Part shown: positions 1 to 64,000 of the stretch, one piece after another
Layout: every line of letters starts with the position of its first letter
Position numbering within the stretch: the stretch's first letter is position 1
Assembly: GCA_947561715.1 (NCBI GenBank)
Contig: OX387198.1
Location: 4,154,001 to 4,218,000, forward strand
From: Ascidia mentula
Taxonomy: Eukaryota > Chordata > Ascidiacea > Phlebobranchia > Ascidiidae
DNA: 64,000 nucleotides
Direction of reading: 5' to 3'
The notes under the pieces: generated by a model
What the model saw: the letters and a program-made list of their open reading frames with translations, nothing else
The model's database searches: none
What the model was told of the DNA's origin: nothing
Position numbers and translations under genes: made by a program

Positions 1-2088
1 CCTCTACAAGGGTTACCAAATGTCGTATTATATGCTCGCAGTGTGCATGATGACTTGTGTTGACAAATTGACTTGATTTTATCATATGAGTGTTCGGCGT
101 CACAATTCGTATCTTCCTTGGACTGTCGGCAATTTCTTTCGGAGCAATAATTACAAATGAAAAAGTTTTTGTATTGTTTGTGACACCGAAATTTAGGTGA
201 CAACTTCACCTTTTATTAACAAAATCTACGTTATCAAGGATGTGTTTACATTGTTATGGAGTAATTGTTTTTGACTCTCACTGCTCTGCACTCGATAAGC
301 TATGTTGATACATTTACGCAGTTTTTTAAATACTTTCCATTATTTCACTCTAACGATCCCACGACCATGAAAAAGAACGAATCTGCACCGGGTCTAAATG
401 CAGGAAACTGTTTTACGTACACTGTGTAGGGTTCTTTCCTTCCATAGAAAGCAGATTCCACCTCAATAACCTCATTCTCTGAACAGTCAAGCGTTCTTTT
501 ACTGCCTTGACAAACTGTTTGTAACAAATCCTTGGTAAACTTCATTATTACAAGTTTAAAATTTAGTGCAAAAATTAGTAAAAAAACAATAATGATAGAA
601 ACATTTGAAACGCCTTTTTCCTTAATTAAACAACCAATAATACATGCAGTTAAATGAGCATCAAGTTTCAATGTGCACAGTCCAAAATTACTCACAAAGA
701 ATGGCAGACGATTAGCGTCAAAGCGATTTTTATTAAAATTGATACAATAACATTAATTTTGCCTTAACGGCATTGTCAGTTTATGTGCATTGACATTGTA
801 CTGTGCCTATTAATAGATAAATAAATGTTTTGAACATGGTATATCGTAAATAGAGCGACTCAAACTATACACCCAGAAATTTTCAATTCACTCACCGATG
901 CAGCGATGTTTGTTTCCATTTTGCCAACAGTTGTCACTCGTGTCGCCGATATCTACAAACAATTGCAAAGAAAACAAAACATTTTGAGGGAATGCCATAT
1001 ATTTGGATTTTGAATGTATGAAGTGACCTAAAGCTAGTTATTGTATATCATCTCAAGTAAGAAGGTCAAAGTTTGCAGAAAGTCGTGATGAACAAACTAT
1101 ATTATTGGCAATTTTTTAACAATCACAAATTTTTTAATTATTAGTAAGCTATGTTTTGTACTAAACTTACCTGTATTTCCAGCGCAAGTATAATTAACTT
1201 CGATATATTTAGCGGTTCCAACACAAGGATCGCCGGCAGGAAGAAAGTCACTTTCCGACAGAGTACATTGTGTTCTGCTGTTGCAAATTGTTTTCAATTT
1301 TTCCCCAGATCCTGGTTGTTCGCAGTTTGTTTCTTTATAAAGGGATGTTGAATTACAAACTCTGAAAAAGAACCAGAGGAAACGCATTAGTTCCTACAGC
1401 AACAGTCTATGCAAGTTATTGCGAGGTGAATACTGTTCGATTTTTGTCATCTGGTTTTGTTAAAAAAACGTATTTTTGCAGTAACCACAAGTAAATGGTC
1501 ATTGTTGTTGAACTAACAAAATCAAAATTTATCTGATTACTTAAATTACACTTACTCTGAGAATGGATGTTTCCGTCCGAAAAACCCAGAATTTACTTTG
1601 ATTCTGGTATCACTGGGACATGTTATCTGTAGAGACGAGTGTTTACAAACTAAAAACACAAGAATTTAATTAAACTCGAGTTTCCACAAACTGAAAATAA
1701 AACAATATAACGAAATATGTAAGAATTGCATGACCAACCATGCATAAATTACCACGACGCAAACGGTCACAATCTCGTTCTTTGGATCGTTGGTTTGTCT
1801 TTGTTTGCGCTGCAACAAAAGTATAACATGCAAAATATGTTGTTCTTTTATTGTTAAATAGAATAAGAAATTACACATAACAAGGACGCTTTTTACCACA
1901 AATAAATGTGCATGCATACTGCAGTGAATGTATAAGAACAAGAACGCATTCTTGGAGTCCAAACTATGACAAATGTTTTGATAGTTTTTTGGTCTTTGAA
2001 CAAGAATGCGTGAAATACTTAATGTAATCGTACCTTGAACTGAACTTGCAAACATAATCACACATATTATTGTAATAAGTAACTTCAT
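1..2088 (-). CDS. Partial lectin-adhesion GPCR, gene 1 (5' exons; continues beyond left edge)
   Basis: Five-prime part of a cell-surface receptor transcribed leftward. The start Met at 2088-2086 opens a signal peptide (MKLLITIICVIMFASSVQG, exon 2088-2034). SUEL/rhamnose-binding lectin domain 1 follows in two exons (1649-1556 and 1361-1171, with DPCVGTAKYIEVNYTC near its end). Then come a small linker exon (952-896, CWQNGNKHRC) and lectin domain 2 (514-421, VESAFYGRKEPY; then about 150 to the window edge). The exons match gene 2 (10426-6089) almost base for base, so the missing part should hold GAIN/GPS and seven helices. One difference matters: the acceptor AG of the last visible exon reads AA here (plus-strand T at 151), whereas gene 2 keeps AG. 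Unless another AG is used, lectin domain 2 is mis-spliced. The domain calls are firm; whether the gene still works is doubtful. Confidence 0.75.
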
Positions 2089-3772
2089 ATTCAAATGTTT
2101 TTACGTCGGCTTCGACAACAAATCTACTACAACCCCAACGTTTCCTTGCATGTGATGACAAAGATAGAAAATACTGATTTAATCTTCCTGCATTTGCTAT
2201 CGATCCTCAGCCATACTGTAACAAACACTACTGCCTGTTTTTATTGCAATGTAACGCAAATGAGATCCACCTGTACACAAATAATTTGCACACGAGCATA
2301 GAGAGTATAAACAACACCCACTGACGTCAATGTTTGGAACAATCCTACCGAGAATAAACACCACCCATGGAAACAAAACATGTTATCAGGAGCTGCCTTC
2401 GTTGGTAGATGGTATTCCTGTTGTTTAAACCGATTCTGCTTGGGATGTAGGGAAATTCAATACCTGTGTTAATCTATAATAATTATTCTATCTTAAGGAT
2501 TTTTAAGCATAAAAAACAAATGATAATAAAATAAAATTAACAATATAGTCCATACAGCTGATGTAAGTTTGTTTTAGCAGACGTTACGATTATTAATCTA
2601 TCATTAGCATCGTTACCATACATACCAGTCACAACTCTACCCGTTAGTACAGAACTGTTGCCATTTTCATCTATAATGTGATGCAACTAACCGTAGGAAT
2701 CAATCTAGTTTTCATCTATAGAAGTACTTGACAAAGAAGTCACGAAACGCCATGACGTCGACATTCCAGGCAAAAACCCTACAAAGGATGATACAAAAGG
2801 CCCCCTGCATTAGATATGATTTTGTGTGGTTTTGTTACTGTTAACATGGTTTCCTGCTTTTATGATACGTTCTTTTATGATAATTATGATACGTATCTTG
2901 CATGTACAGTGTGAAGGTAATTGATTAGTCATAATACAAAACGAACTATTGTCGTGACAACATCGTTCGTGCAAAATCTCCGTGCAAATCTGACTATAAT
3001 CCTGATCCAATAAAACTAAACTCACGACGCAAATGTAAAAAATTCCAACCTTTGTTTGTTCCGATTATTTTTGTTTAAACTTATAGGCATGAAACCAATG
3101 AGCATCACGTGGGCCACAATTTGTCAAAAGAAAACCTGTTTATTTGTCAAAAATTGCGAAAGAAACCTCACATATGCAAATCAATTCAAAAAAATTCACA
3201 CGGCAAAGATAAAGCAAGCGCAGTATGAAAAACTGCGATACAAATGAAATTGAGGCGATTGAATTTTTTACATACACAGTCACAAAAATAAATAAAAACA
3301 AATCTGGTAAAATAGGAAGTGAAAATTAAGCATGGCTTTTTACATTGAATCACACTTTTGCATAAATCACTTATTTACAATTTTTTTAATTAAGATCAAT
3401 TAAACTAAATTCCATTATTCAGTGATTTGCACTATAAGTGGCTTGAACACTAGTTGTGTACGAGAGCTACGCTCAACAAGAACCCATTGGTTAGATAAGA
3501 TTTGTGGCTTGGATATCCTGGGTTCAAATCCAGGTGTGGTAAAAATAATCTAAACAAGGGACAGGATAAAAAAATCACATTCGTTTTATGAAAGCTGGTA
3601 AGCATACAAATATTTGGAAAAAGTGAAGTGTTTGGACATATCATCAATATACTTGTGCTGTTATTAATATGAAATGCAAATGGGGATTATTGAGCGGTTT
3701 ATGTTTTCTGTCTGTTGAGATTACAGCAATAGAAAAGTTACAGGTTTCTTTGGACGCAATAATGTGGTTATT
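2089..3772. other. Spacer between gene 1 and an orphan 3' fragment
   Basis: This stretch lies upstream of gene 1 on the minus strand. It is a close copy of 10427-12128 and a weaker copy of 16607-17747, so it belongs to the tandem duplication unit. It should contain the gene 1 promoter, but I see no convincing TATA box or other named element. A tRNA-like sequence lies at 3486-3545. Open frames on both strands here are short and not conserved in frame between the copies. Confidence 0.6.
3486..3545 (+). repeat. tRNA-like (SINE-like) sequence, copy 1
   Basis: A box-A-like TTGGTTAGATAA (about 3487) and a box-B-like GGTTCAAATCC (3521-3531) sit at about tRNA spacing, and the B box is inside a short T-arm-like stem. 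The 5' acceptor strand is missing: nothing pairs with the 3' TGTGGTA. It is therefore a degenerate tRNA or the head of a short tRNA-derived element, not a functional tRNA gene. A copy lies at 11860-11919. Confidence 0.35.
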
Positions 3773-4905
3773 CTAGTGGCTGCTGAACTGAATGCTGGAA
3801 AAAGTTGTTCCAACTACTTCTCTTACTTCCACCGACATAACGCAATATACGAGAAATATAAAGAATCCTTGCAACCCATTCACTGCCAAGTTGGTGTACA
3901 TGAAAAACACGTTGCTTTCAGTCGAACCAATACCTGTAAAGCAAAACGTTGGTTTAAAATATTCACAGATCACAAATCTGGAAGTAAAAATTTGGAATTC
4001 GTTAGTGGTAAAAACTTATGAAAATCGAAAATGATCTAAAATGAAATAATTACCTACGAACATTCCAATCACTAAAGGAATTCCTGTGACTGGGATCAAC
4101 AGAAGCATCATCTTTGCCACGTGAGCCACCTCTGGTAGCATCATACGCTTCAGGACCTCGGCGTTTGACATTCGATGCGCAGGTCGTGGTTTCCTGCACC
4201 TTAGACAGAGACTGAAGACAGCCACGTGGATCAAGACCAACAAGTTGACGGCGGCACAGAAGCAAATCGGACCAATCACCGTCCAGTAGAAGAGATGTGA
4301 TTGATGGTTGAGGAAGCAGCGACGCGTGTACTCGTACTTTGACGTTTGGAAACCTGCTTGGTAGACAACACTAGGTGTGAGGTAAGGAGGCAGAAATATG
4401 AAACCTAGGAGAGCTGTGACGGCCACGATGATAACGGGAATTCCCCAACCGACCACCAATCTTCCTACATCAATTCGAAACTCTTGGTAGCGGAAAATTG
4501 AAGGGCCTTGTTTGACGTTTTCATAGCAAGTGTCAGGCCTTCCACCAACATCCAGAACACTGTGAAAATGGGTTATTATTGTACATTGTGGAAATGGCGT
4601 GGAGGAAAATAAGTCCATGCCAAATTGAACACTGCATTTAATATATGTACTGATAAATTACAAAAGAATCCTAAGTATATTTGAATCAACTGCTTGGTCT
4701 AACGCTATAGACTGTTCAGACGAGAAAGACAGCATACGTTTACGTCATAATTTCACCTGAAGACAGCAGGAAGTAATGCAAGCATGCAGCCAGCACCTCA
4801 CACAGCTGTGGGTTCAACACTGCGGCTTCGTGAGTCAGATTAAATACATGCAAGAGAAGAAGGGCGAGCGCCAGGTTGATTTGGATGAAAGTGCGGTCGT
4901 TGTAA
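3773..4905 (-). pseudogene. Orphan 3' fragment of a lectin-adhesion GPCR (seven-helix exons only)
   Basis: Three exons match the 3' end of gene 3 (16606-12129): a truncated first-helices exon (about 4905-4757), the central helices exon (4559-4054, with WGIPVIIVAVTALLGFIF) and the last-helix exon (3933-3773). No signal, lectin or GAIN exons precede it. The first exon breaks off at about 4905 where hAT-like DNA begins. The central exon has a one-base deletion relative to gene 3 (around 4465), which shifts the frame to a stop close by. With its 5' part missing and its frame broken, it is a relic left by the tandem duplication. The matching segment at 13.26-12.13 kb is intact inside gene 3, which shows what was lost. 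Confidence 0.8.
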
Positions 4906-4990
4906 AATATTCGGCCGAAACCAAATAATTATTAAAACCTAGGTTTCGGCCAAATAAATTCGGCAAACCGAACTTTCGGTGCATCACTAA
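4903..4990 (-). mobile_element. Fragment resembling a hAT-type DNA transposon end
   Basis: Read on the minus strand, the segment starts TAGTGATGCACCGAAAG, which resembles termini of hAT-family non-autonomous elements, and is rich in alternating TTCGGC and GCCGAA words. It abuts the exact point at which the receptor exon is cut off (about 4905). No matching second terminus or target duplication was found nearby, so it may be a partial element or the edge of a rearrangement. Confidence 0.35.
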
Positions 4991-6088
4991 ATTTTATTGC
5001 TACGTCATATATTTCTAGACTTTATTTTGTCGTTTTGTGGAATCGTTTGTATACACCAACCGTTATATTCTAAAACAGGGCTTACAAAGTAGGGAAGGAA
5101 TTTATCTGGCCATCACACCTATTGTATGCAACTGTAAACGTCTTCTATTACTTCAGAGATGTTTAGCAGTTTCTCAATAACGCTCTCGGTAATTGCGTGA
5201 ATTATGCTGCTTTTTTTGGTAAAATAATCAGTTCTTAGAAAGTTCTCTGGATAAATATTGTATTCGATAATTTCACTCAGTCCCTCATAACAGCACATAA
5301 CGAAGTCTTCGATAGAAGTTTAAAGTTATTACAACTTGAAAGTGAAACATTGATTCAAAAATAGAATGTTGATTTTACCAAGAAAGAATGATTTTACAAA
5401 TACACACAGTGCTTTTTATGATCTCTGTACTGGGAGCTGATTGGTTGGTTTTATCACGTGATGTTATGTAACGCTTGAGATAACATAATACAAGAACGGA
5501 TACAGAATAGTAAACAATGGCGCATCATAGATATCTGATAAACAGAATGTTTTTTTTGTGGTTCACGAAGGTGCTTGTGCTGCAAAAGGCATGACGTTAC
5601 GATATCGGAGGTTCGCAAGAGTCACTGTAACACAACGATCAAATACTAAAATTTACACCATAGCCAGGCTGGATCACAAATATCTGTAATGATAATTGTT
5701 GTTACACAAGCATCAAAAATGCAGGCACAGTAAAGAACGGCACTTCTGCATTTGAAATTGATAAAACACAAATTTCTAGGATTAACAGTTCAGTCAAACA
5801 ACATAGCAAACACAGAAAGGTACATTCCACATTTTAAAACACTTAACTAAGAAATCTATGCGAATATTAACACTGTAATATAATGTAGTATTTCAATTTT
5901 CACATACAACAGAAACTAGCAGATCGCATCTGACTGTGAACGTTCAAACGGATTTCTATGTTTCACGACATGTCGATCTTTCTTTGTCTTGATGTTTTCG
6001 CACGTACAGAACAAAACACAAGCAAATCATTTGTCAATAACCTGTGATAGTGGGTTATGTAAATACAAGTGATGGACAAACAACATTT
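4991..6088. other. Unique spacer downstream of gene 2; one short minus-strand open frame
   Basis: This stretch is not shared with the other duplication copies. The only coding-like signal is a minus-strand frame from Met at 5298 to a stop at 5119 (59 residues, acidic with several Ile/Glu pairs, for example YEGLSEIIEYNIYPENF). It matches nothing I recognise and has no visible splice context, so it could be a decayed exon or chance. The rest holds no feature I can support. Confidence 0.4.
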
Positions 6089-9000
6089 CTAGTTGCTTTG
6101 ATTGTTGCGTTGTCTGTCTCCGCAGCAATGGCAACCGATGCAAGCAAGAATATGTTTTCTAATGTCTTTATTCATGACGCAGTAGAGCAAAAAAACGAAG
6201 AAACCTTGCAAACCATTGACCACACTGTGGATGTACATGAATACCTCGTTTGTGATCTCGTTTCCAATGCCTGTAAAACGGAAATGTTTGCAATCATCTC
6301 GAAACTGACTTTATGTATTTCTGATTACCAGTAAAAAAACCCAACGCCCAAGTTCCTCCCAGCGTGATGTAAAGAAGAAAAAATGATTTTGCACACTTCA
6401 AGACATTGGTGTGGTCAGACTCCTGTCCTCTTCTCTTCATCCTCGAAGATTTCAACATTATGTAGGATGTTTTTATTGCAATGATCAGGTTGATGAGAAG
6501 GACGAGAGCAAGAGGAGCGATGACGGTGAAGTAGAAGATGGGAGTGTTTGGAGCCAACCAACATCGATCGTACTTGGGAATTGGTGATGATTGGTTTTGA
6601 TATGTGTGGCATTGTTGGTAGAATGTTTGTGGTTGAATATAGAGACCGTAGATAAAACCTACGGAAGCTCCAAGACCAACAACTGCAGCAGGTATCATCC
6701 ATCCGATGGTCATTGATGTAACAAGTAGTTTGAACGAGGGAATGAATTGGAATTCGATAGGGTTTGATATTGCCACGAACAGACGTATTCCATCCGCAAG
6801 AAACCACATACCTTAAAAAAATCAACAACGTGTATTTGCCTCGTAATTGCAACCGCAAGAAATTTCAAGATTGTATTAGAGTTTAATCTCACCTGATGAT
6901 ATCAAGAAATAATGAGTGGCAACCGTTAAGGCCACGCATGGCTGATCATACATGACGACACGGTCGTGTACCAGGCTGGAAATGTGAAGCAGAAGAAGCG
7001 AGAATGACAAACTGATTTGAACCGGAACACGATCTCCACTGCGGTTGAAAAGGACAAGGATTGCAACAGTGAGCAGTAGAAAAAAAACGGATGTAGATTG
7101 TGTGACGTAGGTTGTTATCTGAAAATAAATTTGGTATTTGTTTCTGATGTCCAACTAAATATAACGGGATATTTTTACTAACCTTTACACCGTAAGGGAT
7201 AACTACGTGTTTGACAGCCATAAGGATGGTGAAAATAGAGAGGTGGTTACATTTGCACGTGACACGACCTGTTGTCTCATTACTGGAGGTGACGCATCCA
7301 CGATCAGAAAACCTTTTTGTTTCAGGATCAAGAAAAAAACACATTGGTTGCAATGACATCTTCGTTTGATTTTTGGTTTTCTTTCCTTCCTTAACAACCA
7401 TTCGACACGCGGAATCCATGGAAGATGATTGGACGTTATACGAGATGTTGCCTGGCAACCGTTGTACTTCTTTGGAGTTATTCAATGGTTGGCACCAACC
7501 GACAACGACTAAGTAAGTTGTGTTCACAGGGGCTATGGGAATAATTTGTGAGAGTTTTGGTGAATTTTGTAGCAAGGTCGTGGGTGTTGTGGTTCGGTTG
7601 CTTTTAAATTCAAATACTGCAGCAATAATAAGGGTGCAAGTATTTGTGTTTAGAGTGAATTTAACGTGTGTTGAACCGAGGTGTAGACTGGATGTGTAAT
7701 AGCTCATGTTTTGATTCACGAATTGGATACTTAGATAGGAATTCCCAAGTTTGTTAACCCCCTGATGTGATGAACTTGTAATTCTGGAAATATTCCACAG
7801 GATGGTTTCGATGTTGAGCAAATCGTCCGGGTTGCCTGGATCACTTCCAATGGCTGATTGCACCAATCCACCAACGTGAACTGCAATAGATTTTATTTAT
7901 TTAACCAACCAAAGTTTTAACAAATAGTTTATTGAGCAATCAATAATTTCAATGGCAAAATGCGATCATGTCAAAATGAGGGAGCCAGGTATATTTTCAA
8001 ACATTTTTTTCCTTGACAAACATTAGGAACGAGCAAATATTGAAATCACGCGCATAATACAATAGCTCACTGACACAGTTCGTTACATTTTGCAAACCAG
8101 GGGCGTGTTGCGGTTAACCTGAAGAGAATGGTAAAAGCCACCGATTGCAGGCGACCTATGAATTAATTTTTTTTCTCATGTATTTCTGATAGAAGGCATA
8201 TTGTTCTTGATGGTATGAATTTGATACCTTTGTATGGTTTGCATTTGTACTCCACATCTATATACTTCTTAGTGCCTCTACAAGGGTTACCAAATGTCGT
8301 ATTATATGCTCGCAGTGTGCATGATGACTTGTGTTGACAAATTGACTTGATTTTATCATATGAGTGTTCGGCGTCACAATTCGTATCTTCCTTGGACTGT
8401 CGGCAATTTCTTTCGGAGCAATAACTACAAATGAAAAAGTTTTTGTATTGTTTGTGACACCGAAATTTAGGTGACAACTTCACCTTTTATTAACAAAATC
8501 TACGTTATCAAGGATGTGTTTACATTGTTATGGAGTAATTGTTTTTGACTCTCACTGCTCTGCACTCGATAAGCTATGTTGATACATTTACGCAGTTTTT
8601 TAAATACTTTCCATTATTTCACTCTAACGATCCCACGACCATGAAAAAGAACGAATCTGCACCGGGTCTAAATGCAGGAAACTGTTTTACGTACACTGTG
8701 TAGGGTTCTTTCCTTCCATAGAAAGCAGATTCCACCTCTATGACCTCATTCTCTGAACAGTCAAGCGTTCTTTTACTGCCTTGACAAACTGTTTGTAACA
8801 AATCCTTGGTAAACTTCATTATTACAAGTTTAAAATTTAGTGCAAAAATTAGTAAAAAAACAATAATGATAGAAACATTTGAAACGCCTTTTTCCTCAAT
8901 TAAACAACCAATAATACATGCAGTTAAATGAGCATCAAGTTTCAATGTGCACAGTCCAAAATTACTCACAAAGAATGGCAGACGATTAGCGTCAAAGCGA

Positions 9001-10426
9001 TTTTTATTAAAATTGATACAATAACATTAATTTTGCCTTAACGGCATTGTCAGTTTATGTGCATTGACGTTGTACTGTGCCTATTAATAGATAAATAAAT
9101 GTTTTGAACATATCGTAATATCGTAAATAGAGCGACTCAAACTATACACCCAGAAATTTTCAATTCACTCACCGATGCAGCGATGTTTGTTTCCATTTTG
9201 CCAACAGGTGTCACTCGTGTCGCCGATATCTATAAACAATTGCAAAGAAGACAAAACATTTTGAGGGAATGCCATATATTTGGATTTTGAAAGTATGAAG
9301 TGACCTAAAGCTAGTTATTGTATATCATCTCAAGTAAGAAGGTCAAAGTTTGCAGAAAGTCGTGATGAACAAACTATATTATTGGCAATTTTTTAACAAT
9401 CACAAATTTTTTAATTATTAGTAAGCTATGTTTTGTACTAAACTTACCTGTATTTCCAGCGCAAGTATAATTAACTTCGATATATTTAGCGGTTCCAACA
9501 CAAGGATCGCCGGCAGGAAGAAAGTCACTTTCCGACAGAGTACATTGTGTTCTGCTGTTGCAAATTGTTTTCAATTTTTCCCCAGATCCTGGTTGTTCGC
9601 AGTTTGTTTCTTCATAAAGGGATGTTGAATTACAAACTCTGAAAAAGAACCAGAGGAAACGCATTAGTTCCTACAGCAACATACTATGCAAGTTATTGCG
9701 AGGTGAATACTGTTCGATTTTTGTCATCTGGTTTTGTTAAAAAACGTATTTTTGCAGTAACCACAAGTAAATGGTCATTGTTGTTGAACTAACAAAATCA
9801 AAATTTATCTGATTACTTAAATTACACTTACTCTGAGTATGGATGTTTCCGTCCGAAAAACCCAGAATTTACTTTGATTCTGGTATCACTGGGACATGTT
9901 ATCTGTAGAGACGAGTGTTTACAAACTAAAAACACAAGAATTTAATTAGACTCGAGTTTCCACAAACTGAAAATAAAACAATAAAACGAAATATGTAAGA
10001 ATTGCATGACCAACCATGCATAAATTACCACGACACAAATGGTCACAATCTCGTTCTTTGCATCGTTGGTATGTCTTTGTTTGCGCTGCAACAAAAGCAT
10101 AACATGCAAAATATGTTGTTCTTTTATTGTTAAATAGAATAAGAAATTACACATAACAAGGACGCTTTTTACCACAAATAAATGTGCATGCATACTGCAG
10201 TGAATGTATAAGAACAAGAACGCATTCTTGGAGTCCAAACTATGACAAATGTTTTGATAGTTTTTTGGTCTTTGAACAAGAATGCGTTGAATACTTGGAA
10301 ACTTATTATGTTAAAAATGCAATTTTTTGCACACATTTTGATTTCAACAATTTACTTTAATATAATCGTACCTTGAACTGAACTAGCAAACATAATCACA
10401 CATATTATTGCAATAAGTAACTTCAT
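6089..10426 (-). CDS. Lectin-adhesion GPCR, gene 2 (2x SUEL lectin, GAIN/GPS, seven helices)
   Basis: Complete ten-exon model giving 758 residues with consistent splice phases. Exons are 10426-10372 (signal peptide), 9925-9832 and 9638-9448 (SUEL lectin 1), 9229-9173 (linker), 8788-8695 and 8424-8228 (SUEL lectin 2), 7880-7183 (GAIN/GPS), 7118-6893, 6811-6329 and 6270-6089 (seven helices). The GPS has paired cysteines, CKCNHLS and a hydrophobic FTILMAV tail, so HL/S is the expected self-cleavage point. SUEL domains bind rhamnose or galactose in egg lectins and occur in latrophilins. This layout resembles latrophilin without olfactomedin and hormone-receptor domains. The C-tail is short and Cys-rich (CIGCHCCGD). 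The helix and GAIN sequences differ strongly from gene 3, whereas the lectin exons are close to it. Ligand and G protein are unknown. Confidence 0.85.
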
Positions 10427-12128
10427 ATTTGAATGTTTTTACGTCGGCTTCGACAACAAATCTACTTCAACCTAAAAGTTTCCTTGCATGTGATGACAAA
10501 GATAAAAAAATACTGATTTCATCTTCCTGCATTTGTTATCGATCCTCAGCCATACTGTAACAAAACACTACTGCCTGTTTTTTTTGCAATGTAACGCAAA
10601 TGAGATCCACCTGTACACAAATGCTTTGCACACGAGCATAGAGAGTTCAAAAAGACAACATGCACTGACGTCAATGTTTGGATCAATCCTACCGAGAATA
10701 AACACCACCCATGGAAACAAATCATGTTATCAGGTACTGCCTTCGTTGGTAGATGATATTCGTGTTGTTTAATCCGATTCTGCTTGGGATGTAGGGAAAT
10801 TCAATACCTGTGTTAATCTATAATAATTATTCTATCTTAAGGATTTTTAAGCATAAAAAACAAATGATAATAAAATAAAATTAACAATATAGTCCGTACA
10901 GATGATGTAAGTTTGTTTTAGCAGACGTTACAATTATTACTATATCATTAGTATCGTTACCATAGATACCAGTCACTACTCTACCCGTTATTACAGAACT
11001 GTTGCCATTTTCATCTATAATGTGATGCAACTCACCGTAGGAATCAATCTAGTTCTCATCTATAGATGTACTTAGAAGTACTTGACAAAGAAGTCACGAA
11101 ACGCCATGACGTCGACATTCCAGGCAAAAACAGTATAAAGGATGATACAAAAGGCCCCTTGCATTAGATATGATGTTGCAGGTGGTTTTCTTACTGTTAA
11201 CATGGTTTCCTGCTTTTATGATACGTTCTTTTATGATAATTATGATACGTATCTTACATGTACAGTGTGAAGGTGATTGATTAGTCATAATACAAAACGA
11301 ACTATTGTCGTGACAACATCGTTCGTGCAAAATCTCCGTGCAAATCTGCTTATAATCCTGATCCAATAAAACTAAAATCACGACGCAAATGTGTAAAATT
11401 CCGACCTTTCTTTGTTCCGATTAATTTTGTTTAAACTTATAGGCACGAAACCAATGAGCAACACGTGGGCAACTTGCCACATAAAGTAATTTGTCAAAAG
11501 AAAACCTGTTTCCGTTTATTTGTCAAAAATTGCGAAAGAAACTTCTCATGTGCAAATCAAGTCAAAAAAATTCACTCGGCAAAGATAAACCAAGCGCAAG
11601 TATGATCAACTGCGATACAAATGCCTAAGGCGATTGATTTTTTTACATACACAGGCACAAAAGTAAATAAAAACAAATCTGGTGAAATAGGAAGTGAAAA
11701 TTAAGCATGGCTTTTTGCATTGAATCACACTTTTGCATAAATCACTTATTTACAATTGTTTAATTAAGATAAAATAAACTAAGTTCCATTTTTCAGTGAT
11801 TTGCACTATAAGTGGCTTGAACACTAGTCGTGTACGAGAGCTACACTCAACAAGAGCCCATTGGTTAGATAAGATTTGTGGCTTGGATATCCTGGGTTCA
11901 AATCCAGGTGTGGTAAAAATAATCAAACAAGGGACAGGATAAAAAAATCACATTTGTTTTATGAAAGCTGGTAAGCATACAAGTGTTTGGACACATCATC
12001 AATATACTTGTGCTGTTATTAATATGTGGTTGCAAATGGGGTTTATTGAGCGGTTTATGTTTTCTGTCTGTTGGGAATACAGTAATAGAAAAGTTACAGG
12101 TTTCTTTGGACGCAATAATGTGGTTATT
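10427..12128. other. Spacer between gene 2 start and gene 3 end
   Basis: Close copy of 2089-3772, with small insertions and deletions. It contains the presumed gene 2 promoter and the gene 3 3' flank. A second tRNA-like copy lies at 11860-11919. No conserved open frame and no recognisable regulatory motif. Confidence 0.55.
11860..11919 (+). repeat. tRNA-like (SINE-like) sequence, copy 2
   Basis: Duplicate of the 3486-3545 sequence. Box-B-like GGTTCAAATCC is at about 11895-11905 and the box-A-like TTGGTTAG lies about 34 bases before it. It was carried by the tandem duplication and is not an independent insertion. Confidence 0.35.
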
Positions 12129-15100
12129 CTAGTGGCTGCTGAACTGAATGCTGGAAAAAGTTGTTCCAACTACTTCTCTTACTTCCACCGACATAACACA
12201 ATATACGAGAAATATAAAGAATCCTTGCAACCCATTCACTGCCAAGTTGGTGTACATGAAAAACACGTTGCTTTCAGTCGAACCAATACCTGTAAAGCAA
12301 AACGTTGGTTTTAAATATTTTCAGTTCAAAAATTCGGAATTCGTTTGTGTTAATAACTCATGAAAATCGAAAATGATCCAAAATTTAATAATTACCTATG
12401 AACATTCCAATCACTAAAGGAATTCCTGTGACTGGGATCAACAGAAGCATCATCTTTGCCACGTGAGCCACCTCTGGTAGCATCATACGCTTCAGGACCT
12501 CGGCGTTTGACATTCGATGCGCAGGTCGTGGTTTCCTGCACCTTAGACGAAGACTGAAGACAGCCACGTGGATCAAGACCAACAAGTTGACGGCGGCACA
12601 GAAGCAAATCGGACCAATCACCGTCCAATAGAAGAGATGTGATTGATGGTTGAGGAAGCAGCGACGTGTGTACTCGTACTTTGACGTTTGGAAGCCTGCT
12701 TGGTAGACAACACTTGGTGTGAGGTAAGGAGGCAAAAATATGAAACCAAGGAGAGCTGTGACGGCCACGATGATAACGGGAATTCCCCAACCGACCACCA
12801 ATCTTCCCACGTTGATTTGGAAACTCTTGATGGCGGAAAACTGAAGGGCCTTGCTTGATGTTTTCATAGCAAGTGTCAGGCCTTCCACCAACATCCAGAA
12901 CACTATGAAATTGGGTTATTATTGTACATTGTAAAAAATATGTGGAAGAAAATAAGTTCATGCCAAATTGAACACTGCATTTAATATATGTACTGGTAAA
13001 TCACAAAAGAATCCTAAGTATATTTGAATTAACTGCCTGGTCTAACGCTATTGACTGTTCAGACGAGAAAGACAGCATACGTTTACGTCATAATTTCACC
13101 TGAAGACAGCAGGAAGTAATGCAAGCATACAGCCAGCACCTCACACAGCTGTGGGTTCAACACGGCGGCTTCGTGAGTCAGATTAAATGCATGGAAGAGA
13201 AGAAGGGCGAGCGCCAGGTTGATTTGGATGAAAGTGCGATCGTTGTAAACTTTCTTGCGGACTTTGAAGATCGTAATGATGGTGATGATGAGGAAGAAGG
13301 ACGATATTCCTCCAGTGATGTACGACATTATCTGTAAAATGCATGTAAACAATCTATAGAAGTTTACGTGATGGTTTACAATGTAGAATCAATTTTTATG
13401 GATTTTGCATTGTGCTTGCACATGATAAGAATATCGTAGCGAAAACCATCCTTAATTCAAACGACCTTTCCAAATTAACCTTCAGTTGAACATTCGGTAC
13501 TATTTACCGAAATGTGTTTATGTCAATTTAAAATTTTCTGACCTTAACATGCGGTGGGAGGTAAACAGCATCAACAGCGAGGAGGATGCTGAAGATTGTT
13601 GTATGATTACACGAACACGTCAACCTCGAATCGTTTAATGTCGCTGTTTTCTGGCAACCTTCGTTTGAAAAGCTCTGAGTTTCAAAATCGATGAAAGCAC
13701 AAATCCACTCTAACTTGTGAAACGAAACTTGGCTGTCGTTTGATTTTTCATTGAACTTAGGCATGATCTCTGATTGAAAACTCAAATTGCTCGGGAATGC
13801 CAAGGAGTAGTTCACCTCAGCCTGTGTGACAAGTCCTGTGTTCAAGTCGCTTACTGTGATGGCGAGCAACGGAAGTTCATTAACGGCGAAGAGCTCGGTG
13901 AAATTTGCGGTCGTTATAAGAGATGATTCGTTGATAAAAATTTTCTTTTCTTCCAAGCTTACATTTAGTAGAGTTAATGCGATGGCAAAGTCGGTTTGGT
14001 TAAAGAGTTTCTGTAGTTTTACTTCTACGGAATCAAATCGGAGGAACGGTTTTGCGTTTCCAGCCAACACTTCTGCAGCTCGAAAAGCCTTAGCCATAGT
14101 TGATTCTGACTCGTAGAAAGAATTGGTTTCCTTGAAATCTCGGAGTACGTCTAGATTTTTGTCCTCAAATTGTACCAGTTGTTTTCCCTTTCGGCATGAT
14201 GGATCTAAAAAAAGACGTAGCACAAAAAAAACAGAACGTTTGTTATCATTAACCCCTCAACAACAGCAAAGTTTAAAATCCAAAAACTGCAAAGTCAAAA
14301 TATTTTCGCGAAGTGTTTCCAACAATAAATTTGTGTAGGCCCAAGCTCGGGTTTCAGTACTGAGAAACGTTGCTATTAATAACAAATGCATGTTTATGCT
14401 TTGCAGGACATCTGCTTTTAATGGACAAAGGCGGCTTCTAGTTTTTTTCTGATAAATGTGTTGATTGCGCAACATTTACTGTCTTGATTTGTTACCTTTG
14501 CATGGTTTGCATTTGTACTTCACATCTATATACTTCTGAGTGTGTTTACAAGGGTTGCCAAATATTGTATTGAATGCTCCCAGTTTGCATGATGACTTGT
14601 GTTGACAAATTGACTTGATTTTATCATATGAGTGTTCGGCGTCACAATTCGTATCTTCCATGGACTGTCGGCACCTTCTTTCCGAGCAATAACTACAAAT
14701 AAAAAAGTTTTTGTTTTTATGACACTAAAATTTAGGTCCCAACTCAACTAAAATGTTATCAAGGATGTGTTTACATTGGTAGAGTAATTGGTTTTGACTC
14801 TCACTGCTCTGCACTCGATAAGCTATGTTGATACATTTACGCAGTTTTTTAAATACTCCATTATTTTACCCTAAAGATCCCACGACCAATGAAAACAACG
14901 AATCTGCACCGGGTCTAAATGCCGGAAAATGTTTTACGTACACTGTGTAGGGTTCTTTCCTTCCATAGAAAGCAGATTCCACCTCAATAACCTCATCCTC
15001 CGAACAGTCAAGTGTTTCTTCACTGTTTTGACAAACTGTTTGTAACAAAACCTTTATGTAAACTTTGTAACATTAGTGCATAAACAATAATGATAGAAAC

Positions 15101-16606
15101 AATTCTTTACTGTTAATCATATTGCCAAATTGCCTGATGCATTGAAACAGAAATATTATTTTACAATACGTTAGATAAATAATTGTTTTAAATATGTCAT
15201 AACATAACAAAGCAACTCGAGGGTCGATTCACTCACTGATGCAGTCATGTTTGTTTCCATTTTGCCAACAGGTGGCATTCGTTCCGCTGACAACTAGAAC
15301 AATTGCAAAGAAAACAACAGCTAATGACTTTAGTAGTGTATACACAGGCCTATACAGTTTTTGAAACTATCGATTGTATAATCTTAAGTAACAAGTGCAG
15401 AATTTGCAGACAGCCGTGATTGGCAAATTATAAGGATGTAATTTTGTTCTTGTCACTAAGCGATATTTTGTGTAAATATGTTTCGCCGACAACTAGAACC
15501 GTAAACAAAGCGAAGAAAACAACGTCTGTTGAATGCCGTATAGTTTTATGCCGATAAAATGTTGAGGAATCAATCGCAATTACAAGTACACGGGTTCGTG
15601 CAAGAAGTGCCTTCGAACATATTGTTTTATGGGAAAGTTCATCTTTATTCGCGCGATTTTCTGTTTATCAGCAAGCACTGTTACAATTTAAATTTGTAAA
15701 TCCTGTGGCTCATACCTTCATATTTGGTACAAGTATAATCAACTTCGATATATTTTTCGGTTCCAGCACAAGGATCGCCGGCAAGAAGAAAGTCACTTTC
15801 CGACAGAGTACATTGTGTTTGGTTGTCACAAAGTGTTTTCAGTTTTTCCTCAGATCCTTGTTGTTCACAGTTTGTAACTTTCTTAGTTATTGTTGAATAA
15901 CAAACCCTACAATAGAACCAGAGCATATGCATTAGTGCTTACACCTACATTATACATGTCACGACAAGGTGAATTTGATACTCTTCGATTTTGCAATATT
16001 TGTTTGTAAAAAAACACGTTATCACAGGAATCACAATTAAATAGTCGGTGTTGCTTAAACTAGTGGAGTCAAAATTTACACGACTAACATAAAGCTACAC
16101 TTACTCTGAGTATGGAAGTTTCCGTCCAAAGAAACCGGAATTCACTTTGATTCTGGTATCACTGGGACATGTTATCTGTAGACTCGAGTTTCCACAAACT
16201 GAAAATAAAACAATAAAACGAAATATGTAAGAATTGCATGACCAACCATGCATAAATTACCACGACACAAACGGTCACAACCTTGTTCTTTGCATTGTTG
16301 GTTTGTCTTTGTTTGCGCTGCAACAAAAATATAACACGCAAAATATGTTATTCTTTTATTGTTAAATTAGAATAAGAAATCGTACACAACAAGGACAAGA
16401 ACGCATTCTTGGAGTCCAAACTATGAAAAAATTTTTATAGTTTTTTGGTCTTTGAACATGAATGCTTTCAATCCTTGGAAACTTATTATGTTAAAAATGC
16501 AAATTTTTTGCACACATTTGATTTCAACAATTTACTTTGATGTAATCGTACCTTGAACTGAACTTGCAAACATAATCACACATATTATTGTAATAAGTAA
16601 CTTCAT
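12129..16606 (-). CDS. Lectin-adhesion GPCR, gene 3 (2x SUEL lectin, GAIN/GPS, seven helices)
   Basis: Complete ten-exon model giving 749 residues in consistent phase. Exons are 16606-16552 (signal peptide), 16198-16105 and 15906-15716 (SUEL 1, DPCAGTEKYIEVDYTC), 15293-15237 (linker), 15035-14942 and 14692-14496 (SUEL 2), 14204-13543 (GAIN/GPS), 13331-13100, 12902-12396 and 12289-12129 (seven helices). The GPS reads CSCNHTTIF, so the usual HL before the cleaved residue is HT; cleavage is plausible but less certain than in gene 2. The central helices exon carries WGIPVIIVAVTALLGF and a long third loop with basic residues (RCRKPRPAHR). The last exon ends SIQFSSH-stop. It shares lectin exons with genes 1 and 2 but has a clearly different GAIN and helix core, so receptor parts were mixed in this family. 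Expected at the plasma membrane. Confidence 0.85.
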
Positions 16607-17747
16607 ATTCGAATGTTTTTGCGTCGGCTTGAAGAACAATTCTACTACAACCCCAACGTTTCCTTGCATGTGATGACAAAGATGAAAAATACTGATTTAA
16701 TCTTCCTGCATTTGTTATCGATCCTCAGCCATACTGTAACAAAACACTACTGCCTGTTTTTATTGCAATGTAACGCAAATGAGATCCACCTGTACACAAA
16801 TAATTTGCACACGAGCATAGAGAGTATAAACAACACCCAATGACGTCAATGTTTGGAAAAATCCTACCGAGAATAAACACCACCCATGGAAACAAAACAT
16901 GTTATCAGGAGCTGCCTTCGTTGGTAGATGGTATTCCTGTTGTTTAAACCGATTCTGCTTGAGATGCAGGGAAATTCAACACCTGTGTTGATGTATAACA
17001 AATATTCTAAGGATTTTAAGCACAAAAAAAAGTATTCACCTTAAAAAACTGACAACATAGCCATACAGCTGATGTAAGTTTGTTTTAGCAGACGATTATA
17101 ACTATATCAATAGCATCGCTACCCATTAATACCAATCATTACTCTACGTGTTATTACAGAGCTGGTACCGTTTTCATCTATAATGCGATGCAACTATAGC
17201 GGTTAATTCTTCAGTAGGAATCTATCTATTTGACCCCTTGCATTAGATATGATGTTGTAGGTGATTTTTGTAATTGTTAACATGATTTCCTGCTTGGAGT
17301 TATGGTAGGTATCTTACATGTACAGTGTGAAGGTAATTGATTAGTCATAATACAAAACGAAGTATTGTCGTGGCAACATCCTCAAATTTATTCCAGTAAA
17401 ACCAGAAGCCGGTAAAAATCGTTCGTGGAAATATTTACGATCTGGGCAGCACTCCGCGCAAGTCTGTCTGCAGACCTAAGCCTGTGGTAGGTCAAAACCC
17501 GTTCCAATAAAATTAAAATCACGACACAAATTCGAAAAATTCCAACCTTTATTTGTTTCGATTAATTTTGTTTAAACTTATAGGCACGAAACCATTGAGC
17601 ATCACATGGGCAACTTGCCACATAAAGTAATTTGTCAAAAGAAAACCTGTTTCCGTTTATTTGTCAAAAATTCAAAAAGAAACCTCACATATGCCAAACA
17701 CAAAGTTACAGGTTTCTTTGGACGCTTCCAATAAAGTGGTTGTTGTA
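16607..17747. other. Spacer upstream of gene 3
   Basis: Diverged copy of 10427-12128 with deletions; it lacks the tRNA-like segment. It holds the presumed gene 3 promoter region. The longer open frames seen here are not kept in the sister copies. Nothing else supportable. Confidence 0.5.
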
Positions 17748-18860
17748 TAGTGGATGCTGAACTGAATGCTGGAAAAAGTTTTTCCAACTAATTCCCTTAC
17801 CTTTTCGAAAAAAGAATAAATTTTCGAGAAATATAAAGAATCCTTGCCACCCATTAGCTACCAAGTTGGTGTACATGAAAATCACATTGCTTTCAGTCGA
17901 ACCAATACCTGTAAAGCAAAACGTTGGTTGCAGATAATAGAGAAAAGCATCATTAGAAATATGGCGCAGATGTAGCAATCAAACTCTTACAAAAATTGAG
18001 TGAGAGGTGCAAAAAGAAGGATAAATATATTCTGTCGATAACACCAAACTCACCAATGAAAACTACAATCACAAGTGGAATTCCTGTGACTGGGACCAAC
18101 AGAAGCATCATCTTTGCCACGTGAGCCACCTCTGCTAGCATGATGCGTTTCAGGATCTCAGCGTTTGACATTTAATGCGCAGGTCGTGGTTTCCTGCACC
18201 TTAGACGGAGACTGAAGCCTGCTTGGTAGACAACACTCGGTGTGAGGTAAGGAGGCAAAGATATTAAACCTAGGAGAGCTGTGACGGCCACGATGATAAC
18301 GGGAATTCCCCAACCGACCAACAATCTTCCTACGTTAATTTGGAAACTCTTGATGGCCTTGCTTGATGTTTTCAAAGCAGGTGTCAGGCCTTCCACCAAC
18401 ATCCAGAACATGGTGAAAATGGGTTATTATTGTACATTGTCGAAATAATATGGAGGAAAATAACTCCAATGCCATATTAATTTGTACTGATGAATTACAA
18501 AAGAATCCTATGTTTGTATCAACTGCTTGGCCTAACTCTATTGACGGAACAGACGAGATAAGCAGTCATATGAAAACAGCTTACGTTTACGTCATAATTT
18601 CACCTGAAGACAGCAGGAAGTAATGCAAGCATACAGCCAGCACCTCACACAGCTGTGGGTTCAACACTGCGGCTTCGTGAGTCAGATTGATTTGGATAAA
18701 AGTGCGGTCGTTGAAAACTTTCTTTCGGACTTTGAAGATCGTAATGATGGTGATGATGAGAAAGAAGGACGATATTCCTCCAGTGATGTTGGGAATGGTG
18801 GTGATTGGATTTGGTGTTTGAATATAGATATCGTAGGCAAAGCCTATAAGGCACTTGCTA
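17748..18860 (-). pseudogene. Second orphan 3' fragment of a lectin-adhesion GPCR
   Basis: The segment matches gene 3's seven-helix exons: first helices (about 18798-18610), central helices (about 18413-18056) and last helix (about 17910-17748). No N-terminal exons precede it. The central exon lacks roughly 45 codons that hold helix 5 and the loop before it, and an Arg codon before MSNAE has become a stop (near 18172). The last-helix exon loses similarity to gene 3 after FIFLE. At its 5' end the first-helices exon runs into about 50 bases resembling the helix-4/loop part of gene 2 (18799-18850), which looks like an old recombination joint. It is a dead duplicate marking the right end of the GPCR array. 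Confidence 0.8.
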
Positions 18861-19760
18861 TTTGTAATAACCTTACGCGAATCTATATTCGTCCATAACA
18901 GCTTTACGACACGCTTCGTTGGTGATTTGCAAATAATATAATCCAGGAGGTATATTTATTGCAATTTTATTGGGGAATTTGTTTATAATTTATGAATTTT
19001 TCATTTTGAATTGACTATTGTTTCGATTCGGGATCAATGTATACTTGGCGGTAGATGTATAATAGGAACATAAAAACACTTACAGTTACATACATGGAAT
19101 AGATACACACTGAAACAGATGGCGTTGATGCAGAGTAACAGCGTGGGCATTGGCATCAATATGTGCTAATGTCATGCGGCTCATAACGGCGGTCAAACAA
19201 GTTAAAATCGATCTCATCATTGTTTTCCGTTATAATGAAGTATTTCCATATATAAACGTTTTTCCATACTTCTGATATTGTGGTCGAATGACAGACTGGT
19301 TTATGAAATTGCTTTATTTACTTTGATTACTGGTTTCATCTGATTAAAATACAAATTTTGCACAAGAAATTTATTTTGCTAGATGCAATTTTTTTTTGGA
19401 AATTACTTGATTTACAAAAAAACATACATAACCACCAATAGTCATGCACTAACTGAGGCGAGGAGTTGTAATCTGAGGCGAGGAAATGAGGGAGCCGCGC
19501 AAAGAGTGAGAGAATAAAAGAAACGACCGGATTTCCTCGTTGATGACGAAGGTGGTGGCAAACCTGCAGCTCGAGGCATGCCTTACTACCACTGCATTCC
19601 CAATAGCCTTTTTTGATGTTAACAGTTTACTTTCCTCTCAGTTTTTTTCATGAATTACAAAACAATACCAAGCACATGAACCAAGCCCACAATTTAATAA
19701 CACATAAATATTAATAGGAACCAAAATCTGCCAACAACATTCCTTTTTAATGGTTGCACA
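18861..19760. other. Spacer between the two receptor arrays, left part
   Basis: No gene visible. A short direct repeat of CTGAGGCGAGGA occurs twice near 19453 and 19475. The stretch separates the minus-strand GPCR array from the plus-strand lectin-receptor array. Confidence 0.5.
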
Positions 19761-20041
19761 CATGGGCGTCCGCAGGGAGCGGCAAGGGGGGGCGCATGCC
19801 CCCACCCCCCCTGGAAAACAGAAAAAAAACAAAAACGCAAAGGGGCAGAAAATACTTCACCACATACTTCATTGATGGTTAATATTGTTTTTGTTGTGTT
19901 ATTTTGCCATATCGGGATTGGCAAGAATGAGTAGCATTGTCAGATGATTTTTCTTCTGAAATACCGTTTCTAAAACGGCGATGTGACGATAATATTGCCC
20001 CCCCCCCTGCTTTGTTTCCTGCGGACGCCCATGGTTGCACA
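19753..20041. mobile_element. Non-autonomous hAT-like MITE with 8-bp target duplication
   Basis: Terminal inverted repeats CATGGGCGTCCGCAGG (19761-19776) and its exact reverse complement (20018-20033) bound a 273-bp element. It is flanked on both sides by GTTGCACA (19753-19760 and 20034-20041), an 8-bp target-site duplication. An 8-bp duplication and a terminus of the CA(G/T)GGGCG type fit the hAT superfamily. Runs of G at the left and C at the right form a second inner inverted repeat. No transposase is encoded. Perfect termini and target duplication suggest a fairly recent insertion. Confidence 0.85.
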
Positions 20042-20484
20042 TACGTTGACCGAAAGCCCTTCGATCCACATTACTTCTAACCGGAAATGTTGTTGTCATG
20101 CAATTTTAGGTAGCTGCCAGGTGTGTAAATATACTGTTGTAACATATGTGGGAGGATTTCAACGCACTGGATCACTGCTTTCATAAACAGCAACCCACCA
20201 GTAAACTATTCAATCTTCTTGTTACGGTGGTTGTGTTTAAAACTGGGAAAGCTTATTGTACTACAGAACTGACTCTTTACTTACAGGAAGATTGCTTTAA
20301 AATGCGATAGTTTTCTTCTGATGTAGGGAGTATTTAAAGATGAATATGATATTGCAACACATCGCAGGACTTATGTGTTTTATGGTTATACAGAAAATAA
20401 AATTTTCCAATTGCAGCAGTAACTTTGATTTGAATCTTGAGTGACTTGATCAAAATCTTCGGGCTAAAAAGCACGATAGAGATA
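20042..20484. other. 5' flank of gene A
   Basis: The last 50 bases or so (from TTGATCAAAATCTTCGGG, about 20448) resemble the corresponding flank of gene B (about 24951), so this part was duplicated with the gene and probably contains the 5' UTR. No clear core promoter motif. Nothing supportable in the rest. Confidence 0.45.
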
Positions 20485-23400
20485 ATGCTATGGCTTGTGA
20501 TGGCAAAATACCTGTGGCTTATTCAACTTTTGGCAAAGCATGAAAGTGAGAACATTATAAAAAATAAGCGTACTTTTATTATCAAAAGTGAGTGTACTTT
20601 TAATTTCAGCCAGAGGAGAAAATATCAAAGCAGTAAAAGACAGTATTTTGATATTATCTGATGATCTTGTGGATGCGAACACTGCACAGGAGAAATGTGG
20701 ATTGATGGGTGGGAATCTTGTAATGACTGAAGACCCACAGATTAACACAACTCTGGTTCGAATGATAACAGATAAATACACATTGGGTGAGATTTTGTGT
20801 TCCCATTAAATTTTGGTCCTTAATATTTTACACTGTGGTGATGTAGGATTCCAGCGACTTTGGTTGTTTTATGATTTCGGTGTCAATAAAATATGCGGAT
20901 ATTTTTTTGATCTGCGCGAGGTTTCACCATGGAAAAGTACAAAGCGACTTGGATTGATGTGGTATATTGATTTATTTACCCAGTAAGACCAAAAAATGCT
21001 TGGCAAACTAAAATGTATATGATGCGGTTATTGTACATGCAAACATTCTCTTTTTTAGTGAACCAAAAAACAGTTCGGAGACTCTTTACGTTTGCGTGGC
21101 CCATGCCGGTTCGGGAAGGAAAAAGTGGCAGATTAGGGCGGGGAGTAACTGCTATATTGCGTCACCATGGAATGGTACGTACTTAATATTAAATCTACTT
21201 TTTAAACAAACGCTGGTCTTTGCGTTTCTTGTTTTGTTTTCATAGGTTGGGAGTTAAAATACACATTATTTGCCCGTGACAAGCCTGGGGATGGATACAA
21301 ACAGATTTACATTTACCAAAATCATGGGATTTGGTCAAATTTGTTGAGAAGTGTTGAAGAACCCTACAATACATTTACAAGGTTCATCGGTCATTTTACG
21401 TTCCAGGTTGGCTTGTTTCTGATCTTATTTAGTTTCATATATGTTTGGGTTGGTGTAAAATTATGTCATGCAATCCCATGACAAGACAGGGTCGCCCTAC
21501 TGCTTAGGCCATTAATGCTCTGCGATCTCGGCTCTCGTATATTTTAAATATAAGATTTACTGCCATCGCAGCCATGCATTGCAGCCAAGCTGGTTTAGCA
21601 ATATTTGCGGACAGATTTGGGCGAAATCTTAAAAATCAAGCTCCCTGTGGTTGGGTTGATTTTTTTCACTTGTTAAGTAACCATTTATTTGCATTTTGAG
21701 TTGTTTTATTTGGAAACGCGTAAGGGTTGCCGACTACCTCAAAGCATAAACGTCGAATTTTGCAAGTACTTTAACGCGAATATATGTCAGCAAAATTTGA
21801 CATTACAAATACTGAAACACACCATATCACTCTTTTACAAATCTTACTGAACAGGTTCTCCATTATTTACCTCATGCTCCAATTGCGGTGTAGTGACAGT
21901 TTTATGTTTTTTAGATGTCAATGTTATGATCGGAGCTCGTTTTAACACTTCACTCAATGGTTGGTATTGGAGCGACGGATCTCCAGCAAACTTCTCTGTT
22001 TCCAACGTCACAACTTGTCAGCAGAGAGCGTTGCATTATGGGATAGGATGGGAGCAGTCAAGCGTGAACTGCAGTGGAGAACCTGCTTACTACGCTTGTC
22101 AAGTTAAACGTATCAAAAGTTAATATGTTCTTAAACCAATAATAATCTATTGTAATATAATGTAACTCAAAAACTAAGGTGTTTTTGGTCTTAGTGTTAT
22201 GCGTTTTACCTAAGATTGTCAAACGTGTATTGTAACATTGTGCAGTCGATATATTGTTGCTATTGACAGTCGTTGTTACTGCGACAACTTTTCCTTGCAA
22301 TATCGCAACAGTCAACGTGAGGTGGACTGGATTGGATTCATTCATGAAAACCAACAAACTCAATGCTAAGGTTTTTCTGAATTGTTTATCTTTTGTTTTA
22401 CTTCATATATTTAAAATATAATCACCTCCACATGGGCACCTAAAACGGTAACCATTATGGGATAGTTTTGGTCCCCATGTATTTTAATATATCGTGTTGA
22501 TTATTCAAGTGCGTAGTAAGTTTTCGTGCAAAGTAATAGTCATTTAATTTGATTTGATTTGATTTGACTCTAATACACGATCGCAATGAAAATACTTTAT
22601 CTGTTACAGGTAAAACTTAATATCAAGGGGTCAGCTAAAACATTCTATCCACCATATGATTCCAAATCGTTAAATATAACCAACTTTAAAAACTCAATCC
22701 TCTACGAAATACAAGTAAACACATTTCGTAGTAAAATTTTGCAAGTAAATGCTGTGATTAATTATATTATTCCATTAAAGATCACCGCAATTCTTGTTGG
22801 ATGTATTACCTCAAATGTTACCACCACTGTCAACGTATCAACTTTGGACAAACCATTAGAGTCATGTTTTAAGTCGAAATCCACTTTTCCCTTGTCAGTT
22901 TTACGAACGACGACAACTAATTCCACTGCATCAGGATCAACAAACCGGTTTAATCTTTCAACAGGATACACTTATCAACACATAACCACTCTCGCAAATA
23001 CTGAAGAAACTTACAGCAGTAATAAAGCTTATGTAGCAGGAATTGTGGTTGGGATATTACTTGTTGTGGTTTTGGGGATTATCTTTGTTCGGAAATTCTA
23101 CAGGTCAGTTTAGTGTTTAAGATGCTCAAATTATGTTGCATGCATAGACTTCAGTTTTTACAATTGAGTTAACAGATAGGCAGGTACTAAATAAGTTGCA
23201 AAATTTCAAATTATCACAAAGGTGTCAATGGCCTGCAATTTTGTTTTGTTTTTTTAGCAAACCATCTAACGTTGGGAATATAAGTGCAAATGAAAACCCG
23301 GAAGGTAAATCTGCTGTTGGATTTCGTTTGTTTTCCTGTGTACTCTTCTTATAAAAACACATTTTTGGGGGTTTTCAACTGCTGTTGTGGTTTCGATCCA

Positions 23401-23639
23401 TATACTGCAAATAAAAAGCCATTTACAGTTTATTCGGCTTTAATGTTATTTTGTTTATTCCAAATATTGGTGTATTTTTTTATTGACTGCTTATTGGATT
23501 TTGTAGTTAGCCAATTTTGGTTACGCATTATTGATTATTGTTGTTGACAGAATCGCCCCCTCAGTATGAAACCATCGGGGATGCTCCAACATATATGAAC
23601 GTTGCAATGCACACACCGGAAGGAGTTTACGATAACTGA
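20485..23639 (+). CDS. Gene A: lectin-like/FN3 receptor with short tyrosine tail (probable frameshift)
   Basis: Eleven exons follow the family plan: signal peptide 20485-20545, lectin module 1 in 20610-20786, 20847-20982 and 21059-21174, module 2 in 21246-21406 and 21915-22109, FN3-like region from 22270, and a fused FN3-end/stalk/transmembrane exon (22781-23103, helix AGIVVGILLVVVLGIIF). The tail exon 23551-23639 contains YETI, PTYMN and GVYDN-stop. Module 1 has the CTLD-like [12 protein letters not shown]. Module 2 has the WYWSDGSP signature. No EPN or QPD sugar motif is seen. Exon 5 is one base shorter than in gene B just before its donor (around 21390), so joining it to exon 6 leaves the normal frame. 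Either the gene is disabled, an unusual donor is used, or the assembly has an error. Its exon 3-5 sequences group with gene B. Confidence 0.7.
22547..22568. repeat. TTTGA microsatellite
   Basis: About four tandem TTTGA units in intron 7 of gene A. Low-complexity tract, no further role seen. Confidence 0.6.
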
Positions 23640-24991
23640 GTTACCGAGTTACTTGAACTTATAGTTACTTATTGTAATTGTTGGTAGTCCATGGATGCAA
23701 AAAATATATTGTTTTTTTTGTATTCTTTATAAGTTGTACTGAATGTTATTTACAGAGTTTTGAAATTAATCAAAGCCAAATGAGACTTTATATAAAAATT
23801 TTATGACATCTGCGCCCGTGAGCGTAACGTGTGTTGTTTTCAATATTGGGGAGAGAAATATTATTCTACTTCATAAACAATCATTTCAATATAGTAAATT
23901 GCAGACATGGCCACAATTGCGACTAAATAGGTCTCATCAGTGCAGCTACTGTGTAAAAGAAGTCTTGCTGTCAGCTATTTAGCTGGCAAGATCGGTGTAT
24001 GACAGACCATAGCTGAGCTGATGAGATCTATTAGTTCGAAACAGTAGCCCTGTCTGCAGCTCACTATAAAATATTACTGGCTTTTTTGCTTATAAATAAC
24101 TTCATTGATGTTACACAACATACATCACTCAAGTTACGAGTGTTTGAAAGTTTCAAGGATGGAACCCGGTTAGCTTATCGACATTAACACGTCTATTTGT
24201 GCAGCAGCTAGTTAATACGCTATACTATATTCTTTGTGTGGGTACTAGGAAATACGTATAGATAAGAGTGAGGCAGCGTCAGGTTAACTTGTGGACACCA
24301 GAACAACGAGGCAGAGCGCCATTCGTGGTGCTGATAATTGCATTCTTCCCTCGACATTTGATTGTGCTGTCTTGCATATTTATAAGAGTTCATCCTGATG
24401 AAGACAATCTGAAAAACGCTCCTTTATTGAAAAGCGTATAACGAATTGGACGGTGGTGATGTCTTATATTTTGTCAAAATAACAACCAGATTTACGTCAA
24501 CTTGTCACGGGGTTTTAGTTCGTTCGATAACGACTTTGTTTCGTTGATGGCGCCAATTATCCACGAAACGTTATGTTGTTCCGTGATGTGAATTTAATTT
24601 CTACATTGCGGTACCGGTAACTTATACAATGCAAGGGTCAAATGGATTGTTGTTTTTGTCACGTGCGTCACGCGCTTCCTTACTCTTATCTCCCTGCCTT
24701 CTTTCCTGCAGCCCACGTAAAGAATATTGTAGCGTATCTACCAGCTGCTGTACAGCATTGAGAAGCTAAGTGGCTGTATATGTTTCGATTTGGAGTTAGT
24801 TAAAGCTTAGGAGCGTATCAACTTACTGCTGCACAGTGAGAAGTCAGGTGGTTGTGCTTTTTTGAAGTTGGTTAAAGCTTAAAGTAGAGGAATCAAGATT
24901 TACATAAATCCTATGTGTTCAATCAGACAACTGACACTCATATAGTAGTATTTGATCACAATCTTCGGGCTAAAAGAGCACGAAAGAGATA
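23640..24991. other. A-B intergenic region
   Basis: Contains the 3' flank of A, a foldback repeat (23925-24066) and the 5' flank of B. From about 24951 it resembles the DNA before gene A. No additional gene is visible. Confidence 0.5.
23925..24066 (-). repeat. Dispersed foldback repeat, copy in A-B spacer
   Basis: An imperfect inverted repeat: CTAAATAGGTCTCATCAG (about 23925) against CTGATGAGATCTATTAG (about 24018-24034), with a smaller hairpin around 23963-23992. Its outer end CTGTCTGCAGCTCACTATAAAAT (split as CTGTCTGCAGCTCA and CTATAAAAT) is the reverse complement of the start of the repeat at 34362 in gene C. The two are therefore members of one dispersed family in opposite orientation. 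Confidence 0.55.
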
Positions 24992-27900
24992 ATGTTCTGG
25001 CTTGTGATGGCAAAATACCTGTGGCTTATTCAACTTTTGGCAAAGCATGGAAGTGAGAACATTATTTTAAGCGGTCATTAATATCAAAACTAAGCGTACT
25101 TCTACTTTCAGTCAGAGGTGAAAATATCAAAGCAGTAAAAGACAGTATTTTGATATTATCTGATGATCTAGTGGATGCGAACACTGCACAGGAGAAATGT
25201 GGATTGAAGGGTGGAAATCTTGTGATGACTGAAGATCCACAGATTAATACAACTCTGATTCAAATGTTGGCAGATAAATATATATTTGGTAAGATTTTGA
25301 ATTCCCATTAAATTTTTGTCCTTAATATTTTACACTGTGGTGATGTAGGATTCAGGCGACTTTGGTTGTTTTATGATTTCAATGGTCGCAAAATATGCGG
25401 ATATTATTTTGATCCGCGCGAGGTTTCACCATGGAAGAGCACAAAGCGACTTGGATTGATATGGTATCTTGATTTCTTTGCCAAGTAAGGGAAACATATG
25501 GCAGTATAAGTTATGAAAAAGTTCATGTTGCAGTTATTGTAGTATAAGCAAAAACCTGTTACATGTACAACATGTTAATTAAACCTTACGTAAACGAAAA
25601 ATTAACATTTAAGTGAACCAACAAACGATTCGGCGACAATTTACGTTTGCGACGCCAATGGCGGATCGGGAAGAAGGAAATGGCAGCTAACTGCGGGAAA
25701 AAACTGCCATATTGCGTCACCAAAATGGAACGGTGTTTACCTAATGTTTTTGAATCTTTTCACACATTTTCAATGGATTTCTATCAACTAACTTTAAGGT
25801 TGGCATTTAAAACACACATTATTTGCCCTGAACAAGCCTGGGGATGGATACAAACAGATTTACATTTACCAAAATCATGGGATTTGGTCAAATTTGTTGA
25901 GAAGTGTTAAGGAACCCTACAATACATTTACAAGTTTCATCGGTTCGTTTTATGTTCCAGGTAAACTATATTTACATCCCTTTCCATAAATTTTGGCAAA
26001 AATTTAAACGAATGACGAATGCATTTTATAAAATTGGATTTAAACCATTGAAACTATCTGCAGATATAAATGTTATGGTCGGAGCACGTTTTAACACTTC
26101 ACTCAATGGTTGGTATTGGAGCGACGGATCTCCAGCAAACTTCTCTGTTACCAACGTCACAACTTGTCAACAGAGAGCGTTGCATTATGGGATCGGATGG
26201 GAGCAGTCAAGCGTAAACTGTAGTGGAGAACCTGCTTACTACGCATGTCAAGTTAAACGTAAAACATAGTAAATTTGTCGTTAAAACAATACCTGTAAGT
26301 ATTTTTGCAGTCAGACTTTTATGGAATAAATGCGCTAGCAATGCAAACAAAAGTTTCATCGGCCACGTAAAGTCGATTTTTCTGCTCAATCCTCACAAAA
26401 AGTTTTTTATTTGGAAAAGTAAGGTTATTTTACGTGTGTAGTTGTTGCTACTGCGAGATCATTTCCGTGCAACATTACAACTGTTAATGTTGAATGGACA
26501 GGACTTGATTTATTCATGACAAATGCAAGTGTGAGTCAAAAGTTAAGATTTTTTGTTATTTCAGTGACTTATACATTTAACCTTCAATACGTTGCAATTA
26601 TTAACAGTACGTTGAGATTTACGAGAAAATTATTTGGTAGATGAGAGTACAAATATCATCGAACAATTTGAAAAATCCTGTATACCAGCCGTACATCAAA
26701 AAATCAACTAATATTTCCAACCTCAATATTTCAACGTTTTACACTTTTAAGGTATTTATGGTTGTTATAATTATTATTGTTTATATTACATAAATGTTTA
26801 CAGGTTACAGCCTTTACGGAAACCATTAACGAAAATGTCACGACGTCCCTAAATATTACAACAAACGGCAAACCGGATAAAGCTTGCCTTTTGACAAGTA
26901 AGTGCTGCAAGTTATGACGTTCATTACTAAAATCCAGTGTTTGCATTTGTGGAAAAAGCTACAACAGAAATTCCAACTACTTATGCACGATCCGACACTT
27001 TACCCAACACCAACCCTACAACAAGTAGTGTTATATCTTCCACTGTGGATCTAACAACAGGACATGATGGGAATTCTATCAAAACAAACACAGGGACGTC
27101 CAATACTGGTTTAATAGCAGGAATTGTAGTTTTCGGAGTGCTGGTGTTTGTGTTAATCGGAGTCGTTTATTTTTGGAAGAGGTATAGTAGTAATGTTCAC
27201 TTTTGTAGATTATCACAGCTTCAAACATTGACTCAAACATGGTTGCATTACACAGAAAAAAATCTAATATCAAACACGACCCTTTGGAAATAGCTGTACA
27301 TGAACCAAACGGTAAAATAGTTGAAATAAACCGAAGTTTCTTTCATTTTGGCATAAGTTATATTTCCAGGAGATATACCTGACCCCACATATCAAAACCT
27401 AAACTTCAATGATGAACAACCCAATATCGCATTCAAGTCAGCTTTGTTCGACAGTTACAAGAAAAACGCAGAAACAGATTACACTGGATTCAAAAATGAA
27501 TTCAAGGTGATTTTTATCATGCGAATGCATACAATTTTGAAAATATTGCAATAGGCAAATGTAAGGATACGGCAGGTCAACTAATTTTAAAAAACGCAGT
27601 TTTTATGTTTTCAAATTAACAAAAGTTAACAAATTTCTGACGGTATGTCTACAGAAAATAGAAAACGAAAGTGAGGCCAACCAAAGTTCAAAAGCGATTT
27701 CACAATTGCCAGCGAACGCCGTGAAAAACAGATACAAAAATATATACCCGTGTAAGTTATAACAATAAACATCCCACAAGAAACTAATAGTACATACCAC
27801 GGACATATATTCTTATTGAACAGACGACCACGCGAGAGTGGCGCTGGCTGAAGCAATTGCCGGTGATTACATCAACGCCGCCTACATACCCGGTTACAAA

Positions 27901-30157
27901 AGTTCACGAAAGTTCATCGCAACCCAGGGACCAAAAGAGGAAACAGTCATTGATTTCTGGCCGATGGTTTGGCAAGAAAACTCCACCATCATAGTTATGC
28001 TGACTGGCTTGGTTGAAAATGGAAAGGTCAGTCTCTATGACGATATATTTCGTTGCTTGACAAATAATATCTGCTTTTGACATCTTTTATATTCCTTTCT
28101 TTTTGTAGTCTAAGTGCGAACAGTATTGGCCAAACATTGGGTCCAATAACGAAATGAAGCCCGGTTTTTCTGTACAAACAGAACGCGAAACACAAGTTGG
28201 CGGCATTATTCAACGACAGATCATTTTGGTCAGAGAGAAGGTGCTGCGACGATGCACTCATTTTTCACCCTGTTGTATACCAGTTGTTTTCGCAGGAGAA
28301 ACGTGAAGTGACACAGCTTCATTACACAACTTGGCCAGATCATGGCGTTCCTGTCACCACAACCAATATGATTTACCTACGTAATATGGTGGAAGACTTG
28401 CACACGACTAATGCTCCAATCATTGTTCATTGCAGGTAAGATTGTGTTTTGTAATCAGCTGCTGATAAAATCCAAAACTCTGGTATTCAAATGCAAATGT
28501 AACGCGAATTGCTTTTGCTTTAAAGTGCTGGCGTTGGTCGATCAGGAACTTACATAGCAATGGACACTTTGTTTGACGAACTTGGTGATAAAGGAACGGT
28601 TGATGTTCCTGGGACTGTTCTAAGGATGAGGGAAAACCGTAAAGACATGGTTCAAAACTGGGTAATTAAATTCTATTAGTTTAAATTTGTTTCTCCAAAT
28701 TGAAAGAAAAATGTCGAAAATACTTTTCTGCAAAAAGTTGCATTTTTTGTGTTTAAACAAATTCAGAGTTAACTTTTTCCATTTTTACAGAAACAATACA
28801 TCTTCGTTTATAAGTTGTTGCTGGAACGTGAATGTTTTAAATCTGAATCTGATAGAAGCGTGAGCCAACTACAATCACTCAGTCCAGCTGAAATGTAAGA
28901 CAATCACGTTTTTTTACCCTTGAAAACATTTCCCTTTTCTATATAAAAAGATCTTCGATTCAAAATGAGGAGTTCAGAGTTTTGTCCGAGTGGAGATATG
29001 GCGGAGATTGGAAGGAAAACGATCTCAAATTAAAAACATGTGAATTTTTGTTGTGTAATGATTTTTATGACGAAGTTCAGTTTGTTTTAAAGTTAAATTA
29101 TTCTTTATGCAGACAAAAGCACAGCAATTTCCGTTTGGGACGAAAGTAGTCAAAACACAATACAAATGAATGCCTCATTTATACAAGTTAGACACAAACC
29201 TTACTTCTGTTTTTTATGCTCGTACAAAATGTGGTTAGTAAACTCTACATGGTGACGTATTGCACACAGGAGTTATCATCAGAAACATTTATTGCTGCCC
29301 GAGGACCGATTGCAGGGGAAGAAAAGAATTTCTGGATGATGGCAATCACCAGAGATGCACAAGTGATTGTGGATTTAAATGATACTGTTAAGGTGAGGCA
29401 AATAACAGTTGTTCCAAACATTGGTTTACACAACCTCTCGTACATATAATTATGCTTGTCCACGGTTTGTAACAGATTTTATCGCAAAAGGCAAAGAAGC
29501 TGGATTTCGATGATTTAAGCATGTCAGTTATTGAAACCAAAGACTATTCAACCCATAATTGTATCACTATGACAACAAAGTGCCCACGCTTTGGAATCGT
29601 AAGTCTTAAAACACTTGAAAATTTGCATAACGGTACTCATTCTGTGCTTTGATTTATGCGCGTTCTTTAATAAAGGTCGATCGTCGGATGAGCGTTGTGC
29701 AAGTTAAAGAATGGAGCAATGTAGAAGAACCGCCGAAAGAAGTGGATTTTATTAAAGTTGTTGAAAGTGTTCAACAAATGAGATCAGAACGGAAATGTAG
29801 AAACGTGCTGGTGTGCTGCAGGTTGCCCTGGTGATGTTTTTTGTCGCATAAATCATTTTGAACAAACATTTTGCATTTTCAGCAACGGATGTACAAGAAC
29901 TGGAACTTTCATTGCTTTGTCCAACATTCTCGATCGCCTGAAAGTTCAAAACCGAGTTGATATTTTTCGAACTGTGAAGGATTTGAGAGACATGAAACCT
30001 AACATGGTTAATAATAAGGTAGATTAGCATAGAATGCCCTTGCCATGTAACTTAACTCGTTATTGCTAATTGCTTTCTGCAGGTGTTGTACAAGTACTGC
30101 TACGCTTTTGTGGGCAAGTATCTGGAAGAATTTAACCAGTATTCCAACTTTAAGTAA
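24992..30157 (+). CDS. Gene B: lectin-like/FN3 receptor tyrosine phosphatase (D1 + D2)
   Basis: Receptor-type PTP of roughly 1,000 residues with no visible break. Ectodomain exons are 24992-25052 (signal), 25112-25288, 25349-25484 and 25614-25732 (lectin module 1), 25799-25960 and 26064-26258 (module 2), FN3-like exons from about 26447 to 26900, then stalk and helix (near 27120-27180, [20 protein letters not shown]). A juxtamembrane exon has PTYQNL. D1 (about 27655-28900) has [27 protein letters not shown] and, across an intron, [12 protein letters not shown], so it should dephosphorylate phosphotyrosine. D2 (about 29114-30157) keeps a CX5R loop ([10 protein letters not shown]) but has no WPD and no KNRY, so it is probably a pseudophosphatase. 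CTLD-type modules on an RPTP are not part of any vertebrate RPTP class I know. Confidence 0.85.
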
Positions 30158-31570
30158 ACAAGTGCTTCTGAATTTTGAACAGTGCCTTCATAGCATGTTA
30201 ATTGACCCAAAAGCAACGAAACCAAACTTGCTTAATATGCCCAAATCAGTAAACGATATAAACAACAATTTTTTACATTTTAAGTATTTTACATTTTACA
30301 GTTTTACATTTTACTCTTTATATGCAAGTGTTTGTATTTTTTTCTGTACGATTTACTTGTAGTTACATTTCCGCATTACGATTTATACACTGACGTAAAT
30401 ATAAACCAAATATTTTTGAAACAGTGTTTACTCAACTTTCCTTTACTCCGCGTTGTAATTGACAAGCGACAATAGAAATCACACGACGAGAAGATATATG
30501 AGCATGCAACTTAAAGGTATACAGAGAGACCGTATCTGTGAAATCAAAACACAACGCTTCCTTTTTCCCACACACAACATCCACACTCCACACGAGCGAA
30601 TCACACCACAACAAACCACACATGAATGGGTGCAACGTGTTGTGTAACCGCAAGTAAAACTGTTGTTTTAAAAAGGTAAGTTGGTGCTTTCCAATGTCGC
30701 TTCGGGGGTGCAAGTTTACCCAACTGCAATAAATTGATTATTTTTTAAACCGGGCACGAAAAGATTGCAGTATCTCATAGCACGGATCTTCACCACAGTT
30801 GATGCTTGTGTCTATTCTTCTCACCACTACAACCAAAAAGAAATGTTCTAATTAATGTATTGAAACACTGCATGAGTAACGTAAAGGTAGTGCATGGTAT
30901 TTATTTTTGAAACACCTGGTGAGAGAACTACTGAGCTGCTGTATAAGAAGGCAAACCAAGATAGTGGTATCACCGGGAATACAATTGCAATGAGGCAAAT
31001 TAGGCAAATCACGTTTAGGGTTCGAGTAAAAATCGCAGGTTTAATTTGTGATTATCGATATAAACGTTATAATTTGACCTTGTTAACATAAACCTTCGAA
31101 GCTGAATCATTATCTAAAAACACTGAAGGTCATTCACTTACAAGCAATGGTTTTCCACCTGTTTAAACGAAGCCGCATAACAAAACAGCTCAAGTTTTAC
31201 AAAAGCAAACTTCGAATAGTAAGTTTTTTTTCCAAATGAGGGCCGTAAGGTTATAACGGTTTCAAAAACATGAGACTCGAAGAGCCGCGGTTGGGATTCG
31301 CCGGTTTAAAGCCTCATTTCCTGTCTCCCACATAGTCTACGTCACAGAGAGTAAACTGAAAACAATCTCAAGACGATGATAAGAAAAAAGATTTATTGGA
31401 AGGTTGGATTTTACATAGGTCGGTTATAGCATGATATAACGCCCAGTCGAAATATTAGCAATACATGTCAACAGTGTGGTTATTCAACAGCACATGAAAA
31501 AATTGCCATAAAACATCATATTTTGCGTGTTTCACCAGGATTTAACTGTATTGTCACGGCCGTGAGAATA
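30158..31570. other. B-C intergenic region
   Basis: Near copy of 58087-59483, part of a large segmental duplication. It holds the 3' flank of B, an A/C-rich tract (about 30540-30630) and the 5' region of C. The segment TTTCCTGTCTCCCACATAGT near 31319 recalls the end of the intergenic repeats of the D-H region. A frame starting at 31381 would run towards C's signal exon but has a stop near 31427. No other gene. Confidence 0.5.
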
Positions 31571-34500
31571 ATGTTGCGGGTACTTGGTACCAAACACATG
31601 TGGATCAAAGTATTTCTTCAGCTTTTAACAGTATCCAAAGGTAAGAAATTTGCTGATGAAAATGTATTTTTAGTAAATGCTTGTGTTTGTTAGTGCACAG
31701 TCAAAACCATACAACCGTCAAAGACAGTATTTTGATATTATCTGATGATCTTGTGGATGCTAACACTGCACAGGAGAAATGTAGTTTGATGGGTGGAAAT
31801 CTTGTAATGACTGAAGACCCACAAATTAACACAACTCTGACTCGAATGTTGACAGATAAATACACCTTTGGTAACAAATATTGCACATATAAATTTGTAC
31901 TTTGCCAAGATATTTTTGATATTTTTAACGTACCCAGATTTGAAAAGAGTATGGATATTTTACAATTTTACGGGTACAGATGTATTTGGATATTATTTTA
32001 CTTCAAATGAATTACACTGGGAAAGTACAAAATCACTTGGATTTCGTTCGTATCTTGACTTTTATGATAGGTGAATCAACATTATAATTAAACTGTTTGT
32101 GGTAATTGCTTGATTATATAACAGTATAATTCATTTACCACTTCGTTGTTTTATGGCTGTAATATTTCATCACATATATGAATTATTTCAGAAAATCTGG
32201 GGATGATTTGGAACGAATTTATTTTTGCCGCGCATATTTTGAAGCAAATTCAACACAGAGGAAATGGCAAGTGAAATTTGGTGAAAATTGCCAATTTGGA
32301 CAAATTAAGGCACCAGAATGGAATGGTAAGCAACATGTACCTTGGTACATTGGCGCAGCTTCGAGTTGGACAACCGAAAACAAATGTGTGGAACGCTAAA
32401 ATCTTCATGTCCTTTTTTTCAACTAAAAACTTAATAGATCCGATAGGTTTTAAGGTCAAGTGGCGTATGCCAAAACGTGTTCATATCTACATATTTTCAA
32501 ATTGATTTTGAAATGCGTTACGTAGGAGTCAACACAGAAAAAAACAGACACAAAAATTATAATCATCAATATACTGCTATGCTTGGATCCTGGGGCCGAG
32601 ACAGTCCTTTGTTTTTTAATGTTTTTAAACAAATAGACGAAGATGAACAAAAAAATTTAAAATGTCATTGGTTTTAGGTTGGGACTATGTGTTTAAATTA
32701 ACAGCTCGCAACACCTCAGGACCAGGATACAAGCAAATATATATGTACCAATATGATGGCCTGTGGGCAACTATGTTAAGAAATGTCAATAAACCATACG
32801 GTTCGTATCAAACTTACGTGGGATCATTCTTCGTACCAGGTAATCTTTATCTTACACAAAATGTTAAAAATTCTTTTTAGAATTTTGAAAGAATTTTAAA
32901 TCTCCCGCATACGAAATATTTGTCTTCATTTGAAAGGAAAACATTTACTAACAAGAAACAAATGTACCGTTCTATACCTCGAAATAATTAACCACACCTG
33001 ATTTGTGAGCTGAACTTTTTAAAGACATTCGTGTTATGATCGGAGCTCGCTTTAACACTTCACCCAATGGTTGGTATTGGAGCGACGGATCTCCAGCAAA
33101 CTTCTCTGTTTCCAACGTCACAACTTGTCAACAGAGAGCGTTGCATTATGGGATAGGATGGGATCAGTCAAGCGTGAACTGTAGTGGAGAACCTGCTTAC
33201 TACGCTTGTCAAGTTAAATGTAGGCCCTACTTTAGAGACACAATATTCGATTTTCGTAAAAAGGTTTTTAGGGTTGTAAACGTGATGATAAACGTATCCA
33301 TATGTTATTGTGGGTAACAACAGGGTTTGTTAGTTCGGTTGTTCAACGTGAACACGCATAGGATGTTTATGTTTCATCTTTCGCGTTTAATTTACAATTT
33401 CATTGGATACACTATTTCAGAAATTTTAAATATGATACTAAAAACGCACGGTTTCGTCTGATTAATGTTTTCCTTTTCCAAATAAGTTACAGACAGGCAT
33501 GTTCTCAACACTTTCAATGCTTATGTGTGTAATATCAAATATTTATATTTTTACCGCTGGTATTTTATTTGTAGTTGCTGCTTCTGCAACAAGGTTACCT
33601 TGCGATGTCAACACAGTTAACTTAACGTGGACGGGACTTGATTATTACATTTCCAACTTCAAGACTGATATCGAGGTATCTTACTTCCATATTTGTATGC
33701 ACGCTGTTTAAATAGTGCATATTTGTATGCATCTTATAAAAGTGAAAATGATTATTAACACATTGTCATGTTTGCCTTATGCGATCTGAATATTCTCAGG
33801 TCAAAGTTAATATCCAACCGTCCAATACATCAACCAATTTGCCATATGGTGATAAGTTCTTACGCATCAGCAACTTGCAAAACTCAAGTCACTACAACAT
33901 CTCGGTAAAAATTTAGTTCTGCTGTTTTGTGTGGTTATGAATAAAGTGCAGAACGTTCCGTCACATTTAAGGTTACTGCAATTTTTATTGGATACAACAC
34001 CACTGTCAGTACCACTGTCAGTGTATCAACAGCGGATCAACAACTTGAATCATGTTTCACAGTTGGTAAACACATTTATTCGAATAAGATATTTCTAATA
34101 CACTTCAATCAACCAACTATTTAGGAGCAACAAATGGACCGAGATTACCCAATGCAACGGAAGCCATGGATCAATCAACTAATATTCGCCATCAAATTGT
34201 AACAAACATTTACATCACGAATTTCAGTTACGTTACCGGAATTGTTGCCGGCATAATACTACTTGCCGCCGTTGGGATTGGAATTTCTGGGAAACTATGC
34301 AGGTAAGCGTATTATATAGTGTTTGTATGAGTATAAATTGGTTGACATAGAACAGGAGCATTTTATAGTGAGCTGCAGACAGATCGGCCTAATAGGTCTC
34401 ACCAGGGCAGCTATGGCGTGACTTGCAACGATCTTGTCTGCTAGACTTCCACTTTGTGGTGACTGCTGTATAGCCACCATTTGCAGTTGGTAACCAAATT

Positions 34501-34884
34501 AAGTGTAACCCGCCGAAAACCAGCCAAGGTGGAAACAATGTGGCCAAGCAGTTTTACCATCCTGCATTAATTTTTCATCGGTTTAACATCATTTTAAAGT
34601 ATTGGTTTGTACTTAGGTCGTTTCTAAGATTAATTTTGTTCTGCAGAAGAACGAAAAGTGCAAACACAGGCGGAAATGATACACAGCACAAAGATGAAGG
34701 TACACATTTTGGAGTTTAATAATGAGCTTTGTGTATTGAAGGTGGCCAAAATAACCCTGTGGGGGAAATATATTCGTATACATTTTGTTTAGTTGATAAA
34801 TCGGCCAAATACGACACCATTACAACTGTTCCAACATATATGAATACTGGCATCCACATCGGAAAGGACGTGTGCGAAAATTAA
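31571..34884 (+). CDS. Gene C: lectin-like/FN3 receptor with two-tyrosine tail
   Basis: Twelve exons, apparently intact. The signal exon starts at 31571 (MLRVLGTKHMWIKVFLQLL). Lectin module 1 spans about 31692-32324 with [14 protein letters not shown] and RIYFCRAYFE. Module 2 covers about 32677-33219 with [16 protein letters not shown] and [10 protein letters not shown]3-like exons lie at 33575-33676, 33801-33903 and 33971-34064. The stalk and helix exon (34125-34301) has VTGIVAGIILLAAVGIGISG. The tail exon 34793-34884 has YDTI and PTYMN; the third position, Tyr in other members, is Cys (DVCEN-stop). Gene I is a close duplicate with the same loss. Expected to be a type I plasma-membrane receptor whose tail tyrosines, if phosphorylated, could recruit SH2 proteins. 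It has no catalytic domain of its own. Confidence 0.85.
34362..34570 (+). repeat. Dispersed repeat in intron 10 of gene C
   Basis: Starts TTTTATAGTGAGCTGCAGAC, followed by CTAATAGGTCTCACCAG and a second half around TGGTGACTGCTGTATAG. Related in reverse orientation to 23925-24066 and duplicated with the gene at 62210-62410. Type uncertain: a non-autonomous element or an old foldback. Confidence 0.45.
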
Positions 34885-35047
34885 ATCCTTCTTCAAGAAA
34901 TATTGTTCACATGTTGTATATATTTGTGTCCTTATTGACGATTTTTTGTTGCATTTTTGTCAAGGGCGTTTTTACATATACAAAAAATCGTTTCGGAACT
35001 TGCATTGCCTTCTGTAACATAAAAACAACAATTGTTTCATGTGATGT

Positions 35048-35053
35048 AATAAA
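35048..35053 (+). promoter_or_regulatory. Poly(A) signal, gene C
   Basis: AATAAA about 165 bases after the stop codon of C. The same hexamer is at the matching place after gene I. Confidence 0.5.
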
Positions 35054-35134
35054 AGCTTTCACTACGAGGCGACCCTGCATTTGCACACGTGCGTTGTCCT
35101 AATGCGTTGTGTGTTACCTTCCCCGCATCAGGCA

Positions 35135-38100
35135 ATGAAGAAAATTATGCTGAAAATTGTCTCAGGAAAAATGTGGTTTATTGTATTTCTTCAGCTCCTG
35201 ACAGTACCAAAAGGTAGGTAAATATTTATTACTGAATATTTGATTATATTAAAGTTTAATTACATCATGACAGTGCACAGTCAAACCATCACAGCAGTCA
35301 AAGACAGTATTTTGACCATATCTGATGATCTTGTGGATGCGAACACTGCACAGGAGAAATGTGGGTTGATGGGTGGAAATCTTGTAATGACTGAAGACCC
35401 ACAGATTAACACAACTCTGATTCAAACAATAACTGATAAATATGCGAATGGTAAATTTTTGCTGCTAAGTAAAGAAAAGTACAAAATCGCTTGGAATTCT
35501 GTCGAATCTCGACTTTGATACAAGGTGAGTAAACATTTCACGGTAATTAACGAACGACTGTATATCAAACATTTTTTTAAATATTGTTATGATTTTATTA
35601 ATTGTCTTTTTATATACGAGAATTGTTTTAGAAAACCTGGAAACGCATCACAACGAGTCTATTTTTGCACAGCTTTTTTCGAAAATCATTCCCAAAAAAG
35701 AAAATGGAAAGTGACAGTAGGTAGAAATTGCCAAATTGGACAACCGGGCAATGGATGGAATGGTAAGCAATATATACGAATTATAAATTAAATGATAGAA
35801 GAGTATAGGTCGAATAAGCTAAACTCTGTTTGAAGTGATGAATGTTATGCATGGAAATGTTGTTAATAGCTTTCTAATCTACAAGTTTGATTTAATTTGT
35901 TATTTATCTCCCGATTATACATGATATCTGTAGTGTAAGGTGATATCTAAATGACAAACAAATTACTTTCGTTTCTCTTGACTAAATATGAGGCACTCGA
36001 AAGAAACTGGTTCTTTTTCAATATTTTTAACGTTTACCATTTGTTGGTACCGTGCAGGCTGGGACTACGTGTTTAACTTAACATCTCGCAGCACTCTGGG
36101 ACCAGGTTACAAGGAGATATGTATGTATCAATATGACGGCGTGTGGTCTACCATGTTAAGAAGTGTCAAGAAGCCTTACGGTCCGTATCAAACTTATCTG
36201 GGATCATTCTACGTGCGAGGTAATCTTTCTTCTCAATTTATTAAATAATAAAAAACGCTCCTGCTTAACTGTTTTTTTAAAACGGTGATATAAAACCCAC
36301 AAAAGTCATCAAACCAGGTTAAAAGCTACGAGTCACTATTGTATTTCCGATGGGCTTGTGACAAAAAACTTTCATGTGACATTTTCTCTTACAATTTTGG
36401 GATAAAATGCATAAAGAAACGCATGAGTAACTTTTAATGTTTCTCCCAATCAACTGTAGGAAGGAAATATGATATACATGGTAAAGACAATGAGAGTAAT
36501 GATTATTTTTCAAGAATGGTCGTATATGATGGATAGAGTATATGGTCTGGGCCGCATTCTGTGTCAAGCGTACAGAAAAAAACGACAGATATCCGCGCAA
36601 TGCAAAATTTTGCCGCAGGTTGCAAATCCCTATCACGAATTATTCCAATGATACTGCTTAAAACAAAAGAACCTTCATACAACTAATAAAATAAGCACAA
36701 AACATTGCATGTGAGCAAATGATTTGTTAAGATATCAATGTTCTAATCGGAGCTCGTTTTAACACTTCACTCAATGGTTGGTATTGGAGCGACGGATCTC
36801 CAGCAAACTTCTCTGTTTCCAACGTCACAACTTGTCAGCAGAGAGCGTTGCATTATGGGATAGGATGGGAGCAGTCAAGCGTGAAATGTAGTGGAGAACC
36901 TGCTTACTACGCTTGTCAAGTTAAATGTGACGTTTAGTTTTAAATAGTTTGTATCAAAATTTTCTCTGATATTAATTAATCATCAATTGGAAAAGCTTTA
37001 TATAATTTTCAAACTACTGATAATTGTTTTGTTTTGGACTTATCGTTACAAATCATTTGCTACACTTGTTTTTTCTGCGTAGTTGTCTTTGTTTTAAACA
37101 CAAGAATACCATTATTTGGGTAATCTATTCCAATACAGTCATCTAATTTTTTTATCCTCGACAGTTGTCGCTTCGGCGAAAGTACTTCCTTGCAATGTTA
37201 CATCAATCAATGTGCAATGGAGTGGTTTGGACAAAATAATGGACTACCAATTCTTTAAACCAGATGTAAGGTTGCCTTTCCACATTTTTGTTACAGCTTG
37301 TATGGCAGACGATGAAAATATACCCAAAAGAAATAAGTACAAGACAAGAATATCTTTTTATGCTTTGCAGCCAAAAGTAAAAATTTATGTAACTCAGCTC
37401 GGCAGATCAATCTACCATAATTACAGCATCAAATCAACAACCATCAACAACCTAAATAAATCGACATTTTACTCTTTTCAGGTTTGAGTGGAACTTGGTT
37501 GGTAAAACTATATGTTGAGTTTGGCTGTTTCTTTTTAGATTACAGCGATGCTCACTGGAAATATCACAGCAAATCTCCAAACAAAAATAAATGTTACAAC
37601 AAATAAAGAAGAAGACAAATCATGTTTTTTGATCTGTGAGATCTTATCTATGTATGTCTGTGTCATTGCTGTATTGTTGTATACTGTGTTTGCAGCAAAA
37701 GCTACACCAGTGAGTACAACTCCAGAAATAACTACAGAATTCAGTCATAGCAACCCTTTGAATGGTTTCGATAAAGATACTAATTCTCAAAGTCTCACTG
37801 TTGGATTACCAGTGGGAATTGTGGTTGGCGTGTTGATTCTTGTGTCAATCGGATCATATGTTTTATGGAGAAGGTAAATGGAATATTACTACTTGAAATT
37901 TTACTGGAAAGTTTGTTTTTCGTTTCGTTTAGCAGACGACCAAATACTGGAAATTCGTCAATAAATGGCCTACATGAGAACGTTGGCGGTAGGTGTATTT
38001 TTAAGTCTGTTTTAATAAAACTTTTGTAAGGAGATGCATATTTGCAAACAACTTTTTTGTATCTTTCTCAACTTATTAAATTGTTTACAGATACATCAAA

Positions 38101-38179
38101 TCAATACGAAAATATTGATACTGCCCCAACATACATGAATATTGTTCACCGCCCACCAGAGGGCGTATACGAAAATTAA
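35135..38179 (+). pseudogene. Gene D: lectin-like/FN3 receptor with tyrosine tail, exon 3 mostly deleted
   Basis: Most exons match the family: signal 35135-35213, exon 2 from 35275, exon 4 near 35632-35762, module 2 exons near 36059-36220 and 36732-36926 (195 bp), FN3-like exons 37165-37483 and 37539-37636, stalk/helix ending 37874, tail exon 38091-38179 with YENI, PTYMN and GVYEN-stop. Exon 3 has lost about 100 bases including its acceptor. The remnant at about 35470-35523 ([14 protein letters not shown]) lies only some 20 bases after the exon 2 donor, too close for a normal intron. Skipping exon 3 would shift the frame. A full-length product is therefore unlikely, although the 3' half remains open. 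Recently disabled, or still expressed as an odd isoform. Confidence 0.7.
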
Positions 38180-38230
38180 ATCACTGTATTTCTACCCAAG
38201 ATAATCTATGTTCGAATCTCGGTCAAAATC

Positions 38231-38236
38231 AATAAA
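38231..38236 (+). promoter_or_regulatory. Poly(A) signal, gene D
   Basis: AATAAA 52 bases after the gene D stop codon, a normal distance for a short 3' UTR. Confidence 0.5.
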
Positions 38237-38450
38237 TTTAGTAGTTGTGCATCTGTATCTGTGTTTGGAAAATATGATGCTTATATAAACCAATCGATGT
38301 TTAGTTGCATTAGTTTTGACAAACAAAGTTTGTATCTGTGATAAAAAGAACAAAACTTACAGTTATCTTGTAATTAAGTTTTGTTGTGCAGATGGCAATA
38401 TTACTGTTGTCTTCTTTCCCAGTATTTTGTAGACTCTAACAAACAGAAGA

Positions 38451-39523
38451 AAGCATTTAATGCATTTTATTACTTGACTGAAGTGCACTTTTTACCGCGT
38501 TCAATAAATTGCGCCTTATGTATCATGGAAATACAGTTGCTCATACAATTGCCGCAATTAGTGAATAAGAACCTGCACAATACATCGATTTTGCACGAAT
38601 AAATAAAAGTTAAATTATTGTGTAGAGCAGTGTTACGAAGTTCGGCGTTACACAACAATCTACTATCTAAAGGCTGTGGCGTCATAACCTTTCTAAATAT
38701 ATGCTGATTTTAAAACTTTAAATATTAATCTAGTCGCATTCACAAGCGACACATCAAGTGTACTCTTTGCACATCAGCGTTTCGAGGCACACCGGTTGCG
38801 GTTGCATTGGCTTGGAGGCTGCGAAGGTAGCAAGAATGCATCTAGAATAGAGAGACAATAAACTGAGTATTCAGTTGTTGCCTTGTTGTTTGCTAGCATG
38901 TCCGTCTGTTTGGTAAGATGAACCACAGTATTAGCCCAAGCATACGCAATGCTATCGGCTAAGACCACGTCAAATTTCCTACCACCCACATAGTCTATAT
39001 GGCAGCAGCACTGTGCTTTAACAGAAGAAAGCGAAGCGTTTATTGCGTTTTTTCACTTGACTGAAGTGCACTTTTTACCGCGTTCAATCAACCACACACC
39101 TTGTATGCATTATGGAAAAGCAGTTGGTCATACAATAACTGCAAATAGGAAACAAGAACCTATACAAAACATGGGTTTTGCAAGAAAAAGTACAACTTAA
39201 ATTAATGAATATAGCTGTGTGCCCTTTTCTCCCTGATGTCACACTTTATTAAAAGTTGTAAAATTGGGCGCTACACAACAACCTACTATCTGAAAGCTAT
39301 GGCGTCATAAGTTGTCTAAAATATATGTTGATTTTAAAGCTTTAAAGTATTAGTCTAGTCGCATTCAAAAGCGATACACCAAGTATATGATCTTTGCACA
39401 TTAGTGTTTGGAGCTAAACCGGTTGCGGTTTATTGACGAAGATGCTACAAAGTAACTGGAATGCATCTCGAGTAGAGAGACAATTAACTGAGTATTCAGT
39501 TGTTGCCTTGTTGTTTGGTAACA
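38451..39523. repeat. Intergenic tandem pair (repeat units a and b), D-E spacer
   Basis: Two diverged head-to-tail units of about 0.57 kb. Each begins near an AAAGC...TTTATTGCATTTT-type stretch with ACTTGACTGAAGTGCAC, contains the short inverted repeat AACTGA-GTAT-TCAGTT, and ends at TACCACCCACATAGTCTAT. Unit b is cut at about 39524, where a different repeat (39524-40032) takes over. The same pair occurs before genes F, G and H. Confidence 0.7.
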
Positions 39524-40032
39524 CTCTAACGAGTGAGCACATATACATCATTCGGTTGAGAAGTGGCCCTTTTAGTCATGATATGAATGCAGTAGATCGT
39601 TGATAAAGTTTTAGTCAAAAGACTTGAAAAGCTGTGAAACTTCTTGAGGAACGCTTTGTTCTTTTTGATGCAAGAAAGTATACAGGAAATAAGTTGAACA
39701 GCACAAACAAGTCATTTGTGTTTCGTTGATTGTTTGGTTAGAAGTTAGTTTCAGAACAACAGCATGGGTGAAGTAATATTTCCTGCCACCCACACAGCAT
39801 ACGCCAGCAATGTACGTTAACTAGTAACACTGTCAAAACAACTTGTAGAGTTGGAACTTCCTGGAATGACAGTTTTAACTAGTTTAATCATAAAGTAGTG
39901 TGTGCGCAGTTAAAACACGTTAATACAGGTTAGAACCGGCAATTTATGTTTAAGTAGCCTATATTAAAGGTAGTGTTCATTGTGTTGGTATGGTTTACAG
40001 AAGTTGTTTCGCATCAGGCAATAAAGAAAATT
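39524..40032. repeat. 5' flank of gene E, duplicated before gene J
   Basis: From ACTCTAACGAGTGAGCAC to the gene E start, this stretch matches 63039-63544 upstream of gene J closely. It therefore marks the 5' regulatory flank shared by the E and J lineage. An incidental minus-strand frame (GGRKYYF) is present in both but differs in length. Confidence 0.6.
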
Positions 40033-40762
40033 ATGCTGAATATTGTCTCAGGAAAAATGTGGTTTATTGTGTTTCTTCAGCTCCTGGCAGTACCAAAAGG
40101 TAGGTAAATATTTATTACTGAGTATTTGATTATTTTATTGTTTAATTGCATCTGACAGTGCACAGTCAAACCATCAAGGCAATAAACGACAGTATTTTGA
40201 TATTATCTGATGATCTTGTGGATCCAAACACAGCACAGGAGAAATGTAGGTTGATGGGTGGAAATCTTGTAATGACGGATGACCAACAGATTAACATCAC
40301 TCTGATGCAACTTTTGACTGATAAATATGCGCATGGTAATTTTTTGCAGCTAATTTATGATTTCCCAGCAGTTTTGTCTGTTAACGGCTACCAACTTACA
40401 CAGGTTTAAAACGACTTTGGATTTTCCATGATTTTACGGGTACACAAATATTTGGATATTATTTTAATAAAAATCCAGTGGGCAATTATTGGAAAAGCAC
40501 AAAATCACTTGGAATTCTGTCGTATCTTGACTTTGACACAAGGTGAGTAAACATTTCACGCTAATTAACAATCGATTGCATGTCAAACATTTTGTTGAGT
40601 TTTGGCATGGTTTGTTGTATAAAAAACTATATTTTATGTTTGCCTTTTCATGCGAGAAACATTCTAGAAAACCTGGAAACACATCAGAACGAATCTATTG
40701 AAACTGTCCCAACATACATGAATGTTGTACACCACCCACCAAAGGGCGTATACGAAAATTGA
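40033..40762 (+). pseudogene. Gene E: truncated receptor, module 1 exons fused to a tail exon
   Basis: Signal exon (from 40033, MLNIVSGKMWFIVFLQLL), exon 2 (from about 40160, [14 protein letters not shown]) and exon 3 (about 40407-40540) are intact. Exon 4 starts normally at about 40668 ([11 protein letters not shown]) but after about 30 bases jumps into the last exon of a family member, deleting module 2, FN3 and the membrane helix. The join sits where the two parents share ACGAA-like bases. In the spliced frame it reads IY-stop. The tail residues (PTYMN, GVYEN) are open only in another frame. The product would be a short secreted half-lectin of about 145 residues, or nothing. I class it as a deletion pseudogene. 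Confidence 0.8.
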
Positions 40763-40930
40763 AAACCCTGTATTATACTACCCAAGATAACTTATGTTCG
40801 AATCTCGGTGCGATCAAAACCTTACAGAGTCAATGAAATTCATACTTGTGCATCTGTATCTGTAATTGGAAAATGAGATGTTTGCAAACTAATCGTATTG
40901 TGAATGAATTAGTATTTTAAGTCACATTTT

Positions 40931-40936
40931 AATAAA
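40931..40936 (+). promoter_or_regulatory. Poly(A) signal after gene E
   Basis: AATAAA about 170 bases after the last tail codon, inherited from the parent gene's 3' flank. Confidence 0.4.
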
Positions 40937-41065
40937 CGCAGTTTGTAACAGTGATGAAAGAATAATATGTTAACTTGAACTTGTCTTGTGATTAACATTT
41001 GTTGAGCTGATAACAATATTATGGTTGTTTCTTTCCCAGTATTTTGTTAACATTGGGAAGCAAAG

Positions 41066-42267
41066 CATTTAATGCATTTCATTATATGACTAAAGTGCAC
41101 TTTTTGTCGCGTTCAATGAATTGAGCCTGGTATATGTCAAGGAAAAGCAGTTGGTCATACAATTACAGCAGATAGTGAATAAGAACCTATACAAAACATG
41201 GGTTTTGCAACAAAACGCAAAAGTTAAATTAATGTGAGCAACATTGCTCATGTTGACGTCACGCATTACTTAAAGTTATGAAGTTCGGCGGTACACCACA
41301 ATCCAACATCTCAGGGCTATGGCGTCAAAAGTTGTCTATATAACTTTAATACTTGGTCTAGACGCATTCACACGTGGAAAGTAAAGTCTTTGCACATCAG
41401 CGTTTCGAGGCACGTTGGTTGCGGTTGCATTGGCTTGGAGGCTGCGAAGGTAGCAAGAATTCATCGACAATAGAGAGACAATTAACTGAGTATTCAGTTG
41501 TTGCCTTGTTGTTTGCTAGCATGTCCGCATGTTTGGTAAGATGAATCACAGTATTAGCCCAAGTACACGCATTGTTATCTGCTAAGACCAAGCCAAATTT
41601 CCTGCCACCCACATAGTCTATATGGCAGCAGCACTGCGCTTTAACAGAAGAAAGCGAAGCGTTTATTGCATTTTTTTACTTGACTGAAGTGCACATTTTA
41701 CCGCGTTCAATCAACCACATACCTTGTATGCATTGTGGAATTTCAGTTGGTCGTACAATAACTGCAAATAGTAAACAAAAACCCTTTAGAAAACATGGGT
41801 TTTGCAAGAAAAAGTACAACTTCAATTAATGAGTATAGCTGTGTGCCCTTTTCTCCTTGATGTCACACTTTATTAAAAGTTGTAAAATTCGGCGGTACAC
41901 AACAACCTACTATCTAAAAGCTATGGCGTCATAAGTTGTCTAAAATATATGTTGACTTTGAAGCTTTAAAGTATTAGTCTAGTCGCACTCAAAAGCGATA
42001 CACCAAGTATGGTCTTTACACATTAGCGTTTGGAGCTAAACCGGTTGCTGTTTATTGACGTAGAGACTGCAAAGTAACTGGAATGCATCTCGAGTAGAGA
42101 GACAATTAACTGAGTATTCAGTTGTTGCCTTGTTGTTTGGTAACATGCCTGTTTATTTGGAAAGAAGAATCACAATATTAGCCCAAGTATACACATTGCT
42201 ATCGGCTAAGCCTACGTTATATTTTCTACCACCCACATAGTCTATATGGAAGCAGCACTGTGCTTTA
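41066..42267. repeat. Intergenic tandem pair (units a and b), E-F spacer
   Basis: Units at about 41066-41642 and 41643-42267, in the same order as in the other spacers. Both contain AACTGA-GTAT-TCAGTT and end in the CCACCCACATAGTCTATATG block. Only small substitutions separate this pair from those at 46078-47283 and 50812-52006. Confidence 0.75.
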
Positions 42268-42480
42268 ACTGGAAACAGCCTTTAAGATAACTTGTTGAGT
42301 TGGAACTTCAAGATTCATAGCTTTCATCAGATTTGCCATAACGTAGCATATGAGCAGTTTAAACAAGTAAACACAAAATACAGAGGCTGTTTTTGTACTG
42401 CTTACTCTGATGGTAGTACATATTTGATTGTACGTCTTAACTGATTCACAAAAGAATATTGTCCGTTTAAGTGATGACAA

Positions 42481-45400
42481 ATGTTGTTAAATGTTGTATC
42501 CACACAAATGCGGTTTGTTATATTCCTTCAGCTCCTGACAGTACCAAAAGGTAGGTAATTATTTATCACTGAGTATTTGATTATTTTATAGTTTAATTGC
42601 ATCATGACAGTGCACAGTCAAACCACCAAAGCAGTCAAAGACAGTATTTTGGTATTACCTGATGATCTTGTGGATGCGAACACTGCACAGGAGAAATGTG
42701 GATTGATGGGTGGAAATCTTGTAATGACTGAAGACCCACAGATTAACAAAACTCTGTTACAACTTTTGACTGATAAATATACGAATGGTAATTTTTTCCT
42801 GCTAATTTATAATTTCCCTGCAGTTTTGTCTCTTAACGGCAACCAACTTACACAGGTTTAAGACGACTATGGATTTTCCATAATTTTACGGGTACAAATA
42901 TATTTGGATATTATTTTAATGAAAATGCTGAGGGCAATTATTGGGAAAGTACAAAATCACTTGGAATTCTGTCGTATCTTGACTTTGATAGAAGGTGAGT
43001 AAACACTTCACGCTAATTAACAATCGATTGCAAATAACTAAATTTGTTGAGTGTTGTCCTGGTTTGTTATATTGAGAGCTATACTTTATGCTTGTCTTTT
43101 CATGCGTAAAACATTAAGAAAACCTGGAAACACATCAGAACGAATATATTTTTGCTACGCATATTTCGAAAATAATTCCCAAAGAAGAAAATGGCAAGTG
43201 AAATTTGGTGCAAATTGCGAAGTTGGAGTAGCAAGTCAACCAGGATGGAATGGTAAGCAAAATGTAACTTGATTTGTTGGCGGAGCGTCAAGTTAGATAA
43301 CCACCGAGAACACCAAACGGGAATGGTTGATAGCAAGATAAATCTCCCATAAAATAACTTTATATTTCGATGATCAGTGTGGGAAAAAAATTACATGCAC
43401 ATGTTTTCGATATGGTGTCATTTGGAAGAAACTGGTTTGTTTTTGATTTTTGTTGTATTAACATGTACGGTTTTTTTCTTCCACGCAGGTTGGGATCACC
43501 AGTTTAACTTACCAGCTCGCAACACCTCAGGACCAGGTTACAAGCAGATATATATGTATCAATATGACGGTGTGTGGGCAACTATGTTAAGAAGTGTCAA
43601 TAAACCTTACGGTTCGTATCAAACTTATGTGGGATCATTCTTCGTGCCAGGTAATCTTTCTTCTCTGTTCATTAAACTCTAACAAATAGGTTTCTGTTTA
43701 ACTGTGTAAAATTGAAATATGAAATACATTGTAAAATCAATGATAGCAACGAAGATTATTTTGCAACAATATACATAGTTTGTTTGTCGAGTTTGTGCTC
43801 TTGGCTGCATTCGTTGTCAAGCTTATAAAAAAGACCGACTACGTTTTGCCGCATGTCGCACACCCTGATATAAATCAGACTTTCGTTACCGATTATAAAC
43901 TTTTTTTTTCTTGTTTTTATTTTACTCAAATCAATCATCATTTAACCAACCGGGAAAACGAAAAACACCAGAGCAAATTACTTGTTGTAGATATCAATGT
44001 TATGATCGGAGCTCGTTTTAACACTTCACTCAATGGTTGGTATTGGAGCGACGGATCTCCAGCAAACTTCTCTGTTTCCAACGTCACAACTTGTCAGCAG
44101 AGAGCGTTGCATTATGGGATCGGATGGGAGCAGTCAAGCGTTAAGTCTAGTGGAGAACCAGCTTACTACGCTTGTCAAGTTAAACGTAATGTTTATTTTT
44201 GAACAGTTTGTAACAAATTTTTGTCTCATATTAATCAATCATGAATCTAAAACGCTTTATAATTTTCAAGAAGAACATTTGACATTGTTTTGTTTTTGGA
44301 ATTACCGTCATAAATAATTTACTACACTTTTTGCGTTGTTGTCTTTGTTTTAAGCACAAGAATACCATTATTTGGGTAATCTATTCCAATACAGTCATCT
44401 AATTTTTTTATCCTCGACAGTTGTTGCTTCGGCGAAGGTACTTCCTTGCAATGTTACATCAATCAATATACAATGGAGTGGTTTGGACAAAATAATTGCC
44501 AATCACAGTTTTAACCCAGATGTAAGTTCACTCATTTGTTTTGTTCATTTTATAGTAGGCGATCAAACTAAAAACTCTTGATAGAAGGACAGGGCAATTC
44601 TTTTGCAAGCAAAAGTCAAAGTTGAAGTTGTTCAGCTTGGAATATCAATCTACCATAATTACAACATCAAATCAACAACCATCAGCAACCTAAATAAATC
44701 GACGTTTTACTCTTTTGAGGTTGAGTGGAACTTGGTTGGTAAAACTATATGTTGAGTTTGGCTGTTTCTTTTTAGATTACAGCGATGCTCACTGGAAATA
44801 TCACAGCAAATCTCCAAACGAAAATAAATGTTACAACAAATGAAGAAGAAGACAAATCATGTTTTTTTGCCTGTAAGGTGTTATGTATGGTATGGCTGTG
44901 TCAGCGCTGTATTGTCGTATATTGTGTTTGCAGCGACGGCAACATCAGAAATCACAACTCTTGGGAAAACTACTGAATTCAATTCTATTAATTTTGCAAA
45001 TGGTTTAGATGAAGTTACTCATCCCCAAAATATCACTGCTGGTTTAGTTGTGGGAATTGTGGTTGTCGTGCTGATTCTTGTGTCAATCGGAACATATATT
45101 ATATGGAGAAGGTAAATAAAATATTTTAAATTTTTACTGAAAATTTGTGCGATATTAATGTTTAAATGAGTTGTTTTGTGAACAATTAAAAGACCTGACA
45201 TTAATCCGAGCATTCTGTTTGATACAATAAACAATAAACTGATGACGCTGGTGTTGAACCGATGCCTAATAGAGATCCTGTTTTTTATACCCTCATATAT
45301 GTGATTGTTTGTAAAACTGGGATTGAACTGGGGGGCCTGATTCTGCTTTATTGAATTGAGCCAGACAATAAATAATATTTTTATCATACGGCCGCTACAA

Positions 45401-45782
45401 ACTAAAAAAATCAGAAAATAGAACCTGTTTTATATAAACACAGCAGCCATGCAAAATGTGTTTGCAATCATTAAATATCTGCTTAATCCTACGCGTTTAA
45501 ACTATTGTATGGAAACCAGCGCATTTTTCCTGTTTCATTTTGTTTTGCAGACGACCACAGCCTGGAAACTCAACAACAAATGACCTACATGGGAAAGCAG
45601 GCGGTAGGTGTATTTTCAAGTCTGTGTTAATAAGAGTATTGCAAAACCAAAAAGTTAGTTTTTGTATCTTTCTTAATTTAAACTTGTTTACAGATTCATC
45701 AAATCAATACGAAAATATTGAAACTGTCCCAACATACATGAATGTTGTTCACCACCCACCAGAGGGCGTATACGAAAATTGA
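42481..45782 (+). CDS. Gene F: lectin-like/FN3 receptor with three-tyrosine tail
   Basis: Twelve exons, frame intact throughout. Signal exon from 42481 (MLLNVVSTQMRFVIFLQLL), exon 2 from 42612 ([14 protein letters not shown]), exon 3 about 42857-42994 (LRRLWIFHNFTGTN), exon 4 about 43119-43251, module 2 at 43490-43651 and 43991-44185, FN3-like exons 44422-44521, 44592-44719 and 44776-44872, stalk/helix 44933-45112 ([20 protein letters not shown]), linker 45551-45602, tail 45694-45782. The tail has YENI, PTYMN and GVYEN-stop, three tyrosines each with Asn at +2, the Grb2 SH2 consensus. In exon 6 the middle cysteine (NCSGEP in most members) is Ser (KSSGEP), so one disulphide of module 2 is probably missing. 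This is the best intact model of the three-tyrosine type. Confidence 0.85.
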
Positions 45783-46077
45783 AAACACTGTATTACTACC
45801 CAAGATAACCTTTGTTCGAATTTCGGTGCGATCAAAACCTTACAGAGTCAATGAAATTCATACTTGTGCATCTGTATCTGTAATTGGAAAATGAGATGTA
45901 TGCAAACTGATCGTACTGTGAATGAATTAGTATTTTAAGTTACGTTTTTTGATAAACGCAGTTAGTAACAGTGACGAAAGAATAATATGTTAACTTGAAC
46001 TTGTCTTGTGATTAAGATTTGTTGAGCTGATAACAATATTATGGTTGTTTCTTTCCCAGTATTTCGTTAACAAAGGG
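45783..46077. other. 3' flank of gene F
   Basis: Closely matches the flanks after E (40763 onward) and, in part, G (50671 onward). Holds the presumed 3' UTR. No standard AATAAA was spotted close to the stop. Confidence 0.4.
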
Positions 46078-47283
46078 AAGCAAAGCATTTTATGCATTTC
46101 ATTATATGACTAAAGTGCACTTTTTGTCGCGTTCAATGAATTGAGCCTTGTATATGTCAAGGAAAAGCAGTTGGTCATACGATTACAGCAGATAGGTAAT
46201 AATAACCTATACAAAACATGGGTTTTGCAACCAAACTCAGAAGTTAAATTAATGTGTACAGCATTGCTGTTGCTGACGTCACGCATTACTTAAAGTTACG
46301 AAGTTCGGCGGTACACCACAATCCAACATCTCAGGGCTATGGCGTCAAAAGTTGTCTATATAACTTTAAAACTTAGTCTAGACGCATTCACACGCGGCAA
46401 GTAAAGTCTTTGCACATCAGCGTTTCGAGGCACACCGGTTGCGGTTGCATTGGCTTGGAGGCTGCGAAGGTAGCTAGAATGCATCTAGAGTAGAGAGACA
46501 ATTAACTGAGCATTCAGTTGTTGCCTTGTTGTTTGCTAGCATGTCCGCCTGTTTGGTAAGATGAATCACAGTATTAGCCCAAGTATACGCATTGCTATCT
46601 GCTAAGATCACGACAAATTTCCTACCACCCACATAGTCTATATGGCATCAGCACTGCGCTTTAACAGAAGAAAGCCAAGCGTTTATTGCATTTTTTCACT
46701 TGTCTGAAGTGCACTTTTTACCGCGTTCAACCACACCTTGTATGCATTATGGAAATTCAGTTGGTCATTCAATAACTGCAAATAGCAAACAAGAACCTAT
46801 ACAAAACATGGGTTTTGCAAGAAAAAGAACAACTTAAATTAATGAGTATAGCTATGTGCCCTTTTCTTCCTGATGTCCCACTTTACTAAAAGTTGTAAAA
46901 TTCGGCGTTACACAATAACCTACTATTTAAAAGTTATGGCGTCACAAGTTGTCTAAAATATATGTTGACTTTGAAGCTTTAAAGTATTAGTCTAGTCGCA
47001 TTCAAAAGCGATACACCAAGTATGGTCTTTGCACATCAGCGGTTGGAGCTAAACCGGTTGCGGTTTATTGACGTAGAGGCTACAAAGTAACTGGAATGCA
47101 TCTCGAGTAGAGAGACAATTAACTGAGTATTCAGTTGTTGCCTTGTTGTTTGGTAACATGTCTGTTTATTTGGAAAGATGAATCACAATATTAGCACAAG
47201 TATACGCATTGCTATCGGCTAAGTCTATGTCATATTTCCTACCACCTACATGGTCTATATGCCAGCAACACTGTGCTATAACT
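46078..47283. repeat. Intergenic tandem pair (units a and b), F-G spacer
   Basis: Units at about 46078-46672 and 46673-47283, homologous to the pairs in the neighbouring spacers. The short inverted repeat is kept in unit b and slightly altered (GCAT loop) in unit a. Confidence 0.75.
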
Positions 47284-47381
47284 GGTAACAGTCTTTATGG
47301 TCACTTGACGAGCTTGGGAATCGACAGCAAATTTGTCCGTTCAGGTAATGAGAAATGTTGTTAAATGTTGCATTCAAACAA

Positions 47382-50300
47382 ATGTGGTTAATTATGTTCC
47401 TTCAGCTCCTGACAATACCAAAAGGTTGGTGAATATTTATCACTGAGTATTTGATTATTTTACTTTAGTTTAATTGCATCTGACAGTGCACAGTCAAATC
47501 ATCAAAGCAATAAACGACAATATTTTGATATTATCTAATGATCTTGTGGATGCAAACCTAGCACACGAGAAATGTGGGTTGATGGGTGGAAATCTTGTGA
47601 TGAAGGATGACCGGCAGATGAATACAACTCTGATACAATTTTTGACTGATAAATATACAAACGGTAATTTTTTGCAGCTAATTTTTGATTTCCCTGCAGT
47701 TTTGTCTCTTAGCGGCAACCAACTAACACAGGTTTCAAACGACTATGGATTTTCCATGACTTTAAGGGTACAGATATATTTGGATATTATTTTAATGAAA
47801 ATGCGGTAGACTATTGGAAAAGCGCAAAATCACTTACTATTGGAAAAGCGCAAAAGAATTCTGTGGTATCTTAACTTTGATGCAAGGTGAGTAAACATTT
47901 CACGCCAACGAACAATCGATTGCATATCAAACATTCTGTTGAGTTTTGGCATTGTTTGTTGTATTAAAAACCATATTTTATGTTTGTCTTTTCATACGAG
48001 AAACATTTTAGAAAACCTGAAAACGGATCAGAACGAGTCTATTTTTGCTACGCATATTCCGAAAGTCATTCCCAATGAAGAAAATGGCAAGTGAAAGTTG
48101 GTAGAAATTGCCAAGTTGGAGTATGGAGTCAACCAGGATGGAATGGTGAGCGAAATGTAGCTTGATTCATTGGCGGAGCTTTAAGTTGGACAACCAACGA
48201 GAACACCGAACTGGAACGGTTGATAGCAAGATAAATCGTCCATAAAATAACTTTATATTTCGATGATCAGTCTGGGAAAAAAATTCTTCAGTAGTTTTCG
48301 ATATGGTGGCAGTTGGAAGAAAATGGATCGTTTTTTATTTTTGTTGCATTAACTTGTACGGTTTTTTCCTTTCACGTAGGTTGGGAATACCGGTTTTAAC
48401 TTACCAGCTCGCAGCACCTCGGGGCCAGGATACAAGCAGATATATATGTATCAATATGACGGTGTGTGGACAACTATGCTAAGAAATGTAAGTAAACCTT
48501 ACGGTTCTTATCAAACTTACGTGGGATCATTCTTCGTGCCAGGTAATCTTTCTTCTCTGTTCATTAAACTCTAATAAATGGGTTTCTGTTTAACTGTGTA
48601 AAATGGTAATATGAAATACATTGTAAAACCAATGATAGCAACGAAGATTATTTTGCAACAATATACGTAGTTTATTTGTCGAGTTTGTGCTCTTGGTCAC
48701 ATTCGTTGTCAACCTTATGAAAAAAAGACCGACTACATTTGCCGCAAGTCGCACACCCTGATATGAATCAGTCTTTCGTTAAAGATGATAAACTTTTTTT
48801 TCTTGTTTTTATTTTACTCAAATCAATCATCATTTAACCAACCGGGAAAACGAAAAACACCAGAGCAAATTGCTTGTTGTAGATATCAATGTTATGATCG
48901 GAGCTCGTTTTAACACTTCACTCAATGGTTGGTATTGGAGCGACGGATCTCCAGCAAACTTCTCTGTTTCCAACGTCACAACTTGTCAGCAGAGAGCGTT
49001 GCATTATGGGATCGGATGGGAACAGTCAAGCGTGAACTGTAGTGGAGAACCAGCTTACTACGCTTGTCAAGTTAAATGTAACGTTTAATTTTAAACAGTT
49101 TGTAACAAATTTTTGTCTGATATTAATTAATCATCAATCGAAAACGCTTTATAGTTTTCAAGAAGAAACATTTGGCATTGTTTTGTTTTTGGAATTACCG
49201 TCATAAATCATTTATTACACTTTTTTGCGTTGCTGTCTTTGTTTTAAGCACAAGAATACCATTATTTGGGTAATCTATTCCAATACAGTCATCTAATTTT
49301 TTGATCCTCGACAGTTGTTGCTTCGGCGAAGGTACTTCCTTGCAATGTTACATCAACCAATATACAATAGAGTGGTTTGGACAAAATAATTGCCAATCAC
49401 ATTTTTAACCCAGATGTAAGTTCACTCATTTGTTTTGTTCATTTTATAGTAGGCGATCAAACTAAAAATTCTCTATAGAAGGACAGGGCAATTTTTTTGC
49501 AAGCAAAAGTCAAAGTTGAAGTTGTTCGGCTTGGAATATCAATCTACCATAATTACAACATCTAATCAACAACCATCAGCAACCTAAATAAATCGACATT
49601 TTACTCTTTTGAGGTTTGAGTGGAACTTGGTTGGTAAAACTATATGTTGAGTTTGGCTGTTTCTTTTTGATTACAGCGATGCTCACTGCAAATATCACAG
49701 CAAATCTCCAAACGAAAATAAATGTTACAACAAATGAAGAAGAAGACAAATCATGTTTTTTTACCTGTAAGGTTTATATGATGTATAGCTGTGTCAGTGC
49801 TGTATTGCCGTATATTGTGTTTGCAGCGACAGCAACATCAGAAATCACAACTCTTGGGAAAACTACAGTATTCAGTTCTATTAATTATACGAATGGTTTA
49901 GATGAAGATACTAATCATCAAAATATCACTGCTGGTTTAGTTGTGGGAATTGTGGTTGTCGTGCTGATTCTTGTGTCAATCGGAACATATATTATATGGA
50001 GAAGGTAAATAAAATATTTTAAATTTTTACTGAAAATTTGTGCGATATTAATGTTTAAATGAGTTATTTTGTGAACAATTAAACGACCTGACATTAATCC
50101 GAGCATTCTGTTTGATACAGTAGACAATAAACTGATGACGCTGGTGTTGAACCGATGCCTATCAGAGACCCTGTTTTTTATACCCTCATATATGTGATTG
50201 TTTATACCACTGGGATTGAACTGGAGGGCCAGATTCTGCTTTATTGAAATGAGCCAGACAATAGATAATATTTTTATGATACGGCCGCTACAAACTAAAA

Positions 50301-50670
50301 AAAACAGAAAACAGAACTTGTTTTATAAACACAGCCATGCAAAATGTGTTTACAGTCATTAAATATCTGCTTAATCCTACGCGTTTAAACTATTGTATGG
50401 AAAACAGCGCATTTTTCCAGTTTCATTTTGTTTTCCAGACGACCACAGCCTGGAAACTCAACAACAAATGACCTACACGGAAAAGCAGGCGGTAGGTGTA
50501 TTTTCAAGTCTGTGTTAATAAGAGTATTGCAAGAACAAAAAGTTAGTTTTTGTATCTTTCTTAATTTAAACTTGTTTACAGATACATCAAATCAATACGA
50601 AAATATTGAAACTGTCCCAACATACATGAATCCTGATCACCATCCACCAGAGGGCGTATACGAAAATTGA
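47382..50670 (+). pseudogene. Gene G: decayed lectin-like/FN3 receptor
   Basis: Same exon plan and spacing as F (about 4.9 kb downstream) but with several lesions. Exon 3 has a partial tandem duplication of the TGGAAAAGCGCAAAA segment (about 47813-47855) leading to stops. Exon 4 has a stop in SQ-stop-RKW. Exon 5 has an extra T near 48395 that creates a stop after YRF. Exon 7 has a Trp-to-stop change, and exon 8 a Lys-to-stop change at IKST. Exon 6 (48883-49077), stalk/helix (to 50005) and tail (50582-50670, YENI, PTYMN, GVYEN) are still open. It is a clear pseudogene, yet its exon 6 is as close to the family consensus as in working genes. Confidence 0.9.
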
Positions 50671-50811
50671 AAACACTGGATTCGTACCCAAGATAACCTA
50701 TGTTCGAATCTCGGTGCGATCAAAACCTTACAAAGTCAATGTGATTAACTTTTGTAAAGCTGATAACAATATTATGGTTGTTTCTTTCCCAGCATTTTGT
50801 TAACATTGGGA
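50671..50811. other. 3' flank of gene G
   Basis: Shortened version of the flank after gene F: about 150 bases present there are missing here. No gene. Confidence 0.4.
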
Positions 50812-52006
50812 AGCAAAGCATTTACTGCATTTTATTATATGACTAAAGCGCACTTTTCGTCGCGTTCAATGAATTGAGCCATGTATATCTCAAGGAAAAG
50901 CAGTTGGTCACACAATTACTGCAAATAGTGAATAAGTATCTATACAAAACATGGGTTTTGCAACAAAACGCAAAAGTTAATTTAATGTGTACAGCATTGC
51001 TCATGCTGACGCCACACATTACTTGAAGTTGCGAAGTTCGGCGGTAAAACACAATCCAACAGCTCAGGGCTATGGCATCATAAGTTGTCTATATAACTTT
51101 AAAACTTAGTCTAGAGGCAAGTAAAGTCTTTGCACATCAGCGTTTCGAAATACTGGTTGCGGTTGCATTGGCTTGGAGGCTGCGAATGTGGCAAGAATGC
51201 ATCTAGAGTAGAGAGACAATTAACTGAGTATTCAGTTGTTGCCTTGTTGTTTGCTAGCATGTCCGCCTGTTGGGTTAGGTGAATCACAGTATTAGCCCAA
51301 GTATACGTATTGTTATCTGCTAAGACCACGTCAAATTTCCTACCACCCACATAGTCTATATGGCAGCAACACTGCGCTTTAACAGAAGAAAGCGAAGCGT
51401 TTATTGCATTTTTCACATGACTGAAAAGCACTTTTTACCGAGTTCAATCAACCACGCACCTTGTAGGCATTATGAAAATTCAGTTGGTCATACAATAACT
51501 GCAAATAGTAAATAAGAACCTATACAAAACATGGGTTTTGCAAGAAAAAGTACAACTTCAATTAATGAGTATAGCTGTGTGCCCTTTTCTCCCTGATGTC
51601 ACACTTTACTTAAAGTTGTACAATTCAGCGGTAAACAACAACCTACTATCTAAAAGCTATGGCGTAATCAGTTGTCTAAAATATATGTTGATTTTAAAGC
51701 TTTAAAGTACTAGTCTAGTCGCATTCAAAAGCGATACACCAAGTATGGTCTTTACACATTAGCGTTTGGAGTTAAACCGGTTGCGGTTTATTGACGTAGA
51801 GGCTACAAAGTAACTGGAATGCATCTCGAGTAGAGAGACAATTAACTGAGTATTCAGTTGTTGCCTTGTTGTTTGGTAACATGCCTGTTTATTTGGAGAG
51901 ATGAACCACAATATTAGCCCAAGAATACACATTGCTATCGACTAAGCCTGTGTCATATTTCCTACCACCCACATAGTCTATATGGAAGCAACACTGTGCT
52001 TTAACT
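50812..52006. repeat. Intergenic tandem pair (units a and b), G-H spacer
   Basis: Units at about 50812-51382 and 51383-52006. A minus-strand frame in unit a (about 100 residues, GGRKFDVVLAD) is also open, but shorter, in the copies at 38774-38989 and 41397-41612, and broken in the F-G copy. I do not call it a gene. Confidence 0.75.
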
Positions 52007-52202
52007 GGTAACAGCCTCTAAGATAACTTGTTGAGTTGGAACTTCAAGATTCACAGCTTTCACCAGATTTGTCATAACGTAGCGTATGAGCAGTTTAAAC
52101 AGGTAAACACAAAATACAGAGGCTGCTTTTGTATTGCTTACTCTGATGGTAGTTTATTGTACGTCTAAACTGATTCATAAACCACTATTGTCCGTTGAGG
52201 TA

Positions 52203-55200
52203 ATGAGAAATATTTTAAATGTTGTATCCAAACAAATGTGGTTTATTATATTTCTTCAGCTCCTGACAGTACCAAAAGGTAGGTAAATATTTTATCACTG
52301 AGTATTTGATTATCTTATAGTTTAATTGCATCTAACAGTGCACAGTCAAACCATCAAAGCAGTAAAAGACAGTATTTTGATATTATCTGATGATTTTGTG
52401 GATGCAAACACTGCACAGGAGAAATGTGGATTGATGGGTGGAAATCTTGTAATGACTGAAGACCCACAGATTAACACAACTCTGACTCACATAATGACTG
52501 ATATTTATACAAATGGTATTTTTTCCAAGTTAATTTTTAACTTCTTAGCAGTTTGGTCTGTTAATTGCAACCAACCAACGCAGATTTAAAACGGCTATGG
52601 ATTTTCCATGATTTTACGGGTACAGATATATTTGGATATTATTTTGATCAAAATGCGATGGGTAATTATTGGAAAACTACAAAATCACTTGGAATTTTGT
52701 CGTATCTTGACTTTGATACAAGGTGAGTAAACATTTCACGCTATTTAACAATCGATTGCATATCAAAAATTTTGTTGAGTGTTGGCATGGTTTGTTATAT
52801 TAAAAACTATATTTTATGCTTTTCATGCGAAAAACATTTTAGAAAACCTGGAAACACATCAGAACGAATCTATTTTTGCTACGCATATTCCGAAAATAAT
52901 ACCCAAAGAAGAAAATGGCAAGTGAGAGTAGGTGGAAATTGTCAAGTGGGAGTAACGAGTCAACCAGGATGGAATGGTGAGCAAAATGTAACTTGATTCA
53001 TTGACGGAGCGTTAAGTTAGATAACCACCGAGAACACGAAACTGTTGATAGCAAAATAAATCATCCATAAAATAACTTTATATTTCGAAGATCAGTGTGG
53101 AAAAATTATCTTCACTAGTTATCGATATGGCGGCATTTGGAAAAAAATGGTTTGTTTCTGATTTATTTGTATTAACATGTACGGTTTTTTTCTTCCACGC
53201 AGGTTGGGATTACCAGTTTAACTTAACAGCTCGCAGCACCTCAGGACCAGGTTACAAGCAGATATATATGTATCAATATGACGGTGTGTGGGCAACTATG
53301 TTAAGAAATGTCAATAAACCTTACGGTTCGTATCAAACTTATGTGGGATCATTCTTCGTACCAGGTAATCTTTCTTCTCAATTTATTAATCAACGAAAAA
53401 GGCGCTTTTGATTAAGGTGATGTAGTTGAGGGGTTTGCAACGTAAACGAGGCCCGGCAAATTTAAACATACGGGCTACTTTCGCATTTATTATGAAATTT
53501 GTATCTAATAAAGTTTCCATTGCGATGGGAAATTTTGTTTCACAATTTTTGGAAACTGCGTAAGTCGTATGTTGCAGCTTGCGATCTATTTTAATTTGAA
53601 AATGTGAAATGGTAATATCATCAAAACGTATTTTCAATCATAATTTTATTATTGACAATTATTTAAACAAGGACTATTTCGGAGTGCTGATTTGCATGTC
53701 TTCCTTCAGCTTGAACAGTTTGAGATCCCTGTACTAAAAGCATTAAATACAAATGGAAATGTTGGAAACAGGATAATAATCTAAATTTAGGTTTAATCAC
53801 ATTCAAGAGCATGATAAACGATTTTAATGTACAACACATACGGAATAAAAAACACGACTTTCCACCAGCTTACAAGCCGTCGGCAAACTCATGGAATATA
53901 TATTCTGCAAGGATAACTTAAGTATATAAAAAGAATCAATGCTGAATTGACTTCATACATTGAGAGTAGGGAATGCATGCATGATGCGCCACAATGTTTA
54001 ATATAAACGAAACTCATTTTTTTATTAACACCTTTCAGCCAACTGTAAAATCGAACAAAGCAAATGTATTAGCAAATGATTTGTTCTAGATATAAATGTT
54101 ATGATCGGAGCTCGTTTTAACACTTTACTCAATGGTTGGTATTGGAGCGACGGATCTCCAGCAAACTTCTCTGTTTCCAACGTCACAACTTGTCAGCAGA
54201 AAGCGTTGCATTATGGGATCGGATGGGAGCAATCAAGCGTGAAGTGCAGTGAAAAATCAGCTTATTACGCGTGTCAAGTTAAATGTAATGCAAATTTTAG
54301 GCAGTTAGATGCCATTTTTAAACTGATAGTATTCAATTGAGAAAAAACGGCGCTTTAAATGCTGTTAGGGAACTATATTACCGAAAAATGAAAACAACAA
54401 TGTTGCAGATGATTTAAACGATAATTTGTCACAGTTGCCTTTAAATGATTAATTGTCATTGCAGTAAGCACACAGCAACCACCAATGGCGCAATGCTTTT
54501 GATTACGTCAGTCTGATTTTTTACTTTGACAGTTTTTGCTTCGGTGAAGGTTCTTCCTTGCAATGTTACATCAATCAATGTAGAATGGAGTGGTTTGGAC
54601 AAAATAATTGCCCAACCTATCATCAACTCAAATGTAAGTACGCCCAACAACATTTATTTAGAGGTAGGAAAATATGCACAAGACAAAAAAGTACAAGAAT
54701 CTCCATTGAATTTGTTGAAGCCGAAAGTGAAAATTTACGAGGCACAAAAGGGAATATCAATCTACCGTAATTACAGCATCAAATCAACAACCATCAGCAA
54801 CCTAAATAAATCGACATTTTACTCTTTTGAGGTTTGAATTGAAATAGGTTTGTAAAATGTGTATGTTGAGTTTTACTGATTTTGTTTAGATTACAGCGAT
54901 GCTGACCGGAAATATCACAGCAAATCTCCCAACGACACTAAATATTACGACAATTGAAGAACAAGACAAATCATGTTTTTTGTCCTGTAAGGTTTAATTG
55001 ATGTATGACTGTGTCATTGTTTTATTGTCGTACCTTGTGTTGTTCAGATGAGGTTGCTTATCCACAAAATCACACTATTGGTCTCATAGCAGGAATTGTG
55101 GTAGGCGTGTTGATTCTTGTTTCAATTGGAACATATCTATTGTGGAAAATGTAAGAGTTTACAAATCCCTCGTTTCTGACTGTAATCTAAACTATTCATG

Positions 55201-58086
55201 CCAAAGGTTTCATAAATATCTGTGTTGAATTTTTATTTTCAGAACAATATCCAAAAGAAGCAGACGAGGTTCAGATAACACCTCAGCTAGTCCTGAAGGT
55301 AACAAATATAACATTGTAACAAGTATGACATTCACATTGCTTTATGATTGCAATTGTTTTTAGTTGAGACACCAGAGGTCACATATCCGAATCTGAATCG
55401 TAAAGTGAAACAACCCAACCCCGAACCTATTTCGGCGATGTTTAATATTCACAAGAAAAATGTTGAAACTGACTATGTTGGATTTAAGAACGAATTTAAG
55501 GTAGTTTTTTATTGTACTGGAAAACCATAATCATTAAATATTGTTTCAATGCTAAATATTTTTTTTTGTGTAACTCATCATGGAGAAGTTGCATACGATT
55601 ATATCCTTTTTTAGAAAATAGAAACCGAGAGTCAAGCCAGTGAGAGGTCGAAAGAAGTTTCACAATTGCCGGAGAACGCTGTGAAAAACAGATACAAGAA
55701 TATATATCCGTGTAAGTTCTGACGTGCGCGTACATTTGCAAAACAGAATAGACATTGAATAACGCGGCATGTTTCACGTTCTCATGCAGACGATCACGCC
55801 AGAGTGATAGTAGGCACAACAACGGGCAGTGATTACATTAACGCCGCCTACATACCAGGCTATAAGAATTCTCGAAAGTTTATCGCAACTCAAGGACCAA
55901 AAGAGGAAACAATCATTGATTTCTGGCTGATGGTATGGCAAGAACATACAACCATTATTGTTATGCTGACTGGTCTGGTTGAAAATGGAAAGGTCAGACT
56001 CCGAAATTCCTAGCATATGCGTATCTAACACCTTATGCACCTAACATTCGTTTTGTAGTCGAAGTGTGAACAATATTGGCCAAACATTGGTTCCAAGGAT
56101 CAAATAAAACCAGGCTTTGCCGCAGAAACAACACAAGAAATACAAGTTGGTGGAATTATTCAACGGCGGATCATTTTGCTGCATGATAAGGTGGTTTTGA
56201 CAATGCTCTCATTTTCCATTTAGTCTTACTCGGTGATTTTCCAGGAGAAACGTGAAGTGACACAGCTTCATTACACAACTTGGCCAGATCATGGCGTTCC
56301 AGTCACCACAACAAATATGATTTACCTACGTAAGATGGTTGAAGACTTGCACACGACTAATGCCCCAATCATCGTTCATTGCAGGTAGTATTTGGTAATC
56401 AGCTGCTGATTAAATCCAAAACTCTGATATTCAAATGCAAATGTAACGGGGATTGCTTTTATTTTTAAGTGCTGGCGTTGGTCGATCAGGAACTTACATA
56501 GCAATGGACACTTTGTTTGACGAACTTGGTGATAAAGGAACGGTTGATGTTCCTGGGACTGTTCTAAGAATGAGAGAACACCGTAAAGACATGGTTCAAA
56601 ACTGGGTAATTAAATTGTATTACCCTGAATTTGTTTCTCCAAATTGAAAGAAAAATGTCGAAAATACATATCTGCAAAAAAGTTGCATTTTTTGTGTTTA
56701 GACAAATTTAGTGTTACCTTTTTTCCATTTTTACAGAAACAATACATCTTCGTTTATAAGTTGTTGCTGGAACGTGAATGTTTTAAATCTGAATCTGATA
56801 GAAGCGTGAGCCAACTACAATCACTCACCCCATCAGAAACGTAAGACAATCGCGTTTTGTTTATCCTTGAAAACACTTTCCTTTTCTACATAAAAAGATC
56901 TTCGATTCAAAATGAGGAGTTCAGAGTTTTGTCGGAATGGAGATATGGAGAAGAATGGATGGAAAACGATCTCAAGTTAAAAACATGTGAATTTTTGTTG
57001 TGTAATGATTTTTATGACGAAGTTCTGTTTGTTTTAAAGTTAAATTATTCTTTATGCAGACAAAAGCACAGCAATTTCCGTTTGGGACGAAACTAGTCAA
57101 AACACAATACAAATGAATGCCGCATTTATACAAGTTAGACACAAACCTTACTTCTGTTTTTTATTGTCGTACAAAATGTGGTTAGTAAACTCTACATGGT
57201 GACTTATTGCACACAGGAGTTATCGTCAGAAACATTTATTGCTGCCCAAGGACCGATTGCAGGGGAAGAAAAGAATTTCTGGATGATGGCAATTACCAGA
57301 GATGCACAAGTTATTGTGGATTTAAATGATACAGTAAAGGTGACGCAAATAACAGTTGTTCCCAACATTGGTTTACACAACCTCTCGTACATAATTATGC
57401 TTGTCCACGGTTGTAACAGATAGTATCGCAAAAGGCAAAGAAGCTGGATTTTGATGATTTAAGCATGTCAGTTATTGAAACCAAAGACTATTCAACCCAT
57501 AATTGTATCACTATGACAACAAACTGCCCACGCTTTGGAATCGTAAGTCTTAAAACACATGAAAATTTGCATAACGGTACTCATTCTGTTCTGTTCCTAT
57601 AAAGGTCGATCGTCGGATGAGCGTTGTGCAATTTAAAGGATGGGAAAATGTGGAAGAACCACCGAAAGAAGTGGATTTTATTAAAATTGTTGAAATTATT
57701 CAACAAATGAGATCAGAACGGAAATGTAGAAACGTACTGATTTGCTGCAGGTTGCCCTGGTGATGTTTTATGTCGCAAAAATCGTTTTAAACAAAAATTA
57801 TGCATTTTCAGTAACGGATGCACAAGAACTGGAACTTTCATTGCTTTGTCCAACATTCTCGACCGCCTGAAAGTTCAAAACCGAGTCGATATTTTTCGAA
57901 CTGTGAAGGATTTGAGAGACATGAAACCTAACATGGTTAATAATAAGGTAGATTAGCATAGAATGCCCTTGCCATGTAACTCAACTCGTTATTGCTGATT
58001 GCTTTCTGCAGGTGTTGTACAAGTACTGCTACGCTTTTGTGGCCAAGTATCTGGAAGAATTTAACCAGTATTCCAACTTCAAGTAA
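52203..58086 (+). CDS. Gene H: lectin-like/FN3 receptor tyrosine phosphatase (D1 + D2), chimeric
   Basis: Second RPTP, no visible break. Signal exon from 52203 (in-frame second Met at 52236), exon 2 from about 52337, exon 3 about 52585-52722, exon 4 about 52844-52977, module 2 near 53203-53364 and 54090-54284, FN3-like exons 54532-54632, 54665-54830 and 54891-54987, short stalk and helix to 55150 ([20 protein letters not shown]). Juxtamembrane VTYPNL. D1 (about 55616-56840) has [27 protein letters not shown] and [12 protein letters not shown], so catalysis is expected. D2 (about 57060-58086) has [10 protein letters not shown] but WENVEEPP in place of the WPD loop. Ectodomain, signal exon and upstream repeats follow F and G, while the phosphatase half follows B. 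The gene is therefore a recombinant of two lineages. Confidence 0.85.
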
Positions 58087-59483
58087 ACCAGTGTTTCTGA
58101 ATTTTGAACCGCGCCTTCATAGCATGTTAATTGTCCCAAAAACAAGGGAACCAAACTTGCTTGATTTGCCCAATTCAGTAAATGATATAAACAAGAATTT
58201 TTTACATTTCAAGTTTTTTTACGTTTTACAGTTTTACATTTTACTCTTTATATGCAAGTGTTTGTATATTTTTCTGTACGATTTACTTATTGTTACATTT
58301 CCGCATTACGATTTATACAGTGACGCAAATATAAACCAAATACATTTGAAACACAGTTTACTCAACTTTCCTTCTACTCCGCGTTATAATTGACAAGCGA
58401 CAAATCACATGACGAGAAGATATATGAGCATGCAACTTAAAGATATACAGGGAGACCGTATCTGTGAAATCAAAACACAACGCTTCCTTTTTCCCACACA
58501 CAACATCAGCACTCCACACGAGCGAATCACACCACAACAAACCACATATGAATGGGTGCAACGTGTTCTGTAACCGCAAGTAAAGCTGTTTTTTTATAAA
58601 GGAAAGTGCTTTCCAATGTCGCGTCGGGGGTGCAAGTTTACCCAATTGCAATAAATTGATTATTTCCTAAACCGAGCACGAAAAGATTGCATTATCCCAA
58701 AGCACGGATCTTCACCAATGTTGATGCTTGTGTCTATTCTTCTCACCATTACAACCAAAAAGAAACGTTCTAATGCATGAATTGAAACACTGCATTAGTA
58801 ACGTGAAGGCAGTGCGTGGTATTTATTTTTGAAACACCCGGTGAGAGAACCATTGAGCTGCTGTAAAAGAAGGCAAACCAAGATAGCGGTATCACCGGGA
58901 ATGCAATTGCTATGAGGCAAATAGCGTTTATGGTTCGAGTAAAACTCGCAGGTTTAATTTGTAATTATCGATATGAACGTCATACTTTGACCTTGTTAAC
59001 ATAAACTTTCGAAGCTGAATCATTATCTAAAAACACTGAAGGTCACTCACTTACAAGCAGTGGTTTTCCACCTGTTCAAACGAAGCCGCATAACAAAACA
59101 GCTTAAGTTTTACAAAAGCAAACTTCGAATAAGAAGTTTTTTTCCAAATGAGGGCCGTATAAGGTTATAACGTTTTAAGAACATGAGACTCGAAGAGCCG
59201 CGGTTGGGATTCGCCGGTTTGAAGCCTCATTTCCTGTCTCCCACATAGTCTACGTCACAGAGAGTAAACTGAAAACAATCTCAAGACGATGATAAGAAAA
59301 AAGATTTATTGGAAGGTTGGATTTTACATAGGTCGGTTATGGCATGATATAACGCCCAGTCGAAATATTAGCAATACAGGTCAACAGTGTGGTTATTTAA
59401 CAGCACATAAAAAAATTGCCATAAGACATCATATTTTGCGTGTTTCACCAGGATTTAACTGTATTGTCACGGCTGTGAGAATA
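58087..59483. other. H-I intergenic region
   Basis: Near copy of 30158-31570. A frame from ATG at 59289 stays open in phase into the gene I signal exon (start 59484), whereas the copy before gene C has a stop. This is probably 5' UTR, but a longer N-terminus for gene I cannot be excluded. Confidence 0.5.
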
Positions 59484-62400
59484 ATGTTGCGGGTACTTGT
59501 TACCAAACACATGTGGATCAAAGTATTTCTTCAGCTTTTAACAGTATTCGAAAGTAAGAAATTTGCTGATGAAAATGTATTTTTAGTTAATGCTTGTGTT
59601 TGTTAGTGCACAGTCAAAACATTACAACCGTCAAAGACAGTGTTTTGATATTATCTGATGATCTTGTGGATGCGAACACTGCACAGGAGAAATGTGGATT
59701 GATGGGTGGAAATCTTGTAATGACTGAAGACCCACAAATTAACACAACTCTGACAAGAATGTTGACTGACAAATACACTTTCGGTAACAAATATTGCACA
59801 TATAAATTTGTACTTCGCCAAGATATTATTGATATTTTTAACGTACCCAGGTTTGAAAAGAGTATGGATATTTTACAATTTTACGGGTATAGATGTATTC
59901 GGATATTATTTTACTTCAAATGAATTACACTGGAAAAGTACAAAATCACTTGGATTTCGGTCGTATCTTGACTTTTATGATAGGTGAATCAACATTATAA
60001 TCTGTTTGCAGTAATTGCTTGATTATATAACAGAATAATTCTTTGCACTTCGTTGTTTTATGGCTGTAATATTTCATCACATATATGAATTATTATAGAA
60101 AACCTGGGAACGATTTAGAACGAATTTATTTTTGCCGCGCATATTTTAAAACAAATTCAACACAAAGGAAATGGCAAGTGAAATTTGGTGGAAATTGCCA
60201 AGTTGGACAATCGAAAACAAATGTGTGGAACGGTAAAATCTTCATGCATTTTTTTTCAACCAAAAACTCAATAGATCCGATAAGTTTTAAGGTCAAGTGG
60301 CGTATGCCAAATCGTGTTCATTTCTACATATTTTCAAATTGATTTTGAAATGCGTTACGTAGGAGTCAACACAGAAAAAAACAGACACAAAAATTATAAT
60401 CATCAATATACTGCTATGCTTGGATCCTGGGGCCGAGACAGTCCTTTGTTGTTTAATGTTTTTAAACAAATAGGCAAAGATGAACAAAAAAATTAAAAAA
60501 GGGCATTGGTTTCAGGTTGGGACTATGTGTTTAAATTAACAGCTCGCAACACCTCGGGACCAGGTTACAAGCAGATATATATGTATCAATATGACGGCCT
60601 GTGGGCAACTATGTTAAGAAGTGTCAATAAACCATACGGTTCGTATCAAACTTACGTGGGATCATTCTTCGTACCAGGTAATCTTTATCTTACACAAAAA
60701 ATTAAAAATTCGCCTGAGAATTTTAAAAGAATTTTAAATCTCCCGCATACGAAATATTTGTCTTAATTTGAAACGAAAACATTTACTAACAAGAAACAAA
60801 TGTACCGTTCTATGCCTCGAAACAATTAACCACACCAGATTTGTAAGCTGGACTTTTTAAAGACATTCGTGTTATCATTCGAGCTCGTTTTAACCCTTCA
60901 CTCAATGGTTGGTATTGGAGCGACGGATCTCCAGCAAACTTCTCTGTTTCCAACGTCAAAACTTGTCAGCAGAGAGCGTTGCATTATGGGATAGGATGGG
61001 AGCAGTCAAGCGTGAACTGTAGTGGAGAACCAGCTTACTACGCTTGTCAAGTTAAATGTAGGCCATACTTTAGAGACACAATATTCGATTTTCGTAAAAA
61101 GGTCTTAAAGGGTTGTGAACGTGATTGATAAACGTATCCGTGCATTATTGTGGGTAACAACAAGGTTTGTTTGTTCGGTTGTTCAATGTCAACACGCATA
61201 GGATGTTTATGTTTTATCTTTCGCGTTCAATATACAATTTCATTGGATACACTATTTCAGCAATTTTGAATATTATACTGAAAACGCACGGTTTCGTCTG
61301 ATTAATGTTTTCCTTTTTCCAAATAAGTTACAGACAGGCATGTTCTCAACACTTTCAATGCTTATGTGTGTGATATCAAATTTTTATAATTTTACCGCTG
61401 ATATTTTATTTGTAGTTGCTGCTTCTGCAACAAGGTTACCTTGCGATGTCAACACAGTTAGCTTAACGTGGACGGGACTTGATTATTACATTTTCAACTT
61501 CAAGACTGATATCAAGGTATCCTACTTCCATATTTATTTGTACGCTGTTTAAATATTGCATATTTGTATGTATCCTATAAGAGTGGAAATGATTATTAAC
61601 ACATTGTCATGTTTTCCGTTATGCGATCTGAATATTCTCAGGTCAAAGTTGATATCCAACCGTCCAATACATCAACCAATTTGCCATATGGTGATAAGTT
61701 GTTACGCATCAGCAACTTGCAAAACTCAAGTCACTACAACATCACGGTAAAAATTTAGTTCTTCTGTTTTGTGTGGTTATGAATAAAGCGCAGAACGTTC
61801 CGTCACATTTAAGGTTACTGCATTTTTTATTGGATACAACACCACTGTCAGTACCACTGTCAGTGTATCAACAGCGGATCAACAACTTGAATCATGTTTC
61901 ACAGTTGGTAAACACATTTATTCGTATAAGATATTTCTAATACACTTTAATCAACCAACTATTTAGGAGCAACAAATGGACCGAGATTACGCAATGCAAC
62001 GGAAGTCATAGATCAATCAACTAATATTCGCCATCAAATTGTAACAAACATTTACATCACGAATTTCAGTTACGTTACCGGAATTGTTGCCGGCATAATA
62101 CTACTTGCCGCCGTTGGGATTGGAATTTCTGGGAAACTATGCAGGTAAGCGTATTATATAGTGTTTGTATGAGTATAAATTGGTTGACATAGAACAGAAG
62201 CATTTTATAGTGAGCTGCAGACAGATCGGTCTAATAGGTCTCACCATGGCAGCTATGGCGTGACTTGCAACGATCTTGTCTGCTATTTAATACTTCCACT
62301 TTGTGGTGACTGCTGTATAGCCACCATTAGCAGTTGGTAACCAAACTAAGTGTAACCCGCCCAAAACCACCCAAGGTGGAAACAATGTGGCAAAGCAGTT

Positions 62401-62743
62401 TTACCACCTTGCATTAATTTTTCATCGGTTTAATATCATTATAAAGTATTGGTTTGTACTTAGGTCGTTTCTAAGATTAATTTTGTTCTGCAGAAGAACG
62501 AAAACTGCAAACACAGTCGGAAATGATACACAGCACAAAGATGAAGGTACACATTTTGGAGTTTAATAATGAGCTTTGTGCATTGAAGGTGGCCAAAATA
62601 ACCCTGTGGGGGAAAAATATACTCAAAAAAAAATATGTGCATTTTGTTTAATAGATACATCGCCCAAATACGACACCATTACAAGTGTTCCAACATATAT
62701 GAATACTGGTGTCCACATCGGAAAGGACGGATGCGAAAATTAA
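59484..62743 (+). CDS. Gene I: lectin-like/FN3 receptor with two-tyrosine tail
   Basis: Intact duplicate of gene C. The signal exon from 59484 (MLRVLVTKHMWIKVFLQLL), exon 2 from about 59608 and exon 3 (about 59850-59981) are close to C. Exon 4 (about 60100-60231) ends differently: SKTNVWNG instead of IKAPEWNG, because a 70-bp deletion joined it to former intron sequence and a new donor (G-GTAAAA) arose there. Module 2 exons lie at about 60517-60678 and 60863-61057. Exon 6 carries RARFNPS where most copies have GARFNTS. FN3-like exons follow, then the stalk and helix (ending about 62143, VTGIVAGIILLAAVGIGISG) and the tail exon 62655-62743 with YDTI, PTYMN and, as in C, Cys instead of the third Tyr (DGCEN-stop). 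Confidence 0.85.
62210..62410 (+). repeat. Dispersed repeat in intron 10 of gene I
   Basis: Same element as 34362-34570, carried along when the C-containing block was duplicated. Same position within the intron. Confidence 0.45.
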
Positions 62744-63544
62744 AACCTTGTTTAAAGAAAAACTTATTGTTCATTAGTTGTATATATTTGTATCCTTATT
62801 TACGATTTTGTCAAGGGCATATAAAAAAATTTACATAAAAAAAATCGTTTCGGAACTTGCATTGCCTTCTGTAATATAAAAACAACAATTGTTTCATGTG
62901 ACGTAATAAAAGCTTTCACTACGAGGCGACCCTGCATTTGCACACGTGCGTTGTCCTAATGCGTTGTGTGTTACCTTTGCAAAAATAAGGAGGCTCGGAA
63001 AGTCTTGATTGTGACCACAAATTGGGCAACTTTGTGAACACTCTAACCAGTGAGCACATATACATCATTCGGTTGAGAAGTGGCCCTTTTAGTCATGATA
63101 TGAATGCAGTAGATCGTTGATAAAGTTTTAGTCATAAAACTTGAAAAGCTGTGAAACTTCAGGAGCAAATGCTTTGTTGTTTTTGATGCAGAAACGAATA
63201 GATAAAAATAAGTTGAACAGCACAAACAAATCATTTGTGTTTCGTTGATTGTTTGTTTAGAAGTTGGTTTCAGAGTAACAGCATGGGTGAAGTAATATTT
63301 CCTGCCACCCACACAGCATACGCCAGCAATGTACGTTAACTGGTAACACTGTCAAAACAACTTGTAGAGTTGGAACTTCCTGGAATGACAGTTTTAACTA
63401 GTTTAATCATAAAGTAGTGTGTTCGCAGTTGAAACACGGTAATACAGGTTAGAACCGGCAATTTCTGATCTGTTTAAGTAGCCCATATTAAAGGTAGTGT
63501 TCATTGTGTTGGTATGGTTTACAGAAGTTGTTTTGCATCAGGCA
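62744..63544. other. I-J spacer
   Basis: The first part (to about 62972) copies the flank after gene C. From about 63039 it matches 39524-40032 before gene E. Compared with this, the C-D spacer (34885-35134) lacks about 560 bases. Confidence 0.6.
62905..62910 (+). promoter_or_regulatory. Poly(A) signal, gene I
   Basis: AATAAA about 160 bases after the gene I stop codon, homologous to 35048-35053 after gene C. Confidence 0.5.
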
Positions 63545-64000
63545 ATGAAGAAAATTATGCTGAATATTGTCTCAGGAAAAATGTGGTTTATTGTATTTCT
63601 TCAGCTCCTGACAGTACCAAAAGGTAGGGAAATATTTATTACTGAGTATTTGATTATTTTATTGTTTAATTGCATCTGACAGTGCACAGTCAAACCATCA
63701 AAGTAATAAAAGACAGTATTTTGATATTATCTGATGATTTTGTGGATGCAAACACTGCACAGGAGAAATGTGGGTTGATGGGTGGAAATCTTCTAATGAC
63801 GGATGACCAACAGATTAACACAACTCTGATACAACTTTTAACTGGTAAATATGCGCATGGTAATTTTTTACAGCTAATTTTTGATTTCCCAGCAGTTTGT
63901 CTGTTAACGGCAACCCAACTAACACAGGTTTAAAACGCGTATGGATTTTCCATGATTTTACGGGTACACATATATTTGGATATTATTTTAATGAAAATGC
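63545..64000 (+). CDS. Gene J: 5' end of another lectin-like receptor (runs off right edge)
   Basis: Signal exon from 63545 (MKKIMLNIVSGKMWFIVF), exon 2 from about 63682 ([14 protein letters not shown]) and the start of exon 3 from about 63931 ([13 protein letters not shown]) are visible and intact. The signal exon and 5' flank match genes D and E. Its place after H and I repeats the order B-C-D on the left, so it is probably the counterpart of D. The cytoplasmic type cannot be told from this window. Confidence 0.8.

Follow-up and report, generated by a model that had tools for sequence, protein, structure and literature searches.

What does a receptor family do with one outside and two insides, and how did the two insides come to share it? 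The question is raised by a tandem array in the ascidian Ascidia mentula; the mitochondrial code likewise marks the DNA as ascidian. The window (the whole 64,000-nucleotide stretch that was analysed) holds, from 20,485 to 64,000, ten + strand loci that have one exon plan in common, in whole or in part: signal, e2, e3-e5, e6, FN3-like e7-e9 and transmembrane e10, the signal and transmembrane segments being assigned by eye. These are receptors with a common lectin head, an FN3-like region and a transmembrane helix; inside the cell they carry either a tyrosine phosphatase or a short phosphotyrosine tail. The reading we favour, at a probability of roughly 0.55, is that they belong to a clustered, birth-and-death ascidian receptor repertoire, in which PTPRA-like receptors are accompanied by phosphatase-less docking versions.

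Composition of the array

Two members end in phosphatase domains, as the original prediction had it, and both are complete 25-exon receptors: gene B (24992..30157; 1045 aa), recognised by its unbroken GT-AG exons and Pfam matches, and gene H (52236..58086), also with an unbroken GT-AG frame, for which an e8 at 54721-54831 is likelier than one starting at 54664. Tyrosine tails, expected in at least six genes, are more numerous: the tail exon is found in seven of the ten window loci (A, C, D, E, F, G and I), and that of an eighth, gene J (63581..64000 within the window), ends near C2:4,220,914, just past the window end. Intact tail receptors are gene C (31598..34884; 488 aa; tail motifs YDTI and YMNT), gene F (42508..45782; 12 exons, 499 aa; YENI, YMNV and VYEN) and gene I (59511..62743; 487 aa), a close copy of C. 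Stop-free, phase-consistent frames are seen in B, C, F, H, I and J.

The expectation of ten genes with one ectodomain plan holds for the plan itself, in whole or part, and has to be qualified in two ways: the two lectin modules assigned to it are more likely one split domain (below), and at least four of the ten loci look damaged. Locus A (20485..23639; YETI, YMNV and VYDN) likely belongs among these; it has 1 nt less than B near the e5 donor, and its automatic model is stop-free only with a 33-nt intron. Locus D (35171..38179) is missing most of e3, splices only via a 19-nt intron and is probably not full-length. Locus E (40057..40762) is a remnant in which e1-e3 and the start of e4 are fused to the tail exon, by an internal deletion running from inside e4 into e12. 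Locus G (47382..50670) is a tail-type pseudogene with three in-frame stops, in e4, e7 and e8.

Beyond the window, the cluster extends to C2:4,352,791; over its ~180 kb it counts 38 loci, of which 9 are of phosphatase type, 23 are of tail type and 6 are fragments. Among the automatic gene models for this part, those of loci 5, 13, 17, 18, 22, 34, 36 and 38 were left out by hand. A second cluster of two-tail receptors lies at C2:5.96-6.32 Mb, and repeats the two-tail plan with a tail sequence of its own.

Could short lectin receptors simply be followed by independent phosphatase genes? This is very improbable: in B the introns between the transmembrane exon and the first phosphatase exon are of 74, 58 and 148 nt, the phases are conserved, and ectodomain exons precede phosphatase exons in 8 of the 9 cluster-1 phosphatase loci. 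Common phases together with stop-free 25-exon frames are, by argument, far beyond chance. The idea that a single cluster-1 locus splices to both tails was also considered and rejected: at E<=1e-3, 23 tail exons are found, every one of them within the 23 tail loci and none within a phosphatase locus.

The phosphatase half

In B, two PTP domains follow a single transmembrane helix, assigned by eye within the stalk exon e10 (26959..27181). The juxtamembrane exons e11-e12 (27256..27506) carry the motif TYQNL; e13-e18 (27655..28894) encode D1, with its catalytic motifs complete; and e19-e25 (28951..30157) encode D2, with WSN instead of WPD and a C-terminal YSNFK. Pfam finds Y_phosphatase twice in B (E 1.2e-108), and the phosphatase half of H aligns with that of B exon by exon. 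The D1 motifs WPDHG, HC and GVGRSG, KNRY, the juxtamembrane TY-x-N and the C-terminal YSNFK are each present in 9 of 9 cluster-1 phosphatase loci. In the same nine loci, the D2 exon e23 reads WSN, or something close to it, where WPD would stand, and retains the CX5R loop as CCSNG[CH]TR; D2 is probably a pseudophosphatase. According to a passage of PMC7959691, the D2 domains of the human tandem RPTPs likewise miss at least one catalytic motif.

In the PDB, the phosphatase region is matched best by PTPRA (384 bits), with D1-only chains from several RPTP classes scoring about equally. The YSNFK C-terminus aligns with YANFK of PTPRA (Y-x-N-F). The likeness to PTPRA and PTPRE (R4) consists of tandem PTP domains, complete D1 motifs and the C-terminal Y-x-N-F. 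The outside differs: R4 receptors typically have a short ectodomain, not known to include adhesion domains, whereas here there is an ectodomain of split C-type lectin, insert and FN3-like region, in many copies, with a D2 that lacks WPD.

A split lectin head

Two lectin-like modules had been predicted in each head. That assignment is probably wrong and was set aside, as joined-profile scores favour one C-type-lectin domain split over e2 and e6 (in B, 25112..25288 for the N-terminal half and 26064..26258 for the C-terminal half). Joined, e2 and e6 match the C-type-lectin profile over most of the domain, with 28.4 bits (F), 22.6 bits (B) and 27.6 bits (cluster 2), with a cut-off of 22.6; only the joined exons reach that cut-off, the four full-length proteins scanned remaining below it. 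By comparison with the joined 28.4 bits, e2 alone scores 14.1; e2 followed by four shuffles of e6 gives 15.6, 14.2, no match and 14.6; and the reversed order, e6 before e2, gives 21.4 in two stretches. The two exons most likely encode, to judge from these scores, the halves of one C-type-lectin-like domain, parted by an insert of ~140 aa from e3-e5 (25349..25960 in B). Alternatively the lectin domain could end in e4. We keep this as a candidate, because the Lectin_C stretch of full-length F covers residues 38-146, from e2 to e4 without e6 (20.8 bits, under the cut-off), and because e2 plus insert without e6 scores 17.0 bits.

The canonical calcium-dependent sugar site of C-type lectins consists of EPN or QPD, plus WND. 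By eye, none of these is present in e6, which has WSDGSP. No clear relative of the insert was found: one search gave two matches far under cut-off, in one of three inserts; the PDB gave a single match with E 1; and across seven members the best match was DUF7457, in one of the seven (E 0.006). The FN3-like region (e7-e9; 26442..26897 in B) reaches E 0.055-0.097 with Pfam fn3, below cut-off, in three of the four proteins scanned. The domain check on these four proteins upholds the paired phosphatase domains of B, and leaves fn3, and Lectin_C in full-length proteins, under threshold. A weak cellulose-synthase match (E 7.8e-5), viewed at the level of open frames, was also recorded.

Homogenised exons

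The exons encoding the lectin halves are uniform within clusters; the other ectodomain exons are widely diverged, and the insert differs among paralogs. Among the 24 cluster-1 sequences of e6, pS is 0.154, and among the three from cluster 2 it is 0.10-0.20; between the clusters it rises to 0.572. Synonymous constraint alone was therefore rejected as the source of e6 similarity. In comparisons between clades, alignment breaks off close to the exon borders in all six e6 pairs tried and in five of the six e2 pairs, the exception being e2 of C and F, where it continues into the introns. Such borders suggest conversion confined to alignable exons. When copies with stops, broken frames or insufficient length are excluded, no exon has a mean pN above its mean pS, so there is no simple sign of diversifying selection. 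What the array displays is lectin-half exons that are homogenised around an insert that diverges.

Heads and tails re-paired

Seven phosphatase and 15 tail loci were compared over the ectodomain; the set includes locus 25 (an overlapping-exon model), the damaged-looking loci 1 and 4, and locus 11, which has one stop outside the compared part. Three phosphatase genes are close to their nearest tail gene: 8 (which is H) at 84% identity, 11 at 87% and 32 at 83%. Near-identical ectodomains on different tails, a trait of paired receptors, are thus found for these three. The other four stand at 69-74%, and five of the seven are nearer another phosphatase gene than any tail gene. For an ectodomain tree, the 29 loci that keep four or more of six exons were used (locus 36 having no tail label); it needs four switches of tail type, at least three of them forced by supported branches; a single clade of all phosphatase loci is rejected (p-AU 1.3e-63). 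As few as four changes were needed in only 3 of 500 shuffles of tail type. Re-pairing is therefore occasional, not free, because tail type clusters on the tree and most phosphatase genes are nearest one another.

These observations bear on the proposal that unequal crossing-over in the tandem array produced both the tails and the phosphatase halves, that the family has no paired logic, and that re-pairing is a by-product of recombination. Gene H, a mosaic, fits it: its ectodomain is F-like and its phosphatase half B-like. Homogenisation at the level of exons also points to frequent conversion. We consider it unlikely all the same, as both kinds keep their motifs, and both are present in two clusters whose e6 exons are separated by a pS of 0.57; the mix is for that reason probably old.

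Tyrosine tails and the direction of signalling

The original prediction spoke of matched outsides with opposite insides, and of counter-signalling. Similar ectodomains with two kinds of inside are indeed present. Opposition and counter-signalling are conjectural: Y-x-N motifs are found on both ends, in tail receptors and phosphatase receptors, and the phosphatase half is PTPRA-like. According to passages of PMC7959691, PTPRA is able to dephosphorylate the inhibitory site of Src, and its Tyr789 is a Grb2 site. The phosphatase region resembles PTPRA, and so need not be inhibitory. Judged by eye, the ITIM consensus is matched by the cluster-2 tail, ITYANV, and not by the tails of cluster 1.

The tails may derive from phosphatase genes. 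Tail and juxtamembrane exons are only weakly similar: against the cluster-2 tail, 1 of 500 shuffles did as well or better for B and 5 of 500 for H; against the cluster-1 tail, the figures were 21 of 500 for the B juxtamembrane exon and 244 of 500 for that of H. For the cluster-2 juxtamembrane exon, they were 45 and 6 of 500. In genes 37/38, the fossil of a phosphatase exon lies 397 nt past the tail, as one duplicated event. The array may record catalytic receptors that lost their enzyme and became docking receptors.

The same fossil also speaks for another account: a lineage-specific adhesion or developmental family, whose RPTPs work like ordinary adhesion phosphatases and in which the tail-bearing members do not signal on their own, being decoys or copies in decay. 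Damaged or truncated copies are frequent, and tandem RPTPs with FN3 are common. Degraded copies would hardly be expected to retain TYMN in 22 of 23 tail exons, although C and F differ in this exon at a pN of 0.32; nor does the account fit cluster 2, with its two-tail plan and its own tail sequence. We regard it as improbable.

A possible mechanism

The favoured repertoire of PTPRA-like and docking receptors could work as follows. Each receptor is a single-pass protein, its head most likely one C-type-lectin-like domain around the ~140-aa insert, on an FN3-like stalk. Phosphatase members keep the PTPRA-like tandem PTP, with putative docking Y-x-N tyrosines in the juxtamembrane exon and at the extreme C-terminus; tail members end early, an exon at the juxtamembrane position closing the protein with two or three tyrosines. 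As the heads are similar, both forms probably meet the same ligand class. Once phosphorylated, the tails would attract Grb2-type SH2 adaptors. Receptors with a phosphatase would bind adaptors of a similar kind and also alter the activity of Src-family kinases, so that the response would depend on how the two forms are mixed locally.

More tentatively, and with a low probability, the receptors may form a self/non-self or immune system, in which a PTPRA-type receptor and its phosphatase-less truncations share an evolving lectin head, split by a faster-diverging insert; gene conversion confined to exons would hold the lectin halves alike as the insert diversified, and the mix of forms would set an SH2-adaptor and Src-kinase threshold. 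If true, this would be a paired-receptor system with a covalent phosphatase arm, not one recruited through ITIM and SHP.

Comparison with known systems

The paired receptors known so far use ITIM motifs to borrow a phosphatase. In this family one partner would carry the enzyme as part of itself, and the animal is an invertebrate closely related to vertebrates. In the open-licence PMC literature (titles and starts of abstracts), no description of such a two-tailed lectin receptor family was found. The joined e2 and e6 match the lectin domains of NKR-P1, KLRG1, dectin-1 and the mannose receptor across the junction; none of these is known to have an insert of ~140 aa at the corresponding place, and their signalling parts are unlike those of the receptors here.

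Clustered tandem-PTP receptors with varied ectodomains are also found in Biomphalaria, as the SudRes1 MEGF/galactose-binding RPTPs, whose genomic region has been linked to resistance against schistosomes (PMC12297450). These differ in their MEGF and galactose-binding ectodomain, and the passages of PMC12297450 describe no tyrosine-tail partners. The fester/FcoR proteins of Botryllus are ascidian multigene type I receptors with polymorphic haplotypes on two chromosomes, and the FcoR tails bear ITIM, hemITAM or Y-x-x-[ILV] motifs (passages of PMC12065747). Their heads are of Ig and sushi type, neither of which Pfam found in the four proteins scanned here, and an FcoR with a phosphatase of its own is not described in those passages. 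Besides the fester/fuhc system, the array offers concrete candidates for recognition in ascidians.

One ectodomain, two ends

In two of the ten plus-strand receptor loci in the window (A-J), B and H, the transmembrane exon is followed by e11, a juxtamembrane exon and 13 phosphatase exons; tail loci carry the same kind of ectodomain on a short tyrosine tail exon. Stop-free frames with GT-AG introns throughout were obtained for B (1045 aa), C (488 aa), F (499 aa), H (1029 aa) and I (487 aa); J gives 12 exons without a stop, sequence past the window end included, and exon phases are identical in these six. The other four (A, D, E and G) seem to be damaged, each in its own way. For exon e8 of H, a start at 54,721 is more likely than one at 54,664, since the 54,664 start would leave a 30-nt intron.

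The window covers 4,154,001-4,218,000 of contig OX387198.1 (C2) in a 195.8-Mb, 79-contig assembly; of three codes tried on COX1 (contig C79), the ascidian mitochondrial code (AGA/AGG as glycine) restores glycine at positions where it is conserved, which identifies the animal as an ascidian. In window self-comparison, plus-strand exon families recur from 20 kb onward; a hand-built model of gene F was the probe for exons of the remaining loci. Self-comparison also gave intergenic direct-repeat units between D, E, F, G and H (about 38.4-39.5, 41.0-42.3, 46.0-47.3 and 50.7-52.0 kb), which belong to duplicated blocks (window 38400-52000). Adhesion-GPCR-like loci, duplicated in tandem, occupy the minus strand of window 1-20000: matches to GPS (1.6e-9), 7tm_2 (1.4e-14) and SUEL_Lectin (1.1e-10) come from three open frames there, and 1-2020 is 98.7% identical to 8275-10296.

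The window loci belong to an array of 38 (cluster 1, C2:4,174,485-4,352,791): 9 phosphatase loci (including locus 21, which lacks ectodomain exons), 23 tail loci (including remnants 5 and 38) and 6 fragments. Automatic modelling of 30 of the 38 gave stop-free frames for 20, among them two with impossible introns (locus 4, 19 nt; locus 25, -27 nt) and two with one short intron each (locus 1, 33 nt; locus 8, which is H, 30 nt). Genome-wide match counts are lower bounds: e6 has at least 97 matches at E<=10, most of them in cluster 1 and in a second array, cluster 2 (C2:5.96-6.32 Mb). Cluster 2 has at least 18 phosphatase D1 exon matches (four without a start) plus two short ones, and its own tail exon, ITYANV...VYESMK (at least 28 matches at E<=2e-5, plus weaker ones). 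One tail gene and one phosphatase gene of cluster 2 were read in the DNA; exon phases of the tail gene, by reading, equal those of cluster 1. Isolated e6 relatives occur outside both clusters (C69:17.27 Mb, C52:16.81 Mb, C70:4.92/4.98 Mb, C2:4.92 Mb), the one at C52:16.807 accompanied by a cluster-2-type tail exon, and more diverged Y_phosphatase exon groups lie at C72:16.9-17.4 Mb, C72:5.3-5.5 Mb and C67:4.8-5.0 Mb.

The lectin-like head

In spliced proteins, Pfam gives Lectin_C below cut-off (20.8 bits in F, spanning e2 to e4) and a weak fn3 match. With e2 and e6 joined, Lectin_C reaches 28.4 bits in F and 27.6 in a cluster-2 gene, in a single stretch, and is just at cut-off in B (22.6); singly, e2 scores 14.1 bits and e6 gives no hit. 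Four shuffled versions of e6 behind e2 gave 15.6, 14.2, no hit and 14.6. Leaving out e6 but keeping the insert (e3-e5) after e2 left F with 17.0 bits and the cluster-2 gene with no hit; with e6 placed before e2 the score was 21.4, split over two stretches. Because of these scores and controls, the head is most likely a single C-type-lectin-like domain split by the insert; a lectin domain ending in e4, the span of the match in spliced F, is less well supported. Searched as a profile, e2+e6 aligns across its junction to chains of the mannose receptor, PLA2 receptor, KLRG1, NKR-P1 and dectin-1 (best E 1.9e-5, with a query off by one residue). Domain-profile and PDB searches found no convincing relative of the insert, and by eye none of the canonical calcium-sugar motifs is present in the lectin half. 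A second reading frame is open over much of e6 in 8/8 loci with e6 inside the window, probably a by-product of high identity.

The intracellular ends

All nine cluster-1 phosphatase loci keep KNRY and the D1 motifs WPDHG, HC and GVGRSG, as well as a TY-x-N motif in their juxtamembrane exon and a C-terminal YSNFK; in all nine, D2 lacks WPD and its loop reads CC-SNG-[CH]-TRTG (the last displayed letter differs in one). The closest solved structure is PTPRA (384 bits), followed by PTPRS (368), and the final residues of PTPRA align with the YSNFK C-terminus. Among the 23 cluster-1 tail exons, TYMN is kept in 22, the first tyrosine stands in Y-x-x-I in 22 (Y-x-N-I in 15 of these), and the end is VY[ED]N in 19. 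Grb2 prefers pY-x-N. Similarity between tail and juxtamembrane exons is weak, with mixed results.

Exchange and homogenization

In pairwise exon comparisons (pS), H is near F over e3-e9 (0.03-0.31) and near B over e16-e25 (0-0.26), and stands apart from B in e3-e5 and e7-e9 (0.61-0.83) and in e13-e15 (0.47-0.55); by these values H is a mosaic, an F-like ectodomain joined to a phosphatase half close to B in e16-e25. On an ectodomain tree of 29 loci, which conversion could distort, four changes of tail type are needed, three of them forced by supported branches. A single clade of all phosphatase loci was rejected (p-AU 1.3e-63). Tail type is nonetheless clustered on the tree (only 3/500 shuffles as low), which argues that re-pairing of heads and tails is occasional.

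Mean pS between ectodomain clades is 0.165 for e6, 0.303 for e2 and 0.59-0.66 for e3-e5 and e7-e9, and e6 falls below both neighbouring exons in 176/183 pairs; e16, e17, e23 and e24, which hold the WPD loop and P-loops, are likewise low (0.09-0.21). Between clusters, e6 pS is 0.57, which points to separate homogenization of e6 inside each cluster.

Genes 37 and 38 carry, 397 nt downstream of the tail, a stop-containing remnant, 20 residues long, of the last phosphatase exon (E 7e-4), the two representing one duplicated event; this suggests that tail genes can originate through phosphatase loss. The two tail-exon copies with this remnant (C2:4,350,092 and C2:4,352,246) are near-identical, with an inverted repeat, seen by eye, separating the tail from the remnant; this repeat may be a small transposon.

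Possible function and known systems

Heads are shared, D1 catalytic motifs are kept and Y-x-N motifs occur on both ends. A carbohydrate or a polymorphic self molecule is a candidate ligand of the heads, Grb2-type adaptors may bind the putative Y-x-N sites, and the phosphatase and tail ends may act against each other. The phosphatase receptors may promote signalling rather than block it, since PTPRA can dephosphorylate Src at its inhibitory site; Tyr789 of PTPRA is a Grb2 site (both from the cited passages of PMC7959691).

No description of this family was found in the open-licence PMC literature searched. The nearest ascidian system found, Botryllus fester/FcoR, has Ig/sushi heads, unlike the lectin-like heads here, as far as the cited part of PMC12065747 describes them. 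Ciona R3 RPTPs have predicted YxN sites at the C-terminus but, in the cited passages of PMC5336234, only one PTP domain, against the tandem here, and are therefore a different class. The nearest clustered phosphatase receptors found are the SudRes1 RPTPs of a snail, as presented in the cited part of PMC12297450.
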